This document shows, one piece after another, positions 1 through 56,849 of a DNA stretch of 56,849 nucleotides; positions within the stretch are counted from its first letter, which is position 1; the number at the start of each line of letters is the position of its first letter. Origin of the DNA: a virus; the IMG/VR virus record IMGVR_UViG_3300019871_000001, positions 1 through 56,849 of that record; one strand, given 5' to 3'. The notes beneath the pieces were generated by a model that was given only the letters and a program-made list of their open reading frames with translations, was not told the DNA's origin and ran no database searches. Made by a program: the position numbers and the translations under genes.

Positions 1-70
1 AGCGGCATCGAGTTTCGGTACGGGATAAAAAGTTTTTTTGAGTTTCGAGGAACGCATTTAGTATAAGAGC

Positions 71-205
71 ATGAATCATATTCCATGTAGGTTGCAAATC
101 CACCTCAACTGTCAGAAGGTTGGTTTGGTGGTTGTCGTTGTCAAGGGTTATGGAACCCACGCCTGTCCGCCATGTAAGCGACGTTACCTTGAACGAAAGA
201 AATAG
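71..205 (+). CDS. Small Cys-containing protein, 44 aa
   Basis: An open frame from ATG 71 to TAG 205 fills most of the stretch before the terminase genes. The product is basic, with four cysteines (6, 14, 32, 35); the last two form a CPPC pair in a Lys/Arg-rich tail, a pattern like the small zinc-binding phage proteins elsewhere in this genome. A GAGG sequence lies about 20 nt upstream, too far to be a good ribosome site, so the start is uncertain. Function unknown. Confidence 0.4.
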   Translation: MNHIPCRLQIHLNCQKVGLVVVVVKGYGTHACPPCKRRYLERKK

Positions 206-220
206 CCGTACACTGTACGG
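206..220. repeat. Short inverted repeat before the terminase operon
   Basis: CCGTAC-act-GTACGG forms a perfect 6-bp inverted repeat about 20 nt upstream of an ATGTAGCAT sequence (237-245). The latter resembles an extended -10 box that recurs in other intergenic gaps. This may be an operator for the terminase promoter; that is inference. Confidence 0.3.
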
Positions 221-280
221 GATTTCACTCAATCTCATGTAGCATGACTCTGTGAGACAGGCTCTCAACTAGGAGGAATC

Positions 281-724
281 ATGCCGGGTCCGGTACCCAA
301 GCGCGAGGATGAGCGCATTCGACGTAACTCTGACGTCGTTCCTACAGAAAAGATCGAGGCGTTCGGTGATGTCATCGTTCCACCTCTAGATCTCCCTTTC
401 GAGCCACATCCAATGGTCATTGATTTTTACGACTCGTTGGTTCTATCGGCGTACTCTAAGTATTACGAGCCAAGTGACTGGCAACATGCACGTTTGACGT
501 GTTTCATCATGCATACCATCGTCACAGCTACTAAGCCTTCATCAGAAATGTACAAGGCGTTGCAGACTGCTATGAGTAATATGCTCGTTACTGAGGGTGA
601 TCGTCGCCGTCTTCGTATCGAGATTGCCCGCGAGGCTGAGAAGCCTCAGGATGATGAGATGGCGAAGGTTGTTGACATGTTCAGGGAGCGTATGGCATCT
701 GCTGAAGCCGCAAAGGCTCAGTAA
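281..724 (+). CDS. terS: Terminase small subunit
   Basis: 147 aa. The N-terminus MPGPVPKREDERIRRN is the characteristic start of actinophage small terminases, which bind the packaging site and hand DNA to the large subunit. A strong AGGAGG lies 6 nt before the ATG. The C-terminus is charged and helical. It is the first large gene, followed without a gap by an HNH gene and the large terminase, the usual order in cos-type phages. Confidence 0.8.
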   Translation: MPGPVPKREDERIRRNSDVVPTEKIEAFGDVIVPPLDLPFEPHPMVIDFYDSLVLSAYSKYYEPSDWQHARLTCFIMHTIVTATKPSSEMYKALQTAMSNMLVTEGDRRRLRIEIAREAEKPQDDEMAKVVDMFRERMASAEAAKAQ

Positions 725-725
725 C

Positions 726-1007
726 ATGGTGTGGTCTAGCAGTGACAGAGGGTCACGCCTCCCTAAGACGTGGTTTTCGCATATCAGGCCAGACATCCTG
801 AAGCGCGACCCCTCATGCAAACTACAGTACCCCATGTGCACCCGTGTGTCAACTCAAGTCGACCACATTAAACATGGGGACGATCACTCATATCAAAATT
901 TGCAGGGTGTTTGCGCGCCTTGCCACGCTCACAAGTCGGCTAAAGAAGGTCGACAGACTCAACTGACCAGGCGTCAGCGACGTTTACTTCCCCCGGAGAG
1001 ACAGTAA
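726..1007 (+). CDS. HNH endonuclease next to terminase
   Basis: 93 aa from ATG 726, one base after the terS stop, so translation is probably coupled. Core pattern: CKLQYPMC, then VDHIKHGDDHS, then NLQGVCAPCHAHKS, a compact HNH (beta-beta-alpha metal) nuclease with two CxxC-like zinc pairs. HNH proteins encoded beside terminase are known to assist large terminases in cutting DNA at packaging ends. A longer frame runs upstream but is shadowed by terS. Confidence 0.8.
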   Translation: MVWSSSDRGSRLPKTWFSHIRPDILKRDPSCKLQYPMCTRVSTQVDHIKHGDDHSYQNLQGVCAPCHAHKSAKEGRQTQLTRRQRRLLPPERQ

Positions 1008-1008
1008 C

Positions 1009-2634
1009 GTGACAATCACAGACGACCGCGTCCATGCATTGGGCGACGCTCTAACACAGAGCACACTTCCCCTTGGACTACCCGAACACTCGTTGGGGTG
1101 GTTCATTTTGGCGTGGTCGTTTCGTTACCTATCTCAGCCTGATGGACCTGACGCTGGTGAAAGTTTTATGTTCACTGACGAACAGGTCCGTCTTATTTTG
1201 TGGTGGTATGCGGTAGATGAGAAGGGGCGCTTCCTATTCAACAGTGGTGTTGTTAGGAGGATGAAGGGGTGGGGCAAGGACCCTTTCGCCGCCGCACTTT
1301 GCCTTATCGAACTTTGCGCACCCACAGCATTCTCTCATTTCGACGCGGCAGGGATGCCTGTGGGTAAGCCACAACCCGCGCCATGGATTCAGGTCGCAGC
1401 CGTATCGCGTGATCAGACACGAAACACTTTCACGTTGTTCCCTACAATGTGTTCTCGCTTGTTGGTTGAGACGTACGGTCTCGACATCAACAAGGAAATC
1501 ATCCATAAGAAGGGTGGAGGGCGCATTGAAGCTGTGACATCCTCACCGAAGTCTCTTGAGGGCGGTCGTTCTCACTTCGTAGTGATGAATGAGACGCAGT
1601 TTTGGTTGGAGAACAACAATGGTCATGAGATGGCTGGTGCGATTCAGGGTAACGTTGCTAAGGGCCGTGGTGGCAGTTTTCGTAGGTTGAGTATTTGCAA
1701 CGCGCATCGTCCTGGTGAAGAGAGCATTGCTGAACAGGATTACGAGGCGTTCGAGAAGATTGTTGGTGGGGAGTCGAACTTCACGAAGTTCTTCTACGAT
1801 GCACTTGAGGCACCCGCAGATACGGACTTTAACATTGCGGAGTCATTGCGTCACGGTGTGTCAGTGGCCCGTGGGGATAGTACATGGCTTGATGTCGATC
1901 GTTTGGTGGAGGAGATTCGTGACCCTCGTACAATTCGTAGCGAGGCGCGTCGTAAGTACCTCAACCAAATCGTCGCCGCAGAAGATGCATGGCTGACACC
2001 GTGGGAGTGGGATGCTATCGAGGACAAGTATTTGTCGTTGCGTAAGGGCGATATGATCACCCTTGGGTTCGATGGGTCTCGTGGGCAGGACCACACGGCA
2101 CTTTGCGCATGTCGTGTGGAAGATGGAAGCATCTTTTTGTTGAATGCGTGGAACCCTAAGTCGTACCCTAGCGGTAAGATTCCTACTGTGGAAGTTGATA
2201 AGGCCGTTAGGATGGCGTTTGCTACATTCGATGTAGTGTCATTCCGTGCGGATGTGAAGGAATTTGAGTCGTACATTGACAAGTGGAGTGCTGATTTTAG
2301 GAAGCAATTGGTTGTGAAGGCATCCCCAGGTAATTTGATTGCATACGATATGCGATCGAAGGGTAAGCGTGACTTCCTTATTGATTGTGAGCACTTTGAG
2401 AACGCTGTGTTGGATGGCTTGATTCGTCACGATGGCAATAGGGTGTTGAGGCAGCACGTGCTGAATGCGCGTCGTCGCCCTAGTGATACGTACGACATGA
2501 TCGGTATCGGTAAGGAGTCGAAGGATTCCGCGCGTAAGATCGATGCCGCCGTCACAGCAGTCCTTGCGTTCGGTGCGAGGCAAGAATACTTGATGACTAA
2601 GCACAATCGCAAGAAGACTTTGGAGATTTTGTAA
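1009..2634 (+). CDS. terL: Terminase large subunit
   Basis: 541 aa, GTG start 9 nt after GGAGAG. The ATPase half holds a Walker A-like loop (RRMKGWGKDPFAAA, about residues 82-95) and a Walker B-like FVVMNETQFW. The C-terminal nuclease half has the acidic motif GFDGSRGQDHTA near residue 353 and a late DAAVTAVLAF near 511. This is the motor that cuts and pumps DNA through the portal. Its stop overlaps the portal start by one base (TAATG). Confidence 0.93.
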   Translation: MTITDDRVHALGDALTQSTLPLGLPEHSLGWFILAWSFRYLSQPDGPDAGESFMFTDEQVRLILWWYAVDEKGRFLFNSGVVRRMKGWGKDPFAAALCLIELCAPTAFSHFDAAGMPVGKPQPAPWIQVAAVSRDQTRNTFTLFPTMCSRLLVETYGLDINKEIIHKKGGGRIEAVTSSPKSLEGGRSHFVVMNETQFWLENNNGHEMAGAIQGNVAKGRGGSFRRLSICNAHRPGEESIAEQDYEAFEKIVGGESNFTKFFYDALEAPADTDFNIAESLRHGVSVARGDSTWLDVDRLVEEIRDPRTIRSEARRKYLNQIVAAEDAWLTPWEWDAIEDKYLSLRKGDMITLGFDGSRGQDHTALCACRVEDGSIFLLNAWNPKSYPSGKIPTVEVDKAVRMAFATFDVVSFRADVKEFESYIDKWSADFRKQLVVKASPGNLIAYDMRSKGKRDFLIDCEHFENAVLDGLIRHDGNRVLRQHVLNARRRPSDTYDMIGIGKESKDSARKIDAAVTAVLAFGARQEYLMTKHNRKKTLEIL

Positions 2635-4100
2635 TGGCAACTATCGCTGAGATCATTGAAGATGCTCGCGACAACCTTGGGCGTGATCGCAATCGCTTGA
2701 TTGAGGATTCTGCGTATTACGAGGCTGAGGTTATGTTGGAGCGCAAGGGCCACGTAATCCCTGTTGAGTTCAGGGATATGCGTGCTGCTATCGGGTGGTC
2801 GCGCCTGTACCTTGATTCGTTGGTTGAGCGCATCCAAATCGATGGTTTTAGGAACCCTAACACCACTGAGGCTGACCCACGTCTTCAGCAGTGGTGGAAG
2901 GCTAACGATCTCGATCAGGAAGCGCCCGTTTCATTTTTGGAGACATTCATCCATGGCCGTGCGTTCATTAGTGTGAGCGCCCCCACAGATGAAGACATCC
3001 TACTTGGGCATCCCGCAGACGCCCCGATGATTCGTGTTGAGAGTCCTCAGCACATGTGGGTTGATATCGATAAGAGGACGAAGCGCGTCAATAGCGCTGT
3101 GCGTTTCTATCACAACCCTAACACGTTCGAGGACCAGAGCGACGACCAGCAGTATACCGTATACCTTCCTGACCGCACTGAGTACATGAAGGATGGCAGG
3201 AATGGTACGTACGTTCGTGTAGAAGAGCCTACTGTTCACAACTTGGGCATTGTACCTATCGTTCCCTCACTAAATCGTGAGCGTGTCAGTGACAGGTCTG
3301 GACGTAGCGAGATTATGCCTGAGTTGCGCTCGGCACAGGACATTGCTACACGTATTGTGTTGAACATGCAGACAGCCGCAGATTTGATGGCTGTTCCTCA
3401 GCGTCTGTTGTTCGGTGTTGAGAAGGAAGCAATCATCCAGAACCAGGATGCTAACGCACAGTACAAGGCGTACATGGCGGGGATTTTGGCGTTCGGCGAT
3501 GAGAACGCTAGTGCTACACAGTTCAGCGCCGCAGAGCTTTCAAACTACACTGGTGTGTTGCAGGAGATCAGTAAGATCGTTGCATCGTACACAGGCTTGC
3601 CACCACAGTACCTCTCATTCTCATCTCAGGTCCCTGCGAGTGCTGAAGCGATTCGTAGCGCCGAGTCACGCTTGGTTAAGAAGTGTGAGTTGAAGGGTTC
3701 GATGTTTGGGAACGTTTGGGAGCGTGTCATGAAGCTGGGCGCTTTGGTGATGGATGGTGCAGTTGATGAGTCGTTGGCACGTATTGAAGCAATCATCTCT
3801 GACCCTTCCACTCCTACATACGCCGCTAAGGCCGATGCTGCCATGAAGTTGACAGGCGGTAAGGCAATCATCCCTGTGGAGCAGGCCCGTATTGACATGG
3901 GTTACACTCCTGAGCAGAGGGAGAACATGCGCTTGATGGATGTTGAGGAGAACGCGGAGTACGCAGCCGCTCTACTTGGCACTCCAAGTTCACGTTTCCC
4001 ACTTACCACAACTACAGCCATTAAGGCTGTTGACCCTACAATTCAAGCACCCACCAATAACACAGGTGGGGGATTTAACAACGATGGAGGCGCGCAGTAA
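2634..4100 (+). CDS. Portal protein
   Basis: 488 aa. Size, position after terL, and stretches such as SRLYLDSLVERIQIDGF at the N-terminus and the long helical SYTGLPPQYLSFSSQVPASA region match SPP1/HK97-type portals of actinophages. It forms the dodecameric DNA channel at the capsid vertex. The C-terminus is low-complexity (Thr, Asn, Gly). Start is coupled to terL and stop overlaps the next gene by one base. Confidence 0.9.
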   Translation: MATIAEIIEDARDNLGRDRNRLIEDSAYYEAEVMLERKGHVIPVEFRDMRAAIGWSRLYLDSLVERIQIDGFRNPNTTEADPRLQQWWKANDLDQEAPVSFLETFIHGRAFISVSAPTDEDILLGHPADAPMIRVESPQHMWVDIDKRTKRVNSAVRFYHNPNTFEDQSDDQQYTVYLPDRTEYMKDGRNGTYVRVEEPTVHNLGIVPIVPSLNRERVSDRSGRSEIMPELRSAQDIATRIVLNMQTAADLMAVPQRLLFGVEKEAIIQNQDANAQYKAYMAGILAFGDENASATQFSAAELSNYTGVLQEISKIVASYTGLPPQYLSFSSQVPASAEAIRSAESRLVKKCELKGSMFGNVWERVMKLGALVMDGAVDESLARIEAIISDPSTPTYAAKADAAMKLTGGKAIIPVEQARIDMGYTPEQRENMRLMDVEENAEYAAALLGTPSSRFPLTTTTAIKAVDPTIQAPTNNTGGGFNNDGGAQ

Positions 4101-4276
4101 TGACCGAGCAGCTTGATTTGTTTGAAGTATATGATGACAATCGTGCACACGAACTTAGTAAGGATTGTTGGTGTGCTCCTGAGGTTGTTGGTGTTGTAGT
4201 GGGAGACATTGAGGACTTTGACCTTGGGGAGGCGTGCAGCATCGACGCACAGGAAGAGTGCGAATCATGCCAGTAA
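4100..4276 (+). CDS. Acidic Cys-containing protein, 58 aa
   Basis: ATG 4100 shares a base with the portal stop (TAATG). The product is very acidic, with a CWC near residue 24 and a CESC at the C-terminus. Not recognised. Coupling to the portal suggests co-expression with head genes; overlap with the next frame is 10 nt. Confidence 0.6.
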   Translation: MTEQLDLFEVYDDNRAHELSKDCWCAPEVVGVVVGDIEDFDLGEACSIDAQEECESCQ

Positions 4277-4542
4277 AGTATTTCATCGATCGTGTCTTCC
4301 CTCGCGGTTTGGTGCAGTGGAGTGGTAGTAATTTCGAGGAAATTCGTGGGTTTGTGTACTACGAGATCAACATCATCATCGAAGATGACGGTTCGCTAAC
4401 GTTGCAGCGTGGAGCGCAAATGCCCTCTACATGTATGGTAGGTTGGTGGGTTGACTCTGGTGGTACTGTGGTGAGTGGTGTGACGGACAAGCAAGAGGTT
4501 CCATCGGCCTCTGTAGACCTGTTGACAACGCCGACCCCGTAA
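4267..4542 (+). CDS. Hypothetical protein, 91 aa
   Basis: Start ATG 4267 is preferred over an upstream in-frame ATG at 4234 because AGGAAGAG sits about 8 nt before it. Sequence is beta-rich and soluble; no known domain recognised. It is the last gene before the first tRNA array, whose promoter begins inside its 3' end. Confidence 0.6.
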   Translation: MPVKYFIDRVFPRGLVQWSGSNFEEIRGFVYYEINIIIEDDGSLTLQRGAQMPSTCMVGWWVDSGGTVVSGVTDKQEVPSASVDLLTTPTP

Positions 4543-4550
4543 TGTAGAGT
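4522..4550 (+). promoter_or_regulatory. Promoter for tRNA-Trp
   Basis: TTGACA at 4522-4527, 17-bp spacer, TAGAGT at 4545-4550. The tRNA-Trp gene starts 7 nt after the -10 box. The -35 lies inside the end of the preceding gene. Confidence 0.7.
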
Positions 4551-4556
4551 ATGGGT

Positions 4557-4631
4557 ATGTCCTTGGTGTAATGGGAGCATAGCGGTCTCCAAAACCGTTA
4601 GGTGTGGGTTCGAATCCCGCAGGGCGTGCCA
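4557..4631 (+). tRNA. tRNA-Trp (CCA)
   Basis: Cloverleaf: acceptor ATGTCCT/AGGGCGT with wobble pairs, anticodon stem GCGGT/ACCGT around loop CTCCAAA, T-arm GTGGG-TTCGAAT-CCCGC. The 3' CCA is encoded in DNA. Confidence 0.9.
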
Positions 4632-4633
4632 AC

Positions 4634-4663
4634 TTGACAACTACATCCGACATGTGGTACACT
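4634..4663 (+). promoter_or_regulatory. Promoter between tRNA-Trp and tRNA-Glu
   Basis: TTGACA 4634-4639, 18-bp spacer, TACACT 4658-4663. It begins 3 nt after tRNA-Trp and would drive the next tRNAs. Confidence 0.6.
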
Positions 4664-4728
4664 CCGTATGTCGAGTTTGAAGGTCTGTAAGGGCGTACAT
4701 GTTCGTCCTGTAAAACTAACATGTTGGT

Positions 4729-4800
4729 GGTCCCATAGTATAATGGTGAGTACGCTAGGTTCTCAACCTATGGGTCGGGGTTCAATTCCCCGTGGGACTG
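4729..4800 (+). tRNA. tRNA-Glu (CTC)
   Basis: Acceptor GGTCCCA/TGGGACT, anticodon loop TTCTCAA, T-arm CGGGG-TTCAATT-CCCCG. CCA is not fully encoded. Between this gene and tRNA-Asp (4801-4917) I see only a GCGCTTT/AAAGCGC hairpin and no gene. Confidence 0.88.
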
Positions 4801-4917
4801 CATTTCGCGCTTTAAAGCACCCCAACAAAGCGCGTGGTTGTTTCGCCGTTTCACAGCTGGAAGAGATGGCGTGGTTTTGCTAGGGTTCGCCATATACATC
4901 GAATGGAATGGCGCGGT

Positions 4918-4989
4918 GCTCTCATCGTATAACGGTGATTACGTGGCCTTGTCAAGGCTAATATCGGAGTTCAACTCTCCGTGGGAGCG
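4918..4989 (+). tRNA. tRNA-Asp (GTC)
   Basis: Acceptor GCTCTCA/TGGGAGC, anticodon stem TGGCC/GGCTA with loop TTGTCAA, T-arm CGGAG-TTCAACT-CTCCG, discriminator G. Confidence 0.9.
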
Positions 4990-5062
4990 CTCACTGTACA
5001 CGGCCGTCCCGTCGCATTCGTGCGGAAGTTCGCTACCTCAGGTCGGTCGTGTACAGCGTTGA

Positions 5063-5134
5063 TGCGCTATGGTGTAAAGGTAACATGCAGGTCTCATAAG
5101 CCTGAAGCTCTCAGTTCGATTCTGAGTGGCGCTA
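5063..5134 (+). tRNA. tRNA-Met (CAT)
   Basis: Anticodon stem CAGGT/GCCTG with loop CTCATAA, T-arm CTCAG-TTCGATT-CTGAG, acceptor GCGCTA/TGGCGC plus a T-T mismatch at the terminal pair. The anticodon stem lacks the three G-C pairs of an initiator. A CAT anticodon could also be modified to read AUA (Ile), which sequence cannot exclude. Confidence 0.82.
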
Positions 5135-5183
5135 CTTGCTTGGGTGCGTACGTACCTGAGAGAACAAAATATAGGAGCGAGAC

Positions 5184-5720
5184 GTGGCAACGTTCACACA
5201 GCGTCCATCAACATTTTACGCAGTGCAGTGGGATGGAACCAACATTGTTGACTTCCAGAACACATTTCCTTGGATGACTTTTATTGCTAATGTTGATGGT
5301 ACGTTGGATACGGGATCGTTTCATCTCCCGTTGACGTGGTGGATGTATGCTGCTGGCAATGTTGCTAGTGATGTCACGTTCCAGAGCATGTTCCAAAGCC
5401 TCGCAGGCGGGGAAGGGTATGCTTTTGCTTCACAGCTTGACATTCCTGAGCGCAGGGTGAAGAATGTTCCTCTCCCAGCGTTTGGGTTGTTGAACCTAAA
5501 GCAAACTCTTACATGCACGTTTGACACTCCAATGCCAAGCGCTGCGTATGAGGTTGCGATTTGCTTCGAAGGTAACGCTTCGTTGGTAGGGGCCCTAAAT
5601 CCACCTATGGTGATTGCAGGGTCGAAGACTTCCACAGGTTTTCAGTTTGCTGTGTCGTCTCTCGTGATTTTGGCGTTCGGGTCGATTAATGCGCGCTGCT
5701 CTGTGGTGGAAACTCCATAA
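5184..5720 (+). CDS. Probable virion-associated protein, 178 aa
   Basis: GTG start 7 nt after AGGAGC. The N-terminus (RPSTFYAVQWDGTN) resembles a widespread small phage domain also seen in the gene at 40774. The remainder is beta-rich and hydrophobic, with a C-terminal pattern like the terminal domains of receptor-binding or decoration proteins. It sits alone between tRNA genes in the structural half. Function is inferred from context only. Confidence 0.6.
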   Translation: MATFTQRPSTFYAVQWDGTNIVDFQNTFPWMTFIANVDGTLDTGSFHLPLTWWMYAAGNVASDVTFQSMFQSLAGGEGYAFASQLDIPERRVKNVPLPAFGLLNLKQTLTCTFDTPMPSAAYEVAICFEGNASLVGALNPPMVIAGSKTSTGFQFAVSSLVILAFGSINARCSVVETP

Positions 5721-5730
5721 CTAAATCTAT

Positions 5731-5802
5731 TGGCGTGTGGTGTAACGGTAACACGAGACCCTGTTAAGGTCCAAGCTCTAGGTTCGAATCCTGGCATGTC
5801 AG
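5731..5802 (+). tRNA. tRNA-Asn (GTT)
   Basis: Acceptor TGGCGTG/CATGTCA fully paired with wobbles, anticodon loop CTGTTAA, T-arm CTAGG-TTCGAAT-CCTGG. Confidence 0.9.
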
Positions 5803-5803
5803 C

Positions 5804-5878
5804 GTTGTGCGTAGCTCAATGGTAGAGCACTGGACTGTGACTCCGGTGATGAGGGTTCGATTCCCTTCGTGCACCCCA
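5804..5878 (+). tRNA. tRNA-His (GTG)
   Basis: Anticodon stem CTGGA/TCCGG, loop CTGTGAC. A G is encoded at position -1 opposite C73, the identity element for histidine, and CCA is encoded. The 1-72 pair is a T-C mismatch. It abuts tRNA-Ile with no spacer. Confidence 0.88.
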
Positions 5879-5953
5879 CGCGTATGAGCTAGTCTGGTTG
5901 ACTAAGGGAACCTGATAAGTTCCTTGCGCAAGGTTCGATCCCTTGATACGCGA
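5879..5953 (+). tRNA. tRNA-Ile (GAT)
   Basis: Acceptor CGCGTAT/ATACGCG, anticodon stem GGAAC/GTTCC with loop CTGATAA, T-arm CAAGG-TTCGATC-CCTTG. It begins on the base after the encoded CCA of tRNA-His. Confidence 0.9.
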
Positions 5954-5958
5954 CTGGT

Positions 5959-6018
5959 GACAATAGCGCGCAACGATAGGCCAGTAAAAGAGCCGACAAT
6001 AGCGGGTGACGATAGCCT
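5959..6018 (+). repeat. Two imperfect 24-bp direct repeats between tRNAs
   Basis: GACAATAGCGCGCAACGATA at 5959 and GACAATAGCGGGTGACGATA at 5995, 36 nt apart. They fill the spacer between tRNA-Ile and tRNA-Val. Purpose unknown; they could be remnants of a duplicated tRNA spacer or processing signals. Confidence 0.6.
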
Positions 6019-6020
6019 GC

Positions 6021-6091
6021 GCTTGGTTAGTATAATGGAAGTGCATCTGGCCTACACCCAGATGGCGGGGGTTCGATTCCCTCACCGAGCA
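6021..6091 (+). tRNA. tRNA-Val (TAC)
   Basis: Acceptor GCTTGGT/ACCGAGC, anticodon stem TCTGG/CCAGA with loop CCTACAC, T-arm GGGGG-TTCGATT-CCCTC. The discriminator A is followed by one C and then the ATG of the Acb2-like gene. Confidence 0.92.
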
Positions 6092-6092
6092 C

Positions 6093-6317
6093 ATGGATAA
6101 CCAACACAAGAAGATCGACGGCTACCGTGATTTCGATCAGGAGACCGTTGACGCAATTAATTACATCAAGTCACTAGAGCGCGATGTTGCGTCTTATTGG
6201 AACATCGTTGGCAATGGTGACGTCGATAAGCGTGAACTGGCATTGGCTAAGACACACTTTGAAGATGCATTCATGCACTTCGTTAAGGCTGTTGCTAAGC
6301 CTGTGACGCCATGGTAA
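6093..6317 (+). CDS. acb2-like: Acb2/Tad1-family cyclic-nucleotide sponge (anti-CBASS)
   Basis: 74 aa. The pattern HKKIDGYRDFDQETVDAINYIK, then ELALAKTHFEDAFMHFVKAVAKP matches the helical hairpin family of Acb2/Tad1 phage proteins (xGYRxLxxxEIxxxNxIK ... AxTHxQxGFMxLxRAVAxP), which bind and sequester cyclic di- and trinucleotides from CBASS and related defences. It is one short two-helix domain, the usual family size. The ATG lies 2 nt after the tRNA-Val discriminator with no Shine-Dalgarno, so tRNA 3' processing would yield a leaderless mRNA. It sits between tRNA-Val and tRNA-Ala. I matched the family from memory, not by search. Confidence 0.82.
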   Translation: MDNQHKKIDGYRDFDQETVDAINYIKSLERDVASYWNIVGNGDVDKRELALAKTHFEDAFMHFVKAVAKPVTPW

Positions 6318-6327
6318 GATGTTTTAT

Positions 6328-6400
6328 GGGGATTTAGCTCATCAGGTAGAGCACTTGCCTTGCAAGCAAGAGGCGTCGGGTTCGAGTCCCGAATTCTCCA
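6328..6400 (+). tRNA. tRNA-Ala (TGC)
   Basis: Acceptor GGGGATT/ATTCTCC, anticodon stem CTTGC/GCAAG with loop CTTGCAA, T-arm TCGGG-TTCGAGT-CCCGA, discriminator A. Confidence 0.92.
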
Positions 6401-6410
6401 CGTTACACAA

Positions 6411-6484
6411 CAGGCTGTAGCTCAGTTTGGTAGAGTAGTCGCTTTGGAAGCGAGCGGTCGGAGGTTCAAATCCTCCCAGCCTGA
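6411..6484 (+). tRNA. tRNA-Pro (TGG)
   Basis: Acceptor CAGGCTG/CAGCCTG, anticodon loop TTTGGAA on stem GTCGC/GCGAG (outer pair mismatched), T-arm GGAGG-TTCAAAT-CCTCC. Last tRNA of the rightward array. Confidence 0.9.
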
Positions 6485-6498
6485 CTTTAGGAACACAA

Positions 6499-6499
6499 A
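6499..6499 (+). other. Start of virion block after the tRNA array
   Basis: The head genes resume here with an AGGAAC ribosome site about 8 nt before the ATG. Confidence 0.5.
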
Positions 6500-7326
6500 T
6501 GGATGTAAACGAATACGCAAGGCGTAAGCAAACGATCCTCAATCGCATGATTGCGGGTCTTGTTTACGTCTTTCGTCAGTTTCTCACCCCTTTCTTGACG
6601 CGTCGATCGTGGTTTGATTTCATGCGTGTTATGTACCGCGTGATCAAGCAATACCGTGATGAAGCTACAGAGTTGGCACGTGAGTTTTATGATGACAATC
6701 GTGCCGAGCAACTCCCCGATGAGCCGCGCCATGACATCTTCAAGGACGATCATTACCCTGAAGAGTGGTTGCGTGAGACCATGGAGCCAGTGTACCAGAA
6801 TCTTCAGAAGACTGGCAATATTGAGGGTGCTGTACAGGATACGACGAATCGTGCGGTGAAGGTTGTTGAGGATAGCGCTAGGCGCACTATCCTACGTGGC
6901 CTTGACACCGACACCTCTCAGCCCATTCGCGGCTTTGCGCGTTTTGATCCTCGCCCTCCTACATGCGCGTTCTGCACAATGATGATTTCGCGTGGTCCTG
7001 TGTACGCACACGACACCGCAGGGTTCTCAGGTTCGAAGGAATCTGCCGCATCGTTGTGGCGCGACAATGACACCGATGCGATGAATGAGTTGATGAATCG
7101 CTGGCACCCAGGTTGTACATGCATCGCCGTTCCTGTGTACAAACTCTCAGGATACCCCACAGAGCGTCAGGAAGAAGAGGCACTGAAGATTTACATTGCG
7201 GCACGTAAGCGAGCGCAACGTAAGGGCGATGTTTCCTTTAAGGCAATTTTGAAGGAAATGCGTAAGGACCTTTACAACCCTTCCACAGAGGAAGATGAGA
7301 CAACTCTTACACGAAGTGTTGCTTAA
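6499..7326 (+). CDS. MuF-like minor head protein
   Basis: 275 aa. The signature FDPRPPTCAFCTMMISRGPVY followed by RWHPGCTCIAVPV is typical of actinophage MuF/capsid-maturation proteins: two Cys pairs and a His in the C-terminal half, after a long helical N-terminus. These proteins sit at the portal inside the procapsid. Genes of this type normally follow the portal directly; here they are separated from it by the tRNA array. Confidence 0.8.
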   Translation: MDVNEYARRKQTILNRMIAGLVYVFRQFLTPFLTRRSWFDFMRVMYRVIKQYRDEATELAREFYDDNRAEQLPDEPRHDIFKDDHYPEEWLRETMEPVYQNLQKTGNIEGAVQDTTNRAVKVVEDSARRTILRGLDTDTSQPIRGFARFDPRPPTCAFCTMMISRGPVYAHDTAGFSGSKESAASLWRDNDTDAMNELMNRWHPGCTCIAVPVYKLSGYPTERQEEEALKIYIAARKRAQRKGDVSFKAILKEMRKDLYNPSTEEDETTLTRSVA

Positions 7327-7384
7327 TGTAGCATGGGTGTGACACAGGCGAGTCTGGTACTTGCTCATTACCCAGGAGGTAACA

Positions 7385-7924
7385 ATGGCTGACAACACTA
7401 ATGCTTCTGACGCTACGGCTACAGGGGATGGTGATAAGGCCAGTGGAAGCGCAGCAACGACAGACGCAGCGGAAGCTACGAAGGTTGCTGAGTTGCCAAA
7501 GTGGGCACAGGATGAATTGTCTCGTGCTCGAAATGATGCGGCGTCATATCGCGCCCGCCTAAAGGACGCTAAGTCTGAGGTGGAGGCAGATGTGCGCAAG
7601 GGATTCGAAGACAAGCTACTCGCTGCTCAGAATGAAAAGACTGAGTTGCAAAACAAGCTTACGGATTCGCAGCTTTTCGGTCTTAAGATCGACGCGGCTC
7701 TTGCAGTTGGTGTTCCTGGCGATCACCTGAAGGCGTTTGCAGATCGCCTACGCGGAGATACGTTCGACGATATTAAGAAGGACGCTGAGACGATTAAGCA
7801 GACGTTCGGTGTTGGCGCTACAGGGCGTGCAACTGACCGTACGGCTGGACTCGGAAATGACAAGCCTTCTACTCCTGACGACGCTCTTGGTGGTTTCATT
7901 GGCCAGAAGCTTGGTTGGAAGTAA
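7385..7924 (+). CDS. Capsid scaffolding protein
   Basis: 179 aa from ATG 7385, chosen over an upstream ATG (7361) because AGGAGG stands just before it. Thr/Ala/Asp-rich acidic N-terminus, central coiled coil (ELSRARNDAASYRARLKD onwards), and a conserved C-terminal GxxGQKLG-like end: the layout of HK97-type scaffolds that shape the procapsid. Directly upstream of the major capsid gene. Confidence 0.85.
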   Translation: MADNTNASDATATGDGDKASGSAATTDAAEATKVAELPKWAQDELSRARNDAASYRARLKDAKSEVEADVRKGFEDKLLAAQNEKTELQNKLTDSQLFGLKIDAALAVGVPGDHLKAFADRLRGDTFDDIKKDAETIKQTFGVGATGRATDRTAGLGNDKPSTPDDALGGFIGQKLGWK

Positions 7925-7944
7925 GTACAGAATAGGACTTTTAA

Positions 7945-9009
7945 ATGGCTTACCAGAATGAGGTATCGCCGAACCGCGATGACCGCCACCAGGGACGCCT
8001 TGCGTATCTCACAGATGATTTGCTTCCTAAGGAAGTAACTGGTCTGTTGTGGGAGCAGGCACAGGAAGCTTCGCTAGTTCTTCGTCTTGGTCGTCAGGTA
8101 CCCGTGGGTTACGGCGAGACTGTTATCCCAATGTCGAGCGTTGAGCCTGAGGTTGGTCAGGTTGGTGTGGGTACACGCCCACAGGACCGTGAGGGTTACC
8201 GTAAGCCTGTGAGTGGTATCGCGTGGGAGAGCCAGTCTTTCGCACCGATCAAGCTTGCTACCATCGTAACGGCGTCTGAGGAGTTCGCTCGCGCCAACAT
8301 CAATGGTATGTGGAGCAACATCACTTCACAGCTTGCACGCGCCATCGGCCGTGGTATCGACCTTGCTGTCTTCCAGGGTAAGCGCCCTGACAACGGTGAC
8401 CCGCTTCTTGGCATCACCAACAACGGTTACGTGAACCTTGCGCCTAACCCTATCAACTACCCTACAACTCCTGACTCTCTGGACGTTGACCTTACGAACG
8501 CTTGGGCTACCCTTGTAAACCGAGGATACAACCCTAACGCTTGGGCAATCGACCAGCGCTTCGTACCGCCTGTCCTTACCGCTCGTGACGCTCAGGGTAA
8601 CTTGATCTTCACTGGTGGACTTAACTTGGCTCAGAACTCCTTGGGTAACCTTGCGGGTCTTCCAGTTGAGCAGGGTCGCGCAGTAAGCGGAACTGTTGGT
8701 ATGGGAACTGACACTGGAACGCGTGCCGTTCTTGGTGACTGGTCTCGTTTGGTTTATGGTTACGCTGACCAGGTTCGCATTAAGGTCACCGACACTGGTG
8801 TAATTACCAGCGCCGATGGCACGCAGGTTAACCTTTGGCAGACTAACCAGGTCGCTATCTTGATCGAGACTACGTTCGGGTGGTTGGTTGACCCTAACGC
8901 TTTCGTTCGCCTTACCGACACTGCTGGAATCGTTCCTGGTACTACTACTCCTGCTGGCGAGAGCGCAGCGGATGCAGTTCCTACCGAGTTCCCTGGTCCG
9001 GCTAGCTAA
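7945..9009 (+). CDS. Major capsid protein
   Basis: 354 aa, HK97-fold type by position after the scaffold and by the sequence from PKEVTGLLWEQAQEASLVL through the E-loop/P-domain region with many GNxxxxAxLP-like turns. Codon use is strongly biased to C/T-ending optimal codons compared with neighbours, as expected for the most abundant virion protein. RBS AGGAC before ATG. Confidence 0.93.
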   Translation: MAYQNEVSPNRDDRHQGRLAYLTDDLLPKEVTGLLWEQAQEASLVLRLGRQVPVGYGETVIPMSSVEPEVGQVGVGTRPQDREGYRKPVSGIAWESQSFAPIKLATIVTASEEFARANINGMWSNITSQLARAIGRGIDLAVFQGKRPDNGDPLLGITNNGYVNLAPNPINYPTTPDSLDVDLTNAWATLVNRGYNPNAWAIDQRFVPPVLTARDAQGNLIFTGGLNLAQNSLGNLAGLPVEQGRAVSGTVGMGTDTGTRAVLGDWSRLVYGYADQVRIKVTDTGVITSADGTQVNLWQTNQVAILIETTFGWLVDPNAFVRLTDTAGIVPGTTTPAGESAADAVPTEFPGPAS

Positions 9010-9021
9010 TCTCCCGTGAAC

Positions 9022-9058
9022 GGGGAGGGTGTTCCCGTTTGGGGCCGCCCTCCCCTTT
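9022..9058 (+). terminator. Terminator after major capsid gene
   Basis: GGGGAGGG/CCCTCCCC stem with an 18-nt loop, followed by TTTCGCATTTT. Partial termination here would raise capsid mRNA relative to later genes. Confidence 0.65.
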
Positions 9059-9084
9059 CGCATTTTCAGAGCATGGAAGGTGCT

Positions 9085-9474
9085 ATGAAATCCTGCCATA
9101 TTTACCAGTGTGAAGTAAAGCATTACGGTCGCGGGTTTTGTCGACGACACTACAGTTCTTTGTTTCGTGGCGGTGTCTTTGGAAACTACGTTAGGCCAGA
9201 ACCTAAGCCACCACGTGTGTCACAGTGGAAACACGATAAGTACGGCTACGTAAAAACTTCCATTGGAAATAAGACAGTATCACAGCACCGACTAGTAATG
9301 GAAATCATGCTTGATCGTCCTTTGCTTTCTGGTGAAGAAGTGCACCACAAGAACGGTGTTCGCGACGATAACCGGCCGGAAAATCTAGAGTTGTGGGTCG
9401 TCAGTCAACCCAAGGGCCAGCGTCCTGAAGACCTAGTAGAATGGGCAGAAGAAATTCTCAGGCGGTACAAATGA
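9085..9474 (+). CDS. HNH homing endonuclease
   Basis: 129 aa from ATG 9085 (GGAAGG 5 nt upstream; earlier in-frame starts lie in the terminator). N-terminal Cys/His cluster (CHIYQC ... GFCRRHY) then SQHRLVMEIML, EEVHHKNGVRDDNRPENLEL, a complete HNH_3 motif. A free-standing nuclease inserted between capsid and connector genes is typical of homing elements. Its stop overlaps the glycosyltransferase start (ATGA). Confidence 0.85.
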   Translation: MKSCHIYQCEVKHYGRGFCRRHYSSLFRGGVFGNYVRPEPKPPRVSQWKHDKYGYVKTSIGNKTVSQHRLVMEIMLDRPLLSGEEVHHKNGVRDDNRPENLELWVVSQPKGQRPEDLVEWAEEILRRYK

Positions 9475-10478
9475 AGGTTTTGTTTTTCTGTCATTTTTGG
9501 CCACCCTTCCACTTTGCTGGCTCAGAGGTTATGGGTCAGAACATCTTCAGGCATCTGCGCGAGGCAGGACATGAAACTGTCGTTGTCGCAACACATGAAT
9601 TTGACGCCCCTCTTGAGTGGGATTTTGAAGGTACTCGATGTGTTCGCACGGACACGGGACTTACAGCTTTTGAGTTGACAAGGCGTGAGGCACCTGATGT
9701 CATTTTGACGCATCACGGTGAGACCGCACCAGCACGTTCGTATGCTGAGTATCTTGATGTGCCCTTGGTCCAGGTGATCCACAATAACATGTCTTACAGC
9801 GATGTCAACCTTGGCTATGGCGCTGACTACGTTGTTTATAACACTGACTATCTACAGGCGCATTACAGGCGTTTTGGATATGACAGCTGTGTCCTCCACC
9901 CCCCTGTGTTCGCCGCTGACCACCACACCGTATCAGGTGATAAGGTGACGTTGGTAAATTTGAATGTGGACAAGGGCAGCGGCATTTTTTACGCTTTGGC
10001 CGACCGCATGCCGGATGTTGAGTTCATGGGCGTTGAGGGCGGACATGGCGGGCAAATCTTTGAGGCGCGCAGCAATGTAGTCTTTCAACGACAAACTACA
10101 AACATGCGTGACGATGTGTGGAGTAAGACTCGAATTGTTTTGATGCCGAGCATTTACGAGAGTTATGGCATGGTGGGTGTTGAGGCTATGGCGTCAGGCA
10201 TCCCTGTTATTGCCACCCCGACCTTTGGCTTGAAGGAGTCCTTGGGTTATGCGGGAACCTTCGTTGGTCGAGACGATCTTGATGCGTGGGAACGCAGCAT
10301 CCGCCACTTGTTGAACGAAGCGAATTACGCAGAGAAGTCAAGCCAAGCGTTGCGTCGTAGCGCTGAACTCGATCCTAATCGAGAACTGGCAAACGTAACC
10401 CTTGAACTTGAAAGGCTGGTGGAACAGTGGCCTACGCTACCCCGGCAGACGTCGCGGCCCGTATCGGTCGTGAGCTAA
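9471..10478 (+). CDS. Family 4-like glycosyltransferase
   Basis: 335 aa. GT-B fold: N-terminal VLFFCHFWPPFHFAGSE (acceptor side) and C-terminal PSIYESYGMVGVEAMASGIP, the ExxG(x)xxxEAMAxGxPV nucleotide-sugar motif. Actinophages with a GT beside the capsid gene are known to glycosylate capsid or tail proteins; the virion is the likely target here. Start chosen at the ATGA overlap with the HNH gene. Confidence 0.85.
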   Translation: MKVLFFCHFWPPFHFAGSEVMGQNIFRHLREAGHETVVVATHEFDAPLEWDFEGTRCVRTDTGLTAFELTRREAPDVILTHHGETAPARSYAEYLDVPLVQVIHNNMSYSDVNLGYGADYVVYNTDYLQAHYRRFGYDSCVLHPPVFAADHHTVSGDKVTLVNLNVDKGSGIFYALADRMPDVEFMGVEGGHGGQIFEARSNVVFQRQTTNMRDDVWSKTRIVLMPSIYESYGMVGVEAMASGIPVIATPTFGLKESLGYAGTFVGRDDLDAWERSIRHLLNEANYAEKSSQALRRSAELDPNRELANVTLELERLVEQWPTLPRQTSRPVSVVS

Positions 10479-10873
10479 CACCCGAAGAGACAATTCAGGT
10501 CGGCGAACTCCTTGAGGACGTTGAGGCGCTTATCAAGTTGCGCATCCCTGATCTTGACGCCAAGGTTGCTGATGGGACTATCCCTGAGCGCATTGTTGTC
10601 ATGGTGGAAGTGAATGCAGTAGTTCGTGTTCTACGCAACCCTGAGGCGTATGTCTCCGAGACTGACGGAAACTACAGTTACACACGCGCTACGAACGGTG
10701 CCACAGGCTATCTTGACCTCCTACCTATTGAGTGGGATTGGTTGTTTGGTGGAAATGGGATGTTTCAGATTATCCCGATCTCCCCTTATGGTGAAAGTGT
10801 CGAGGGCGCTAGGCAGCCCAACGCCCATTATTGGTGCCCTCCATCGTGGGGATTCACAGTTAGGGTGCCTTAA
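10427..10873 (+). CDS. Head-tail connector (adaptor) protein
   Basis: 148 aa. GTG 10427 begins 52 nt inside the glycosyltransferase gene. MAYATPADVAARIGRELTPE is the usual opening of Gp6/Gp19-like adaptors that stack on the portal. All-helical N-terminal half, loop-rich C-terminus. Confidence 0.78.
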   Translation: MAYATPADVAARIGRELTPEETIQVGELLEDVEALIKLRIPDLDAKVADGTIPERIVVMVEVNAVVRVLRNPEAYVSETDGNYSYTRATNGATGYLDLLPIEWDWLFGGNGMFQIIPISPYGESVEGARQPNAHYWCPPSWGFTVRVP

Positions 10874-11232
10874 TGTCTCTCCTTGACGTAGGACGTGAAA
10901 CCGTAACGGTGTATCACGATGAAATTGTTACATCTCCTGATGGTAACATCATGCATCGCGCCTCCGCTACCGATGTTGACGTGATTGACAATTGTGCAGT
11001 TCAGGTAGCAGCACAGAGTGGAACGTCAGCTAGGCGCGCGGAGCAGGACGAAGAGGGCTACAACACCGAAGAGGTGTATCGTTTCCGCCCACCACGTTCC
11101 TACACTCGGCGTATTGGGTTCAACGCTGAGGCATTGTGGCGAGGCGAGCGCTGGCAAATCATCGGTAAGCCTAAGGAATTTAATGGTTCCGACAACACTT
11201 ACCACACAGACTACACATTGAGGAGGACGTGA
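10873..11232 (+). CDS. Head-tail stopper protein
   Basis: 119 aa, coupled to the adaptor (TAATG). Beta-rich, ending in ALWRGERWQIIGKPKEFNGSD and a basic tail, like phage head-closure proteins that plug DNA in filled heads. Called mainly by order and size. Confidence 0.7.
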   Translation: MSLLDVGRETVTVYHDEIVTSPDGNIMHRASATDVDVIDNCAVQVAAQSGTSARRAEQDEEGYNTEEVYRFRPPRSYTRRIGFNAEALWRGERWQIIGKPKEFNGSDNTYHTDYTLRRT

Positions 11233-11549
11233 TGAGCGTCGAAATTCTCAATGAAAAGAATATGAACAAGAAGATTTCTCACCTTCCTGGTGTTGTGCAG
11301 AGTGTTCGTGGTGTTGCTGGTGAACTTGCGGGCATCGCTAACGGGCGTCTCGCTCCTCATCGACGCACGGGTCAGGCTCACATTGAAGTGTCGCATGGTA
11401 AGGTTGATGCTTACGTATCCCTTGTCGATCCTGCTGCGCTGAGCATTGAGTTTGGTCATTACTACGGCCGCCAGGAACTTGGGACACGCCGAACATTCGT
11501 TCGTGGGTTGCATTTGTTCATTGATTGGTACCATGAGGGGATCTTGTAA
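11232..11549 (+). CDS. Neck protein (HK97 gp10-like)
   Basis: 105 aa; AGGAGG 5 nt before ATG 11232, which overlaps the previous stop by one base (a GTG at 11229 is possible). The RTGQAHIEVSHGKVDAYVSL and ALSIEFGHYYG segments match the gp10-like connector family. Confidence 0.75.
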   Translation: MSVEILNEKNMNKKISHLPGVVQSVRGVAGELAGIANGRLAPHRRTGQAHIEVSHGKVDAYVSLVDPAALSIEFGHYYGRQELGTRRTFVRGLHLFIDWYHEGIL

Positions 11550-11962
11550 TGCCAGTTACAGAGATTCCTCGCGTACAGGAAATCATCATCCCATTGTTGC
11601 GTGCAGCATTCCCTACGGTACAGGTCGTCTCTTGGGTTCCCGAGATCACTGACCGTCAGTACCCAATCTTGAATGTGCGCCGCGCGGGAGGATATCCTGT
11701 TGATCCTAGACTTCTTGATCGCGGGACGGTCGAGTTGACCTCTTACGGGGATGTGAACCTGGAAGAGACTGAGCAACTTCTGAAGCGCACGCAAATTGCG
11801 CTATGGGATGCCGTACAGAATCAAACCGTAGTTCCTGGTGTTGGTTATCTGCACTCGTACAGGCAAACCTTCGGACCAACACAATTTGATAGCCCATATG
11901 ATAACACATGGCGCGTTCAGAGTCTGGTTCAGTTTGGGTTTAGGCCCCTACCAGCACCTTAA
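11549..11962 (+). CDS. Tail terminator protein
   Basis: 137 aa, coupled by TAATG. Starts with an alpha-helix (IPRVQEIIIPLLRAAFP) then beta strands with VNLEETEQLLKRTQIALWDAV, the gpU/tail-terminator arrangement. It caps the tail tube at the head-proximal end. Confidence 0.75.
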   Translation: MPVTEIPRVQEIIIPLLRAAFPTVQVVSWVPEITDRQYPILNVRRAGGYPVDPRLLDRGTVELTSYGDVNLEETEQLLKRTQIALWDAVQNQTVVPGVGYLHSYRQTFGPTQFDSPYDNTWRVQSLVQFGFRPLPAP

Positions 11963-11976
11963 AGGAGAATTAACAA

Positions 11977-12561
11977 ATGCCACATATTGATGAAGCTGTA
12001 CTAACACCGGGAACAGGATTCATTTTCGTTGCCGCGCCTGGTACGGCACGCCCTTCTGAGGCTCTCATCGAGAGCTACACCGCCATGGATGACACTCACT
12101 TCCCTGGCTATTCGTCTATTGGCCACACGTCCCGCGACGACCTTCCACAGTTCGGTTTTGATGGTGGAGACACCGCCGTTCAGGGAACTTGGAGCAACGC
12201 TAACTTCCGTGAGGTTGTTACCGAGGCACCTAGTGACTTCGTGACCTTCAATGCCTTGCAGTTCGATGAGCAGGTGTTGGGGTTGTATTACTCTCAGGTT
12301 GATGCTATCAATAACGATGGTATCCTTGAGGTAACGAATGCACCAACATCTACTATCAACAAGGCGCTCTTGGTTATTGTGGTTGATGGGCCGCGACGTG
12401 TCGCTTTCCACGCAGCCTCAACATCCATCCGTCGTGAAGACGCCATCCAGTTTGCTACGGATGCGTTCGCCGCGTTCCCATTGCGTGCTACGTTCCTTAA
12501 GCTTGCTGCGAACCCTATCTATTCTTGGGTTGGCGTAAGTGGAGTGCCGCTAGCCAGCTAA
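11977..12561 (+). CDS. Major tail (tube) protein
   Basis: 194 aa, strong AAAGGAG site. Located directly before the frameshifted chaperone pair; beta-rich, well-expressed codon use. Contains DLPQFGFDGGDTAVQGTW, a common tail-tube motif of actinophages. Confidence 0.85.
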   Translation: MPHIDEAVLTPGTGFIFVAAPGTARPSEALIESYTAMDDTHFPGYSSIGHTSRDDLPQFGFDGGDTAVQGTWSNANFREVVTEAPSDFVTFNALQFDEQVLGLYYSQVDAINNDGILEVTNAPTSTINKALLVIVVDGPRRVAFHAASTSIRREDAIQFATDAFAAFPLRATFLKLAANPIYSWVGVSGVPLAS

Positions 12562-12579
12562 GCAAAAAGTTGTATGTAG

Positions 12580-12625
12580 TATGCCAATAGAGGCCCTTAC
12601 GGGGTTTCTATTGGCATATTTCATT
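12580..12625 (+). terminator. Strong terminator after tail tube gene
   Basis: TATGCCAATAGA/TCTATTGGCATA extended by GGCCC/GGGTT-type pairs to about 17 bp with a 5-nt loop, followed by TTTCATTT. It would keep tube protein mRNA abundant. Confidence 0.8.
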
Positions 12626-12635
12626 TGGAGGGATT

Positions 12636-13007
12636 GTGGCTACAAAGAGTAAGGTGTTCTCACTAGACACCTATGAGAAGGACGCTGACAAGGATTACGC
12701 AGCATATCAGATTCGTGTCGATGCTGACACTGTCGTGACGCTGAAGAACCCTCTGCGTATCAAGGACGCACAGCGCGAACGCCTGTTCGAACTTCTACCT
12801 CAACTAACGTTTGAAAACGACACTCCCACATCAGAGGATGTGAAGCGCATCGCCCCATTGATGATTGAGATTCTTGAATCTGTGGGCGACGACAACGTTG
12901 GTAAGTTGATCGAGCGCGTGGCGGGAGATCTCAGCGTCACCATGGCAATCTTCCAGGATTATTTCAAGGAGATTGGCTTGGGGGAAGCATCACTCTCGGA
13001 AGACTAA
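12636..13007 (+). CDS. Tail assembly chaperone, short form
   Basis: 123 aa, GTG start after GGAGGG. Equivalent of lambda gpG: acidic, helical C-terminus (FQDYFKEIGLGEASLSED). A slippery run G-GGG-GAA near its end allows -1 frameshifting into the downstream frame. Confidence 0.85.
   Translation: MATKSKVFSLDTYEKDADKDYAAYQIRVDADTVVTLKNPLRIKDAQRERLFELLPQLTFENDTPTSEDVKRIAPLMIEILESVGDDNVGKLIERVAGDLSVTMAIFQDYFKEIGLGEASLSED
12980..12986 (+). promoter_or_regulatory. -1 ribosomal frameshift site (GGGGGAA)
   Basis: Read in frame as TTG GGG GAA. After a -1 slip the frame stays open through codons GGA AGC ATC to the downstream gene's ATG and on to 13387. The fused product would be about 250 aa. Confidence 0.75.
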
Positions 13008-13027
13008 TTCACGATCATCCTGAGGAG

Positions 13028-13387
13028 ATGTTCGCTGATTTTCGAGAGTATTACAACATTAGGTTGTCGGATGTGTTGCGCTTTGACGGCAGTCTTCCTG
13101 TATGGGAGGCTGTCGTTCTTGCGAAGCAACTTCCGCATTCCTCTCGCACAATGGCCTGCCTTCAGGGCGGGATTGAGTATTGGGGTTGGACATTTGATCG
13201 TCACGTAATGGTGGCGTTGTTGGACGCTATGACCATTCAGAACTATGCGTTTATCTCTGCTCATACAGAGACAAAGATTCCTAAGCCTCGCCCCGTGGAA
13301 CGTCCTGGGGATGAAGAGCGTAGGCGTGTAGAAGCACAGAACAACCCGTTTGCTCAGATGGTTAATCATCAGCTTAAGAAGCTTTAG
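13028..13387 (+). CDS. Tail assembly chaperone, frameshifted C-terminal part
   Basis: 119 aa if read from its own ATG, but most likely made as a -1 fusion to the upstream chaperone (gpGT-like). The junction reads LIHDHPEEMFADFREYYNIR, the classic start of the T domain, and continues with LPVWEAVVLAKQLPHSSRT. The fusion binds the tape measure during tail assembly. Confidence 0.85.
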   Translation: MFADFREYYNIRLSDVLRFDGSLPVWEAVVLAKQLPHSSRTMACLQGGIEYWGWTFDRHVMVALLDAMTIQNYAFISAHTETKIPKPRPVERPGDEERRRVEAQNNPFAQMVNHQLKKL

Positions 13388-13399
13388 TTAGGAGGCGAC

Positions 13400-15733
13400 A
13401 TGGCGGGACCAGGCGGTACAGAGGTAGGTCGTGTCTCAGTCAAGGTCGTCCCTGATGTAGACGGCTTTCGTGAGAAGGTTAAGAAGGAACTTGAAGAAGT
13501 CGACAAGATGTCGGCTGAAGTTGAGGTAGAAATTGACCTCACCAAGTTCAAGGCGCAAATTGATGAGATCAAGGCGCTCCTTAAGTCTATCGGTGATGAG
13601 ACTGTAAAGGTCAACATCGATCAGTCGGGCGCTGCTGGTGGCTTGGGCAAGCTTGGCGATGACCTGAAGAAGTCTGCCAAGGAGGCTGAGGGTCTTGGCA
13701 AGAAGATGAAGGATGTTGTCGATGGCGATGACGAAAAGCGTCTCGGCAAGTTTGCACGTCTAACGCAGAACTTTGGACAGTTTTTGGGTCAGGCGGCAAA
13801 TGCTGCATCGAACCTAGCAGGTCAGGTTGGTTCCGCGCTTATGGGCGCTTTGCAGTCTGCTGGTAGTTCGTTGACATCGTTGATTCTGTCGATGGTGTTG
13901 TGGATTCCTTTGCTTAGCGCTGCTGCTGGTGGCATCCTGTTCCTTGGTGGTGCTATTGCTGCTGGGTTGGGTGGATTGCCTGTTGCTTTGACAGCGCTTG
14001 GCGCGCCCATTGCTGCTGTGATTTTGGGTTTTGATGGTATTAAGAAGGCCGCTGCCCAGCTTGGTCCTGAGGTTGATAAGCTAAAGGCCCGACTTAGCAA
14101 CACGTTTGCTAAGGAACTTACTCCTGTCTTCGCGCAGTTGAAGCAACTATTCCCTGTCATTTCTGATGGGCTGAATGGTGCTGCCAAGGGCGTATCAGCG
14201 TTGGTTGGTGAGCTTGTGAAGGTTGTCACAAGCACAAAGAATGTGGAGAACCTTAAGAACGCCTTCCAGGGCGTACAGGACTTCCTAAAGGCTATCACTC
14301 CTGGCGTTGGTAAGTTCATTGATTCACTATTGCAGATCGCTGGTGTCACGAAGTTCTACAAGATCTTCGGTGATACTATTAGTGATGTCTTGATTAAGTT
14401 CAAGGGTTTCTTTGATCAGAGTTTGGCAGATGGAAGTCTTGAGAAGGGGTTGGGGAACCTTCAGAAGACACTTGTCAGTGTTACAGGTATGTTCTCCGCG
14501 TTGTTGCGTAATGCCTTGAAGTTCTTCAATGGTGCTGCACCAGGAATGAACAAGTTCTTCGATCAACTGTCTTCATTCTTCTTGAAGATTGATTGGGAGC
14601 GCCTTGGTAAGGCGTTTGGAGATGTCTTTGACTTGCTGGGTAAGGCAATCTCTGAGATTCCTCCACAGACAATCGAGGACATCACTAAGGCATTTGAGGG
14701 CTTGGCTAGCAGCATTGGCGCGCTGGTTAGCGGTAAGAGTTTTGATGTAATCATCTCTGCATTTACAGCGTTCATTAAGATTGTGCGCTTCGCTATCGAT
14801 GCGTTGAACTTTTTCCTTGAGGCGTTCGCCGCTGTGGGAGATTTCTTCAGCTCAATTCCAGATAAGTTGAGTGCTGTTGGAGACGCGTTTGGCACGTTCT
14901 TTGATGCGCTTGGAACTATCATCTCTACTAAGTTCCAGGGCATCATTGATTTCTTCTCCTCAATTCCTGACAGGATCAAGAGCGCAATTGGGGATGTTGT
15001 CACTCCTCTAATTGCTAAGGGTAAGGAGATGATCGACGGACTAGCGCTGGGAATCTCTAATGCGTTCTTCAATGTTCAGGCGTTCTTCATTGCCATTCCT
15101 GGTAAGATCAGCGGATTCTTTGCTGGTGTCGGTGGGTGGTTGAGGGACAAGGGTACACAGCTTATTAACGGTTTGCGTGATGGCATTGTCAGTGCCTTCA
15201 ACGCAGTGGTGGGATTCTTCCAGAGTATCCCTTCTCGTGTGGCAGGGTTCTTCTCAGGCGCAGGGTCGTGGTTGTTGCGTGCTGGTGCCTCCATCATTGA
15301 TGGTTTGGTTCGTGGTATTTCGAGCGCGTTCGGTCGTGTGACAAGTATCCTTGGTAAGTTGACGGCTTTGATTCCTTCGTGGAAGGGACCATATTCTAAG
15401 GATAAGGTTCTTTTGACGAAGAATGGTAAGATCATTATGCAGAGTTTGCAGGATGGTTTGAGCGCAGGGTTCACTCCCGTTCAGCAGATGTTGGATGGTA
15501 TGACCGACAACATTGCTTCGACGTTCGATAGTGGGGCGTTGGCGGCGAGCATGCGCGTATCGGGCGCTGACATTGCAGCAGTTGGAACATCGCAGTTGAA
15601 CGTGGCTGGTAACGTGACGGGAGTTAGTGCCGAGATCGTTGAGGCTATGACAGGCTGGACCGTTGAGATTGATGCTAACGGAATCGCACGCCTTGTTAAT
15701 AAGGCTAACAATGTAAGGGCAAGGCGAGGATAA
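13400..15733 (+). CDS. Tape measure protein
   Basis: 777 aa, the second-longest virion protein here after the 826-aa minor tail protein, AGGAGG before ATG. N-terminal coiled coil (to about 120), a cluster of hydrophobic segments at about 150-215, then repeated hydrophobic/Phe-rich helices with SIPxK/R motifs. It sets tail length; at roughly 0.15 nm per residue a tail near 115 nm is expected. Confidence 0.92.
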   Translation: MAGPGGTEVGRVSVKVVPDVDGFREKVKKELEEVDKMSAEVEVEIDLTKFKAQIDEIKALLKSIGDETVKVNIDQSGAAGGLGKLGDDLKKSAKEAEGLGKKMKDVVDGDDEKRLGKFARLTQNFGQFLGQAANAASNLAGQVGSALMGALQSAGSSLTSLILSMVLWIPLLSAAAGGILFLGGAIAAGLGGLPVALTALGAPIAAVILGFDGIKKAAAQLGPEVDKLKARLSNTFAKELTPVFAQLKQLFPVISDGLNGAAKGVSALVGELVKVVTSTKNVENLKNAFQGVQDFLKAITPGVGKFIDSLLQIAGVTKFYKIFGDTISDVLIKFKGFFDQSLADGSLEKGLGNLQKTLVSVTGMFSALLRNALKFFNGAAPGMNKFFDQLSSFFLKIDWERLGKAFGDVFDLLGKAISEIPPQTIEDITKAFEGLASSIGALVSGKSFDVIISAFTAFIKIVRFAIDALNFFLEAFAAVGDFFSSIPDKLSAVGDAFGTFFDALGTIISTKFQGIIDFFSSIPDRIKSAIGDVVTPLIAKGKEMIDGLALGISNAFFNVQAFFIAIPGKISGFFAGVGGWLRDKGTQLINGLRDGIVSAFNAVVGFFQSIPSRVAGFFSGAGSWLLRAGASIIDGLVRGISSAFGRVTSILGKLTALIPSWKGPYSKDKVLLTKNGKIIMQSLQDGLSAGFTPVQQMLDGMTDNIASTFDSGALAASMRVSGADIAAVGTSQLNVAGNVTGVSAEIVEAMTGWTVEIDANGIARLVNKANNVRARRG

Positions 15734-16593
15734 TGGCTTGGGATCCGGCTACATGGTATATCGGGTGGTTGGGTGAGATGCGTGCTCTCCCAACCCCTGA
15801 GGTAGGTTTGTCGAACGTCGAAGAGCGCTTCGGTGGCGTTCATCAGGGGTTGAATGGCGCTAGGACTATGGACACGTTGGGTACGCGCTTGCGTTACGAC
15901 ATGTCTTTCCGTTATTACAACAATGATGACCTAGCGTTTCTCCGCGCCCTATACACACAAATGATTCCAGGGCCTCATTACCTGATCAATCCTATGCACA
16001 AGAATCTGCTATCGCTTCAGGCTAGTGCTGGCTACTCACACACTCTTAACGATCTTGGTTTGTCTTTCCGTAAGGAGGTGAACCGTGAGTACGCAAACGA
16101 TTACCCTACAGGTTTGGACATCACAGGTTCGCGCTCGGTTAAGGCCACCACGCAGTCCGTTACGTCTGGGTACGTCAGGTTTGATGGTGAGACGAAGTTT
16201 GCTCCTTGGCAGGCTGGTCAAACAATGACGTTCTCCGTTTACATGAAGGCTGATGTAGCTTACACAGCGAACTTTGTTGGCGATACTGTGGACAAGAACG
16301 GAACTACTGCTGCGTCTGCCGGGACATTTGCTAAGAACATTACTACATCGTGGGCACGATATAGTATGACAGTGACACAGGCTGGTGTTCAGGCGGGGCT
16401 TCGTCCGGCAATCATTTTCCCTACAGGAACAAACCTTAACCTTTATTTTGCGGCGCCGCAGTTGGAGATGGGTGCATCACCTACAACGTTCAAGTTTGGG
16501 GGTGGCGTGTCTAAGATTTTCATTGATCAGATGACATCAACGTCACCACGTTTCCCATTGAACGAGGTTGACATGACACTTTTGGAGGCGTAA
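15733..16593 (+). CDS. Distal tail / minor tail protein
   Basis: 286 aa, coupled to tape measure (TAATG). N-terminal part has the Dit-like length and position; residues about 130-260 look like a carbohydrate-binding jelly roll (MTFSVYMKADVAYTANFVGD ... YFAAPQLEMG). It probably joins the tail tube to the hub and may contact host surface sugars. Confidence 0.78.
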   Translation: MAWDPATWYIGWLGEMRALPTPEVGLSNVEERFGGVHQGLNGARTMDTLGTRLRYDMSFRYYNNDDLAFLRALYTQMIPGPHYLINPMHKNLLSLQASAGYSHTLNDLGLSFRKEVNREYANDYPTGLDITGSRSVKATTQSVTSGYVRFDGETKFAPWQAGQTMTFSVYMKADVAYTANFVGDTVDKNGTTAASAGTFAKNITTSWARYSMTVTQAGVQAGLRPAIIFPTGTNLNLYFAAPQLEMGASPTTFKFGGGVSKIFIDQMTSTSPRFPLNEVDMTLLEA

Positions 16594-16596
16594 GGA

Positions 16597-19077
16597 ATGC
16601 AGACTCAGGGAGGGGTGGCGGCCGAAACCGTCATCACATCATCGAACCGTCATTTCCGTGCGCGTCTTCAGTTCGATTGGGACAACAACGGGCTGTTTGC
16701 ACATTACCTCTCGGATTTGTCACGCCTCGCTACAACTATCTCTACAGACCGCGCGCTTAAGGGTTCGGCCCCCGAAGACGTAATGATCATTGAGGGCAGT
16801 AGTGCTGCTGAACTGAAGGTTGTTGTCGCCGGTTATGATAACACGGCGGCGCTTCCTTTCACTGCTGTGTTCTCTCCATACAACGGTTTGTCACCATTGT
16901 ATGCAAAGCAGCAGATCGGCATTGAGGTCAAGTATGACATTGGTGTTGACACAGCGCTAGGCACTGTGTGGTACCCTCAGTTCATCGGTAATATCACATC
17001 CATCACCCCCGATCGCGGTAGTGGTGAGGTGGAGATTGTTGCGTTGGATCGTGTGGAGAAGTTGCGTAAGCCTGTAATCCTTGCGCCTTGGGCTGTCTCT
17101 GATTATTACAATGGGTTGGGGCGCACGGAAGCACAAAAGGCTGACACTCAGGTTTTCATTCAGAACTGTTTGCAGAACTGTGATGTCAGCGCTACGCGTC
17201 GCCGTCCAACCTATCGCTCCGAGTTGTTTGTTCCTGATGATGCTCTTGATGGCGTCGGTATCTTTGTTCCTGGCGCTGGTGGGATGAACCCTAGTGTTGG
17301 GTGGATTGATAACGCGGGCGCTCAGACATACCCTACAAATGATGTGCCCAAGTATCAGTTGAGCGCTCAACCACACCCTCTATCACCTGACCAGGCTCAG
17401 AAGGTATTTGCGTTCAGCGCAATGGGAGCTAACAGTGATGGCGACTACTTGAAGTATTGGGTTGCTAACCGCGACTTGACGCGTGTTACGGGCGCTCATT
17501 TCATGGCGTTCACAATGTCAACAGCGGCAGGGTTCCCTAACTCCAACTGGCATGTCACAGCACCACTGACAACGATGTACGAATACCGCGCGGGTAACGG
17601 CATTGTTCTTAGCATTCAGTTGCAGAACAATGAGGTTTGGGTGCGCGTAGTTAACTCTAACAATGGCGGAGTTTACGACTCCTCTCACACAACAATCCCA
17701 TCTGGCCAGGAGAGTGTGGAGATTGTTGGTGTTGTTGGCATTTACACAGACGCTACAAACACGCGCGGCTACATCCGTGCGGGCTCCAATCAGAATGTGT
17801 TTGGGGCGTTCGGTCCTGCCATCGATCCTTCTTCATATCCTTTCGATCAGTTGCAGGGTTTGTTGATCACGCGCCACCGTGTAGCTACGTTTGATGTTGC
17901 TTATGCTTTCCGTAACTTTGGCATGCCGACACAGCCGACTGAAGATAGCATGTGGAGGCAGGCAAAGTATGCTGCTGTATTGGATCAGGGCGCTAATTCC
18001 ATCTCATTCAACCCTGGCGTTAATGGTAAGGACGCGTGGGATGTAATCACGGATCTTGCAGCCGCAGAATTTGGTAGCGTGTTTTGGGATGAGAATGGTG
18101 TGTTCAGGTTCTGGAACTACAACACCGTTAAGAACAAGCAGAACACAATTGTGCGTACGATTGGGTTGAAGGACCTTGAGGGTCTTGAGATCAGTAACAC
18201 CTTGGATAGTGTCCGTAACATCTACTCAGTTCAGGCTGACAGGATGTCCACGGTTCAGACTAAGGTGTTCGAGGCGAGTGCTTACGATCAGTTTATCATT
18301 CCTGCATACACCGTTCGTGACTTCATCATTTACGATGACAGCATGCAGTACGTGGAACCATATCGTTTCCAGAGGTACACAGCTTGCACCACAGGCCCCG
18401 CTGCCCCTCCAACATTTCCTGCATGGAACGATCAGTGGTCGCACCATGGTTACGTGATGCAGTTGGATTATACCCCTGTTGGTCAGGGATGGCATGAGCC
18501 TAACTACAACAATGTAGTCTTGGACATCTACTGTTTCTTCAATAATGACGGGCAGATGGTTGTTCGCATTACGAACCCTTGGGGCGAGACTGCGCGCCTC
18601 GCGGTAGCGAATGGCGATGGTGCCACTGCTAGGGCTGAGAACAAGGGTGCGCTACGTATTGATGGTACGAAGATCCTTAAGGGTGACACGACCACCTTCC
18701 GTACGGCTGATAATGATAGCGTTCGTAAGTACGGCCCTCGTAACTATGAGGCGACGGGCGACTGGTATCAGCAGAGCTATAACGATGAAGGACTGCTAAA
18801 CGTCCTCATTCCACGCACATCTAAGCCCATCCCAACAACACAGGACATCACGATGGCCGGTGACCCGCGCATTCAGCTTGCCGACACCATGGCATTGATT
18901 GATCCTGATGGGTTTGGTGAAGAGATGCGTGTTCAGGTGTTCGGTATCAATCGAACGCTAACGTCAGATGGCGGATTGACAGATACTTTGAGTGTCGAGA
19001 TGCTACGTCCTGCTGCGCTTGGTATTTGGGATTCATCTCAGTACGGGCGTTGGGACCAGAGTTTGATTTGGAACTGA
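16597..19077 (+). CDS. Large minor tail protein (baseplate hub)
   Basis: 826 aa. FRARLQFDWDNNGLFAHY near the start and AWDVITDLAAAEFGSVFWDE near 480 match the hub-type minor tail proteins of actinophages (gp27-like domains around a beta-rich insert). Likely part of the tail-tip adsorption device. Confidence 0.82.
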   Translation: MQTQGGVAAETVITSSNRHFRARLQFDWDNNGLFAHYLSDLSRLATTISTDRALKGSAPEDVMIIEGSSAAELKVVVAGYDNTAALPFTAVFSPYNGLSPLYAKQQIGIEVKYDIGVDTALGTVWYPQFIGNITSITPDRGSGEVEIVALDRVEKLRKPVILAPWAVSDYYNGLGRTEAQKADTQVFIQNCLQNCDVSATRRRPTYRSELFVPDDALDGVGIFVPGAGGMNPSVGWIDNAGAQTYPTNDVPKYQLSAQPHPLSPDQAQKVFAFSAMGANSDGDYLKYWVANRDLTRVTGAHFMAFTMSTAAGFPNSNWHVTAPLTTMYEYRAGNGIVLSIQLQNNEVWVRVVNSNNGGVYDSSHTTIPSGQESVEIVGVVGIYTDATNTRGYIRAGSNQNVFGAFGPAIDPSSYPFDQLQGLLITRHRVATFDVAYAFRNFGMPTQPTEDSMWRQAKYAAVLDQGANSISFNPGVNGKDAWDVITDLAAAEFGSVFWDENGVFRFWNYNTVKNKQNTIVRTIGLKDLEGLEISNTLDSVRNIYSVQADRMSTVQTKVFEASAYDQFIIPAYTVRDFIIYDDSMQYVEPYRFQRYTACTTGPAAPPTFPAWNDQWSHHGYVMQLDYTPVGQGWHEPNYNNVVLDIYCFFNNDGQMVVRITNPWGETARLAVANGDGATARAENKGALRIDGTKILKGDTTTFRTADNDSVRKYGPRNYEATGDWYQQSYNDEGLLNVLIPRTSKPIPTTQDITMAGDPRIQLADTMALIDPDGFGEEMRVQVFGINRTLTSDGGLTDTLSVEMLRPAALGIWDSSQYGRWDQSLIWN

Positions 19078-19084
19078 GGATAAT

Positions 19085-19627
19085 ATGGCTATTGTAGCTA
19101 TGGCGAATGCTGTCGCTGGTAACATTGCCGTGGCAGCAGAGTACAACAAGGTTGTTGCAAACATTGTTGACCTTGATACGCGCGTTCAGGCTCTTGAGGC
19201 AGGAACGTCTAGTATGCTGGGTGCTAAGGCCCGCCAGGTAACACCAACAGGTGTGAATGGTATTGGTGCAACTGAGACGTTCATCTCCCAGATTACATTT
19301 ACTGCGTCCGCAGGTAGGCGTTATCGTGTTCTGTGGGATGGTCAGTTGGTGTACAGCAACTCCGATTACTTCAACTTGGTGGGGCGCTGGGCAACAGGTG
19401 CTACTGTCACAGCGGCGGGAACACAGTTCTATTTCCGTAACGTCAGTGGTGGCACGCCAGGAAACTGGGAAGGTCCACGCACTATCATCGCCGAAATCAC
19501 TGGTATGCCAGCGGGTCAGGTTACTGTGGGATTTTCGTTGAAGCGTTCGAGCGGAACTGGAACTGTTGATGCACGTGCTGATGCTAACGATCAGAGGCGC
19601 ATGTATATCGACGACATCGGAGTGTAA
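19085..19627 (+). CDS. Minor tail protein / tail fibre, 180 aa
   Basis: Short N-terminal helix (VAAEYNKVVANIVDLDTRVQ) that could trimerise, followed by a beta-sandwich of about 120 aa. This small fibre layout is common at the end of actinophage tail operons. Confidence 0.7.
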   Translation: MAIVAMANAVAGNIAVAAEYNKVVANIVDLDTRVQALEAGTSSMLGAKARQVTPTGVNGIGATETFISQITFTASAGRRYRVLWDGQLVYSNSDYFNLVGRWATGATVTAAGTQFYFRNVSGGTPGNWEGPRTIIAEITGMPAGQVTVGFSLKRSSGTGTVDARADANDQRRMYIDDIGV

Positions 19628-19647
19628 CCCCTAACGGAGGAATTGCT

Positions 19648-19977
19648 GTGAATTTCACAGACATCCTCGCGGCACTTCCAACGCTAGGACCCATTGGTTT
19701 GGTGCTGTTGATCCTTGCCTATGTCGGTAGGCAATGGTTGAGCAGCGATTCCAGGTACAAGGCAGAGTTGGAGCGTCTCGACACCGCACATCAAGCGGAG
19801 TTGGAGCGCATCAGCGCGTCGCATGAAGAGCAATTGAAGGGTCTTCGCTTTGACATCACTGAACTGAGGCGTGAAATCGGTGAGCTTCGTGTTGAGCTTA
19901 ATGCCGAGCGTCGGGCACGCATGGAAGCACAAGAGGAAGCACATCAAATTCGACTTCAGTCGGGGACTGATAAGTAA
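19648..19977 (+). CDS. Membrane-anchored coiled-coil protein (holin/spanin-like)
   Basis: 109 aa, GTG start after GGAGG. One N-terminal transmembrane segment (LGPIGLVLLILAYVGRQWL) and a long heptad-repeat helix to the end. Topology resembles an i-spanin or accessory lysis protein; it opens the lysis cassette and is coupled to the next gene. Confidence 0.65.
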   Translation: MNFTDILAALPTLGPIGLVLLILAYVGRQWLSSDSRYKAELERLDTAHQAELERISASHEEQLKGLRFDITELRREIGELRVELNAERRARMEAQEEAHQIRLQSGTDK

Positions 19978-20591
19978 TGACAACAACAGAACCACTCCAC
20001 CGTACAAAGAGGGCCATCTATGTAGTGTTGCTATGCGTAGCACTTGTTTGTTCAGCGTTCGCTCTTTACAATCAGTATGCAAGCGATAGCACGTCGAAGT
20101 CTCTCGGCGATCAAGTAACACAGGCTTGTCAGCAGAATCGTGTCTTGGCGATGGCACAAGGATTGAACTGTGATCAGGCTAAGGACGCCTCCCAGGGTAA
20201 CCCTGTGATCAAGGGAGAAAAGGGAGATAAGGGCGATCGTGGAGACATGGGATACGCTGGGCAGGATGGCATGTCGATTACTGGACCTGTAGGACCCTCA
20301 GGAGCGCCTGGAGCTAAGGGCGAGAAGGGTGATACCGGAACAACGGGTGCCACAGGCGTTAAGGGAGATCCTGGCGTTGCGGGGGAGAAGGGCGAAAAGG
20401 GAGAAAAGGGAGAAAAGGGAGACACAGGGGCGCAAGGCGATAAGGGCGATGTGGGAGATCGTGGTAGTGATGGGGAGCCCGCGCCTCGCATTGAATCAAC
20501 AAAGTTTGTTCCTGACCCATGCCGATTTCGTATCACACTTACCGATGGGTCATTTTATGACGCACCAGTACCGGAGGACCAATGTATGTAA
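19977..20591 (+). CDS. Membrane-anchored collagen-like protein
   Basis: 204 aa. A signal-anchor (AIYVVLLCVALVCSAFALY), a linker with two Cys, then about 33 consecutive Gly-X-Y triplets rich in GEKGDK/GEKGEK (residues about 78-168, one GMSITGP interruption), and a small Cys-containing C-terminal domain. Such triplets form trimeric collagen helices. Sits between the coiled-coil membrane protein and endolysin; role may be surface or virion attachment. Confidence 0.8.
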   Translation: MTTTEPLHRTKRAIYVVLLCVALVCSAFALYNQYASDSTSKSLGDQVTQACQQNRVLAMAQGLNCDQAKDASQGNPVIKGEKGDKGDRGDMGYAGQDGMSITGPVGPSGAPGAKGEKGDTGTTGATGVKGDPGVAGEKGEKGEKGEKGDTGAQGDKGDVGDRGSDGEPAPRIESTKFVPDPCRFRITLTDGSFYDAPVPEDQCM

Positions 20592-21466
20592 ATGATCTTG
20601 CAAGCATGTTGCGTGCAGGAGGAATGAATGTTGTTGAAGTTGGTGGATGGCAGAGTCGTAATCATGGTTCTCTGAAGACCGTGTCATCTATCATCTGTCA
20701 TCACACTGCTGGAGCAGCGACAGGTAATTTTCCATCATTGAATGTCGTAACGTATGGTCGATCTGACCTGCCCGGTCCACTATGTAATTTGGGCTTGGGA
20801 CGTGACGGTACTGTATTTGTTGTGTCTAATGGCACTGCGTGGCATGCGGGCGCGACAATCAACGACAACATTTACGGCAATTACAATTCGTTGGGTATTG
20901 AGGCTGAGAACACAGGTACAGGACAGGCGTGGCCTGAGGTTCAGGTTAATGCGTACGCGAAGCTGTGCGCCTTGTTGTGCAAGCACTACGGCGTATCGGT
21001 GGATCGTGTAAAGGGTCACAAGGAAATTTGTTCCCCTGCTGGGCGCAAGGTTGACCCTGCCAATCTTCCCGGAGACATGAATGGTTTGCGCGCTCGCGTA
21101 ACCGGATACATTTCAGGTGGAGACACAGGAACCCCACCTGCAACGACAAAGGATGGTTTGGAACTTATGGAGCGCATTACAGTTAAGGCAAGCGCGGACA
21201 CTATAAGCATTCGTGTGCGCCTTCCAGGTGGGCCGAACGCTAAGATCATTGTGCGCCCGCCTGTAGAGGGTGGTGCTAACCCTGTGTGGTTGGGTAATGT
21301 CTATGCGTGGGGCAGCGACAAGTCTGGTGTTGGGGGTAACCCTAAGAATATCGTTGGTTACAATCCTAAGATTGCGTACTCACGTAACGTTCCATTGGCT
21401 GAGGCTGTGTGGGCTGACGTCGAATACTCGTGCTACGAAGACTTCATCATTGAGGTGATTGGATAA
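20582..21466 (+). CDS. lysA: Endolysin, N-acetylmuramoyl-L-alanine amidase
   Basis: 294 aa, GGAGG before ATG. Residues about 25-175 form an Amidase_2/PGRP domain: zinc ligands in SIICHHTAGA and VKGHKEICSPAGRKVDP, and conserved NSLGIEAEN. The C-terminal 100 aa are beta-rich and likely bind cell wall. It cleaves the stem peptide from peptidoglycan at the end of infection. Confidence 0.92.
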   Translation: MYVNDLASMLRAGGMNVVEVGGWQSRNHGSLKTVSSIICHHTAGAATGNFPSLNVVTYGRSDLPGPLCNLGLGRDGTVFVVSNGTAWHAGATINDNIYGNYNSLGIEAENTGTGQAWPEVQVNAYAKLCALLCKHYGVSVDRVKGHKEICSPAGRKVDPANLPGDMNGLRARVTGYISGGDTGTPPATTKDGLELMERITVKASADTISIRVRLPGGPNAKIIVRPPVEGGANPVWLGNVYAWGSDKSGVGGNPKNIVGYNPKIAYSRNVPLAEAVWADVEYSCYEDFIIEVIG

Positions 21467-21468
21467 TT

Positions 21469-21726
21469 ATGTGGACTGCTAAGTTCTGGAAGGAAGCGAC
21501 GGAGCGCGCCATCAAGACGGCCGCACAGTTTGCCCTTGTGTTCCTCGGAGCAGATGGGGGTGGACTTCTCACGTTGAATTGGAATGTGGCCGGTATTGCT
21601 ATTGCTGGTGGAGCGCTCGCTTCATACATCACTAGTATCATCAGCGCCGCTACGCCTTCAGGGGAAATCACTCCGAACTTCCGTAGTGGTAAGACTACAG
21701 ATGGCAACCCTGACACGGACGCCTAA
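21469..21726 (+). CDS. Holin, r1t type
   Basis: 85 aa. MWTAKFWKEATERAIKTAAQ is the hallmark start of r1t-like holins, followed by two transmembrane segments (FALVFLG..., IAIAGGALASYITSI). It makes membrane holes to release the endolysin. Confidence 0.9.
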   Translation: MWTAKFWKEATERAIKTAAQFALVFLGADGGGLLTLNWNVAGIAIAGGALASYITSIISAATPSGEITPNFRSGKTTDGNPDTDA

Positions 21727-21736
21727 AAATTGATAT

Positions 21737-21777
21737 GGAAAAGCCCCACACATCATCGTGATGTGTGGGGCTTTTCC
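21737..21777. terminator. Bidirectional terminator at convergent gene ends
   Basis: Perfect 19-bp inverted repeat around loop TCG with A-tracts and T-tracts at both ends (GGAAAAGCCCC ... GGGGCTTTTCC). It ends the rightward late operon and the leftward operon that stops at 21777. Confidence 0.92.
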
Positions 21778-21944
21778 TATGCGTCCTTGACACCCATCTC
21801 TAGAAACGCAAACGCTGTCTTGAACTCTCGCCTGGCAAGTTCCACGAAGTCTTCGTCGACATCAGGAGCACCACGTAGTGATCCTACCACGAGATAGACA
21901 CGCGCGCGGAGACGTTCGATGTCCTTGTCATACTGATGACTCAC
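21777..21944 (-). CDS. Hypothetical protein, 55 aa
   Basis: GTG 21944 with GGAGG upstream and a 4-bp GTGA overlap with the gene before it. Helical, mixed charge, no recognised domain. Last gene of the leftward operon; its stop touches the terminator. Confidence 0.65.
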   Translation of the reverse strand: MSHQYDKDIERLRARVYLVVGSLRGAPDVDEDFVELARREFKTAFAFLEMGVKDA

Positions 21945-22147
21945 ACATCCTCCTCTGCTTCATCATCTTCATCGTCGGTGTTGATGGCGTTAGCAATGGC
22001 CTCACATGCTCCTGCCAGCCCCATCAACAACACAAATACAATCCCACCAATTAGCAATGCCATCATCGTTGCGCCGAGAGCGACGAATACATAACCCACG
22101 CTCCCTAGAACGATAATCAAGGCTAGGCATCCTCGCATCTCGATCAC
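21941..22147 (-). CDS. Small membrane protein, 68 aa
   Basis: Two hydrophobic segments (LALIIVLGSVGYVFVALGAT, MMALLIGGIVFVLLMGLAGA) and an acidic tail rich in Asp/Glu. Start GTG 22147 or ATG 22138 after GAAGG. Function unknown. Confidence 0.65.
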   Translation of the reverse strand: MIEMRGCLALIIVLGSVGYVFVALGATMMALLIGGIVFVLLMGLAGACEAIANAINTDDEDDEAEEDV

Positions 22148-22156
22148 TTCCCTTCG

Positions 22157-22249
22157 CTATTTAACCCACATGTCCTCATCAATGATGTTACTTTCTAACT
22201 CCAACAGGTTTTGAATCGCTTGCTCTGCGTCAAATTCTTCATCGTACAA
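22157..22249 (-). CDS. Possible acidic micropeptide, 30 aa
   Basis: TTG 22249 to TAG 22157, acidic and helical, fills the gap between two leftward genes. No convincing ribosome site; kept because the gap is otherwise empty and composition is protein-like. Confidence 0.35.
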   Translation of the reverse strand: MYDEEFDAEQAIQNLLELESNIIDEDMWVK

Positions 22250-22250
22250 C

Positions 22251-22808
22251 TCACAACCCCAATTCGTTGATCAACTTCTGCGCCGCATTGCTGAGATCTT
22301 GCCGTGTACCGTTGTTGAACACAACACGATCAACTGCGATATCTCCCACTGAAACATCAGAAGTGTGTGCATTAACAGGGCCAAAACCATCGCGCACAAT
22401 CCTCACCATAACACCACCATACGCCTTAACCAACGTTGCCTCATTGGCGTATCGCACACCTGTGATGGCTGTGTGCACCCCGTCCTCTTCGTTGGCGATG
22501 ATGGTGCGCTCAGCAACACGCAACCACACGTCCTGCCCTAGGATGTTACGACAAGCTTCCGTGCCCAGTACTTGAAGATATTCGCGAACGCCCTTGTGAT
22601 TCTTCGCTTCAGTGTACCCTTCCCTATTCACCACGTCAACGTAACTGTACCAATCACGTTGGTCATCTGACAGAATAGGATTCAGCACCATTGCCATCTT
22701 ATGCAAGGGGTCGGAGAATGCCATGGTTCGTGTGCGGGAGCGCAAGGCAAGGGATTTGGCGAACTCATCCTTCCCTGCCTGTGCGTAGCCTGTAAGCCCA
22801 ATGATCAT
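22251..22808 (-). CDS. Deoxynucleoside monophosphate kinase
   Basis: 185 aa from ATG 22808, 1 nt after the previous stop, with AAGGA 6 nt upstream (a longer frame exists but overlaps that gene). P-loop GLTGYAQAGKDEF at residues 4-16 and a lid-like region typical of phage dNMP kinases, which convert dNMPs to dNDPs for phage DNA synthesis. Confidence 0.85.
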   Translation of the reverse strand: MIIGLTGYAQAGKDEFAKSLALRSRTRTMAFSDPLHKMAMVLNPILSDDQRDWYSYVDVVNREGYTEAKNHKGVREYLQVLGTEACRNILGQDVWLRVAERTIIANEEDGVHTAITGVRYANEATLVKAYGGVMVRIVRDGFGPVNAHTSDVSVGDIAVDRVVFNNGTRQDLSNAAQKLINELGL

Positions 22809-22809
22809 G

Positions 22810-23001
22810 TTAGTCCTTAAACGCAGCGACAACGGCAATGATCATGAGAAGTACAAGGAACAACGCAAACCCAATCCACAGCGGAGAAAACACCCACCAC
22901 CACGACCACGCAATGACATTCGTCAGCTTCAGGATCACGAACGCTAGTGTAGTAAGACTGAGGATACCGACGCCACCACTGTTGTTAGAAGAGTCACTCA
23001 C
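22810..23001 (-). CDS. Small membrane protein, 63 aa
   Basis: Two transmembrane segments with a Trp cluster (IAWSWWWVFSPLWIGFALF), a pattern recurrent in phage early regions. GTG start overlaps the previous stop by 4 nt, AGGAGG upstream. Unknown role. Confidence 0.7.
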   Translation of the reverse strand: MSDSSNNSGGVGILSLTTLAFVILKLTNVIAWSWWWVFSPLWIGFALFLVLLMIIAVVAAFKD

Positions 23002-23147
23002 TTTTCTGCCTCCTTTTTCTTCTCGTTCTTTTTCTTGAGCTCCTTGATCACCTTGTCATAAACAGGTGTCGGCTCCTTCTTCATTGATGGTAGCACTCCA
23101 CTCACCTTCTTGTCAACTGCTTCTGTAAACCACTTACTCGCCATCAT
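22998..23147 (-). CDS. Lys-rich small protein, 48-49 aa
   Basis: Starts at ATG 23147 or 23144 (ATGATG), overlapping the previous stop. The C-terminus is almost only Lys, Glu and Asn and encodes the Shine-Dalgarno of the next gene. Function unknown. Confidence 0.6.
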   Translation of the reverse strand: MMASKWFTEAVDKKVSGVLPSMKKEPTPVYDKVIKELKKKNEKKKEAEK

Positions 23148-23491
23148 TCATCCCAACGTTTGGTGTTCTTGTTGCGCCCCGCCGCATCGTACAATTCGTA
23201 GTCGGAACCGCCTACCTGTGACTTAGAGTGCCCGATGCACAGTTTATTACCCTTACACTTCCCACGCTTGCAAGGATCGTTACGCGTCACCTTCCCCTTA
23301 ACCTTCGCAACAACACGACTCTTCGTCTCAATTTTAACTTGGCGCTTAACGATCTTAGGTTCGACAGTCCCCTTGCGCGATGCCGCCTTCTTCATGTTCC
23401 TATGCGCAGTATCGCATTTACTCTTCGTGTCAAACCACACAACGTTACTACCTGTGCGCACACCGTACTGTGTTTCAGTCTTACCAAACAT
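23144..23491 (-). CDS. Basic protein with Cys cluster, 115 aa
   Basis: N-terminal WFDTKSKCDTAHRNMKKAA, then a Lys-rich stretch, then CKRGKCKGNKLCIGHSKS, likely a zinc knuckle. Possible nucleic acid binding; not recognised. TAATG coupling to the upstream gene. Confidence 0.6.
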   Translation of the reverse strand: MFGKTETQYGVRTGSNVVWFDTKSKCDTAHRNMKKAASRKGTVEPKIVKRQVKIETKSRVVAKVKGKVTRNDPCKRGKCKGNKLCIGHSKSQVGGSDYELYDAAGRNKNTKRWDE

Positions 23492-23667
23492 TACAGGCGC
23501 TCCTCTCGAAGTTCAGCTTCCCTAATTGAAGGGTCAGCAGCCATCTTAGCACGTGTAGACTTAGCCTTTGCCAATGACGTACCAGAAGGCAAGCGCTTAA
23601 CTCTCCAATCTCTATCATTGTGCTTCTTGTATGCGATCCTGAAGATCCGTGTAGGTTTTCCAGCCAT
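23491..23667 (-). CDS. Basic protein, 58 aa, leaderless
   Basis: ATG 23667 lies exactly 6 nt after a -10 box with no ribosome site, so the mRNA probably begins at the start codon. Product is Arg/Lys-rich and helical. First gene of the leftward operon that ends at 21777. Confidence 0.6.
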   Translation of the reverse strand: MAGKPTRIFRIAYKKHNDRDWRVKRLPSGTSLAKAKSTRAKMAADPSIREAELREERL

Positions 23668-23673
23668 GCGGCA

Positions 23674-23702
23674 ACACTAGCCCATCATCGTGAGGTTGTC
23701 AA
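23674..23702 (-). promoter_or_regulatory. Leaderless-type promoter
   Basis: On the minus strand: TTGACA, 17-bp spacer, TAGTGT, 6 nt, then ATG 23667. Confidence 0.7.
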
Positions 23703-23756
23703 CCCCCAAATGAAACAACCCCTCGCACAGTCGGTTAGACCATACGAGGGGAAGCG

Positions 23757-23830
23757 AGCCACTGACAGGAATCGAACCCGCGTACTCCATCTTACAAGGA
23801 TGGCGCTCAGCCAACATGAGCAACAGAGGC
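23757..23830 (-). tRNA. tRNA-Thr (TGT)
   Basis: Anticodon stem CCATC/GATGG with loop CTTGTAA, T-arm GCGGG-TTCGATT-CCTGT, acceptor GCCTCTG/CAGTGGC with one T-T mismatch. The 87-nt gap to tRNA-Lys (23831-23917) holds no convincing gene. Confidence 0.88.
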
Positions 23831-23917
23831 ATACCGACTTTATGGCAGTCGTCGCCACCCAAATCCATGGGCGTCCCGTTCATGCTAAGGATTTTACGGG
23901 CAACTATGTTTTTAACG

Positions 23918-23989
23918 TGGGCCCACACAGCATCGAACTGTGATCTTCCGGGTAAGAGCCGGAGGTTTTACCAATTATACTATAGGCCC
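23918..23989 (-). tRNA. tRNA-Lys (CTT)
   Basis: Acceptor GGGCCTA/TGGGCCC, anticodon stem TCCGG/CCGGA with loop CTCTTAC, T-arm CACAG-TTCGATG-CTGTG. It lies 4 nt downstream of an HNH gene. Confidence 0.9.
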
Positions 23990-23993
23990 AATG

Positions 23994-24353
23994 TCACCTG
24001 TAACGCTTTTGATACTCTCTCTTTAGTACAGCGCACCTATCACAGTAGCAGTTCTTCTTACCACTGATACCCTCGCCGTGATCCACGCTCTGTTCGGTTC
24101 CTGATTTCTTAGCGTGGCATGACTTGCATCGTAGCACACACTTCTCAAGTTCCGCAACTACCTTACTGCGCTTATGAGTAATGCATTTTCCTACGTCGAA
24201 AGATTTAGTTGTTCGATCAACATGGTCAAATTCTAGCTGAGATACGGTACCACAGTCTACACACTTCCCGCCAAGCATGTCTACGTATTCTGCGCGTAGC
24301 CTGTGGTACCGCTTACTCATGTATGCTTTCATGTACTCGTTTGAATTGCTCAT
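23994..24353 (-). CDS. HNH endonuclease, leaderless
   Basis: 119 aa: GKCVDCG, LEFDHVDRTTK, CVLRCKSCHAKKSG form a His-Asn-His-type core with zinc pairs, followed by a second Cys cluster (NCYCDRC). The start ATG is 6 nt after a TAGTAT box (24360-24365) without a ribosome site. Placed between tRNA genes, so probably a homing nuclease. Confidence 0.82.
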   Translation of the reverse strand: MSNSNEYMKAYMSKRYHRLRAEYVDMLGGKCVDCGTVSQLEFDHVDRTTKSFDVGKCITHKRSKVVAELEKCVLRCKSCHAKKSGTEQSVDHGEGISGKKNCYCDRCAVLKREYQKRYR

Positions 24354-24359
24354 GAAAGC

Positions 24360-24365
24360 ATACTA
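24360..24365 (-). promoter_or_regulatory. -10 box for HNH gene (leaderless)
   Basis: Minus-strand ATG-TAGTAT, then 6 nt, then the start codon. No clear -35. Confidence 0.45.
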
Positions 24366-24417
24366 CATTAAGAGTTCTAACTACGAAGTTAAGCGCCTCA
24401 CGTATGAAGCGCCGAGT

Positions 24418-24654
24418 TTAGTATCCGAACAACTCTTCCATGCGTGCGGAAATTTGAACTTCGTGCCTAACATCTTCCGAATCTACATAGTAGATGTGAA
24501 CTTCATGCACGTCATACGAGCAAGTTTCACATCCGCCCGTGTTGTATGACTCTTCGTAGTAAGATGTGACACGCACCACATCTTCAATCTCATGTTCCTC
24601 ACGCAAGAACTCCGCTAGGAACTCATGGAAGCGATCCTTCCACGTCTCTGCCAT
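24418..24654 (-). CDS. Acidic hypothetical protein, 78 aa
   Basis: GGAAGGGG precedes the ATG. Rich in Glu, Asp, Tyr, with CETC in the middle. Not recognised. Transcribed with the surrounding tRNAs. Confidence 0.6.
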   Translation of the reverse strand: MAETWKDRFHEFLAEFLREEHEIEDVVRVTSYYEESYNTGGCETCSYDVHEVHIYYVDSEDVRHEVQISARMEELFGY

Positions 24655-24675
24655 CTTGTCAACCCCTTCCTTGAG

Positions 24676-24746
24676 AAAGTTGCCCCGGAGTTGAACCGGG
24701 CTAAGTAGATTTGCAGTCTACCACATAACCGCTCTGACAGCAACTC
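24676..24746 (-). tRNA. tRNA-Cys (GCA)
   Basis: Acceptor GAGTTGC/GCAACTT, anticodon stem GTAGA/TCTAC with loop CTGCAAA, T-arm CCCGG-TTCAACT-CCGGG, discriminator T as expected for Cys. Confidence 0.9.
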
Positions 24747-24750
24747 ACGG

Positions 24751-24835
24751 CGGGGACAGGAGGATTCGAACCTCCGTCGCTGTTACACGATTCACTTTAG
24801 CAAAGTGATGCTATCGGCCGCTCAGCCATATCCCC
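24751..24835 (-). tRNA. tRNA-Ser (GCT)
   Basis: Long variable arm, acceptor GGGGATA/TGTCCCC, anticodon stem TCACT/AGTGA with loop TTGCTAA, T-arm GGAGG-TTCGAAT-CCTCC, discriminator G. Confidence 0.92.
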
Positions 24836-24841
24836 ATACTA

Positions 24842-25183
24842 TTATTTAACAACCCACTTACCATTCGCGTCTTTCACTTCCGTGCGAATGTTACGTGGAT
24901 CGTTGATTGAACGTTCAACTTCTGCACTTAGCAAATCGTCTCGTCCAACACGCTTCTTAATGTACAGTTGAAACTCAGGACTGTCAACCATACGCCTGAA
25001 CGCAAGCTTCTTGTTTTGCAACTGCGAACGCTCGTCTCTAGCTTCACCACGCGCCCCGCTCTCGTGGTGAATTACACGAACGCCCGTATCACGTTTGTTC
25101 TGATTCTGTCCACCCTTGCCGCCTGAGCGGAATGTTTGGACTTCACAATCATCAATCTTGACTGAGAACGCTAGCTCGCTCAC
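24842..25183 (-). CDS. Release-factor-like GGQ domain protein
   Basis: 113 aa. FRSGGKGGQNQNKRDTGVRV is the RF-1/ArfB signature, whose GGQ loop hydrolyses peptidyl-tRNA on the ribosome. Only this catalytic domain is present; codon-recognition domains are absent, so it resembles ArfB/Pth4-type rescue factors. GTG start after GGGAGA. It lies inside the tRNA array and overlaps a 33-aa frame upstream. Confidence 0.88.
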   Translation of the reverse strand: MSELAFSVKIDDCEVQTFRSGGKGGQNQNKRDTGVRVIHHESGARGEARDERSQLQNKKLAFRRMVDSPEFQLYIKKRVGRDDLLSAEVERSINDPRNIRTEVKDANGKWVVK

Positions 25184-25253
25184 GGGCTGTCTCCCAATCT
25201 AATTCGTTGGCGTCTTCTACAATGACCAATAGATAATCTTCAATGTTTTTCAT
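25152..25253 (-). CDS. Acidic micropeptide, 33 aa, directly after tRNA-Ser
   Basis: ATG 25253 is 2 nt after the tRNA-Ser(TGA) discriminator base and has no ribosome site; sequence MKNIEDYLLVIVEDANELDW looks protein-like. tRNA maturation would leave a leaderless message, as for the Acb2-like gene. Overlaps the GGQ gene by 32 nt. Confidence 0.5.
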   Translation of the reverse strand: MKNIEDYLLVIVEDANELDWETARERASVLSQD

Positions 25254-25254
25254 G

Positions 25255-25335
25255 CGGAACCCTGAGGAATCGAACCCCACGCTTGACGCGCCCTACGGTT
25301 TTCAAGACCGCTTGCCTCCATAGGCGGAAGACTCC
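25255..25335 (-). tRNA. tRNA-Ser (TGA)
   Basis: Anticodon stem GCGGT/ACCGT with loop CTTGAAA, extended variable arm, T-arm TGGGG-TTCGATT-CCTCA, acceptor GGAGTCT/GGGTTCC, discriminator G. Confidence 0.88.
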
Positions 25336-25342
25336 ATACTGC

Positions 25343-25417
25343 ACATAGTGGTAGGATTCGAACCTACGAATCGGTACCCTCCTCGGGCCCGTCGTGTGCC
25401 TCTCGACTCACATAGTG
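25343..25417 (-). pseudogene. Degenerate tRNA-like element
   Basis: Canonical T-arm (GTAGG-TTCGAAT-CCTAC) but the acceptor ends are a direct repeat (CACTATG at both ends) pairing at only four of seven positions, and the anticodon loop (CGAGGAG) has G at position 33 where U is invariant. Nominal anticodon AGG. Probably a decayed tRNA. Confidence 0.55.
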
Positions 25418-25422
25418 CATTG

Positions 25423-25494
25423 CTCTCCCGTCTGGATTCGAACCAAAATCAGGCAGGTTCAGAGCCTGCTATCTTACCATTAGAACACAGGAGA
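25423..25494 (-). tRNA. tRNA-Gln (CTG)
   Basis: Acceptor TCTCCTG/CGGGAGA, anticodon stem GCAGG/CCTGC with loop CTCTGAA, T-arm TTTGG-TTCGAAT-CCAGA. The following 139 nt (25495-25633) hold no gene I can support. Confidence 0.9.
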
Positions 25495-25633
25495 TTAACG
25501 CGGTCCACGACTCCGCACGGCAATCGTATGTATGCTTACCACATCATGCTGAACGTGGCCACAGTGCCGAGTGTTACTTGCGCGTAACTTTCGTGTATAA
25601 TATTGCGTCATGCAGCCCCGGCGGTGCACATGG

Positions 25634-25708
25634 TACCACTGAGAGGATTCGAACCTCCGACGCCTAGCTTCGTAGGCTAGCGCTCTATCCAGACTGAGCT
25701 ACAGCGGC
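25634..25708 (-). tRNA. tRNA-Arg (ACG)
   Basis: Anticodon stem CTAGC/GCTAG with loop CTACGAA, T-arm GGAGG-TTCGAAT-CCTCT, acceptor GCCGCTG/CAGTGGT. A34 would need deamination to inosine by a host enzyme to read CGN. Confidence 0.9.
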
Positions 25709-25715
25709 ATGTGAT

Positions 25716-25850
25716 TTACTTCTTGATCTTCTTCAGCTTCGCCTTGGCGTGTACTCCACACAACCATAGCGTCTTCTTACCTGTAATAACAAGCTGTGTA
25801 GTAGCAATGTTACCACAGAAATTCGTGTCACACTTCTTATCTGACAACAT
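25716..25850 (-). CDS. Small zinc-finger-like protein, 44 aa
   Basis: AGGAGG before ATG. CDTNFCGN and CGVHA give a C-x4-C ... C-x2-H pattern in a basic protein; likely zinc-binding. Sits between the two tRNA-Arg genes. Confidence 0.65.
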   Translation of the reverse strand: MLSDKKCDTNFCGNIATTQLVITGKKTLWLCGVHAKAKLKKIKK

Positions 25851-25877
25851 TCCTCCTCTTGTTATTAAATTGTTACG

Positions 25878-25949
25878 TACCCTAGGCAGGATTCGAACCT
25901 GCGACCAAACGCTTAGGAGGCGCTAACTCTTCCGCTGAGCTACAAGGGT
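25878..25949 (-). tRNA. tRNA-Arg (CCT)
   Basis: Anticodon stem AGCGC/GCGTT with loop CTCCTAA, T-arm GCAGG-TTCGAAT-CCTGC, acceptor ACCCTTG/CTAGGGT with one T-T mismatch. Confidence 0.88.
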
Positions 25950-26003
25950 ATGTATCGCTCCCACAGCATATGCCCACGAAGGGCGCAATGTACAGCGATA
26001 ACG

Positions 26004-26076
26004 TGCGGTATGAGGGACTCGAACCCTCACATTCAGTTTGGAAGACTGACATGCTAGCCATTAACATCAATACCAC
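26004..26076 (-). tRNA. tRNA-Gly (TCC)
   Basis: Acceptor GTGGTAT/ATACCGC, anticodon stem TCAGT/ACTGA with loop CTTCCAA, T-arm GAGGG-TTCGAGT-CCCTC. Confidence 0.92.
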
Positions 26077-26119
26077 ATGTGCAGAGCCTCACCACCATAT
26101 AGGACCAGAGGATGCAACG

Positions 26120-26199
26120 TCTCAGCACTAGGAATTGAACCTAGTCGCCCAAAGGCTACGGTGTTACAGACCGCTGGGCAGCCATCGCCCACTACTGAG
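26120..26199 (-). tRNA. tRNA-Tyr (GTA)
   Basis: Anticodon stem GCGGT/ACCGT with loop CTGTAAC, variable arm with GCC/GGC-type pairing, T-arm CTAGG-TTCAATT-CCTAG, acceptor CTCAGTA/TGCTGAG. Confidence 0.9.
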
Positions 26200-26209
26200 T
26201 TGTAAAACG

Positions 26210-26281
26210 TCTTCAAAGACGGGATCGAACCGCCGCATCTGGTACTTCACACCAGCGCTCTACCAACTGAGCTATTTGAAG
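26210..26281 (-). tRNA. tRNA-Phe (GAA)
   Basis: Acceptor CTTCAAA/TTTGAAG, anticodon stem CTGGT/ACCAG with loop GTGAAGT, T-arm GGCGG-TTCGATC-CCGTC. Confidence 0.9.
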
Positions 26282-26337
26282 TTACGACAGTTTTGTTTTG
26301 GCGTGACACCCATTGAAGCGTTTCCTAGGACACTTTC

Positions 26338-26367
26338 AATCTAGCACACCGTTCAGGCGTCTGTCAA
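26338..26367 (-). promoter_or_regulatory. Promoter inside the leftward tRNA array
   Basis: Minus strand: TTGACA, 18-bp spacer, TAGATT. Placed between tRNA-Leu(CAA) and tRNA-Phe, so it would boost the downstream tRNAs. Confidence 0.65.
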
Positions 26368-26374
26368 CTGAGCG

Positions 26375-26459
26375 TACACAAGGTGGGACTCGAACCCACA
26401 CCCACTTCCGTGGACCGCATTTTGAGTGCGGCGCGTCTGCCAATTCCAGCCACTCGTGC
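26375..26459 (-). tRNA. tRNA-Leu (CAA)
   Basis: Long variable arm, anticodon stem CCGCA/TGCGG with loop CTCAAAA, T-arm GTGGG-TTCGAGT-CCCAC, acceptor GCACGAG/CTTGTGT. Confidence 0.9.
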
Positions 26460-26507
26460 ATAACACCTTTAGCTGTGCACATTTGTGGTGACAGCGCTTC
26501 GGTGTAG

Positions 26508-26580
26508 TGAGCCCCGGGAGATTCGAACTCCCACTGTACAGGGTCTAAGCCTGTTTCCTCTGCCGTTGGGATAGAGGCCC
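26508..26580 (-). tRNA. tRNA-Leu (TAG)
   Basis: Anticodon stem ACAGG/CCTGT with loop CTTAGAC, T-arm GGGAG-TTCGAAT-CTCCC, acceptor GGGCCTC/GGGGCTC. The variable arm is short, unusual for a leucine tRNA. Confidence 0.85.
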
Positions 26581-26584
26581 ATGT

Positions 26585-26612
26585 GCCGCGATATTGACGG
26601 TACCGTCGCGGC
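26585..26612. repeat. Nested palindrome next to tRNA-Leu
   Basis: GCCGCGA/TCGCGGC flanks the perfect palindrome GACGGTACCGTC. Could be a processing hairpin at the 5' end of the array. Confidence 0.45.
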
Positions 26613-26628
26613 CAGCGGTAGTTTAGCA

Positions 26629-26693
26629 GTGAGGTACCCCGAGATACGTCCACCAACGACCGACTTGTTAAGGTCAGCCCCCGATGTCCTCAC
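26629..26693 (-). other. Structured leader of the tRNA transcript
   Basis: GTGAGG/CCTCAC closing stem around a GACC-TTAACAA-GTC-like arm, beginning about 8 nt after the promoter's -10 box. It is tRNA-sized but lacks a T-loop; may be a degenerate tRNA or a leader hairpin. Confidence 0.35.
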
Positions 26694-26700
26694 TACTAAG

Positions 26701-26729
26701 ACTCTACATGTTGTTCCTCAGGGTGTCAA
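26701..26729 (-). promoter_or_regulatory. Main promoter of the leftward tRNA array
   Basis: Minus strand: TTGACA, 17-bp spacer ending in ATG, TAGAGT, the same -35, spacing and -10 as the tRNA-Trp promoter at 4522. Confidence 0.75.
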
Positions 26730-26739
26730 CCCCCAAGTT

Positions 26740-27099
26740 CTAGAACTCTTCGTTGTCCTTAGCGTCACGTGACGCCTTAGCACCGACCAACTTAGCCTCG
26801 TACAGGAAGTACCTCTTGCCTGCTGCCTTGCCCTTGAAATCGATCTTGACACGATCGCCTTCCTTGGCACCCTCTTCCTTCACCAACAACAGAAGAGCGT
26901 CACGCAGCAACTTACGGAAACCTGTGACAACGACAGTAGCACCATCAACGTCAAGTGTCAACTGTGGGTGAACCTTCTCGTCCTCATCCTTGTGACTGCC
27001 AATGTCGACAATGACACCTTCGACACTCTCAGGCTCGGTAGGGTTCCAGTAGTTCGGTCCATCGTTCTCAGGCGTCTCGAAATCGTCCCAATTACCCAT
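26740..27099 (-). CDS. Hypothetical protein, possibly ssDNA-binding, 119 aa
   Basis: ATG 27099 with GAAGGA upstream (an earlier ATG has no site). Acidic N-terminus, then beta-rich core (HPQLTLDVDGATVVVTGFRK ... GDRVKIDFKGKAAGKRYFLYEA) compatible with an OB fold, and a charged tail. Location beside the Cas4-like exonuclease suggests a replication/recombination role; the OB-fold idea is inference. Confidence 0.6.
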   Translation of the reverse strand: MGNWDDFETPENDGPNYWNPTEPESVEGVIVDIGSHKDEDEKVHPQLTLDVDGATVVVTGFRKLLRDALLLLVKEEGAKEGDRVKIDFKGKAAGKRYFLYEAKLVGAKASRDAKDNEEF

Positions 27100-27134
27100 G
27101 TTACATCCTTCACTTTCGCTTGACTTACTCACAC

Positions 27135-27163
27135 ATCGTACCATATAATGCTACATTTGTCAA
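27135..27163 (-). promoter_or_regulatory. Promoter for the 26740-27099 gene
   Basis: Minus strand: TTGACA, 17-bp spacer (containing ATGTAGCAT), TACGAT. Confidence 0.65.
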
Positions 27164-27173
27164 TTCCCCTGTA

Positions 27174-27980
27174 TCAAAACCACCTCCTAAACGTCAACCC
27201 ATCCTCGACCAATCCCTCTTCAATAACCCTCTTCTCACGTAGCTTCACATGCTGATACGTTCGAAGCATCGCTCTAAAATCAACCCACAGATCATTATCA
27301 AACCTGAGTTCGAACAGTTGCCATCCTTCTGGCCGCACCCAAAACACCCTGCTGCGTTCGAACGTCTCGTTAGCAGCAACATCGCCGTTGGGCAGGTACA
27401 TCTTCTCAGCCATAGCGTATGCCATGTTCTGTAGCCCTACGGAAGCGCGCGGCCCATTCTTGTTTGTCTTCGCATCGACCATGCACAACTCACCATCGAT
27501 CAACCACGCATTATCGTAAGTTCCCGCGTAGCCATACTTATCCGAGAAAACCATCGTCTCGTTATGCAACGGCTTAACGTCAAACTGTTCGTTCAGTTCT
27601 TCCCAAGCACGCGTCATCCACAACTTAGGGTGCTGACCTTCCCACCCCTCAACTTCTTCACCTACATTAGCATCAACATCATTGTTGAGAATGCCTTCAA
27701 GCACCGCATGTGCCTGTGTCCCAACTTCACGCGCTACCCTCCAATCATCCAAATAGACACTATCGTTCTTGACGCGCGCCATGTACTGCGCTTTCGTCAA
27801 CTCCGCCATGTCCTTACGATTGTCGGCAAGGTATGTGGCCTGCAACTTCAACTTAGCCTTGTTGATGCCTTCCTTATTCACTACATTCAGGATCGATGTA
27901 ACCCCTGCGTAGCGCTCTCCCTTGTCCTTGTCGATGTACCAACGATCGTAGTTATCGTCGTACTCCCTCTGCAATGTCAT
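27174..27980 (-). CDS. Cas4/RecB-like PD-(D/E)XK exonuclease
   Basis: 268 aa. N-terminal YAGVTSILNVVNK, then GTQAHAVLEG (motif with the His), GYAGTYDNAWLIDGELCMVDAKTNK (catalytic Asp and D-x-K) and QNMAYAMAEK (motif QxxxY): the full order of a RecB/Cas4 nuclease. Likely acts in phage recombination or in degrading DNA ends. ATG start. Confidence 0.85.
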   Translation of the reverse strand: MTLQREYDDNYDRWYIDKDKGERYAGVTSILNVVNKEGINKAKLKLQATYLADNRKDMAELTKAQYMARVKNDSVYLDDWRVAREVGTQAHAVLEGILNNDVDANVGEEVEGWEGQHPKLWMTRAWEELNEQFDVKPLHNETMVFSDKYGYAGTYDNAWLIDGELCMVDAKTNKNGPRASVGLQNMAYAMAEKMYLPNGDVAANETFERSRVFWVRPEGWQLFELRFDNDLWVDFRAMLRTYQHVKLREKRVIEEGLVEDGLTFRRWF

Positions 27981-27981
27981 G

Positions 27982-28470
27982 CTACTCCTTGTACATATAT
28001 GACCACAGTGTGTAACATGCCACGTGCTCTTGTGTCACACGGTTCCCCTTGCTACTGTTGCATGAGGGGTGCGCCACGCTCACGTTGTGCGGTACATCAC
28101 CTGGGTTGCTTTCGATGCCGAACTCTGCTAAGATCGTAGAGTCAGCTTGGAGAGGAAGGATGTGATCGATGTGAAAGTCTTGAGGATCTACCTCACCACC
28201 GCACAGCACACAAATTCCACAGTCACGTGTGTAAATATCTTGTGCAGCGTACGCTACATGGGGTAGGTTGAGTTTGGCAGCGCGACGTTTTCGATTGCGA
28301 ATGCCATAACTTACTTTCCCGCGTGGTGTGCGGTGCCAAGACCTAAAATGTATGCGAGCGCAGGGCAAACATCGTGCCCCTCTCCCATCCTTACTACGCT
28401 TTTCCTTCTCGAACTGCGTTAGCGGTAACGTTTCGTGGCAAATACTGCATGACTTCTTCTCCAACATCAT
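27982..28470 (-). CDS. HNH endonuclease with N-terminal zinc ribbon
   Basis: About 162 aa from ATG 28470 (GGGGGG 7 nt before; earlier starts overlap the upstream gene more). CSICHETLPLTQFEK and CLPCARIHF form a zinc ribbon; CGICVLCGGEVDPQDFHIDHILPL and HPSCNSSKGNR form the HNH core. It overlaps the 3' part of the upstream gene by 77 nt, consistent with insertion of a mobile nuclease. Confidence 0.82.
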   Translation of the reverse strand: MMLEKKSCSICHETLPLTQFEKEKRSKDGRGARCLPCARIHFRSWHRTPRGKVSYGIRNRKRRAAKLNLPHVAYAAQDIYTRDCGICVLCGGEVDPQDFHIDHILPLQADSTILAEFGIESNPGDVPHNVSVAHPSCNSSKGNRVTQEHVACYTLWSYMYKE

Positions 28471-28588
28471 AATACGACCCCCCATCATCACGCTTGGGGT
28501 TCCCGTACGCTGTACGTAAAGCATCTAACGTAACAATATTCTCTGTTGGTGTTGTCACCGCAATGAGTTCTTTCAAATACAATTTCAT
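28394..28588 (-). CDS. Hypothetical protein, 64 aa
   Basis: ATG 28588 with AAGGAGG, first gene of this leftward operon under the promoter at 28611-28639. Soluble, no recognised domain (MKLYLKELIAVTTPTENIV). Its 3' end overlaps the HNH gene. Confidence 0.65.
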   Translation of the reverse strand: MKLYLKELIAVTTPTENIVTLDALRTAYGNPKRDDGGSYYDVGEEVMQYLPRNVTANAVREGKA

Positions 28589-28610
28589 ATGTCCTCCTTC
28601 TTGTTGTTGT

Positions 28611-28639
28611 ATCATATCACGAAAGGATCATGATGTCAA
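28611..28639 (-). promoter_or_regulatory. Leftward early promoter (near-consensus)
   Basis: Minus strand: TTGACA, 17-bp spacer beginning TCATGATC, TATGAT. It overlaps the start of the rightward zinc-ribbon gene. Confidence 0.82.
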
Positions 28640-28746
28640 ATACGAAGGTTTGTTTGCTGTGTTTGAAGCGCAAGGATGTTAAACGTTTCCGTCTTGGGGA
28701 GAGTGTTTGTAAGGTATGTATGCGTGGCCTTGAGCGTAAGAATTGA
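28630..28746 (+). CDS. Zinc-ribbon microprotein, 38 aa
   Basis: ATG 28630 after AAGGATC. CLLCLKRKDVKRFRLG then CKVCMRGLERK: two CxxC pairs in a basic protein, a complete small zinc ribbon. It lies exactly between the divergent early promoters and could be a regulator of them; that is inference. Confidence 0.7.
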   Translation: MMSNTKVCLLCLKRKDVKRFRLGESVCKVCMRGLERKN

Positions 28747-28771
28747 CATGTTGATCACGCTGTGTTATGAT
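28743..28771 (+). promoter_or_regulatory. Rightward early promoter (near-consensus)
   Basis: TTGACA, 17-bp spacer beginning TGTTGATC, TATGAT. Drives the primase-helicase gene; its -35 overlaps the stop codon of the zinc-ribbon gene. Confidence 0.85.
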
Positions 28772-28825
28772 GCCCAGGCAGATGTAGAGTAAACATACGT
28801 CCTCACGTCTTGACGACGTCGCAAC

Positions 28826-28841
28826 GTATCCCATGGGATAC
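28826..28841. repeat. 16-bp perfect palindrome before primase RBS
   Basis: GTATCCCATGGGATAC followed directly by AAGGAGG. It could be an operator or an RNA hairpin that exposes or hides the ribosome site of the primase gene. Confidence 0.6.
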
Positions 28842-28859
28842 AAGGAGGCATAACTTACA

Positions 28860-31220
28860 GTGACTGATCGTACACTTACAATCACAAAGATGCTTGAGCA
28901 GGGTTACGTCCTGTTCCCTTTGGCAAAGAACTCAAAGCGTCCCGTTGAAAATACCACGGGGCATTTGTCCTGGTCACAGCTTGATTCCAAGGACTACATG
29001 GCGGAGCTTTGCTCAACAGAATACAACGTTGGCATTGTTACGGGCGCTAAGTCTGACATCATCGTAATCGATATCGATCCTAATCATGGGGGGAGTAAGG
29101 AAAGTGTTGAAGCGATTGCACAAGAGGCTATCGAGACGCGGGAACATCGCACACGATCAGGTGGTACTCACCTCCTATTCAGGTACCCTGACGGTGTCGA
29201 TCACATCGGGAACAGTGTTGGAAAGCTTGCCCCTGGAATCGATGTGCGCGCTGATGGAGGATATATCGTCGCGCCAACATCCCGAATCGACGATTCAGAT
29301 TACGTTGTCAGCGTTGATCGAGCCATCGCCGAACTTCCTCCTCGACTACTAAGTCACCTACTCCCTATCGACCGTATCGTCCCTGAATCACACTACCAAT
29401 ACCCCGAAGACCAGTGGGACGATGTAGTGCGTTGGCACAAGCTGAACGTGCGTGAGGCATCGGAGGCTCAGGATGGGGAACGTGACGACACCGCCTATCG
29501 CCTCCTTGTACGTTCCTTCCAATTGGTGCATTGCGTTCCCGACTCTGTGTTGTCACAGGATGGGGTTGTTAGGGATTTCGTCGCCAAGTTGCCGTACACC
29601 CTTAAGGGTTTGGCGGGGAAGGTCGAGCGCGCATGGTTGTTTGCAGAGGTAACCCCACGCCCTCACCCTCAAGCATTGGTGACTCCACATACCGTATCAA
29701 AGAACATCGAAGGACCACCTGTGCTAACACTCGACACATACACCCCAAACGCCCTACTAAACCCTGCCCAATTCAACGACGCTGGCAACGCTGATCGTCT
29801 TGTAGAGTATTACAGTGATAGGTTGCGTTACGTTGAAGGATTGGGTTGGTTGATTTGGGATGGGAAGGTGTGGCGTCCAGAACAAGAGTCGAGTGCGTCA
29901 GTTGTTGAGATGATTAGTGTGGCGCACGCCTTCTTCTGGGAAGATTACAATGAGAAGGTGAAGAACGAAGAGACGGGGGCGAAGGCACTTTATGCTCACG
30001 CTCAGTATTCGTTGAGTTACAAGGGCATCATGAGCGCTATGCAACTCCTTAAGAATCGTCACACCGTACGCTTGAACGTTGATGATTTGGATGCACACAA
30101 TGAGTTGTTGTGCGTGAGGAATGGTGTGGTGAACTTGCGCACTGGGATGCTACAGCCACACAACCCAGCGTTGCACATGACACGCTTGGTCGATATTGAG
30201 TACGACATCATGGCTGAAGCTCCGCGTTGGAGCAAGTTCATTGATGAAGTAATGCCTGAGATGCCAGACATGCCATCGTTCTTGCAGCGCTTGGTGGGGT
30301 ATGGGATTACAGGTGAAGTGTCTGAGCACGCCATGGCAATTCACTACGGTAAGGGAAGTAACGGTAAGTCCATCTTCCTGGACACTCTACGCTCCCTCTT
30401 CAACAGCATCAGCACTGTGACAGATTGGTCGTCATTCGAGCGTAAGACTAATGGTGCTGGTGGAGCACGTCCCGACCTTGTACGCCTACGCGGTGCACGC
30501 TTGGTAACAGTGAATGAGGCTGACGCTAGGGCAAGCATTGATGAGGCACAGATTAAGAGGATGGCGTCGGGAGATGTGATCACTGCGCGTGCCCTACATC
30601 AGAACGACATTGAGTTCTACCCTAATTTCCTATTGCAAATGGCTACGAACGCTAAGCCTGACATTCGTGGTGCTGATGAAGGGATTTGGCGACGCGTAAA
30701 GCTCATCCCGTGGACACGATTCTTCGCTCCTGATGAACGTGATCACACATTGAGTGAGACGTTGAAGACTGAGGCACAAGGAATTTTGACGTGGGCTGTA
30801 CGTGGTAGTGTTGAATGGTATGCGTCAGGGTTGCAGGAGCCTGATAGGGTGCGCAACGCTACGCAGGAGTATCGTGAGTCTGCTGATGCGTTGGGTGGGT
30901 TTATTGATGCTGCTGAGCATGGTGGATGGTTGATTGCTGAGGAAAATAAGAAGGTTCCGAGTGCTTGGGCGTACGGTTTGTATAAGAAGTGGGCGTTGAC
31001 ACAGTCTTATGCAGAACGTGACATGTTGTCACAGAAGGCGTTCAAGGCGGCGTTGGAGGAGCGAGGGTTTAACACGAAGCGTACGAATAAGGGCGCTGTG
31101 TACCTTGGGTTGGCAGGAAACTTTGCGTTGCGTGCTGTTAGTGGGCATCAGGCGGAGGGTGGAGTCAGTCCGGACGCCTCCACAGGTACGGGCGAAGCCC
31201 TTGTAAAGGAAATGTTCTAA
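28860..31220 (+). CDS. Primase-polymerase / SF3 helicase fusion
   Basis: 786 aa, GTG start. N-terminal prim-pol: VIDIDPNHGG (metal-binding DxD), RTRSGGTHLLFRYP and PGIDVRADGGYIVAP. C-terminal P4/D5-type helicase: ALHMTRLVDIEY, Walker A HYGKGSNGKSIFL near residue 500, and LLQMATNAKPDIRGADEGIWRR. It primes and unwinds phage DNA. Confidence 0.92.
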   Translation: MTDRTLTITKMLEQGYVLFPLAKNSKRPVENTTGHLSWSQLDSKDYMAELCSTEYNVGIVTGAKSDIIVIDIDPNHGGSKESVEAIAQEAIETREHRTRSGGTHLLFRYPDGVDHIGNSVGKLAPGIDVRADGGYIVAPTSRIDDSDYVVSVDRAIAELPPRLLSHLLPIDRIVPESHYQYPEDQWDDVVRWHKLNVREASEAQDGERDDTAYRLLVRSFQLVHCVPDSVLSQDGVVRDFVAKLPYTLKGLAGKVERAWLFAEVTPRPHPQALVTPHTVSKNIEGPPVLTLDTYTPNALLNPAQFNDAGNADRLVEYYSDRLRYVEGLGWLIWDGKVWRPEQESSASVVEMISVAHAFFWEDYNEKVKNEETGAKALYAHAQYSLSYKGIMSAMQLLKNRHTVRLNVDDLDAHNELLCVRNGVVNLRTGMLQPHNPALHMTRLVDIEYDIMAEAPRWSKFIDEVMPEMPDMPSFLQRLVGYGITGEVSEHAMAIHYGKGSNGKSIFLDTLRSLFNSISTVTDWSSFERKTNGAGGARPDLVRLRGARLVTVNEADARASIDEAQIKRMASGDVITARALHQNDIEFYPNFLLQMATNAKPDIRGADEGIWRRVKLIPWTRFFAPDERDHTLSETLKTEAQGILTWAVRGSVEWYASGLQEPDRVRNATQEYRESADALGGFIDAAEHGGWLIAEENKKVPSAWAYGLYKKWALTQSYAERDMLSQKAFKAALEERGFNTKRTNKGAVYLGLAGNFALRAVSGHQAEGGVSPDASTGTGEALVKEMF

Positions 31221-31232
31221 CTAACTGAGAGT

Positions 31233-31268
31233 AGGGGAGTGTCACTCTATGTGATGCTCCCCTTTCTT
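31233..31268 (+). terminator. Terminator after primase-helicase
   Basis: AGGGGAG/CTCCCCT stem, extended by GTCAC/GTGAT with mismatches, followed by TTCTTGT. Confidence 0.7.
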
Positions 31269-31276
31269 GTGCCTTG

Positions 31277-31457
31277 ATTAGTGATGTAGTATAGTGGTGG
31301 TGTAGTTACACCGTAACCTACACTTTCCCAGCGTAAGACCCATTTAGTGATGGGTGACGGTAGTGTAGGTCGATTTTTTGTGTATATAGGAGCGCCAGGG
31401 TTTTTTCCTAAAGAATACTTTTCAAAACAGGTCGTTTCCCGTCACCCGTCACCTTTT
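31277..31457 (+). repeat. Repeated non-coding element, copy A
   Basis: Positions 31277-31389 match 51998-52110 at all but about three of 113 positions; similarity continues in patches to CCGTCACCCGTCACC. Contains GGTGTAG...CACC, CCTACACT/AGTGTAGG enclosing CCCAT/ATGGG and followed by TCGATTTTTT, and GGGTGACGG able to pair with CCGTCACCC. A possible promoter TTGTGC-17-TATAGT precedes it. It forms the leader of the GIY-YIG gene. Confidence 0.85.
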
Positions 31458-31473
31458 AGATTAGGAGTTAACT

Positions 31474-32046
31474 ATGAGTGAACTTGAGTACCTGTACGTA
31501 ATTGAATTTGAAAATGGAACAGTCAAGATTGGAAGGACAGAAGACAAGGCATCCAGGATTAGTGATCATCGAACCACAGGATCGTCGCTAGGTGTTCCTG
31601 TGGTTCGTACATGGATCAGTGATGCTCATGAGGCATCTACTGAAACAGAGCGAGCCCTATTGGAGCGTCTACCTTCTCCTGCGTACGGCAGGGAGTGGTT
31701 TAGGGACGTGTCTTTCAACGAAGTGGTAGCGTTTGCTGAGGATGTTGTTCAACTGACCACAGACACAGAGCTATACCACAAGAGGCTGGTTGAAGCTGTT
31801 CGCTTGATTGAAGGACATACCGGCCGAAAGATTAACCTACGTGTAGCACTACCCCTTGAGGTAACTCACTACTTCACATTAAACGATGCGTCATACATCA
31901 TGTCTTCAACGGCGTTTGATCATTACATTCAACGTGGTGGTCAGTTGACACGCAAGAATTTTCTTCTGGCGCTCGAACAGGCAGGGATTTTTAGGCGAAG
32001 GTTTAATGATGGTGCTCGCCTTTACGGGATTGCCCTTAAGCACTAA
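31474..32046 (+). CDS. GIY-YIG-like endonuclease (T5orf172/MUG113 type)
   Basis: 190 aa; YLYVIEFENGTVKIGRTED, HRTTGSSLG, and GREWFRDVSFNEVVAF follow the T5orf172 pattern, with the second Y replaced (VKIG). C-terminal half (RKINLRVALPLEVTHYF...) may recognise DNA. AGGAG before ATG. Its leader is repeat copy A, so the nuclease and repeat may form one mobile or regulatory unit. Confidence 0.7.
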   Translation: MSELEYLYVIEFENGTVKIGRTEDKASRISDHRTTGSSLGVPVVRTWISDAHEASTETERALLERLPSPAYGREWFRDVSFNEVVAFAEDVVQLTTDTELYHKRLVEAVRLIEGHTGRKINLRVALPLEVTHYFTLNDASYIMSSTAFDHYIQRGGQLTRKNFLLALEQAGIFRRRFNDGARLYGIALKH

Positions 32047-32058
32047 ACATGCTATACT
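32030..32058 (+). promoter_or_regulatory. Probable promoter for DNA polymerase
   Basis: TTGCCC, 17-bp spacer, TATACT. A GCGC-(8)-GCGC hairpin follows in the leader. Confidence 0.5.
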
Positions 32059-32103
32059 CTTGACATGTGACATTGCGCCTAAAGATGCGCACACAACGAA
32101 GAG

Positions 32104-34008
32104 ATGAGTAGCATGATTACACTTGCAGGAAAGGTTACCGAGCAGCGCGTAGAGGTACGTGTGATCGAGAACGATGAGGATTTAGATGAATGCATTGAGT
32201 GGATGAAGGAGCGTCAGGCATACGAACTATGCTTCGACACTGAAACCACAGGGCTCGACCAATTCGACCCGACGTTCCGTATCCGTAGTGTTCAGGTAGG
32301 CAATGCTACGCGAGCATACGTGTTGGTGATGAGGAGCGTCAGGGATCATCGTGCCGTGCGCATCTTACGCCTCCTACGTGATCTGGGATTCTCAGCACAC
32401 AACATGCCCTTCGATGCCGTAGCGTGCCACGTAACAGGGCTCTTCGAATTCAGTGAGTGGGAGGAGAAGTATCACGACACACGTATCCTCTCCCACTTGA
32501 TCGACCCACGTTCAAAGATGGATGGGGGCGTCGGGCACGCCTTGAAGGAACTTTCCACACGTCACATCGACCCTAATGCTGCTGATGGGCAGACAGCGTT
32601 GAAGGAAGAATTTAAGAAGATCGGGTGCACCATCGCTACAGGGTGGGCTAAGATCTCCACAGACAATCGCGTGTGGTTGTTTTACGCGGGGTTTGATACG
32701 ATTTTGGGCGCACGGTATCATGATCACGCGCGTGGTGTGGTGAATAGGGAGGGCTATGGGCGCTTGGCTAGGTTTGAGCATGAGGTGCAGCGTGTTACGA
32801 CACGCATGAAGATCCGTGGGTTTAGGGTTGATGTTGAGTTTACAAAGCTGTTGATGCAGCGTTTGCAGGTGCGCTTTGATGAGGGCACGTTGAAGGTTCA
32901 GGCGTTGGGGGTGGAGAACATGAACTCCCCGAAGCAAGTCGCTACGAATTTGTTGTCACGCGGGTGGCGACCACAGGAGACTACGAAGTCAGGGGCACCC
33001 AAGACTGACAAGGCAGTGATGGAGAAGTTGATTGAGGATGTTAACACTCCTGTTGATGTGAAGATTTTGCTTGAGGCTATCATTGATGCTAAGCGCGCCC
33101 GTAAATGGAGGGCCGCCTATGCAGAAGCGATGCTCAATGCGCGCGACTTCCGTGACCACGTCCACCCTGACATCAACTCACTACAGGCACGTACAGCACG
33201 CATGTCCATCTCCAACCCACCTCTCCAACAACTCCCCTCACGTGGGGATGACGCATGGATCATTCGCAGGCAAGTCATTGCAGATGAGGGCATGGTAATT
33301 GGAAGCGCCGACTACGACCAGGTTGAGTTTAGGGTGTTGGCAGGGCTTGCGGGCATTTCACAGATGAAATATGCTATTGCAAATGGGATTGACCTTCACG
33401 ATTACACTGCTCAACTTGTGTACGGCGAGGAGTTCACGAACGCGCAACGCAGCATGGGCAAGGGCATTGGGTTTGGGAAGGTGTTTGGTGGTGGGGCAGC
33501 TACGCTGAGCAGGCAGACGGGAGCACCCATTGACCAGGTTAAGGCGGCCATTAAGGCGTATGAAGAGGCATACTTCGAACTCCCAGCGTTCGCTAAATCC
33601 CTACAGCGTGAGCAAAGGCAGCGTGGTGGGTTCATCATCAATCACCATGGGCGTTACCTCCCACTTGATACGGGCAGGGAGTATGCAGCGGTGAACTACA
33701 GTGTACAGAGCATCGCACGTGACATTTTGGCACAAGCGTTGATTGATTTGAGCGCCGCCGGGTTGGACGATCACCTTTTGTTGCCCGTGCATGATGAGGT
33801 GTTGTGGCAAGCGAAGCGCGAGGATGCCGTTGAAGTGGCACATGAAGTCGGCAGGGTGATGAGTGGCACGTTCATTGACATCCCTATCTCAGCTACGGGT
33901 GAGGTGTACGGTAAGACGTGGGCTGAGGGGTACATCAAGAGGCGCAACGGGAAGGTCTATGCTAAGGGCACGGGTAATGAGATCATAGATTGGGTTGAGG
34001 CGGCATGA
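32104..34008 (+). CDS. DNA polymerase, family A
   Basis: 634 aa, a 3'-5' exonuclease plus polymerase without a 5'-3' exonuclease. Exo I: CFDTETTGLDQF near residue 40. Polymerase motif A: SADYDQVEFRVLAGL; O-helix region: QRSMGKGIGFGKVFGGGA; motif C: LLPVHDEVLW. Replicates phage DNA. A GAAGAG lies close to the ATG; an in-frame ATG nine nt downstream is an alternative. Confidence 0.93.
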   Translation: MSSMITLAGKVTEQRVEVRVIENDEDLDECIEWMKERQAYELCFDTETTGLDQFDPTFRIRSVQVGNATRAYVLVMRSVRDHRAVRILRLLRDLGFSAHNMPFDAVACHVTGLFEFSEWEEKYHDTRILSHLIDPRSKMDGGVGHALKELSTRHIDPNAADGQTALKEEFKKIGCTIATGWAKISTDNRVWLFYAGFDTILGARYHDHARGVVNREGYGRLARFEHEVQRVTTRMKIRGFRVDVEFTKLLMQRLQVRFDEGTLKVQALGVENMNSPKQVATNLLSRGWRPQETTKSGAPKTDKAVMEKLIEDVNTPVDVKILLEAIIDAKRARKWRAAYAEAMLNARDFRDHVHPDINSLQARTARMSISNPPLQQLPSRGDDAWIIRRQVIADEGMVIGSADYDQVEFRVLAGLAGISQMKYAIANGIDLHDYTAQLVYGEEFTNAQRSMGKGIGFGKVFGGGAATLSRQTGAPIDQVKAAIKAYEEAYFELPAFAKSLQREQRQRGGFIINHHGRYLPLDTGREYAAVNYSVQSIARDILAQALIDLSAAGLDDHLLLPVHDEVLWQAKREDAVEVAHEVGRVMSGTFIDIPISATGEVYGKTWAEGYIKRRNGKVYAKGTGNEIIDWVEAA

Positions 34009-34244
34009 TCATGAGTGAGGAGCACGATGTGGCACAGTTCATTATTACGCAGCGTGTTCCTGTCTCACTCACAGTGATGCCCCAGTGGATGTGGGATCAG
34101 CCCCTCTCTGACGACGATTTGATTTTCCTGTTGACACAGCACCTGTTGAGTAGTACGGTGGTGATGAAGAGGGCGCAAAGTGCAGTGGAGGAGCACAAGC
34201 GCACTAGATCCTATGTGAAGAAGGAGAGGTTAGGGTATGTTTGA
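34005..34244 (+). CDS. Hypothetical protein, 79 aa
   Basis: Overlaps the polymerase stop by 4 nt (ATGA). Helical, no recognised domain. Alternative start ATG 34011. Confidence 0.65.
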   Translation: MIMSEEHDVAQFIITQRVPVSLTVMPQWMWDQPLSDDDLIFLLTQHLLSSTVVMKRAQSAVEEHKRTRSYVKKERLGYV

Positions 34245-34434
34245 GTACTACGAACTCATCGATGGCTTGGGTCAAGACTACTACCGTCTTGACAGTGATG
34301 GTAATATAGAACGGTGGGACAGTGAGAAGCACGCGTGGTTTGATAGCAAATTGCAGCAAGTTGATCTTGACGCCTTCTCCTCTTCCCCCTACACTCTAAG
34401 TTTCACAGAGGTTACAGAGGATGATGTTCGATGA
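34237..34434 (+). CDS. Acidic hypothetical protein, 65 aa
   Basis: GGAGAGG upstream. Rich in Asp, Tyr, Ser; resembles small DNA-mimic-like acidic phage proteins in composition only. ATGA overlap with next gene. Confidence 0.6.
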   Translation: MFEYYELIDGLGQDYYRLDSDGNIERWDSEKHAWFDSKLQQVDLDAFSSSPYTLSFTEVTEDDVR

Positions 34435-34733
34435 CTGAAGAAGAGTGCGGTACGTGCCCTGCCTGCGACATGTCTTTTGTCGGTCCCGATATCCCTCAGC
34501 AACACCTCCTTGATGGGTATTACGGAGAGTGGAATTCTGGTGACGCTCCGCAGTACTACTCGCTCATCGTTGGGGTTGAGGTTCCAGAGGTCTACGACGG
34601 GGTTAGTTATTGGATGTGCCCTTTTTGTGGCGCACGGTGGCATAGGTTCCCCGATGAGTATGCGTATCGTAGGCGTCGCCGCAGTGTTGAACAGTATTGG
34701 CGTGTCATTGATGCAGAGGATGATGTGCGGTGA
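34431..34733 (+). CDS. Zinc-finger-like protein, 100 aa
   Basis: CGTCPACDMSF and WMCPFCGARWHRFP give two Cys pairs spaced by about 60 aa, likely a split zinc ribbon. Acidic with an Arg-rich patch (YRRRRRS). GTGA overlap with next gene. Confidence 0.65.
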   Translation: MTEEECGTCPACDMSFVGPDIPQQHLLDGYYGEWNSGDAPQYYSLIVGVEVPEVYDGVSYWMCPFCGARWHRFPDEYAYRRRRRSVEQYWRVIDAEDDVR

Positions 34734-34885
34734 CACAGGAAGAGTTTGAGAAGCGCGTGGAAGTGTTGACATCGGAGTGCTTGGTGTTGTATGGTGATGG
34801 ACAGGACATGCGAGAGATGTTGTGGTACATGGCTGACGGGGTGGCTATGTTCATGATCGAAAAGTTGAAGGAGGATTTGCCATGA
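34730..34885 (+). CDS. Helical hypothetical protein, 51 aa
   Basis: GTG 34730 and TGA 34885 overlap both neighbours by 4 nt, giving strong operon evidence. Amphipathic, Met-rich. Confidence 0.6.
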   Translation: MTQEEFEKRVEVLTSECLVLYGDGQDMREMLWYMADGVAMFMIEKLKEDLP

Positions 34886-35676
34886 CGTTCATTGTGATTG
34901 GTAGCACAGCGGCACGCTATCACTTGGGAGCGGAGTGGCGTGAACCTAAGGACCTAGATATCTTCATGTCCGATCCCATCATTGAACCTGACAGCAAGGT
35001 AGATCAATATTGGGATGACGCAATGTATAACATTTGGCATGAGGATGAGGCACGCCACGCAACGCTTGATGAATTGTATACAATCAAGTTGTCGCACGCA
35101 TATTGGGAATTGAAGAACGGTAGTTGGAATAAGCACATGGCCGATGCTATGCTGTTGAAGCGTGAGGGTGCTGTGCTTATGCCGGACATGCATCGTACAC
35201 TGTATAACATTTGGGAGCGCGACCACGGCAAGAAGACCATTGATCTCAATCAAGACAAGGCGATGTTCTTCGACGATGCTGTGAAGCGCACGTATGATCA
35301 TGACAGCATTCACTACTCTGTGTCATACGACGACGACCCTGTGTACACAACGGTGTTGAAGGACAACAACGAAGTTGCTATTGACATGAACAAGGTCAAG
35401 GCACTACCATTTGAGCGTAAGGTGCAGTTGTACAGGGAAGAGGTGTATGCTACAGCGTTGGAGCGCATCGTGATCCCTAAAAATTACATGTGTTCCCCCA
35501 ACGCTGCCTACTCATGGGCGCTACGGCGCACGATCACACGTCTCACGAAGGGCTGGAGCGCTACGTTCATGGCTGACAACTTCGAGACGTTCCGCAAGCC
35601 AGACGTAAAGTATGTTGACGTTCACAAAAGCAAAGCACACAAGTTGATTAATATTGAGAGGAAGGTTGAGGTATGA
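34882..35676 (+). CDS. Nucleotidyltransferase-like phage protein
   Basis: 264 aa. FIVIGSTAARYHLGAEWREPKDLDIFMS at the N-terminus carries the GS-(x)n-KDLDI pattern of minimal nucleotidyltransferase folds. The remainder is helical with many His/Asp/Tyr (HDSIHYSVSYDDDP). Substrate unknown. ATGA coupling to both neighbours. Confidence 0.6.
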   Translation: MTFIVIGSTAARYHLGAEWREPKDLDIFMSDPIIEPDSKVDQYWDDAMYNIWHEDEARHATLDELYTIKLSHAYWELKNGSWNKHMADAMLLKREGAVLMPDMHRTLYNIWERDHGKKTIDLNQDKAMFFDDAVKRTYDHDSIHYSVSYDDDPVYTTVLKDNNEVAIDMNKVKALPFERKVQLYREEVYATALERIVIPKNYMCSPNAAYSWALRRTITRLTKGWSATFMADNFETFRKPDVKYVDVHKSKAHKLINIERKVEV

Positions 35677-36026
35677 CGCGCACGGATTACACGATCGAGG
35701 AGTTTATTGACGCGCTTGGGCGCACAGTGGTAGGTGTTGAGTACGAAGAGGGAGACTCCGATGGGTATTGGTGGGGTGAGGTCGATTACTCGGACCTTGA
35801 TACCTTCCCGTTTGGTGTTGTTACGATCGTGAGGAATGAGGGTGGAGGTGAGGGAGGCACGGAAAATGTCGAACTAGTTTTGCAGGTAACGCATCCCGAT
35901 ACCACCGAGCGCTATTTTCGAAAGTATGGTTCGTATTTTTCACATGATGGATTTTATTGGGACGGTCCTGTGGAAGAGGTTCGAGCGTATGCTAAGGTCG
36001 TTACAGATTATGCGGTGATTAAGTGA
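35673..36026 (+). CDS. Hypothetical protein, 117 aa (paralogue pair, member 1)
   Basis: Contains GVEYEEGDSDGYWWGEVDY and RYFRKYGSYFSHDGFYWDG. Shares with the next gene the order (beta-rich core) - aromatic YF/FF - KxGxYxSxxxxxW - E - repeated Ala - Y at the end, so the two look duplicated. Function unknown. Confidence 0.6.
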   Translation: MTRTDYTIEEFIDALGRTVVGVEYEEGDSDGYWWGEVDYSDLDTFPFGVVTIVRNEGGGEGGTENVELVLQVTHPDTTERYFRKYGSYFSHDGFYWDGPVEEVRAYAKVVTDYAVIK

Positions 36027-36364
36027 TGCAGGTTGAGTTGACTGCTAACGTGGCACGTGGTGTGTTGTTGGATTATGCACAGCAGAATGGGGCGTACATC
36101 ACAGATGAGGTGGATGCGTGGGCATGGTGGATGGAGAGGACGCGCAGCATTGACATTCAGGGGGTCACGTTTGAGGTGGTTGACAAGCGTGAGGGCAATG
36201 ACAGTGATGGTGATGAGATGTTCGTCGTGTTCAAGGTCAGTACGGAGTGGGAGGTGGCGAAGTTCTTCAGTTTGAAGGGCACCTACCGATCCTATGGGGA
36301 GACACAGTGGGGCGCTATGGTCGAGGCGCAAGCACGCACGAAGACCATCATCGAGTACTATTGA
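36026..36364 (+). CDS. Hypothetical protein, 112 aa (paralogue pair, member 2)
   Basis: ATG 36026 (or GTG 36023) overlaps the previous stop. ITDEVDAWAWWMERTRSIDI then FEVVDKREGNDSDGDEMF and KFFSLKGTYRSYGETQWG align by eye with the preceding gene. Unknown function. Confidence 0.6.
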   Translation: MQVELTANVARGVLLDYAQQNGAYITDEVDAWAWWMERTRSIDIQGVTFEVVDKREGNDSDGDEMFVVFKVSTEWEVAKFFSLKGTYRSYGETQWGAMVEAQARTKTIIEYY

Positions 36365-36370
36365 GTTGCG

Positions 36371-36400
36371 CGGGGCATCTTCACACGCGGAGATGCCCCG
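36371..36400 (+). terminator. Possible terminator
   Basis: CGGGGCATCT/AGATGCCCCG, 10 bp with a 10-nt loop, no clear T-tract. The following gap to 36506 also holds GTTAGG-ata-CCTAAC (36449-36463), maybe an operator. Confidence 0.55.
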
Positions 36401-36506
36401 TCCGACCCCCCTATTCGCCCCTACGGCTTGCGTAAATAGCGCCGGAGGGTTAGGATACCTAACATGACATTCGACGCCTGAGATTTTGATTGAGAAATGA
36501 GGGTTT

Positions 36507-36701
36507 ATGACCAGCACAAAGCTCACAGTGTGGTACGATAGACTTGACAACGAACGATCTGTGTTCGAACTGAATATTAATGATCGTTCGTTGGTTGAAA
36601 TTTTGCTAGGAGATTTATGGTTCAGTGTGGTTGGTAGTAAGACAGGTAAGGTTTACTTTGCGTGCCCACGTGAACACATTATCAGCGTGAAGGAGCACTG
36701 A
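36507..36701 (+). CDS. Hypothetical protein, 64 aa
   Basis: GAGGG before ATG. Beta-rich sequence (KLTVWYDRLDNERSVFEL); not recognised. Confidence 0.6.
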   Translation: MTSTKLTVWYDRLDNERSVFELNINDRSLVEILLGDLWFSVVGSKTGKVYFACPREHIISVKEH

Positions 36702-36704
36702 CAC

Positions 36705-36857
36705 ATGCCACCGAAGGCCGTACGTTTCCGTGTAGAATTCAAGGACACGATCATGAACACGTGGCGTGCCCTTGCCGTAGGGTTGACGCGCAAAGATGCT
36801 GAAACGTTGCGTAAGATTGTTACGTTGTACGACACGCGCATGAAGGAAGAGGACTGA
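36705..36857 (+). CDS. Basic hypothetical protein, 50 aa
   Basis: AAGGAG before ATG 36705. Sequence MPPKAVRFRVEFKDTIMNTW... ends in a charged helix. Its 3' end carries the ribosome site of the coiled-coil gene. Confidence 0.6.
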   Translation: MPPKAVRFRVEFKDTIMNTWRALAVGLTRKDAETLRKIVTLYDTRMKEED

Positions 36858-36860
36858 CGT

Positions 36861-37481
36861 ATGGATTTTGAACGCGCCAAGCAAGCACAAACGTACATCC
36901 ACCAGCAAACTGCAATTTTGGTGGAGGAGGCGTATCATAACGACAAAGCAATCGAGCGACAGAAGAAAACTATCGAGGGGTTGCAGAAGCAAATCGAGAT
37001 TCTTGCTGAACACCCTACCGAAGTTCAATTCAGGGGCCTGCTTGATAAGATCGATGACCTACAGGCGCAGGTGTACAAGCACCGTGAGTATGGGCGTCTT
37101 AAGGATGCAGCGAAGATGAAGGTTGAGGAGAAGTGGAGGAGCGCTGAGATTCAGGTTGAGCGCTTGTTGCAGGCTACACAGGACGTCGACATCCTTAGGC
37201 ACGAAGTGACACGCCTGAAGGAACTGAACGAAACGCAAGCCATTGCGTACCAAGCCCTTGAACGCACCATCGTCATGAACAAGAGCACGGCAGGGTATAT
37301 CAAGGACCAAATTTACAACCTTGAGACTGAACAGTCGTTGAAGAAGAAGATTCAGGGGTTGGATTTAGCGCTAGAGGATGCCATGCAGTCAGGGGCAGAG
37401 TTTCAGCGCTTGTATTTGGCGGAGGTTCAGAAGACTAAGCGTGTTCTGGATGCAGCGAATGGGGTTCATGACACATGGTGA
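36861..37481 (+). CDS. Coiled-coil protein, 206 aa
   Basis: Almost entirely heptad-repeat helix rich in Gln, Glu, Lys (KAIERQKKTIEGLQKQIEIL onwards). No catalytic motif. Likely a scaffold or regulator; overlaps dCMP deaminase by 7 nt. Confidence 0.65.
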   Translation: MDFERAKQAQTYIHQQTAILVEEAYHNDKAIERQKKTIEGLQKQIEILAEHPTEVQFRGLLDKIDDLQAQVYKHREYGRLKDAAKMKVEEKWRSAEIQVERLLQATQDVDILRHEVTRLKELNETQAIAYQALERTIVMNKSTAGYIKDQIYNLETEQSLKKKIQGLDLALEDAMQSGAEFQRLYLAEVQKTKRVLDAANGVHDTW

Positions 37482-37885
37482 CACGCGCATCGTGGGATCA
37501 GTACTTCATGCTGTTAGCGGAGCAGGCAGCGACACGTAGCACATGTTCACGTCTGCATGTCGGCGCTGTTGTTGTGCGTGCACGTCAGGTTGTCAGCACA
37601 GGGTATAATGGTGCGCCTAAGGGTATGGATCATTGTGTGCATACAGTGGACGCCCCATGTGAGATTAGTGTGCACGCTGAGGCGAACGCTTTGCTACACG
37701 ACAAAACCCCAGAGTACGGTGACATTGATAAGGTGATGTATGTCACACACGCTCCATGCTACGGGTGTGCTAAACTCATTTTGAACGCTGACATTGGTGG
37801 CGTGTTTTATGGCGCTGAGTATGGTAGCGGGAGTGGGTTGGTGTTGTTGGAAGAGGGAGGGTTGTACGTTGGGCGAGTGGCGTGA
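37475..37885 (+). CDS. Deoxycytidylate deaminase
   Basis: 136 aa. Zinc site HAEANA (near residue 67) and HAPCYGCAK (near 93), plus STGYNGAPKGMDHC. Converts dCMP to dUMP, the substrate of the ThyX encoded at 47444. Confidence 0.92.
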   Translation: MVTRASWDQYFMLLAEQAATRSTCSRLHVGAVVVRARQVVSTGYNGAPKGMDHCVHTVDAPCEISVHAEANALLHDKTPEYGDIDKVMYVTHAPCYGCAKLILNADIGGVFYGAEYGSGSGLVLLEEGGLYVGRVA

Positions 37886-38120
37886 TGTTGAGAACGAACG
37901 CTTGGTGCGTGCTGTTGAGCACCCTGTGAAGGCGGTCGCGGCGTTATCATCGTTGGTCGAGACTTTGAATCAGATGATTGATAACGAACAGATCACGGAT
38001 AAATCACAGTTTGTCATCGTTCAGGGTTTGTTGGAAGCAAGGGCCTTGATGAAGAACATGCGACATGATATTATTAGGACGTACGGAGTGATCAACAATG
38101 ATGAGAGTGAAGGAGTTTAA
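37869..38120 (+). CDS. Hypothetical protein, 83 aa (TTG start)
   Basis: TTG 37869 preceded by GGGAGGG; upstream ATGs in the same frame lie deep in the deaminase gene. Helical: WRDVENERLVRAVEHPVKAV. Not recognised. Confidence 0.5.
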   Translation: MGEWRDVENERLVRAVEHPVKAVAALSSLVETLNQMIDNEQITDKSQFVIVQGLLEARALMKNMRHDIIRTYGVINNDESEGV

Positions 38121-38121
38121 C

Positions 38122-38328
38122 ATGCAGCGACAGATTTGGCGCATCGTTGACGCGCAGGGCAACACCGTTAAGAACATCGGCCGTGGGAAGGGCCTGTACT
38201 TTACGGAGCAGGACGCTAAGGGCACCGCGACACAGTTCAATAACACACAGGTGCTTGAGCACGGCAAGGTTGTACAGCTTGAGGGCGCCCCGTTCCGTGC
38301 TGAGTTCAGCGGGAACATCGAGTACTGA
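38122..38328 (+). CDS. Small WRI-D-GN family protein 1, 68 aa
   Basis: AAGGAG before ATG 38122. QIWRIVDAQGNTVKNIGRG... Same N-terminal pattern as genes at 38330 and 38801, so a tandem duplicated family. Function unknown. Confidence 0.6.
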   Translation: MQRQIWRIVDAQGNTVKNIGRGKGLYFTEQDAKGTATQFNNTQVLEHGKVVQLEGAPFRAEFSGNIEY

Positions 38329-38329
38329 T

Positions 38330-38524
38330 ATGAGCGATGTTCCTGTTGAGATGGGAGAGGTGTGGCGTATTGTCGATGCGAACGGAGATGTTTCATTTAT
38401 CAATCGCTACTATAATCGCGTGCAGCCGTTCTACGGCACTGAGGTGGCAGCGAAGCGTGCGCTACAGCATTTCAAAAAGGGTTCGCGCATTCAAAAGGGG
38501 TACGTTGAGTGGAGGGAAGTTTGA
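38330..38524 (+). CDS. Small WRI-D-GN family protein 2, 64 aa
   Basis: EVWRIVDANGDVSFINRYYN then TEVAAKRALQHFKKG, close in layout to its neighbour. ATG 38330 just after the previous stop; stop overlaps next start (TGATG). Confidence 0.6.
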   Translation: MSDVPVEMGEVWRIVDANGDVSFINRYYNRVQPFYGTEVAAKRALQHFKKGSRIQKGYVEWREV

Positions 38525-38733
38525 TGGAGAAGCGTAGCATTGAAGAAACGTACGATGACTTCGCTGAGGGCGCGGAGTTTGTGACAGCGGAGGGTTATGT
38601 TGACCCTGAGGACATCGAGGATCAAGAGTTGTCACGCCTCTATGAATATGTGGTTGCTGCGTACAGTAACTACATGAACACTATCGGTGAGTTCACCTCA
38701 GTGTTGGATCAGAAGTACGCTGAAACTAAGTAA
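38524..38733 (+). CDS. Acidic hypothetical protein, 69 aa
   Basis: ATG 38524 coupled to the previous gene. Very acidic and Tyr-rich (TYDDFAEGAEFVTAEGYVDP). Last gene before a terminator. Confidence 0.6.
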   Translation: MEKRSIEETYDDFAEGAEFVTAEGYVDPEDIEDQELSRLYEYVVAAYSNYMNTIGEFTSVLDQKYAETK

Positions 38734-38740
38734 TGAATTT

Positions 38741-38780
38741 GAAGGGGACGTGTGTCATGTGATGCGCGTCCCCTTCCCTT
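38741..38780 (+). terminator. Terminator
   Basis: GAAGGGGACG/CGTCCCCTTC, 10-bp stem, 16-nt loop, then CCTTTA. Confidence 0.7.
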
Positions 38781-38800
38781 TATGGTAGGGATGTGTTACG

Positions 38801-38980
38801 ATGAAACTATACAGGATCAAGGACGCACGCGGCAACGTCATTCGTAGTCGAGAATCCAATGGGTATTATGACGAGAAAATTAGTGCCGAGCGCGCGGTGA
38901 AGCAACTGAAGAATCGTTTTGATTCCTATCCGCCACATGTTATTGAGGAGACGGAGGTGAGTTGGGGTGTCAGTGATTGA
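38801..38980 (+). CDS. Small WRI-D-GN family protein 3, 59 aa
   Basis: KLYRIKDARGNVIRSRESNG then SAERAVKQLKNRF, third copy of the family at 38122 and 38330, located after the terminator. Ribosome site weak (GGTAGGGATGTG). Confidence 0.55.
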   Translation: MKLYRIKDARGNVIRSRESNGYYDEKISAERAVKQLKNRFDSYPPHVIEETEVSWGVSD

Positions 38981-39104
38981 TGCTTTCAATTTGTTCATGT
39001 ATGGTACGATCACGATGTTGGCGTGGAATGCATGGGCACCGTTTGTTACGTTTTACAATAGGGTGGTGATTGAACTTGAGCATCTTGCGCGAGCGCGAGG
39101 CTGA
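38967..39104 (+). CDS. Small membrane peptide, 45 aa
   Basis: GTG 38967 after GGAGG, overlapping the previous gene by 14 nt. Central hydrophobic Trp/Phe segment (TMLAWNAWAPFVTFY). Function unknown. Confidence 0.5.
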   Translation: MSVIDAFNLFMYGTITMLAWNAWAPFVTFYNRVVIELEHLARARG

Positions 39105-39216
39105 GGTTAAGGAAGTTATATACAGCATGTTGTTGAGCGCACCACAGAGCAGTCCTAATTATGCAACACAGGTGCTGTATGGTATGCTTGAGGAATACAT
39201 CAAAGAGGACGATTAA
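39076..39216 (+). CDS. Helical hypothetical protein, 46 aa
   Basis: Probable TTG 39076 start, overlapping the previous gene. Charged helix; its stop region holds the AAGGAGGA of the RNA ligase gene. Confidence 0.45.
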   Translation: MSILREREAEVKEVIYSMLLSAPQSSPNYATQVLYGMLEEYIKEDD

Positions 39217-39228
39217 GGAGGACGTAGG

Positions 39229-40335
39229 GTGAAGTTGCACGAACTGTTTGACATGGATTTGTTTTATGAGATGCGTCAGGCAGGGTTTGTCAAGGCACAA
39301 CGACACCCTACGTTCCCTGACGTTCTCGTGATTCTCAACTACACCGCAAAGGCACAACAGAACTATCATTGGAATGACGTTACGGAACAATGTCGTGGCC
39401 TGATTTACAACCCCATGACACTTGACGTTGTAGCCCTCCCGTTCCGTAAGTTCTACAACTACAACGAAGCACAGGCACCTACAATCGCAGGTGATGAAGA
39501 GATCACAGCATTCGATAAGATGGATGGCTCGTTGGGTATCGTTTACATGGCACCTGATGAGGTGTTACGTGTCGCTACGCGGGGTAGTTTCACGAGTGAC
39601 CAGGCGCTTTGGGCGACGCAATGGTTGTGGGACAACATTGGGAAGACATGGCAGGAGGCGCACGGGAATGGATATGAGTGGCGTCCTTACATGACGGACA
39701 TGTTTGAGATCATTTACCCTGACAATCGTATTGTTGTAGGGTATGGAGGCTACGAAGGTTTGGTTTATATTGGGTCACGAAGTATTGAGTCCGGACAGTT
39801 CGCTCTCGATGAGGGAGCTTGGGAAGGACGTAAAGCAGAACGACTTTATGAGGGGAAGTTCAGCGGCCTGTTCAACCTGCCCGATCGTGCTAACGCTGAA
39901 GGCTTCGTGGTCGTCACAGATGATGAGCGCAGGGTCAAGGTGAAGTATGATGAGTACGTGAGGATGCACCGTATCGTGTCGCACCTATCGGAGAAGTATG
40001 TGTGGGAATACTTAGGTGGCCCTTCGCCTTTACGGGCAGACGAACTGGCGCGTGACATCCCTGAGGAACACGCTGAGTGGGTGCGCGACGTGTCCAATGA
40101 TTTGTTTGGGAAGTACATGACGCACGCTATGTACATCAACGAAGTTACGCAGCGCATTGCGAAGATGACAACGCGTAAGGAGAAGGCCATCAGCATTAAG
40201 GATGAGCCTAATTGGGTTCGAGCATCTATCTTCGCTAACCTTGACAAGAAGGACTACGTTGGGATAGTGTGGAAGAGCATCAAGCCAACGTCGAATGATG
40301 ATGAAGAGGGAGATGTTCATGGCGAAGTTGATTAA
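39229..40335 (+). CDS. RNA ligase, T4 Rnl1-like
   Basis: 368 aa, GTG after AAGGAGG. Motif I KMDGSLGI (Lys near residue 98 is adenylated), ATRGSF (motif Ia), MFEIIYPDNRIVV (motif III), EGFVVVTDDERRVKVKY (motifs IV-V). ATP-dependent ligase that reseals RNA such as cut anticodon loops. Confidence 0.88.
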   Translation: MKLHELFDMDLFYEMRQAGFVKAQRHPTFPDVLVILNYTAKAQQNYHWNDVTEQCRGLIYNPMTLDVVALPFRKFYNYNEAQAPTIAGDEEITAFDKMDGSLGIVYMAPDEVLRVATRGSFTSDQALWATQWLWDNIGKTWQEAHGNGYEWRPYMTDMFEIIYPDNRIVVGYGGYEGLVYIGSRSIESGQFALDEGAWEGRKAERLYEGKFSGLFNLPDRANAEGFVVVTDDERRVKVKYDEYVRMHRIVSHLSEKYVWEYLGGPSPLRADELARDIPEEHAEWVRDVSNDLFGKYMTHAMYINEVTQRIAKMTTRKEKAISIKDEPNWVRASIFANLDKKDYVGIVWKSIKPTSNDDEEGDVHGEVD

Positions 40336-40495
40336 ATCACGCTTCGGGGTTCATACGTTTTACAACACCGGGAAAGACCGTACGGTGTGGTATGGTACGC
40401 CTGAGGCACAGGACGCAGCCCACAAACGTGAGCAAGCGTTGATTGGGAAGAAGCCCAGCGACGTGAAGTACGCTAAGAAAATTCGACGTTCTTAA
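40319..40495 (+). CDS. Basic hypothetical protein, 58 aa
   Basis: ATG 40319 after GAGGGAG, overlapping the ligase end. FGVHTFYNTGKDRTVWYGTPEAQ then Lys-rich. Pattern GVxTxYNTGKxxxVWYGT is reminiscent of the gene at 23144. Unknown. Confidence 0.6.
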   Translation: MAKLIKSRFGVHTFYNTGKDRTVWYGTPEAQDAAHKREQALIGKKPSDVKYAKKIRRS

Positions 40496-40505
40496 GGAGA
40501 GTGCA

Positions 40506-40772
40506 ATGACGACTGACGAATTGGTGCAGAATGTAATCGATCAGTTCCTTGCGAATGATGGTATGCTTGGTGCCATTGATGAGTTTGTGCGCATCGTAGC
40601 CAAGGAAGAGTTTGTGTTTGGCACATTTGTTACGTACAGCGTAGCGTTGAACAATGAAACTTTCGATGTTCGATACGTCCGAGTTCGTTGGGACGAAGAG
40701 CGCGATGAGTTTCTGGCGGCAGTAGAGGTGTTCCCTGTTACTGTGGTGAAGACTGAGTATAGGGAGAAGTGA
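40506..40772 (+). CDS. Hypothetical protein, 88 aa
   Basis: AAGGAG before ATG. Helix then beta strands; not recognised. Confidence 0.6.
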   Translation: MTTDELVQNVIDQFLANDGMLGAIDEFVRIVAKEEFVFGTFVTYSVALNNETFDVRYVRVRWDEERDEFLAAVEVFPVTVVKTEYREK

Positions 40773-40773
40773 T

Positions 40774-41070
40774 ATGCCTATGTGGAGGAAGCGGCCTGTA
40801 GTAATTGAGGCGCGGCAGTGGTTGCGTGGTCCTGCTGAAGCGTCACGTATCATCAATTGGGTGTTGGCTAATGGAGGTACGGCACGTTACATTGATTACG
40901 ATGAGAATGGGCAGCAGGAATTTGAGTTCATCGAAATTGATACGTTGGAGGGTAGCATCAATGCGTCCCCTGGTGACTTCATCATCAAGGGCGTGAAGGA
41001 CGAATTTTATCCCTGCAAACCTGACATCTTTCACCTGACATACGAGTTCTACGACGTAGTAGGAGGTTGA
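40774..41070 (+). CDS. Conserved phage protein of the PGDFIIKG type, 98 aa
   Basis: KRPVVIEARQW ... ASPGDFIIKGVKDEFYPCKPDIFHLTYE is a widespread small phage family of unknown function found in many siphoviruses. ATG 1 nt after previous stop. Confidence 0.75.
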   Translation: MPMWRKRPVVIEARQWLRGPAEASRIINWVLANGGTARYIDYDENGQQEFEFIEIDTLEGSINASPGDFIIKGVKDEFYPCKPDIFHLTYEFYDVVGG

Positions 41071-41071
41071 T

Positions 41072-41317
41072 GTGGCTAAGCGCTCACAAACTGAACCGAT
41101 GTATATCACCGTAAGTGCGGAGTCGTTGTTCACGTTGGTTCAGGACCTGAAACGTGCACGCGAGAAGCGTCTAGGGCATTATTACTATGACGTATCGTTC
41201 TCTATCCTTTCAGAGGATGACGATGTGGTTGTGGTATTGTCAGGTGATTGGGTTGACGCGCTTAGCGAGAGGGTTGAGCGCGACGCGTTGCATAGGAGGT
41301 ACAGGCGTAGTGGGTAA
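41072..41317 (+). CDS. Hypothetical protein, 81 aa
   Basis: GTG after AGGAGG. YITVSAESLFTLVQDLKRAR, basic tail. Overlaps the kinase gene start by 8 nt. Confidence 0.6.
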   Translation: MAKRSQTEPMYITVSAESLFTLVQDLKRAREKRLGHYYYDVSFSILSEDDDVVVVLSGDWVDALSERVERDALHRRYRRSG

Positions 41318-42269
41318 CTTAGTAATCTTTAGGGGACTTCCTGCTTCCGGGAAGAATTACATGGCGGAACGTATGGCGGAGCAGCATGGTGGGCGCATCG
41401 TTGATAGGGACATGGTGCGCCACATGCTCTACCAAACCTACTGGAACCCTGAGCGCATCGATGAGAAGGTGGTGACGGAGACGCAAAGCCTGTTGATTGA
41501 TGCGGGGTTGCGTTACGGGGAGAACGTGTACGTCCCTGACATGAACCTACGCAATCAGTATGTGACAAGGTTGATTGCACAGGCGAAGGCACTTAACAGC
41601 ACGTGGGCAATCGTAGATCTCACTGATGTTGATCTTGATGTGTGCTTGGCGCGTAACGAAGGGCTTGCACGTCGATTGAAGGGTAAGACAGTTGAGCGTG
41701 ATGTCATTCGTGGTTTGTATGAGCGTTACATCAAGGGGCGCGCCCACCCCCTTCCCGTTACATTGTCAGAGAGTAAGCGTAACGGCACGAAGCGTGAAGT
41801 GTACGTGCCTGACGTCACAAAACCTGACGCTATCATCGTTGACATTGATGGTACTGTGGCACGTATGAAGGATCGTGGTCCTTTTGATGAGCACTTGGTG
41901 TCGCAGGATGAATTGATTGAGCCTGTTGCTGAGATGGTGAAGAGCGCTATGAATTCGGATGTTGTAGTATTGTTCATGTCAGGACGCACGGACGCGTGCT
42001 TTGATGCTACCGCCAGTTGGTTGACTGAGAAGATGCCTTGGCTTAATGATTACGATGACGTTTTCATGGCATGTAAGTGGGACTTGCACATGCGACGTAG
42101 CGTCGAAGATCGAGGGCGTCCCGACGATGATGTGAAGTATGATTTGTTCATGCGCGAGGTTGCGCCACACTATAATGTGCTGTACACTATCGATGACAGG
42201 GATAAGGTAGTGAAGATGTGGAGGGAAGTGGGGTTGACATGCGCACAGGTAGCTTATGGGGACTTCTGA
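41310..42269 (+). CDS. pnkP: Polynucleotide kinase/3'-phosphatase
   Basis: 319 aa from GTG 41310 (AGGAGG upstream). P-loop FRGLPASGKN at residues 7-16 and a C-terminal HAD phosphatase IVDIDGTVARMKDRGPFDE near 176, with LFMSGRTDACFDAT. This is the T4 Pnkp layout: it heals cut RNA ends (5' kinase, 3' phosphatase) for an RNA ligase. Confidence 0.9.
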   Translation: MGNLVIFRGLPASGKNYMAERMAEQHGGRIVDRDMVRHMLYQTYWNPERIDEKVVTETQSLLIDAGLRYGENVYVPDMNLRNQYVTRLIAQAKALNSTWAIVDLTDVDLDVCLARNEGLARRLKGKTVERDVIRGLYERYIKGRAHPLPVTLSESKRNGTKREVYVPDVTKPDAIIVDIDGTVARMKDRGPFDEHLVSQDELIEPVAEMVKSAMNSDVVVLFMSGRTDACFDATASWLTEKMPWLNDYDDVFMACKWDLHMRRSVEDRGRPDDDVKYDLFMREVAPHYNVLYTIDDRDKVVKMWREVGLTCAQVAYGDF

Positions 42270-42538
42270 TCACTGCAACTTTAGGGTTGACAGCATGTGG
42301 TCCTGCAACTAATGTCACAGGTGAGACACATTCACCTTTACCTGAACCTGTATGTTGTCCGCTTGATGATGGACATGGTGAGAAGCTTGATCAACCTTTC
42401 GAATTTCCTGCTGTTAATGTGTTTTGTTCGCATGGATTTAGGGTGTTCCAGACGTACGTAGCAAAGGGGACAAGCAGCAACTCAGGTACGGCAGTATCAA
42501 TTACTGCGCAACCTGACGTTATGTGCCCGAAATACTAA
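42239..42538 (+). CDS. Phage lipoprotein, 99 aa
   Basis: ATG 42239 (GGAGGG upstream). Signal peptide with lipobox GLTAC, then Pro/Cys-containing mature part (VCCPLDDGHGE). Probably anchored outside the membrane; superinfection exclusion is a plausible but unproven role. Overlaps the kinase gene. Confidence 0.7.
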   Translation: MRTGSLWGLLITATLGLTACGPATNVTGETHSPLPEPVCCPLDDGHGEKLDQPFEFPAVNVFCSHGFRVFQTYVAKGTSSNSGTAVSITAQPDVMCPKY

Positions 42539-42548
42539 AGGAGGCAAT

Positions 42549-42941
42549 ATGAAAAAGATTTTCGCAGGAGTTGCAGCTGCAATTGTGATTGGGGTCACAC
42601 TCACGGGGTGTACGAGCGCCGCAGACATGGCCAATGAAAACCTCAGCAAGGCAGCGGATAACTTTGAGGTGCCACGTCGTATCGTTGGCATCAATGGCAT
42701 CACCGACAAAGTACTCTTCAGTGTTGAAGGCTTTTGTTCCCTCACGAATGATGGAGCAAAGCTTGACGTTCTGTGCAAGGTGAGCAATGATGGTAGTGTT
42801 GAGCGCACGACGCTTGGGCTTAGTGACAACGTGACCTATGTGTCGACGCAGATGGGCGGTAAGAAGGTGGACATGTTCCGTCCACGCATCATCTTCCGCC
42901 CTGAAACCATCATCCCGAACTTCGAACTGAGCACGAGCTAA
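42549..42941 (+). CDS. Phage lipoprotein, beta-sandwich type, 130 aa
   Basis: AAGGAGG before ATG. Lipobox TLTGC near residue 22; mature domain matches the actinophage beta-sandwich lipoprotein pattern (FEVPRRIVGINGITDKVLFSVEGFCS). Likely displayed on the host membrane, perhaps blocking related phages. Confidence 0.78.
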   Translation: MKKIFAGVAAAIVIGVTLTGCTSAADMANENLSKAADNFEVPRRIVGINGITDKVLFSVEGFCSLTNDGAKLDVLCKVSNDGSVERTTLGLSDNVTYVSTQMGGKKVDMFRPRIIFRPETIIPNFELSTS

Positions 42942-42951
42942 GGGGAATGTG

Positions 42952-43122
42952 ATGCGTGAAGATCGTTACATGGTGGAGCAGCTCTTCAAAAACCACCTTC
43001 TTGAGTGGGAGTGGCAGATTGTATACACTAGCGAAAATTACGTTGACGCGCTAGGTGAGTGGCAGCGTGCGTCACAGTTTGGCAGGAAAGTGCGCCTGAC
43101 AGACACGCAAAGTAAGGGTTGA
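42952..43122 (+). CDS. Hypothetical protein, 56 aa
   Basis: AGGGGA before ATG 42952. EWEWQIVYTSENYVDALGEW then basic tail. Its stop overlaps the -35 of the next promoter. Confidence 0.6.
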   Translation: MREDRYMVEQLFKNHLLEWEWQIVYTSENYVDALGEWQRASQFGRKVRLTDTQSKG

Positions 43123-43147
43123 CATCGTGGGGTGTTCGTTGTACTGT
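43119..43147 (+). promoter_or_regulatory. Promoter with overlapping inverted repeat
   Basis: TTGACA 43119-43124, 17-bp spacer, TACTGT 43142-43147. A 14-bp perfect inverted repeat (43128-43141 and 43160-43173) brackets the -10 and the predicted start. Confidence 0.65.
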
Positions 43148-43173
43148 GAAGGGACAGAGCAACGAACACCCCA
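43128..43173. repeat. 14-bp inverted repeat around a -10 box
   Basis: TGGGGTGTTCGTTG and its complement 18 nt apart. In RNA from upstream it would form a hairpin, possibly a terminator; in DNA it could be an operator. Confidence 0.65.
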
Positions 43174-43194
43174 TACTTAGTTTGAGGAGGCGCA

Positions 43195-43395
43195 ATGTCA
43201 GAGGTAAAAGCGACACAGATCAACGGCACAGCATTTGTCACACTCGATTCACTACGTGAAATTTATTTCGAGGAGTCACGTAAATCGGCAGGATATGACA
43301 CTGAACTGTTGGGCGCTATCATCGAAACCGTAGATGAGATTGCTCAGGAACAAGCGTGGGGTAAGAAGGTACGTCGCGCCTGGAATCGTTGGTAA
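43195..43395 (+). CDS. Hypothetical protein, 66 aa
   Basis: GAGGAGG before ATG. Helical, acidic then Trp/Arg end. First gene under the 43119 promoter. Confidence 0.6.
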   Translation: MSEVKATQINGTAFVTLDSLREIYFEESRKSAGYDTELLGAIIETVDEIAQEQAWGKKVRRAWNRW

Positions 43396-43411
43396 AGAGA
43401 GGAGCAACGAT

Positions 43412-44083
43412 ATGACGTTTGAGTTTCGTAACTATGGTAAGATCCCGCGCTGGGTTAATGAACATGTGTGGGTGTCGGAAAAGATTGACGGAAGTAACAG
43501 CTGTGTTGTAATTGAGAAGCTTACCACGGCAGAGGTTACGTATTTTTGGGGCATTCAAGCTCCCGACGCGGTGAAGTTCTTGTATTTTAAGGACGAAGCA
43601 TACGTAGTGCGTGCTCAGTCACGTAACAAGTTCATCACGCCCGGTAAGGGCAAGGATAACTTTGGCTTTGCACAGTACGTGCTTGACAATGCTGATGCGT
43701 TGGTGAGTGTGCTTGGTGTGGGCTACCACTATGGGGAATACTATGGTAGTGGCATTCAGTCAGGGTATGGGTTGCTGACCGGGGAGAAGCACTTCGCCTT
43801 GTTCCCGACGCATCGCGTCTCTCGACTCAGCGACAATTTCGAACAGATCATGAGCATTCCTGGGCTTGAGATCGCCCCTGAGCTGTACGAAGGTCCGTTC
43901 GGTGAGGGTAATTGCATTGAGGACTGCCTGAACCTCTTGCGTGAGAATGGGAGCTTCGCACACTCCGCGCGAGGGTTTGCGCGACCCGAGGGTGTTGTGG
44001 TACAGTTCAAGTTGTCAGGTGCGCGGTACAAGGCTTTTGTAGTGGAGGATGGACCTAAGACTTTGAAGGAAGGGCGTGTATAA
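43412..44083 (+). CDS. Second RNA ligase, Rnl2-like
   Basis: 223 aa from ATG 43412 (GAGAGGAG upstream; an earlier in-frame start overlaps the previous gene). VSEKIDGSNSCVVI gives motif I (Lys near residue 24), VVRAQSRNKFI motif Ia-like, and RPEGVVVQFKLSG motifs IV-V. Resembles the RNA_ligase/Rnl2 family. A second ligase type besides the Rnl1-like enzyme at 39229. Confidence 0.8.
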   Translation: MTFEFRNYGKIPRWVNEHVWVSEKIDGSNSCVVIEKLTTAEVTYFWGIQAPDAVKFLYFKDEAYVVRAQSRNKFITPGKGKDNFGFAQYVLDNADALVSVLGVGYHYGEYYGSGIQSGYGLLTGEKHFALFPTHRVSRLSDNFEQIMSIPGLEIAPELYEGPFGEGNCIEDCLNLLRENGSFAHSARGFARPEGVVVQFKLSGARYKAFVVEDGPKTLKEGRV

Positions 44084-44379
44084 TGGCGAATGAGGATGAG
44101 CTTTTTGATAGCGTGAATGATGTGTTGACAGGTAACATTTGGGAAACGGCACTTGCTGCTGTCTTGGCGGAACGCAAGGATTTTAGGGTGTTCGTGCCGC
44201 ACATTGCAAGTGCTACAGTTCTTCAGGGTGATTTGCGCGTGCGCGTGACGAATGTTGAGGGCGGAATGGTGCTGGAGATCGAGTACCCTGACGGCGAGAG
44301 CGCTCTGGAGAAGATTGATAAGATTAAGGAAGCGACAGGCGTTGATTTGCGTGCTAACATCAAGTGGCGCACGGAGTAA
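44083..44379 (+). CDS. Hypothetical protein, 98 aa
   Basis: TAATG coupling to the ligase. Acidic, alpha/beta; not recognised. Followed by a terminator. Confidence 0.6.
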   Translation: MANEDELFDSVNDVLTGNIWETALAAVLAERKDFRVFVPHIASATVLQGDLRVRVTNVEGGMVLEIEYPDGESALEKIDKIKEATGVDLRANIKWRTE

Positions 44380-44388
44380 AGATAATTG

Positions 44389-44437
44389 AGAGGGGTGCCC
44401 CAAAGGTGAAAAACACTTTTGGGGCATTCCTCTAAAA
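44389..44437 (+). terminator. Terminator
   Basis: AGAGG-x-xTGCCCCAAAG against CTTTTGGGGCATTCCTCT, about 17 bp with two mismatches, followed by AAAAATTT. Confidence 0.78.
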
Positions 44438-44467
44438 ATTTCGCTGAGGGTTTGAAAGGGGATTTTC

Positions 44468-44644
44468 GTGAAGAACGTGCAGCACACGCGCGGCAACATT
44501 CAACGTGTTGGTGGGAGGGTGCAACAGGGCGCGAGTAAAGACACAAAAGCGCAATTGAAATGGTGGGAGGCGTATGCGGCATTTCTCAAGGAAATTCACG
44601 ATGACCCACGTGTCTATTGCAAATGTAAAGGTCCGCTATGGTGA
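44468..44644 (+). CDS. Basic hypothetical protein, 58 aa
   Basis: GTG 44468 after AAAGGGG. Ends YCKCKGPLW, a CxC pair. Not recognised. Confidence 0.55.
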   Translation: MKNVQHTRGNIQRVGGRVQQGASKDTKAQLKWWEAYAAFLKEIHDDPRVYCKCKGPLW

Positions 44645-44769
44645 AGCGCAGCGTCCCCGAACCACGTAACGTGCACGCAACATCGTGTAAAGTATGGAGG
44701 AACAATGATAGGTGTGATTGTGGAGGATGGAGGAAAACGAAGAATGAGCGACTTCGACCCAAAAAATGA
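44641..44769 (+). CDS. Possible Cys-rich basic peptide, 42 aa
   Basis: GTG 44641 in a 4-bp GTGA overlap. VHATSCKVWRNNDRCDCGGW has four Cys. Overlaps the next gene's start by 26 nt; retained with low confidence. Confidence 0.35.
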   Translation: MKRSVPEPRNVHATSCKVWRNNDRCDCGGWRKTKNERLRPKK

Positions 44770-44968
44770 TTACATGATCTCAGAGAACCCTGAGGCGCGC
44801 ATGATGGCGATGTTACTTGGGATTGTGCTGAGTAAGACGGGCCCCATGTTTGTTAGCATTGAGGACGTGATGCTCTACAAGAGCGCCGAATTGATCCCTG
44901 ATGTGCAGCAGCAAGAGGACACACATGGATTTGTGTTTAGATTGGTGGAGCGCCCTGATGCCAGTTAG
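44744..44968 (+). CDS. Hypothetical protein, 74 aa
   Basis: Start ATG 44744 after GGAGGAAAA; an alternative ATG 44705 also has GGAGG. Acidic N-terminus, then hydrophobic helix (ARMMAMLLGIVLSKTGPMF). Confidence 0.55.
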   Translation: MSDFDPKNDYMISENPEARMMAMLLGIVLSKTGPMFVSIEDVMLYKSAELIPDVQQQEDTHGFVFRLVERPDAS

Positions 44969-45485
44969 CCATCACGAAGGAAAATCTTTCATTTGCGACC
45001 GTCTTATACGAGACAACCCCATTGACATTCTCGACGTAGGGCCGGGGGAAGGCATATATAGCATCTTGATGCGTCCTGAGTTGGATTATGGGGCGTATTG
45101 GGAGTGTGTTGAGGTGTGGGAGCCGTACGTCAAGAAATTTGACTTAGAGAGCAAATATGACAGTGTTATCGTTGATGACGTACGCAACCTAACGCCTTGG
45201 CAATTTATGCGCGATGTTGTCATTTTTGGTGATGTCATCGAACACTTGCCGCGTGATGAGGGTGTAGAGGTGCTTGAGCGCGCTAAGGAACGCGCGGAAA
45301 TTGTGATCGTATCAATTCCTATTGTTCACATGCCACAGGGCGCGTATCAAGGCAACCCGCATGAGGCGCACTTGGCGCATTATACGTTTGAAGAGATGTA
45401 TGATATTATGTCGCCGTGTGAGACGTTCCGTGGGGATGTGTTGGGTGTGTTTTATTGGAAGCGTGAGGTGGAGTATGACGTTTGA
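44958..45485 (+). CDS. SAM-dependent methyltransferase-like protein
   Basis: 175 aa from ATG 44958 (GGTGGAG). DILDVGPGEGIYS is motif I of class I methyltransferases, followed by VEVWEPY (motif II) and VVIFGDVIEHLPRDEGVEVL (motif IV-like). Substrate unknown; could be a nucleotide sugar, DNA or small molecule. Confidence 0.75.
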   Translation: MPVSHHEGKSFICDRLIRDNPIDILDVGPGEGIYSILMRPELDYGAYWECVEVWEPYVKKFDLESKYDSVIVDDVRNLTPWQFMRDVVIFGDVIEHLPRDEGVEVLERAKERAEIVIVSIPIVHMPQGAYQGNPHEAHLAHYTFEEMYDIMSPCETFRGDVLGVFYWKREVEYDV

Positions 45486-45561
45486 CGAGAAGGATATTAA
45501 GAAGAGTGTTAAGAAGGCTCTAAAAAAGGTGCAGAAGAAGGAAAAGAAGGAGGGTAAGTGA
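45475..45561 (+). CDS. Lys-rich micropeptide, 28 aa
   Basis: ATG 45475 overlapping the methyltransferase end. Nearly half Lys (KKSVKKALKKVQKKEKKEGK). Its last codons carry GGAGGG, the ribosome site of the next gene. Confidence 0.5.
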   Translation: MTFDEKDIKKSVKKALKKVQKKEKKEGK

Positions 45562-45863
45562 AATTTAAAAACAAATCACATTCTGTACTGCCTTCAGCAC
45601 CAGAACCAGCAATGCGCTTCATGAGTAAAGAAATAGACATCCCTCCTTGGTCGGGAAATCCTTGTGTGAAATGTGAATGTGAAGACATCGAAATCTTATA
45701 CTGCACGTCTTCATCAGGAAATGAACACTGGACCTATATAGATGACCACCCCACCAAAGTTGTTACTTTCTACGATGAACATTTACGTTTGAAATGCAAC
45801 CAGTGTAAATATTCGTGGAGGGAGAGGTGTAAGGATGCTGAAGCTCCTGTTCACGATGCTTGA
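45558..45863 (+). CDS. Zinc-finger-like protein, 101 aa
   Basis: GTG after GGAGGG. CVKCECEDIEILYC and CNQCKYSWRERC form a zinc-ribbon-like C2C2 pair. Possibly nucleic-acid-binding. Confidence 0.65.
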   Translation: MKFKNKSHSVLPSAPEPAMRFMSKEIDIPPWSGNPCVKCECEDIEILYCTSSSGNEHWTYIDDHPTKVVTFYDEHLRLKCNQCKYSWRERCKDAEAPVHDA

Positions 45864-45990
45864 CACTGTGGCACGCTGGTGGTATTATTCGAAGATGCAA
45901 CGTCACAAGGTTAAGGAGATGCGTGAACTCGAAAAAGCGAATAAAGCGCACTCTCGACTTGAGACGGTCGAACGCAAGCGGGACGCATAG
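45835..45990 (+). CDS. Small amphipathic protein, 51 aa
   Basis: ATG 45835, GGAGAGG upstream, overlaps the previous gene by 29 nt. Hydrophobic start (MLKLLFTMLDTVARWWYY) then charged helix; may be membrane-associated. Confidence 0.5.
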   Translation: MLKLLFTMLDTVARWWYYSKMQRHKVKEMRELEKANKAHSRLETVERKRDA

Positions 45991-46069
45991 GGATCGTAGG
46001 ACACGACGCCTTCGATCGCGACAGGCACGCAGGGAGCAACAAATACGCGACAACGAACGTGAGGAGTGA
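45923..46069 (+). CDS. Arg-rich peptide, 48 aa
   Basis: GTG 45923 after AAGGAG, nested out of frame in the previous gene's 3' half. Extremely basic (RTRRLRSRQARREQQIR). Could bind RNA or DNA. Confidence 0.45.
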   Translation: MNSKKRIKRTLDLRRSNASGTHRDRRTRRLRSRQARREQQIRDNEREE

Positions 46070-46074
46070 CAATA

Positions 46075-46239
46075 ATGAAGCACACTCATAACTATAAGTT
46101 CGTGAAGTACATTGGTGGGAAATGTCGACATTGCAAGTTGCATATTCAGGCGCAATACAAATGTAACGACAAAACGTGCAACACCGTCATTAAGCGCAAT
46201 CACAAATGCTTGGGGAAGGGTGCTAGAGATGGGTACTAG
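46075..46239 (+). CDS. Zinc-binding microprotein, 54 aa
   Basis: GAGGAG before ATG 46075. HTHNY, CRHCKLHI, CNDKTCN and NHKC provide Cys/His for one or two zinc sites. Related in pattern to the next gene. Confidence 0.6.
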   Translation: MKHTHNYKFVKYIGGKCRHCKLHIQAQYKCNDKTCNTVIKRNHKCLGKGARDGY

Positions 46240-46399
46240 GATTAATGTTGGTACGGGACCGCATGAGCACGTGTGGGCGTCACACAGAAGGAAGAAGAAG
46301 TGCAAGACGTGCGGTCAGTTTCAGGAAATTGTGTTGAAGTGTATTATGATCGGATGTCCAAGTAAGAAGACAGAGAATTACCCGTGTAATTGTAAGTAG
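46229..46399 (+). CDS. Zinc-binding microprotein, 56 aa
   Basis: ATG 46229 (GAAGGG upstream) overlaps the previous gene. HEHVW, CKTCGQF, KCIMIGC and CNC: same His-then-CxxC layout as its neighbour, so likely duplicated. Confidence 0.6.
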   Translation: MGTRINVGTGPHEHVWASHRRKKKCKTCGQFQEIVLKCIMIGCPSKKTENYPCNCK

Positions 46400-46412
46400 G
46401 AATTGAGGCGTG

Positions 46413-46625
46413 ATGAAGGCAACTTGTGGATCATGTGACAATGAATGGCCTGGCGAAACTGCTAGGGCTCATTGTTCAGTGTGCCACCACACATTTTCAA
46501 ATGCAAAGCTCTTTGATGCGCATAGGTGGGCGCGCGGAAGAGGACATGGTTGCCTTCATCCAACACGCATTGAGTTGACATTGAAAGACGGTACGTGGTA
46601 CTCTAAGGAGGACGATGATGGCTAG
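46413..46625 (+). CDS. FDXHR-type zinc-binding protein, 70 aa
   Basis: ATG 46413 (or GTG 46410). CGSCDNEW, HCSVCHHTFSNAKLFDAHRW and GCLHPTRI match the FDxHR small zinc protein family of actinophages. Confidence 0.72.
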   Translation: MKATCGSCDNEWPGETARAHCSVCHHTFSNAKLFDAHRWARGRGHGCLHPTRIELTLKDGTWYSKEDDDG

Positions 46626-46797
46626 GATTACTTGCATTGAGGGACATGATCTCCCACGACCATTCTTGGGGGACACGACATGCCCTGAGTGTGTGAAGAA
46701 AAGGGAGAAAAAGGGCACTTGGAAGACACGAAGCACGAATCACCGCACAGCCACTAAGAAATTCTTGGAGAAAAAGAACAAGAAAGAGGGTAAGTAA
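46618..46797 (+). CDS. Zinc-binding Lys-rich protein, 59 aa
   Basis: AAGGAGG before ATG 46618 (ATG 46615 also possible). CIEGHDLPRP and CPECVKKRE, then a Lys-rich tail ending KKNKKEGK whose codons hold the next gene's ribosome site. Confidence 0.6.
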   Translation: MARITCIEGHDLPRPFLGDTTCPECVKKREKKGTWKTRSTNHRTATKKFLEKKNKKEGK

Positions 46798-46974
46798 GTG
46801 AGTAAGAAGCGCGAGTTGACGGATGAGCAGAAGATGCTCATGTTCAAGTTTCTCATGTCGTTGAACGTTGTGCGTAATGGGAAGATTTATGTGGGTACGG
46901 TGTCACATAAGGAGAAGATGCGACGACGCGCTAAGGGCAAAGTTGCGAAGGCTACTCGAAAGGGGAATCGTTGA
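46798..46974 (+). CDS. Basic hypothetical protein, 58 aa
   Basis: GTG 46798 after GAGGG. Helical N-terminus (LTDEQKMLMFKFLMSLN), Arg/Lys-rich C-terminus. Coupled by TGATG to the next gene. Confidence 0.6.
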   Translation: MSKKRELTDEQKMLMFKFLMSLNVVRNGKIYVGTVSHKEKMRRRAKGKVAKATRKGNR

Positions 46975-47237
46975 TGGCACAGATCGATGGTGAGGACGCT
47001 AAGGTGAAGCGCACGTACAAAGTCAACGGGCATGACGTTTCGTTTGGCATCGCTGTGTTCGCCGCTGTTGTAGGGCTCCTCATCCTTGCGGTGTCAAGTG
47101 CATTCTTTGGGTTGGTGGTGGCGGGGGTGTTCACGATCTTCGGTGCCCCGACCGTGACGATGATTGGTGTGTGGATTGGGAGTAGCATTGCGTTCTTCCT
47201 TGATGCGTTGTATCGTGGGGTGAGTAGTGGAGAGTAA
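46974..47237 (+). CDS. Small membrane protein, 87 aa
   Basis: Two hydrophobic segments (FGIAVFAAVVGLLILAVSSA and LVVAGVFTIFGAPTVTMIGV). N-terminal basic region. Function unknown. Confidence 0.65.
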   Translation: MAQIDGEDAKVKRTYKVNGHDVSFGIAVFAAVVGLLILAVSSAFFGLVVAGVFTIFGAPTVTMIGVWIGSSIAFFLDALYRGVSSGE

Positions 47238-47454
47238 GGCGTGGTTTTTGGCACAGATTGCTGAGGTAGGGCAGCAAGCGGGGAGCGATTATCATGATGG
47301 TGAGCATGTCGAGGGGTGGTTTGGGTTTGACGTCAACGAACGTGATGGTAAGGTGTTCCTTGTCGCGCATTATGCGCCCGCACTTGATGAGGGCGTAGGG
47401 GAAACTCAGGTTAGGGAGTGGGAATTGAAGGCGAGGGGGAAGTATGAGTATTGA
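47227..47454 (+). CDS. Hypothetical protein, 75 aa
   Basis: GTG 47227 overlapping the membrane gene; stop overlaps thyX by 11 nt. EGWFGFDVNERDGKVFLVAHYA; beta-rich. Confidence 0.6.
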   Translation: MESKAWFLAQIAEVGQQAGSDYHDGEHVEGWFGFDVNERDGKVFLVAHYAPALDEGVGETQVREWELKARGKYEY

Positions 47455-48115
47455 GATTGTAGGGTATACACAGATCGATGAACTTGCTATTGCGTGGTAT
47501 ATGCGCTCAGAATATGACACTTCTTCTGCGGAGACGCTGGTGGAGTTTGCGGGGCGTGCTTGTTATCAGTCGTTCAACAAGCCTAACGAAGCCACGCGCT
47601 CGAACAAAGATTACTTGGCAAATATCCTTGATCAGGGGCATGAGAGCGTCTTGGAGCACGCTAGTGTGTCGTTCTACGTGACAGGGTTCTCGCGCAACAT
47701 GCTCCTTGAACTTGAGAGGCACCGACACCTATCGTTCTCTGTTATCTCGACACGTTTCGTTGACGCCACTAAAATGCAGGTGGTGATTCCCCCGGCGCTA
47801 CGTGTTGGAGACAAGACGCTTGAAGAGCTCCCGCCTGAGACTGTGGACACGTACAATAGTATTGTGGAGCATCTACTTAATCAGGGCAAGACGCGCAAGG
47901 AAGCACGTGAAGCAGCACGTTACCTACTCCCGGGTAACTTGGAGACGAAGTTTGTACTGACGGGTAACTTACGAGCGTATCGTGATGTGTTGAAGAAGCG
48001 TTGGTCACAGCACGCAGACGCTGAGATTCGCTTGCTTGCAGCTGAGATTCTTGCTAAGCTACGTGAACACGCACCGAACGTCTTCCAAGATTTCCCTACG
48101 GTGCCCTTTACGTAA
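47444..48115 (+). CDS. thyX: Flavin-dependent thymidylate synthase ThyX
   Basis: 223 aa. ThyX signature RHRHLSFSVISTR (residues about 92-104) and upstream HESVLEHASVSFYV; C-terminal LRAYRDVLKKRW. Makes dTMP from dUMP using FAD and methylene-folate, downstream of the dCMP deaminase. Confidence 0.93.
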   Translation: MSIEIVGYTQIDELAIAWYMRSEYDTSSAETLVEFAGRACYQSFNKPNEATRSNKDYLANILDQGHESVLEHASVSFYVTGFSRNMLLELERHRHLSFSVISTRFVDATKMQVVIPPALRVGDKTLEELPPETVDTYNSIVEHLLNQGKTRKEAREAARYLLPGNLETKFVLTGNLRAYRDVLKKRWSQHADAEIRLLAAEILAKLREHAPNVFQDFPTVPFT

Positions 48116-48125
48116 GGAGTGACAC

Positions 48126-48482
48126 ATGACAATGCCAAACGGCCCGATGGGAGCTCTTTTAAGCTTTAAAAGCGATATTCCTTCGTGTATGGCATATCGT
48201 AACATGCTCGTGAATTCGGATGAGTACGAGTGGATGGGTAAAGAAGCGTTTGATGAGATGCTGAATTACAATGAACCTCAGAGGGAAGCAGATGGTTTTT
48301 GTAATTGCCGCCCACCGTACAATGGTGCAGTATGGAGTCAAGTCATGGCGCTTCCCGAAAGTAAGGTTAAGCCTCTTGCAAAGAATCGCTTTATCGACAC
48401 GCTAGAGGACTTTCAGGAAGAGATTGAGGCAGAGCGTCAGGATAACGTGCGACGTGGTCGGGCACCGATGGATGTTATGTAG
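48126..48482 (+). CDS. Hypothetical protein, 118 aa
   Basis: AAGGAG before ATG. DEMLNYNEPQREADGFCNCR then a helical acidic C-terminus. Not recognised. Confidence 0.6.
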   Translation: MTMPNGPMGALLSFKSDIPSCMAYRNMLVNSDEYEWMGKEAFDEMLNYNEPQREADGFCNCRPPYNGAVWSQVMALPESKVKPLAKNRFIDTLEDFQEEIEAERQDNVRRGRAPMDVM

Positions 48483-48511
48483 TTTGCCTTCTGAATAAGG
48501 AGGTGATACAC

Positions 48512-48625
48512 TTGAGTGGCAAAAAAGGGCGAACAGGAAAGAAGCGCACTTCTACAGCCCCGAAAAGGGGAGGTAAGAAGGATGGTAGGCGCACAGCGAA
48601 TGGGCGCAAGAAGCGTAAGAAGTAA
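48512..48625 (+). CDS. Highly basic micropeptide, 37 aa
   Basis: TTG 48512 behind AAGGAGGTGAT, the full anti-Shine-Dalgarno complement, the strongest ribosome site in the window. Product is Lys/Arg/Gly only (GKKGRTGKKRT ... RKKRKK), like a histone tail. Probable nucleic-acid binding. Confidence 0.6.
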   Translation: MSGKKGRTGKKRTSTAPKRGGKKDGRRTANGRKKRKK

Positions 48626-48654
48626 CATGTAACGTAGAGTAAGGAGAGTGTGAC

Positions 48655-48825
48655 ATGCAGGTTCCTACGATTCGTGAAGTTTACACTGTCGATGAATTTG
48701 TCAAGGGCAAGATGAGGAAGTACGAAGTTGTGGACCTATTTGACTTTGACCTCCCCAACCCTGTATACTCTGCTTACACCGAACGTGAAGCTGAAGATTT
48801 CATCCTCGGATGGTTGGATGGCTGA
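48655..48825 (+). CDS. Hypothetical protein, 56 aa
   Basis: AAGGAGAG before ATG 48655. Acidic, aromatic (EVVDLFDFDLPNPVYSAYTE). Last gene before a terminator. Confidence 0.6.
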   Translation: MQVPTIREVYTVDEFVKGKMRKYEVVDLFDFDLPNPVYSAYTEREAEDFILGWLDG

Positions 48826-48872
48826 TTAAACTTCCCGGCGATGTCTCCCGCATCGTAACATGAAACGGGAGG

Positions 48873-48916
48873 AGAACCCCACACCAAAGCGGGCGCTGAG
48901 GTGTGGGGTTCTTTGT
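48873..48916 (+). terminator. Terminator
   Basis: AGAACCCCACACC/GGTGTGGGGTTCT, 13-bp perfect stem, 14-nt loop, then TTGTGTCTT. Confidence 0.85.
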
Positions 48917-48934
48917 GTCTTGACCTGGGATATG

Positions 48935-48940
48935 TAGCGT
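48935..48940 (+). promoter_or_regulatory. -10 box for leaderless rusA
   Basis: TATG-TAGCGT, then exactly 6 nt to ATG 48947; no ribosome site between. Confidence 0.5.
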
Positions 48941-48946
48941 CCTGAC

Positions 48947-49366
48947 ATGGAAGGTTACGATTTGATTCTAGACGTGTACGTGGCTGGTGAGCCTGTACCA
49001 CAAGGCTCTTTGGCGCAGGGCGCTGGGGGCAGGATGTATTGGGCGAACAGTAAGCGCCTACGTCCATGGCGTAAGGCTATGACTGACGCGTGTCAGGCGT
49101 TCATGCCGCGCAATTGGGGCGATGGGTATGATGATGCGGTGCGCGTTGAGTTGACGTTCTATCATACACGCGGCGCGAGCGTTAAGCGACGATACAAGGT
49201 CACGGCTGGTGATAGTGATAAATTGGCGCGTGCTGCCCTCGACTCCCTTACAGATGCAAAGCTTTACACAGATGACTCACGTGTGGTAGAATTGATGGTA
49301 AGCAAGCATTACGCAGATGATCATGAACCTGGTGTTATCATCCGCGCATGGACACTACCACACTAA
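48947..49366 (+). CDS. rusA: RusA-like Holliday junction resolvase
   Basis: 139 aa. GEPVPQGSLAQG at the start and GDSDKLARAALDSLTDAKLYTDDSRV (Asp residues of the active site near 87-110) are RusA hallmarks. Cuts branched DNA from recombination or before packaging. Leaderless start. Confidence 0.9.
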   Translation: MEGYDLILDVYVAGEPVPQGSLAQGAGGRMYWANSKRLRPWRKAMTDACQAFMPRNWGDGYDDAVRVELTFYHTRGASVKRRYKVTAGDSDKLARAALDSLTDAKLYTDDSRVVELMVSKHYADDHEPGVIIRAWTLPH

Positions 49367-49377
49367 GGAGTCGTATC

Positions 49378-49518
49378 ATGAAGAATGTGACATGCGATAG
49401 CGATTGTAAAGAATGCATTTTCGCATGTCACATGGACCATGAGAACGACGACGATGAAGATACAAAGGAGAGTGATCAAGTTGAGCGACCCATCGTGGAT
49501 TGTGGAGAAAACCGCTGA
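49378..49518 (+). CDS. Cys-rich acidic peptide, 46 aa
   Basis: AAGGAG before ATG 49378. CDSDCKECIFACHMDH gives a dense Cys/His cluster, then an acidic tail. Zinc- or metal-binding likely. Confidence 0.6.
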   Translation: MKNVTCDSDCKECIFACHMDHENDDDEDTKESDQVERPIVDCGENR

Positions 49519-50077
49519 GGCTTATGCAGAGGTCTTGGATGAGGAATGGGATGCACTCTCTCCCGAAAGGCAAATGAAGTTTCGCATCTTGGCATACAAC
49601 GTTCTAGACAATCACATGCGCAACAAAATCAATGGGATGAAGCTCAGCATTAGTGTTGTTGAGGATGTTCTGTGTGCGCCTAGCACACCCAAGCGTTGGT
49701 TGCCTGGCGTGCAGGAGGCTAAGAATGCGTTGTTCTTCGCGTTGGAGATTGAAGGCGATGCGTTGGAGGTGCGCGTAAACATCCCTGAGAGCGTCCCTAA
49801 CGGCCTAGAATCCCACGACCCATACTCGACCCTCGAAGCGGGGGATTTGGACCCCTATGAAGCGATGGGGGACAAGAGTGAGAGGTGTGGGAAGGTGCAT
49901 GGTGAAGGGTGGAGCTGTACACGCCCCGTACACCCTGAGCATTTTCAGTGTTGGGACGCAGAACCCGCAGAGTTCTATCGTGACTGTGAGGGCGAAATCC
50001 TCGTAACGTGGACCAGTGAAGATGAATTGACGTCTGTACACCCAGCAGTGTTGGAGTATGACGGTCCACAAGAATAA
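49481..50077 (+). CDS. Hypothetical protein, 198 aa
   Basis: Probable TTG 49481 start (AAGGAGAG upstream; ATG 49454 possible). Helical N-terminal half (EKTAEAYAEVLDEEWDALSP), C-terminal ERCGKVHGEGWSCTRPVHPE with Cys/His. Not recognised. Confidence 0.6.
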   Translation: MSDPSWIVEKTAEAYAEVLDEEWDALSPERQMKFRILAYNVLDNHMRNKINGMKLSISVVEDVLCAPSTPKRWLPGVQEAKNALFFALEIEGDALEVRVNIPESVPNGLESHDPYSTLEAGDLDPYEAMGDKSERCGKVHGEGWSCTRPVHPEHFQCWDAEPAEFYRDCEGEILVTWTSEDELTSVHPAVLEYDGPQE

Positions 50078-50091
50078 TACTGCGTGGCATT

Positions 50092-50129
50092 GCAAAACCC
50101 CTCACCATGTGATACGGTGAGGGGTTTGC
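50092..50129 (+). terminator. Terminator before sigma-factor gene
   Basis: AAACCCCTCACC/GGTGAGGGGTTT, 12-bp stem and 9-nt loop, overlapping the -35 of the next promoter. Confidence 0.8.
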
Positions 50130-50154
50130 TATTTCTCAGGTATTATGGTATGAT
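50126..50154 (+). promoter_or_regulatory. Leaderless promoter of the sigma-like gene
   Basis: TTGCTA, 17-bp spacer, TATGAT, 6 nt, ATG 50161. Confidence 0.7.
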
Positions 50155-50160
50155 GTACGG

Positions 50161-50862
50161 ATGACTGAAGAAATGACGATGGAGGAGCGCATTGCCTTCG
50201 GTAAGGCTCTCATCTCCACTAAGCACCCTGAACTATACACCTATTTGGCGAGGCGCGCAAGGGCATGGAGGACTGATGATAGTAGGATTGAGGACATCAT
50301 CAGTGGGACCATTGAAAGGTTGTTGATTGAGAACACCGTGAAGCCTTTCGACAACGCTCGTACGTTGTGGGGACGCGCCACAAATATTGCCAAGGAAGAG
50401 ATTGCCCAAAGCTTCGCCTCACGCTTGCCTCTAAGCGGGGTTAAGTTTCAGGCGCACCGCACAGCCACACTCGCACTACAGGCCGCTGGTGGCGATCCTA
50501 AGGCTGCGTATCACATGCAAACGGGAACGTCGCGCGTAGGACGTGAACTCCTATTTGCTGTGGCACATGGTCCATCCCTCTACTCCCCTGAGTACATGCA
50601 AGACCTGAACCCTCTAGACGATGAGAATTTGAGCGTCTTGTCGTCACAAGATGAGGATAACATTCGTATCGCCATTGCATCGCTGAGTGAAAAAGAGCAG
50701 ACTGTGGTGAGGAATCGTATGTGGTTGAGGATGACGAATAAGCAGTGTGCTGAAGAGATGCAGGTGAGTGTGGAGAACGTTAGGAAGACGTGGGCATCTG
50801 CGCTCAAGAAATTGCGCCCTGTCCTCCAAACCTCTTTGTCTGACAAGTATTCCGACATGTAG
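50161..50862 (+). CDS. RNA polymerase sigma factor-like protein
   Basis: 233 aa. N-terminal helix set (SRIEDIISGTIERLL ... ARTLWGRATNIAKEEI) resembles region 2; residues about 170-222 are a region 4 helix-turn-helix: SLSEKEQTVVRNRMWLRMTN then CAEEMQVSVENVRKTWASAL. May redirect host polymerase to phage late promoters. Followed by an ATGTAGCAT sequence. Confidence 0.8.
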   Translation: MTEEMTMEERIAFGKALISTKHPELYTYLARRARAWRTDDSRIEDIISGTIERLLIENTVKPFDNARTLWGRATNIAKEEIAQSFASRLPLSGVKFQAHRTATLALQAAGGDPKAAYHMQTGTSRVGRELLFAVAHGPSLYSPEYMQDLNPLDDENLSVLSSQDEDNIRIAIASLSEKEQTVVRNRMWLRMTNKQCAEEMQVSVENVRKTWASALKKLRPVLQTSLSDKYSDM

Positions 50863-50972
50863 CATGTGCACGAGAACACACGACAGGCGTTAATCCTCTC
50901 AACGCTGTCAAGCCTCTCATAGTGCGCCCTACATTCGTTGAGTTGTACTCGCGTCATGTACGCGCGACGCAC

Positions 50973-51020
50973 AAAAGCCCCATGTTACAGGTCCCCTTCC
51001 ACCTGTAACATGGGGCTTTT
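50973..51020. terminator. Bidirectional terminator between convergent arms
   Basis: Perfect 20-bp inverted repeat AAAAGCCCCATG...CATGGGGCTTTT with an 8-nt loop and T-tracts on both sides. The 110 nt before it (50863-50972) hold no gene. Confidence 0.93.
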
Positions 51021-51039
51021 TCATGCCCTTTTACACACA

Positions 51040-51240
51040 TCACTCGACAAACTTCGCCAAGTCTTTCAGAGTATCAGCGAATGCAATTGCATCTGCACGT
51101 GAAAGTTCAATGACAGTAACATCATCACCTTCACGCATCAAAAGCACCAACCCCTTGATAAGAACCTCAGCGTCCAAATAATCCGTCGTAATGTACTTGT
51201 CATACACTACAATACGTCGTTTACCATACGCCACACTCAT
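51040..51240 (-). CDS. Hypothetical protein, 66 aa
   Basis: ATG 51240 overlapping the upstream stop (ATGA). Alpha/beta, EVLIKGLVLLMREGDDVTVIEL; not recognised. Confidence 0.6.
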   Translation of the reverse strand: MSVAYGKRRIVVYDKYITTDYLDAEVLIKGLVLLMREGDDVTVIELSRADAIAFADTLKDLAKFVE

Positions 51241-51338
51241 TTCTTACCCCCACGCTTCTTCACCACAGTACCCTTCTCCTGTGCCTTGTCAATCTTCTTA
51301 TCGCTCTTCTTCACCTTACGCGGGATTTTCTCAATCAT
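51237..51338 (-). CDS. Lys-rich micropeptide, 33 aa
   Basis: ATG 51338 after GGAGTG. Lys makes up over a third (RKVKKSDKKIDKAQEKGT). The end of the gene carries GTGGGGGT, the next ribosome site. Confidence 0.5.
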   Translation of the reverse strand: MIEKIPRKVKKSDKKIDKAQEKGTVVKKRGGKK

Positions 51339-51341
51339 ACA

Positions 51342-51650
51342 TCACACTCCATACTCTTCGTAGGCTTCCATCAACTTATCATTAGCGTCTTCCAAGGCGT
51401 GCTTAACCTTGATTTTATCATCGATCATACTAGCATTCCAAAACCCTAGCCCTAGTATACCAGGAAGTGTGATGACATGCAACACAAAGAATTGAGGATC
51501 AAATAAAATCCCTGTAATAACACAAGTGGCCTCTACCAAAAACCACACCACCCATACAAAGGCAATGAACCATGTCTCAGCACGAAACCCCTCAAGATTT
51601 CGTGTAGCCACCTTAACGTCTTGCTGTGCGTCGCGCACTAGATAGTGCAT
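51342..51650 (-). CDS. Membrane protein, 102 aa (paralogue pair)
   Basis: Two to three hydrophobic segments (WFIAFVWVVWFLVEATCVIT, FFVLHVITLPGILGLGFW) flanked by charged helices; RNLEGFR before and NASMI...KHALEDANDKL after. Same layout as the next gene. TAATG-type junction. Confidence 0.65.
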   Translation of the reverse strand: MHYLVRDAQQDVKVATRNLEGFRAETWFIAFVWVVWFLVEATCVITGILFDPQFFVLHVITLPGILGLGFWNASMIDDKIKVKHALEDANDKLMEAYEEYGV

Positions 51651-51979
51651 TACAGTGCCTCCCTCTGCATCTGCGCAGCAATCAAAGCATCCTGCGCGCT
51701 CAGCATCGTTTCCTTAGCGTTACGCACCGTGTGCTTTTGCGTACTCAACGTATCCGCATTCCTAACCCCACACCACAACTGTACGAACGCACAGAAACAC
51801 TGAAACAGCACAACCCACGATGCAGGGAAGACCACGGCACACGTCACGCAGAAGAAGAACATGACGATGTTGAGTGTGAGCATAGCACGCACAAGGCGCT
51901 GAAAGTTACGCTCTGAACGGTAGTATGACTCGGCGAATGCTGCGTCACGTGCAAGTTCTGTTACACTTTCGTTATACAT
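51650..51979 (-). CDS. Membrane protein, 109 aa (paralogue pair)
   Basis: Start ATG 51979 with GAGAGG upstream; a longer frame runs through repeat copy B but has no ribosome site. RNFQRLVRA, two hydrophobic segments, then RNADTLSTQKHTVRNAKETM mirrors the neighbour, so a duplicated pair. Confidence 0.65.
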   Translation of the reverse strand: MYNESVTELARDAAFAESYYRSERNFQRLVRAMLTLNIVMFFFCVTCAVVFPASWVVLFQCFCAFVQLWCGVRNADTLSTQKHTVRNAKETMLSAQDALIAAQMQREAL

Positions 51980-51997
51980 ATCAAACCTCTCTAAGGA

Positions 51998-52178
51998 ATT
52001 AGTGATGTAGCAGGGTGGTGGTGTAGTTACACCGTAACCTACACTTTCCCAGCGTAAGACCCATTTAGTGATGGGTGACGGTAGTGTAGGTCGATTTTTT
52101 GTGTATATAGAGAATTCTATGAAAATTCCCAAAGAATACTTTCTAAAACACCCCCCGGAACCGTCACCCGTCACCTTT
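51998..52178 (+). repeat. Repeated non-coding element, copy B
   Basis: Same plus-strand orientation and near-identical sequence to copy A (51998-52110), with downstream AAAGAATACTTT and CCGTCACCCGTCACC at matching distances. Here the flanking genes are leftward, so local mRNA reads the opposite strand. The upstream TATAGT of copy A is changed to CAGGGT. Confidence 0.85.
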
Positions 52179-52193
52179 CACGATTCAGAAGCG

Positions 52194-52298
52194 TTAGGGA
52201 CGCGTGAGGATGGCAATGCACGGTTCCACCACCATCACGCCCATGAGGGCGCATAGCGTAAACCACGCTACGGTCAAACCTCTCATTTTCCACGTCAC
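52194..52298 (-). CDS. Tiny membrane protein, 34 aa
   Basis: GTG 52298 in a GTGA overlap. Hydrophobic (TVAWFTLCALMGVMVVEPCI). One of three successive membrane peptides. Confidence 0.5.
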   Translation of the reverse strand: MTWKMRGLTVAWFTLCALMGVMVVEPCIAILTRP

Positions 52299-52381
52299 AG
52301 TCTCAAACCTCTCATGCATTGTAGCAATGAACTTACGACATGTACAACGATGATGAGAGCGCCAAGCATCGCCATAATCAT
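52295..52381 (-). CDS. Tiny membrane protein, 28 aa
   Basis: ATG 52381 in an ATGA overlap; MAMLGALIIVVHVVSSLL is a single hydrophobic helix. Confidence 0.45.
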   Translation of the reverse strand: MIMAMLGALIIVVHVVSSLLQCMRGLRL

Positions 52382-52482
52382 GGCAACGGAACTCCCGAAA
52401 TTGCAGCGCACACCAGCATCACGAAAAACCACACTACTGAAAACACGATCATGATGAGTCCTACACGCGTCAGGTCAGACAT
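52378..52482 (-). CDS. Tiny membrane protein, 34 aa
   Basis: ATG 52482 (or 52485), overlapping the upstream stop. LIMIVFSVVWFFVMLVCAAI is one transmembrane helix. Coupled overlaps with both neighbours support expression. Confidence 0.5.
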   Translation of the reverse strand: MSDLTRVGLIMIVFSVVWFFVMLVCAAISGVPLP

Positions 52483-52942
52483 CATACGCCACCAACTCCC
52501 CTTCCAAATACCCCACCTGATCACTATCGACGTAATTCACCCACGTAGGAAGGTGCATCTCCAAATACTCCTCTCGGGGCGTATCGGCGACGCCAACAAT
52601 ATTATTCACCGTATGCACACGACGCATCTTCAAAACCCCATCAGGCAAAAGGTAGCACTCGGCTACAGGGACGCGCACCTCCACCCCATCCACCATATCC
52701 TGATAAATACTAGCTTCAAGCTCATTCTGCTCCAACCCCCACCGTGGATTACACCACCCATCGCTGCGTGGGACTTTATACACCCACTCCTCCCCAATAT
52801 AAGCCCTACGCGTCCCGCCCGTGTTACACGGCCAATCAAGGTAGTCGTGCTCATCGCTGACAATGCTCACGATGTGCCCATGCTCATACCTCTTGATTGC
52901 AGGGTGCATCGGGGCGCTGTGTGTGCGCTTGCGTGATCCCAT
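52475..52942 (-). CDS. Hypothetical protein, 155 aa
   Basis: AAGGATTGAGGAG before ATG. Segments AYIGEEWVYKVPRSDGWCNP, LEQNELEASIYQDM and PVAECYLLPDGVLKMRRV resemble the N-lobe of kinase-like folds (strand-Lys, helix-Glu, strands); no catalytic loop seen. Unknown. Confidence 0.6.
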   Translation of the reverse strand: MGSRKRTHSAPMHPAIKRYEHGHIVSIVSDEHDYLDWPCNTGGTRRAYIGEEWVYKVPRSDGWCNPRWGLEQNELEASIYQDMVDGVEVRVPVAECYLLPDGVLKMRRVHTVNNIVGVADTPREEYLEMHLPTWVNYVDSDQVGYLEGELVAYDV

Positions 52943-52962
52943 CTCCTCAATCCTTTCTCACA

Positions 52963-53004
52963 ATGAGGGTGTTACACATTGCGTGTAATGTGTAACACCC
53001 TCAT
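52963..53004. terminator. Long hairpin, probable terminator
   Basis: ATGAGGGTGTTACACATT and its exact complement, 18 bp, loop GCGTGT. No strong T-tract; sits just downstream of the 53016 stop in the leftward direction. Confidence 0.65.
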
Positions 53005-53015
53005 ACCTTTCTGTA

Positions 53016-53423
53016 TCAGGCAGCTACGCGCACGGAGACACGCTTGCCCTTGTTGTGATCATCGATGCTTGCGTGAGTGTACGTACCCTTGGCACGCGAA
53101 AGGGCAAAGGCAGCAGCCTCAAAACTCTTGTACCCTACGATCGTGTCATTCAGCACGAGAGAGAAGCGCTTGCCATGCGTCGCCAACAGTTCGACTTCCC
53201 ACGCCGCAATGGGGTACGTAACACCCTCAACGCTCTCAACATTCGGGGGCGTCAGGTCGTTCCACGCGGTGATCATGCGCACCTTCTGCGCATCCACGCC
53301 CTTGCGCTTGCTCTTTTCACCCTTGAGTTCAAGCGTACCATCAGCATTGAGTGCGCTCACGGTGTACTCAACCTTACCATTGCCAATAGCAACAACGTCA
53401 CCCTCAACAAAGTTGTGCGACAT
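53016..53423 (-). CDS. Hypothetical protein, 135 aa
   Basis: GAAAGG before ATG. SH3-like beta start (NFVEGDVVAIGNGKVEYTVS) followed by a second beta/alpha region (GYKSFEAAAFALSRAKGTYT). Possibly DNA-associated; not recognised. Confidence 0.6.
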   Translation of the reverse strand: MSHNFVEGDVVAIGNGKVEYTVSALNADGTLELKGEKSKRKGVDAQKVRMITAWNDLTPPNVESVEGVTYPIAAWEVELLATHGKRFSLVLNDTIVGYKSFEAAAFALSRAKGTYTHASIDDHNKGKRVSVRVAA

Positions 53424-53520
53424 GATGTCAAACCTTTCGTATTGCCACTCAAAGCTTTTGAATGGTCACACCACGTATGAACGCTTCTTCCGGCAGTTCA
53501 TACGCAGTGAAATCATTCAA

Positions 53521-53739
53521 TCACTCACTGTAAGCAAGCCTAGCACTCACCACGTTTCGCGTCAAGCCCTTCACCGTGACATGTGTGGGAGCGCCCGCCC
53601 CAAATTTCGACACCACGTGCACATCACCCTCATCATCCCTCACATACCACTCGTTGAGTCCCAAAAAGATCTCACCGATGGGGATGTACTGCGTGTTCTT
53701 CGTTGCGTTCATCCTGCGGTGTGACGTACGTGCACTCAT
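53521..53739 (-). CDS. Hypothetical protein, 72 aa
   Basis: GAAAGG upstream, ATGA overlap with the upstream gene. Beta-rich (EWYVRDDEGDVHVVSKFGAG). Unknown. The 97-nt gap to 53423 has no gene. Confidence 0.6.
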   Translation of the reverse strand: MSARTSHRRMNATKNTQYIPIGEIFLGLNEWYVRDDEGDVHVVSKFGAGAPTHVTVKGLTRNVVSARLAYSE

Positions 53740-53894
53740 GCCCTCAACCTTTCGTTTTTTGCCTTACAACGTTCACAAATCGCTACGTCCCCTAAGGTGG
53801 TGTGTTTCTCAAGTGTAGTGGCTTCGTTCTCGCAAAGCAACCACCACTTGCAAACCCCCTCCCTTAAGTGCTTGGGAAGTTGTGCGTTCTTCAT
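53736..53894 (-). CDS. Small Cys-containing protein, 52 aa, leaderless
   Basis: ATG 53894 is 6 nt after TAGGTT. VCKWWLLCENEATTLEKH then CERCKAK supply a zinc-ribbon-like C2C2 site. Confidence 0.6.
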   Translation of the reverse strand: MKNAQLPKHLREGVCKWWLLCENEATTLEKHTTLGDVAICERCKAKNERLRA

Positions 53895-53900
53895 GTCAAT

Positions 53901-53929
53901 AACCTATCCTGTGGGCGCAAGGGTGTCAA
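53901..53929 (-). promoter_or_regulatory. Leaderless promoter
   Basis: Minus strand: TTGACA, 17-bp spacer, TAGGTT, 6 nt, ATG. Upstream to 54087 I see no convincing gene, only CCTCAA copies. Confidence 0.7.
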
Positions 53930-54087
53930 GACATTCCCCAAATAAATTCCTACACCTCTCACCTCAAATCTGAGAGCCTCAACCCCATCCCCGGTATCCT
54001 AACCCTCGTGCCCTGTGTGAGGCGCTTAGAGAGCATCTCAGGGCCCCTTTTGCACCCCTCACGCCCTCAAGGCGTACGGAAGACACG

Positions 54088-54117
54088 AAAAAGCCCCACA
54101 CCGTGAGGCATGGGGCT
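54088..54117 (-). terminator. Leftward terminator
   Basis: Minus strand AGCCCCA...TGGGGCT stem followed by TTTTT, just after the 54158 stop. Confidence 0.75.
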
Positions 54118-54157
54118 CAATCGCTCATATGTTCTATTGTCACAAACCGCCCTTACA

Positions 54158-54610
54158 TCACCAATTCGTGCTGAACAACCATCCACCTTCCTCAACAATG
54201 TCCCCACCAATCACAAGGTCACGGGCGTATGCCTCATAGTCAAAGTAACACACCAACACGTCAGGAACACCCTCAAGGGCCCCTGTCTCCTCCACATACT
54301 GCACAGCATACTCAAGGGGCGTCTGTCCCCCAATGAAGGCGCTTTCGTACGCCTCAAGCAACTCCTTCACCTCACACGTGTCATTGGCCTCAAACCCTGA
54401 CACACCAATGAAAGCCTCAACGCTCCCCACGTTGTCATCGTTGAGATACTCAAGGTTTTCAAACACCTCTAGAGCCTCAATCAATTCCGCACTGAGTTCT
54501 TGCACTTCTTCCGCGACCCTCTCCGGGTTGTGCGACACCGAAGTGAGCGTGCTTGTGACGGCGATGGCGTAGCCAAGGGTGAAGTTGTCACGAATTTCTT
54601 TGAGCGTCAT
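54158..54610 (-). CDS. Acidic hypothetical protein, 150 aa
   Basis: AAGAGG before ATG. Glu/Asp-rich helices (VAEEVQELSAELIEALEVFE); no known domain. Contains at least five copies of NTT-GAG-GNN codon triplets (the CCTCAA motif). Confidence 0.6.
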   Translation of the reverse strand: MTLKEIRDNFTLGYAIAVTSTLTSVSHNPERVAEEVQELSAELIEALEVFENLEYLNDDNVGSVEAFIGVSGFEANDTCEVKELLEAYESAFIGGQTPLEYAVQYVEETGALEGVPDVLVCYFDYEAYARDLVIGGDIVEEGGWLFSTNW

Positions 54611-54642
54611 GCCAAACCTCTTTCATTGCGTTGTGTCCCTAG

Positions 54643-54672
54643 AGCGTAAGGGATCAAAGCAACCTATGTCAA
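54643..54672 (-). promoter_or_regulatory. Right-arm promoter P1
   Basis: Minus strand: TTGACATAGGTTGCT, 18-bp spacer in total, TACGCT; preceded by GTGATCTGTGTCAC (54685-54698). Same cassette as P2 and P3. Confidence 0.7.
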
Positions 54673-54707
54673 GCCTCTTAAGACGTGACACAGATCACTC
54701 AAACCTC

Positions 54708-55094
54708 TCAAACATAAAGCTTGCCATCATCCCCAACATACAAATCTTGCTCACCAAATGTCTTAGACCATGTGGTGAGTTCGGCTCCCAACTCACCCCA
54801 TCCCTTATCCCAAAACCCTGCCCCGTGCCCATTACGTGTCAGTGCAAAGTTGTGGCCAAAGTCTTCCGCCGTCAAACTACCCGCACCATCCATGTCCAAA
54901 GCAATGGTCAAGAACCCATGACAATCGTCCTCAATTTCCTGGCGCGCCACCGGGCTGACGTCCTCTGCGCCAAAGTTCTCATCCATCGGGGTGGGGTTGT
55001 CGCCGATCATGCGGGAGTAATCCTGTCCAACCCAAAGCAGTGTCTCGACATACTGATCAATCATCTCTACCAGGAACGTCTTCATGTAGCTCAT
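54708..55094 (-). CDS. Conserved phage protein, 128 aa
   Basis: ATG 55094 after AAAGGC (earlier ATGs have no site). C-terminal FALTRNGHGAGFWDKGWGEL ... FGEQDLYVGDDGKLYV belongs to a small conserved phage family of unknown function; catalytic-looking Asp/His are invariant in my memory of it. Confidence 0.7.
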   Translation of the reverse strand: MSYMKTFLVEMIDQYVETLLWVGQDYSRMIGDNPTPMDENFGAEDVSPVARQEIEDDCHGFLTIALDMDGAGSLTAEDFGHNFALTRNGHGAGFWDKGWGELGAELTTWSKTFGEQDLYVGDDGKLYV

Positions 55095-55136
55095 CTCAAA
55101 GCCTTTCATTGTGTCCCTCACTGCCTTACAACTACT

Positions 55137-55165
55137 AATCTACGCTACCCCATGGGGCATGTCAA
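55137..55165 (-). promoter_or_regulatory. Promoter with CCCCATGGGG palindrome in spacer
   Basis: Minus strand: TTGACA, 17-bp spacer containing CCCCATGGGG, TAGATT. Confidence 0.7.
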
Positions 55166-55563
55166 GCGTTCTTACGAACTTTCCTGCGTGTCTTCCAAGT
55201 GGCCAAGCGCCACGTGAGAATGAACGGGATGAGGCACACCAGCACTGCCACAATGACCCCTAGGGTGTACGGAGACACGATGAACAGTGTCACGGCACCA
55301 ACACCCCCAAGGTGCCAAACCAAGCGCTTACACGCCCTCTTAGAGGTCTTGCCCTTGAACCCCTCAACGAGCAACGTCAAGAGGTACACAGCGGTGCGCA
55401 AGGGCGACACACGCGCTTTGCGCTCACGCTTGGGGGTGATGTCCTCAACGGCTTGTGCGGTGGCCTTACGGGCAGCCTCAAGGGCCGTACGGGCGATGTC
55501 ACGCGTGCTGCCAGGGATGGGCTCATTGGCGGGGCGCTTGCCGTGCAAGGCATCGGTGATCAT
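55162..55563 (-). CDS. Basic membrane protein, 133 aa
   Basis: ATG 55563 after GAGAGGA. Basic N-terminal half (RKARVSPLR), then two hydrophobic segments (GVGAVTLFIVSPYTLGVIVA, VLVCLIPFILTW) and an Arg/Lys tail. Unknown. Confidence 0.65.
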   Translation of the reverse strand: MITDALHGKRPANEPIPGSTRDIARTALEAARKATAQAVEDITPKRERKARVSPLRTAVYLLTLLVEGFKGKTSKRACKRLVWHLGGVGAVTLFIVSPYTLGVIVAVLVCLIPFILTWRLATWKTRRKVRKNA

Positions 55564-55597
55564 GATGTTCCTCTCAAGCGTTCGTGGTGTTGACACA

Positions 55598-55627
55598 ACC
55601 CTAGTCGGATTGAGCAACCCATGTCAA
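55598..55627 (-). promoter_or_regulatory. Right-arm promoter P2
   Basis: Minus strand: TTGACATGGGTTGCT, 18-bp spacer in total, TAGGGT; preceded by GTGATCCGTGTCAC (55640-55653). Confidence 0.72.
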
Positions 55628-55662
55628 TACCTCAAAGGTGTGACACGGATCACTCGACTCAA

Positions 55663-55863
55663 CTAGCGCTTGCGTGCAAGAAGTGCGTCACCGAGCTGTG
55701 TCCACAACGCCACAGCAGCCTCAAAGGTCATTTCGGCCGTGACCTCTATCGTCTCATCACGCCAAGCGTGAGACAACTCAACCACCACGTCTGTGTAGTC
55801 ATCCTGTCCAACGCGTGCGGTGGCGTTGCGGACGTTGTCAAGGGTGATGTATTGCTTGCTCAT
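55663..55863 (-). CDS. Hypothetical protein, 66 aa
   Basis: GAAGGG before ATG. ITLDNVRNATARVGQDDYTD and TFEAAVALWTQLGDALL; not recognised. First gene under P3. Confidence 0.6.
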   Translation of the reverse strand: MSKQYITLDNVRNATARVGQDDYTDVVVELSHAWRDETIEVTAEMTFEAAVALWTQLGDALLARKR

Positions 55864-55890
55864 GCGTTTGCCCTTCGCTTGTGTGCCTCA

Positions 55891-55920
55891 AGCCTAGCCT
55901 AACAGAGCAACCTAGGTCAA
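55891..55920 (-). promoter_or_regulatory. Right-arm promoter P3
   Basis: Minus strand: TTGACCTAGGTTGCT, 18-bp spacer in total, TAGGCT; a related GGTGATCTAGGTCA lies just upstream. Confidence 0.7.
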
Positions 55921-55948
55921 GCGATATGACCTAGATCACCCTGATGGG

Positions 55949-56200
55949 CTACGCAAAGTCTGTGGCCTCAAACAGGTCAAACGCTGCGTTGTATACCTCA
56001 AGCCCATGCTCACGCATCAGCAAGCGAGAGACGCTCACGAAGGTGTCATGATCGTGTGTTGCCGCCTCAAGCAACGCGTCCGCCAAGTACTCAACGAGCG
56101 ACTTCACACGCATGCACTCATGTCCCATGCTGCCCTTCACGTCCTCAAACACCATGCCGCACGTGGTGCACGAGACCTTGACCTCAAGCGTGTCCTTCAT
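55949..56200 (-). CDS. Zinc-finger protein, 83 aa
   Basis: AAGGGGA before ATG. CTTCGMVFEDVKGSMGHEC is a clear C2HC zinc finger; the rest is helical (ADALLEAATHDHDTFVSVSR). Possible DNA-binding regulator. Confidence 0.68.
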   Translation of the reverse strand: MKDTLEVKVSCTTCGMVFEDVKGSMGHECMRVKSLVEYLADALLEAATHDHDTFVSVSRLLMREHGLEVYNAAFDLFEATDFA

Positions 56201-56238
56201 GACGTTCCCCTTGCGCTCGGTGTTGCTTACCCCTCAAA

Positions 56239-56267
56239 ACACTAATCACCTCAAGCACATGTGTCAA
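56239..56267 (-). promoter_or_regulatory. Promoter for the zinc-finger gene
   Basis: Minus strand: TTGACA, 17-bp spacer, TAGTGT; overlaps the stop of the upstream lipoprotein gene. Confidence 0.65.
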
Positions 56268-56530
56268 GGGGTGTGAGGCACCAATGTCACGTCAGTGGGT
56301 GTGATGAGCGCCACATACCGTGTGCTGCCACACGTAGCGTTGCCATTGACACGGCAGTCCCACCCTGCCTCATCCTCCTCGCCCTGAAACGCCACCTGAG
56401 CGCGGTATGCCTCAAGGGTGAGGGTGTCATACTTCACCTCAAGGGTTTGAGCGGCACAGGCGAACAGAGAGGCCGTCAGGATGCCCCCAAGCGCCAACGA
56501 AGCGATACGTTTGATTGCATTATAACGCAT
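56264..56530 (-). CDS. Phage lipoprotein, 88 aa
   Basis: ATG 56530 after GGAGGCGC. Signal peptide with lipobox SLFAC, mature part with two further Cys. Outermost gene of the right arm; third lipoprotein in the genome. Confidence 0.65.
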   Translation of the reverse strand: MRYNAIKRIASLALGGILTASLFACAAQTLEVKYDTLTLEAYRAQVAFQGEEDEAGWDCRVNGNATCGSTRYVALITPTDVTLVPHTP

Positions 56531-56849
56531 TATAATGCGCCTCCATCCGTCTAGGGAAGGGTGTATCTGGCACCCCTGCACTACCTACCCCTAGGACACT
56601 ACACACCTCACCCACACCACGCAACCCCTGTGTGCACGTGGGTATGTGAGTGTGTGGGTATGGGTAGGTAGATGAGCACGTGTGTGCGTATAGCACAGTG
56701 AGATGCATATGGGTATACGTACACACAGATGTGTGCTTGCTCGCTTTCGCTTGCGTTCTGTGGGGTTGCGTGCTACGTGAGATTGGGTGGGTGAGAGGGG
56801 TTGACAACGCGCACCCAGGGGGGTATACGCGCGCACGCCCGCACGCTAT
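56531..56849. other. Non-coding GT-rich right end
   Basis: No supportable gene. Contains alternating purine-pyrimidine runs (GTGTGTGG, CATATGGGTATACGTACACA), GGGTA-like repeats, and ends in alternating CG. Joined to the left end it forms CGCTATAGCG. Likely the packaging-end region. Confidence 0.5.
56801..56829 (+). promoter_or_regulatory. Rightward promoter at the right end
   Basis: TTGACA, 17-bp spacer, TATACG, only 20 nt from the end of the window. On a circularised genome it would transcribe into position 1 and the terminase genes. Confidence 0.6.

Follow-up and report, generated by a model that had tools for sequence, protein, structure and literature searches.

The closest described systems are the Acb2 proteins of the Pseudomonas phages PaMx33, PaMx41, PaMx43, and PaP2 (structures 8h2j, 8h2x, and 8ixz). 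Phage PaMx43 is naturally anti-CBASS and PaMx41 gains anti-CBASS activity with a longer gp24, as reviewed previously (PMC12043709), and Acb2 homologues bind cyclic trinucleotides more tightly than cyclic dinucleotides, with a varied range (PMC12043709). The family also includes Vs.4, the Acb2 of phage T4 (7uq2). Among actinobacteriophages, a precedent is provided by Microbacterium phage Statler (cluster EG), for which a putative Acb2 and one tRNA, and no tRNA array, are described (PMC13348362; compared here by description only). In jumbo phages (Erwinia phage SNUABM_47, Cronobacter phage GAP32, and relatives), acb2 also lies among tRNA genes, with other genes on both sides of it and no tRNA abutment.

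The window analysed here, which is the whole of a 56.8-kb virus record (56,849 nucleotides), codes for an Acb2 that shares with the Pseudomonas phage proteins a small standalone form, the MDNQHKKI-GYRDL block, and a predicted helical hairpin, and that aligns with them over the full length at about 38% identity. It differs from them in its length (74 aa versus 93 aa), in its shorter arms, in three substitutions (L14F, G59A, and R65K), and in coming from a phage of an actinobacteriophage portal lineage. With T4 Vs.4 it has the predicted fold in common, whereas the N-terminus differs. The acb2 gene of PaMx43 has an annotated RBS and belongs to an ordinary operon; that of the window abuts tRNA-Val, unlike the jumbo-phage genes, and is without a Shine-Dalgarno (SD) site.

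A standalone Acb2 between two tRNA genes

Within a 57-kb record, the genome carries 23 tRNAs, split between two arrays of opposite orientation and jointly covering all 20 amino acids. The first array, as resolved by ARAGORN, has the order Trp, Glu, Asp, Met, Asn, His, Ile, Val, acb2, Ala, Pro. The features of the locus and of the second array are as follows.

4557 to 6485, + strand: first tRNA array, ten tRNAs, between the portal and VG15-like head genes
6021 to 6092, + strand: tRNA-Val(UAC), found by ARAGORN, with discriminator A6091, C74 at 6092, and no encoded CCA
6091 to 6096, + strand: junction A73-C74-ATGG, where ACATGG is identical in the window and its relatives L002, L003, L004, and L084
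6093 to 6317, + strand: acb2, standalone Acb2 type (PF24729, PDB profile matches, AlphaFold2 fold)
6328 to 6401, + strand: tRNA-Ala(UGC), found by ARAGORN, starting 10 nt past the acb2 stop
23756 to 26580, - strand: second tRNA array, 13 tRNAs (ARAGORN)

The acb2 ORF begins with an ATG that is the first possible start in frame and at which the conserved Acb2 N-terminus is encoded, and it specifies a protein of 74 aa (MDNQHKKIDGYRDFDQETVDAINYIKSLERDVASYWNIVGNGDVDKRELALAKTHFEDAFMHFVKAVAKPVTPW). This product matched the Pfam family PF24729 (Acb2_Tad1_hairpin) across model positions 1-58 of 58 with 55.4 bits (E 7e-15; curated cut-off, 27 bits), and PaMx43 Acb2 also scores on this family. Homologues were identified in 230 phage records and about 300 IMG/VR stretches. 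The best phage matches by tblastn were Pseudomonas phage and prophage proteins (52% identity), and the Acb2 proteins of PaMx43 and PaMx41 were matched at E 7e-8 and E 5e-6, respectively. A search of solved structures with the product recovered Acb2 (8h2j, E 6e-9; 8ixz, E 3e-8), and a family-profile search of the PDB recovered both Acb2 (8h2j, E 2e-20) and T4 Vs.4 (7uq2, E 4e-7). Matches to NCBIfam MerR (E 0.06) and Pfam DDE_2 (E 0.1) were dismissed as noise, and PADLOC returned no match for acb2 or for the RNA-repair proteins of the genome.

All eleven residues that do not vary among 64 aligned, diverse Acb2 sequences (M1, N3, Q4, H5, I8, G10, Y11, R12, N23, K26, and A68) are kept in the 74-aa protein, and the three substitutions named above fall at near-invariant positions. 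The N-terminal MDNQHKKI-GYRD, N23, K26, and the C-terminal A68-P70 are intact, and the blocks at the two termini, which frame the Acb2 pocket for cyclic dinucleotides, retain their invariant residues. Y11 and K26, the contact residues named for Acb2, count here as invariant family residues and not as a test of ligand contact. Between the window and L002, acb2 has no non-synonymous difference and a pS of 0.18 at synonymous sites (dN/dS against L003 and L084 was unusable, with synonymous sites saturated); as judged from these sequences, the gene is under purifying selection. Given the PF24729 match, the homologues, and the synonymous-only divergence to L002, acb2 is not a chance ORF.

AlphaFold2 predicted two antiparallel helices (residues 16-40 and 46-68; mean pLDDT 86.9). 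Residues 1-10 of the model are uncertain (pLDDT 58), and the short N-terminal helix of solved Acb2 is not resolved. When the model was compared to the PDB with Foldseek, the eight best chains were all Acb2 or Vs.4, with 8h2j, 8h2x, and 7uq2 in the lead. VIA-align gave a Z of 8.2 for 8h2j_A (rmsd 2.2 over 72 residues, 38% identity) and of 7.8 for T4 Vs.4 7uq2 (rmsd 2.6 over 72 residues, about 24% identity); a Z of 8 is by itself weak for a helical hairpin, but the Acb2 and Vs.4 rows top the list and agree with the sequence homology. The protein is predicted to fold as an Acb2 helical hairpin with shortened arms, the hairpin being about 20 residues shorter than that of 8h2j, and because of these arms and the three substitutions its ligand range could differ from that of solved Acb2.

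In Tad1, the gcADPR pocket requires an N-terminal beta domain ahead of two C-terminal helices. The 74-aa protein has no strands, and a Tad1 identity was rejected because the N-terminal beta domain is absent. We conclude that the protein is a genuine Acb2 of the standalone type. The original prediction had called a 74-aa ORF at 6093-6317, between tRNA-Val and tRNA-Ala, and had assigned it to the Acb2/Tad1 hairpin family. The ORF was exact in coordinates and description, ARAGORN confirmed its two neighbors, and the family assignment held for profile, PDB matches, residues, and fold and can be narrowed to standalone Acb2. Profile and Foldseek searches, proposed at the time as a check, recovered the Acb2 family and fold, and the antiparallel hairpin that was expected is present in the predicted protomer.

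Distribution of acb2 and its junction with tRNA-Val

The portal of the virus resembles actinobacteriophage portals, mainly those of Mycobacterium, Cutibacterium, and Gordonia phages, which makes an actinobacterial host likely; a search of 84,980 bacterial and archaeal genomes with the portal profile found no host. The identity of acb2 to its counterparts in IMG/VR relatives is 100% for L002 and L082, about 80% for L003 and L004, and 61% for L084. Three further relatives (L083, L085, and L086) were found by their portals. The order tRNA-Val, acb2, tRNA-Ala is kept in L002, L003, L004, and L084 and is shared by three diverged viruses (window/L002, L003/L004, and L084). In L086, a gap of 110 nt separates tRNA-Val from tRNA-Ala and acb2 is absent. 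L083 has neither acb2 nor tRNA-Ala, and what follows its tRNA-Val, 'ACATGGAAATTTGA', has the appearance of a leftover acb2 start; the L085 stretch stops short of the site. Since L086 and L083 are without it, acb2 is an accessory gene, yet one that among the sequences compared is kept across diverged viruses, and the earlier description of it as spliced in is correct insofar as it denotes accessory cargo. A general linkage of acb2 to tRNAs was unsupported, with a tRNA within 2 kb at 28 of 176 acb2 loci, mostly from three lineages.

In every copy, the acb2 ATG is placed one base (C74) past the tRNA-Val discriminator. This spacing remained fixed while the tRNA and the protein diverged, whereas the flanking spacers vary (4-77 nt between tRNA-Ile and tRNA-Val, and 10-44 nt between acb2 and tRNA-Ala). 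No SD site was detected before acb2: the anti-SD duplex is -1.8 kcal/mol, compared to a median of -2.5 for a background of random ATGs and of -7.0 for the best starts of 66 large ORFs (possibly including spurious ones). The corresponding value in L084 is -4.5 kcal/mol and derives from Gs of the acceptor stem. Likewise, no TAnnnT -10 element of the kind expected for a leaderless promoter was found 6-13 nt before the ATG, a stretch made up of tRNA acceptor and T arm. The start codon of acb2 is at the presumed 3' processing site of the tRNA and without an SD.

Similar junctions were counted over offsets 0-12 in 14 actinophage regions, comprising the window, its relatives, and nine regions from other actinophages. 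At the C74 offset, 7 of 212 non-CCA tRNAs are followed by an ATG that opens an ORF of at least 33 aa, compared to a mean of 0.75 for each other offset; these statistics are partly post hoc, and only three CDS families are left once acb2 and the window are removed. ACATGG is read at six of the seven junctions. Three are acb2, one is a 33-aa ORF after a tRNA-Ser of the window, and the rest are annotated CDSs in Streptomyces phage Gilson (after tRNA-Phe, a case also found in Comrade, and after tRNA-Arg) and Gordonia phage Octobien14 (after tRNA-Leu).

25152 to 25253, - strand: 33-aa ORF, with its ATG one base (C74) past the tRNA-Ser(UGA) discriminator; overlaps the RF-1-type gene from upstream

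An unselected viral sample revealed no excess of start codons one base after tRNAs (3/213), and the difference between actinophages and this sample was not significant (Fisher p 0.22). Among tRNA-confirmed IMG/VR cases selected by pattern, ORFs of at least 30 aa were present at 41 of 61 C74-ATGG junctions versus 17 of 59 one base on (p 2e-5). After related cases were removed, the counts were 27/42 versus 15/47 (p 0.002 at a length of at least 30 aa; p 0.04 at 40 aa). These results are suggestive of C74-ATGG junctions forming a wider class of gene starts.

Other genes were also observed in or next to tRNA arrays. A protein type of 178-190 aa, the window copy of which (5184-5720) has no Pfam match, has apparent relatives in L002 (3452-4015), L084 (2676-3218), and L085 (4633-5205), and occupies different array slots among the relatives, as if it were mobile cargo. 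A cysteine-rich, HNH-looking protein is encoded inside the second array of the window (23994-24353, - strand), and a similar one in L451 (near 1448-1783) begins directly at a tRNA 3' end; neither has a Pfam match. A conserved family of putative membrane proteins (111-112 aa) starts immediately at the 3' end of tRNA-Ile in the viral contigs L386, L389, L409, L424, L428, and L456.

Proposed expression and function of acb2

Expression of acb2 together with the tRNAs had been anticipated in the original prediction, and the location of the gene makes co-transcription with the array very likely. C74 is encoded in 157 of 159 non-CCA tRNA genes of actinophage arrays (L087 and L215-L222) and in 19 of 20 in the window, versus 145 of 214 in the unselected viral sample (its frequency at host genome loci was discarded because those loci had been chosen with a pattern requiring the C). 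In the actinobacterium Cutibacterium (Propionibacterium) acnes, mapping placed the 3' cleavage of CCA-encoding tRNAs between the two Cs, no tRNase Z was identified, action of the same enzyme on CCA-less tRNAs is a suggestion of the authors only, and leaderless mRNAs are common (PMC3848588). In mycobacteria, a transcript needs no more than an ATG or GTG at its 5' end to be translated (PMC4633059). Based on the encoded C74 and on these two precedents, we predict that cleavage after C74 yields an acb2 mRNA starting with AUG. Such cleavage would leave a tRNA-Val ending in C, which could be completed by the CCA-adding enzyme, and would at the same time free an acb2 mRNA that begins exactly at its AUG and is translated as a leaderless message; 5' processing of tRNA-Ala would set the 3' end of this mRNA.

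Because acb2 starts directly at the tRNA end, trimming of tRNA-Val may thus also release the acb2 mRNA, a proposal that we advance tentatively and hold to be a little short of an even chance. It resembles the tRNA punctuation of animal mitochondria in that tRNA excision would give mRNAs at or next to AUG; unlike the mitochondrial case, it is hypothetical and concerns the tRNA operon of a phage, processed by bacterial machinery. With more reserve, we raise the possibility that phage tRNA operons use 3' processing after an encoded C74 as an expression device for small cargo genes, acb2 included, whereby exactly leaderless mRNAs would be released and the output of a counter-defence protein would be tied to phage tRNA production. 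A literature search covering few subscription journals found no description of phage genes released by tRNA processing. The Acb2 protein family is already known; the arrangement for acb2 expression is potentially new.

With respect to function, Acb2 protomers would, as in solved family members, form a hexamer with sites for cyclic dinucleotides between paired protomers and for cyclic trinucleotides at the trimer ends. By soaking up signal nucleotides, the protein would keep CBASS effectors, and possibly cA3-dependent type III CRISPR effectors, inactive. Our analysis points to such sponge function as likely for the 74-aa Acb2. The explanation in which Acb2 is an anti-CBASS nucleotide sponge that is carried as accessory cargo in a tRNA operon appears to us probable.

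The same sponge could be produced with the leader being irrelevant, either by translation of a tRNA-mRNA transcript that stays unprocessed or by way of a promoter within tRNA-Val; the abutment would then be a trace of genome compaction or of an earlier insertion at the 3' end of the tRNA. In keeping with this alternative, which we view as somewhat less likely than not, neighboring phage tRNAs in these arrays are often only 0-2 nt apart, and the non-redundant IMG/VR excess of ORFs at C74-ATGG is significant but modest. However, the TAnnnT element that an internal promoter might be expected to show is lacking, the tRNA-Val/acb2 spacing is exactly conserved while the flanking spacers drift, and the tRNA-to-CDS gaps read in annotated actinophage arrays are absent (0 nt) or reach at least 9 nt. 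Furthermore, a 30S subunit would have difficulty reaching an AUG that stacks on a folded acceptor stem.

Other alternatives concern the protein rather than the leader. It is unlikely, in our estimation, that the Acb2 fold is here tuned mainly to a TIR-made signal or to the cyclic trinucleotides used by CBASS or type III CRISPR and not to cGAMP-type dinucleotides: the conserved residues are kept in the termini, which are described as building the dinucleotide pocket, and the beta domain needed for the Tad1 gcADPR pocket is absent, even though homologues favor trinucleotides over dinucleotides with a varied range (PMC12043709), the arms are shortened, and three near-invariant residues are changed. 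An Acb2-fold protein that has decayed or been repurposed, and so has no sponge activity, is very improbable. L083 appears to keep only the short remnant after tRNA-Val, so acb2 can be lost, but against such decay in the window stand purifying selection, intact invariant residues, and retention in three diverged viruses. An anti-CBASS sponge carried in the tRNA operon is the reading that we prefer.

RNA repair genes and implications

Outside of the first array, the genome codes for proteins of RNA repair and a release-factor-like protein.

39229 to 40335, + strand: T4 RNA-ligase-1-like protein (PF09511, E 1e-11)
41187 to 42269, + strand: Pnkp-like polynucleotide kinase/phosphatase (PF25109 HAD_PNKP, E 2e-44; AAA_33)
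43334 to 44083, + strand: second RNA ligase (PF09414, E 7e-9)
24842 to 25183, - strand: RF-1-domain (GGQ) protein in the second tRNA array (PF00472, E 1e-16)

The two RNA ligases and the Pnkp-like enzyme make up a T4-like RNA repair kit. In T4, Pnkp and Rnl1 repair cleaved tRNA. An RNA ligase and a kinase are also found near the tRNA arrays of Gilson, Comrade, and Octobien14, and the annotation of Mycobacterium phage EniyanLRS likewise places RF-1 genes close to tRNA arrays. Evasion of anticodon nucleases has been put forward as a role for phage tRNAs (PMC10264068). Given the set of 23 tRNAs, the two RNA ligases, the Pnkp-like enzyme, and the RF-1-type factor, gene content makes tRNA repair by this phage plausible. 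The suggestion that the acb2 locus also counters tRNA-targeting defences is accordingly reasonable for the genome, in which the tRNA set for 20 amino acids, the repair genes, and the RF-1-type protein lend it indirect support; these features do not stem from the position of acb2 in the array, and no functional link to acb2 emerged.

The Acb2 of the window adds a further phage lineage to a known family of immune-evasion proteins, and the genome provides a clear case in which RNA-repair enzymes and tRNAs for all 20 amino acids accompany cyclic-nucleotide counter-defence. If tRNA trimming releases leaderless mRNAs, small counter-defence genes could be expressed without a promoter or an SD of their own, which would suit hosts that translate leaderless messages well. 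If true, this would also flag an overlooked class of small genes that start at tRNA 3' ends.

Follow-up and report, generated by a model that had tools for sequence, protein, structure and literature searches.

Twin iteron elements as candidate replication origins of a P4-family primase-helicase in phiC31-type and related actinobacteriophages

Why would a phage carry the same short stretch of DNA twice, more than 20 kb apart? The question is raised by viral record IMGVR_UViG_3300019871_000001 (56,849 nt, analysed at its full length and referred to here as the window), in which an earlier note had reported two near-identical non-coding elements. The pair is borne out: positions 31277-31389 and 51998-52110 show 3 mismatches in 113 nt (97% identity) and represent the longest well-matched distant pair of the window. 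In a gapped self-search it grows to 31277-31456 (copy 1, the proximal element) and 51998-52178 (copy 2, the distal element), with 86% identity over 182 columns (E 3e-54 to 7e-52) and a score of 201 bits, versus 55 bits for the runner-up distant self-match. The patches of similarity that had been noticed at constant distances from the core were also recovered, namely AAAGAATACTTT (31410-31421 and 52131-52142) and CCGTCACCCGTCACC (31439-31453 and 52161-52175), and the features of copy 2 repeat those of copy 1 at +20,721/20,722. The claim that both elements are non-coding holds for copy 1, which lies between the stop of a primase gene (31220) and the next ATG (31474) and is separated from the former by a terminator-like hairpin (31233-31263). 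Copy 2 is only likely to be non-coding; it is located upstream of the likely ATG (51979) of a minus-strand gene, and longer, mechanically called ORFs run across it. The copies share one orientation (plus strand), while the genes flanking copy 1 are on the plus strand and those flanking copy 2 on the minus strand, which speaks for action at the level of DNA.

Analysis of the two copies reveals a common, origin-like layout. In copy 1, direct iterons (TGATGGG, TGACGGT and (AG)TGTAGG(T); 31348-31369, plus strand) are followed by an A+T-rich core (31370-31438; 65% A+T vs 49%), which contains AAAGAATACTTT as a dyad, and by inverted iterons, i.e. CCGTCACCCGTCACC on the minus strand. Copy 2 has its direct iterons at 52069-52090 (plus strand), its core at 52091-52160 (67% A+T), again with AAAGAATACTTT, and the same inverted iterons on the minus strand. 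Among the 66-nt stretches of the window, only 0.4% match the A+T-richness of the core of copy 1, and 0.2% that of copy 2. The plus strand of copy 1 additionally carries a short palindrome, GGTGTAGTTACACC, and an inverted pair, CCTACACT ... AGTGTAGG. Iterons repeated on either side of an A+T-rich stretch are a strong feature in relatives of this phage; in the window taken singly they are less marked in number, the count of 6-mer iterons being not unusual (p 0.25). The case for an origin rests on the comparison between phages. In GC-rich genomes, scans for clusters of 6-mers give too much noise to locate the elements unaided. The GC skew, examined in phages whose genes lie almost entirely on the same strand, shows no inflection that tracks the copies.

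Copy 1 lies directly 3' of the primase/helicase gene (28860-31220, plus strand), whose product we propose as the initiator. Domain matches assign to it a Prim-Pol domain, a D5_N domain and an SF3 helicase, and the protein matches the NCBI model TIGR01613 ("phage/plasmid primase, P4 family") far above the cut-off (E 3e-73). Among solved structures, the closest in sequence is 7ola ("DNA primase", E 6e-21), which we take to be the SaPI5 primase-helicase; the alignment spans the helicase and reaches into the C-terminal domain. That domain by itself gave no sequence match. In the AlphaFold model (mean pLDDT 68, about 73-89 in the C-terminal part) it shows the order strand-helix-helix-strand-strand of a winged helix, and a fold search with the protein returned hexameric D5-type primase-helicases. 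A genome collection yielded just a single distant relative, which comes from Amycolatopsis (31%).

Another replication gene is found next to copy 1, encoding a family A DNA polymerase (32104-34008, plus strand); between the two lies a T5orf172/GIY-YIG-type gene (31474-32046). Copy 2 follows a plus-strand gene for a sigma-70-like protein (50161-50862; regions 2/4-type match). Elsewhere the window phage possesses 23 tRNA genes, a member of the T4-type RNA ligase/tail fibre attachment protein family (39229-40335, phrog_562), an ArdA-like antirestriction protein (54158-54610), and a run of collagen-like 9-nt (GXY-type) repeats (20208-20473) within a tail-region gene (19977-20591).

We found five viral contigs with a primase 69-71% identical to that of the window. 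All three whose contigs are long enough possess a twin of their own element, at both places as in the window, and the twins are 13.5 kb apart at 93% identity, 20.0 kb apart at 80%, and 21.3 kb apart at 76%. The gap after the primase gene in these relatives matches the window element at the nucleotide level only in short iteron words, and it holds TGTAGGG or TGACRGG iterons around A+T-richer DNA. The distal element lies 0.8-1.4 kb after the sigma-like gene in all four window-family phages. As the relatives have elements at both places, each with sequences of its own, the two locations persist although the sequence at them changes, and the copies track each other. The earlier note had proposed that relatives lacking the element at either place would speak against a function, and the three long relatives have it at both. 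Its view of the element as conserved stands for the pair within each phage and for the architecture, and does not stand for the sequence between phages. Copy 1 found nothing similar among 50,697 phage records, copy 2 nothing among 72,556 plasmid records, and an exact 21-mer of the element had no match in the viral contigs searched, so the element sequence is private to each phage and the architecture alone recurs.

The helicase half of the window primase (residues 305-780) is shared, at about 40% identity, by several named phages, in which the primase half differs: it is zinc-binding (CPAH..DS) and Toprim-like, with Toprim-type primases among its solved relatives. The same helicase half is hence found with a Prim-Pol (AEP) primase half in the window family and with a CHC2/Toprim-like one in phiC31-type phages, and the change is apparently a domain swap that left the twin sites in place. 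Twins are present in five of five named phages (TG1, Cassia, Moss, UtzChips and Sycamore), with lengths of 90-172 nt, identities of 79-87% and distances of 13-22 kb. Here the elements lie before an exonuclease-type gene and after a serine integrase, and the primase gene is preceded by the proximal element, at 3-9 kb, rather than followed by it. Twins also occur in 29 of 36 further viral contigs that encode this helicase and measure about 40 kb or more (26 at the first count and three once contig ends were added), a set that is partly redundant and partly made up of prophage fragments, in a search restricted to the plus strand, which favours pairs in the same orientation. Two twin-bearing records, of 41,491 bp and 41,831 bp, are presumably phiC31 and phiBT1; their twins are 75% and 82% identical, respectively, and in the presumed phiC31 record they occupy 21636-21768 (element A) and 40416-40547 (element B).

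The typical layout, >> < (53-56 nt) > <<, has a near-constant geometry across phages. The iteron word varies from phage to phage (GTGACG, ATGACG, GGGACG, TGTAGG) and is common to both copies within a phage. Among the distal elements, a phage's own was the best match in 27 of 35 cases, and in 20 of 35 the own partner outscores the proximal element of every other phage. A partial Mantel test of the C-terminal domain against the element, beyond helicase distance, gave only a weak signal (p 0.10). No twin was detected in seven of the 36 helicase contigs (G009, G012, G019, G023, G032, G036 and G043), and inverted pairs of element length were likewise absent from these seven; G009 and G012 still have a proximal iteron-like cluster. 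Among controls with DnaB-type or other replication genes, a small set of three (R4, Smeadley and Min1), no twin was found, the best self-match in R4 reaching 53 bits; phage Judy, which has a distant D5 primase, has no twin either.

Repeats of other kinds were encountered in the course of these comparisons. Mycobacteriophage Emerson (L205), like Judy a distant D5 phage, contains start-associated repeats of about 85 nt (18466-18539, 19269-19355 and 39406-39491) with TTGACA-like boxes; we rejected them as elements of the present type, as they are associated with gene starts and end at AGGAG..ATG, and they are a different repeat family. G012, of the Arthrobacter-type group, has multi-copy intergenic repeats of the form TGAGCAGCT..CGCCCCTCCCGGCCCCCT (28159-28225, 32016-32070, 36698-36760 and 42278-42334). 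Related GAGCA..GGCCGACTCCT repeats are present in other phages, and in Moss, G010 and G016 they lie just to the right of the twins.

The analyses presented here establish the pair itself, its anatomy, the pairing in dozens of phages and the domains of the initiator. Of the functions that had been suggested for the repeat, that of a replication origin is strongly supported by the origin-like anatomy, the adjacent gene for a candidate initiator of the P4 family and the occurrence of twins across phages. The sites are alike in design, private to each phage, matched within it and tied to one helicase family, which points to recognition sites of that helicase. In our opinion, both copies are probably iteron origins of the phage's P4-family primase/SF3 helicase, copy 1 being the main one and copy 2 a second site. 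According to this model, the predicted C-terminal winged helix of the initiator would read the GTG-type iterons, hexamers would assemble on the opposed iteron groups, and the A+T core would then melt; the helicase would load itself and the fused primase would start synthesis. Copy 1, beside the initiator gene, would serve as the main origin, and copy 2, as its shared iterons suggest, as a second origin-type site for the same protein. There replication might start a second time, or the bound initiator might form a block, in which case it would help to switch from circle to concatemer replication. For the broader proposition we see about even chances: that an entire actinobacteriophage branch including phiC31 maintains a matched pair of origin modules served by a single self-loading primase-helicase. 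The second module would then be required for itself, either as a partner origin or as a concatemer switch that blocks forks, and the match between the two would be maintained through gene conversion or through co-adaptation to an initiator that changes fast.

Could the twins instead be operators or promoters, through which a phage repressor or the phage's own sigma-like factor (50161-50862) controls transcription at two places? Both copies lie in gaps before genes, and a sigma-70-like protein is indeed encoded in the window, near copy 2. However, neither copy contains a sigma-70-like promoter, and their common orientation is at odds with downstream genes that run opposite ways. Phages of this group usually have one dominant long pair rather than many short operators, separate multi-copy short repeats exist in TG1 and phiC31-type phages, and neither the A+T core between opposed iterons nor the association with an SF3 helicase is what operators would lead one to expect. 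We therefore regard transcription control as unlikely. That both copies give rise to a small RNA, another suggestion of the earlier note, or to a structured RNA leader appears highly improbable. The RNA fold of copy 1 does beat shuffled sequences (z -3.6), but opposed iterons would give such a fold anyway, and a hairpin would not need direct iterons. No Rfam match was obtained, with only tRNAs found in the window, and the plus strand of copy 2 is antisense to the neighbouring genes; the co-oriented copies, flanked by plus-strand genes in one case and minus-strand genes in the other, disfavour this idea as well.

There is equally little to recommend a further group of explanations, to which we assign a very small probability: that the twins serve recombination, that the GIY-YIG nuclease targets them, or that they arose by a recent chance duplication. 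The T5orf172/GIY-YIG-type gene starts at 31474, adjoining copy 1, which would suit a homing target, yet it is absent from the corresponding place in relatives (L003, L004, L005 and L007), including those that bear twins. Recombination might be suspected from the location of copy 2 beside the serine integrase in named phages, but the TG1 element follows int, whereas attP of phiJoe lies upstream of int (PMC5311408), and in the window family copy 2 is near the sigma-like gene with no integrase there; twins are found in dozens of phages whether an integrase adjoins them or not. Chance duplication would not yield twins in dozens of phages with unrelated sequence.

Each of these phages (phiC31, phiBT1, TG1 and several named Arthrobacter, Microbacterium and Curtobacterium phages) now has two candidate origins with coordinates and a candidate initiator. 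In the searchable papers we found no description of the replication origin of phiC31-type phages and no earlier description of the twins; as the search covered few subscription papers, a prior report may exist. The matched pairs with their changing iteron words constitute a natural set of protein-DNA recognition variants. The reason for having two origins becomes directly testable, and so does the question whether the two-site design of SPP1 and P4 is a general solution to the concatemer switch.

Known systems offer partial parallels. Satellite P4 has a second cis site, crr, besides ori, and by analogy copy 2 would most likely work like crr or like oriR of SPP1. The P4 alpha protein combines a Toprim primase, an SF3 helicase and a winged helix, the last of which binds the ori repeats (PMC4234260); this domain set resembles that of the phiC31-type relatives, whereas in the window protein a Prim-Pol half takes the place of Toprim, and, in contrast to the satellite, the twins are 13-22 kb apart and reside in complete tailed phages. 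SaPI5 Rep and SCCmec Cch2 possess a helicase homologous to that of the window, and the site is 3' of the gene: in SaPI Rep and SCC Cch2 the C-terminal domain recognises iterons that lie 3' of the gene for the protein itself (the Cch2 iteron being AAGTG), and SaPI origins are directly downstream of rep, although a single origin is described for these elements (PMC7581432), versus two matched ones here. The combination of AEP prim-pol, SF3 helicase and winged helix, with an origin directly 3' of the gene, is found also in pRN1 (3' of orf904) and phage BIP-1, but there the origin is a long stem-loop of about 100 nt, in one copy and without iterons (PMC4234260).

A further parallel to the twins is offered by Bacillus phage SPP1, in which gp38 binds both oriL and oriR, about 13 kb apart, and the fork is thought to stall at oriR, so starting concatemer synthesis (PMC6316719). 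Like the twins, these are two distant modules of direct repeats and an A+T-rich region, bound in SPP1 by one protein (PMC6316719). SPP1 differs in that oriL lies inside gene 38 and in that binder (gp38), loader (gp39) and DnaB-type helicase (gp40) are separate, where the window phage would use a single self-loading primase-helicase. As the replication gene identified here encodes an SF3 primase-helicase, we do not class the window phage with SPP1-type systems and suggest only that it works in a similar way. What began as one odd repeat has grown into a probable twin-origin design shared by a group of phages, a model phage among them, and would be a variant of the known two-origin phages.
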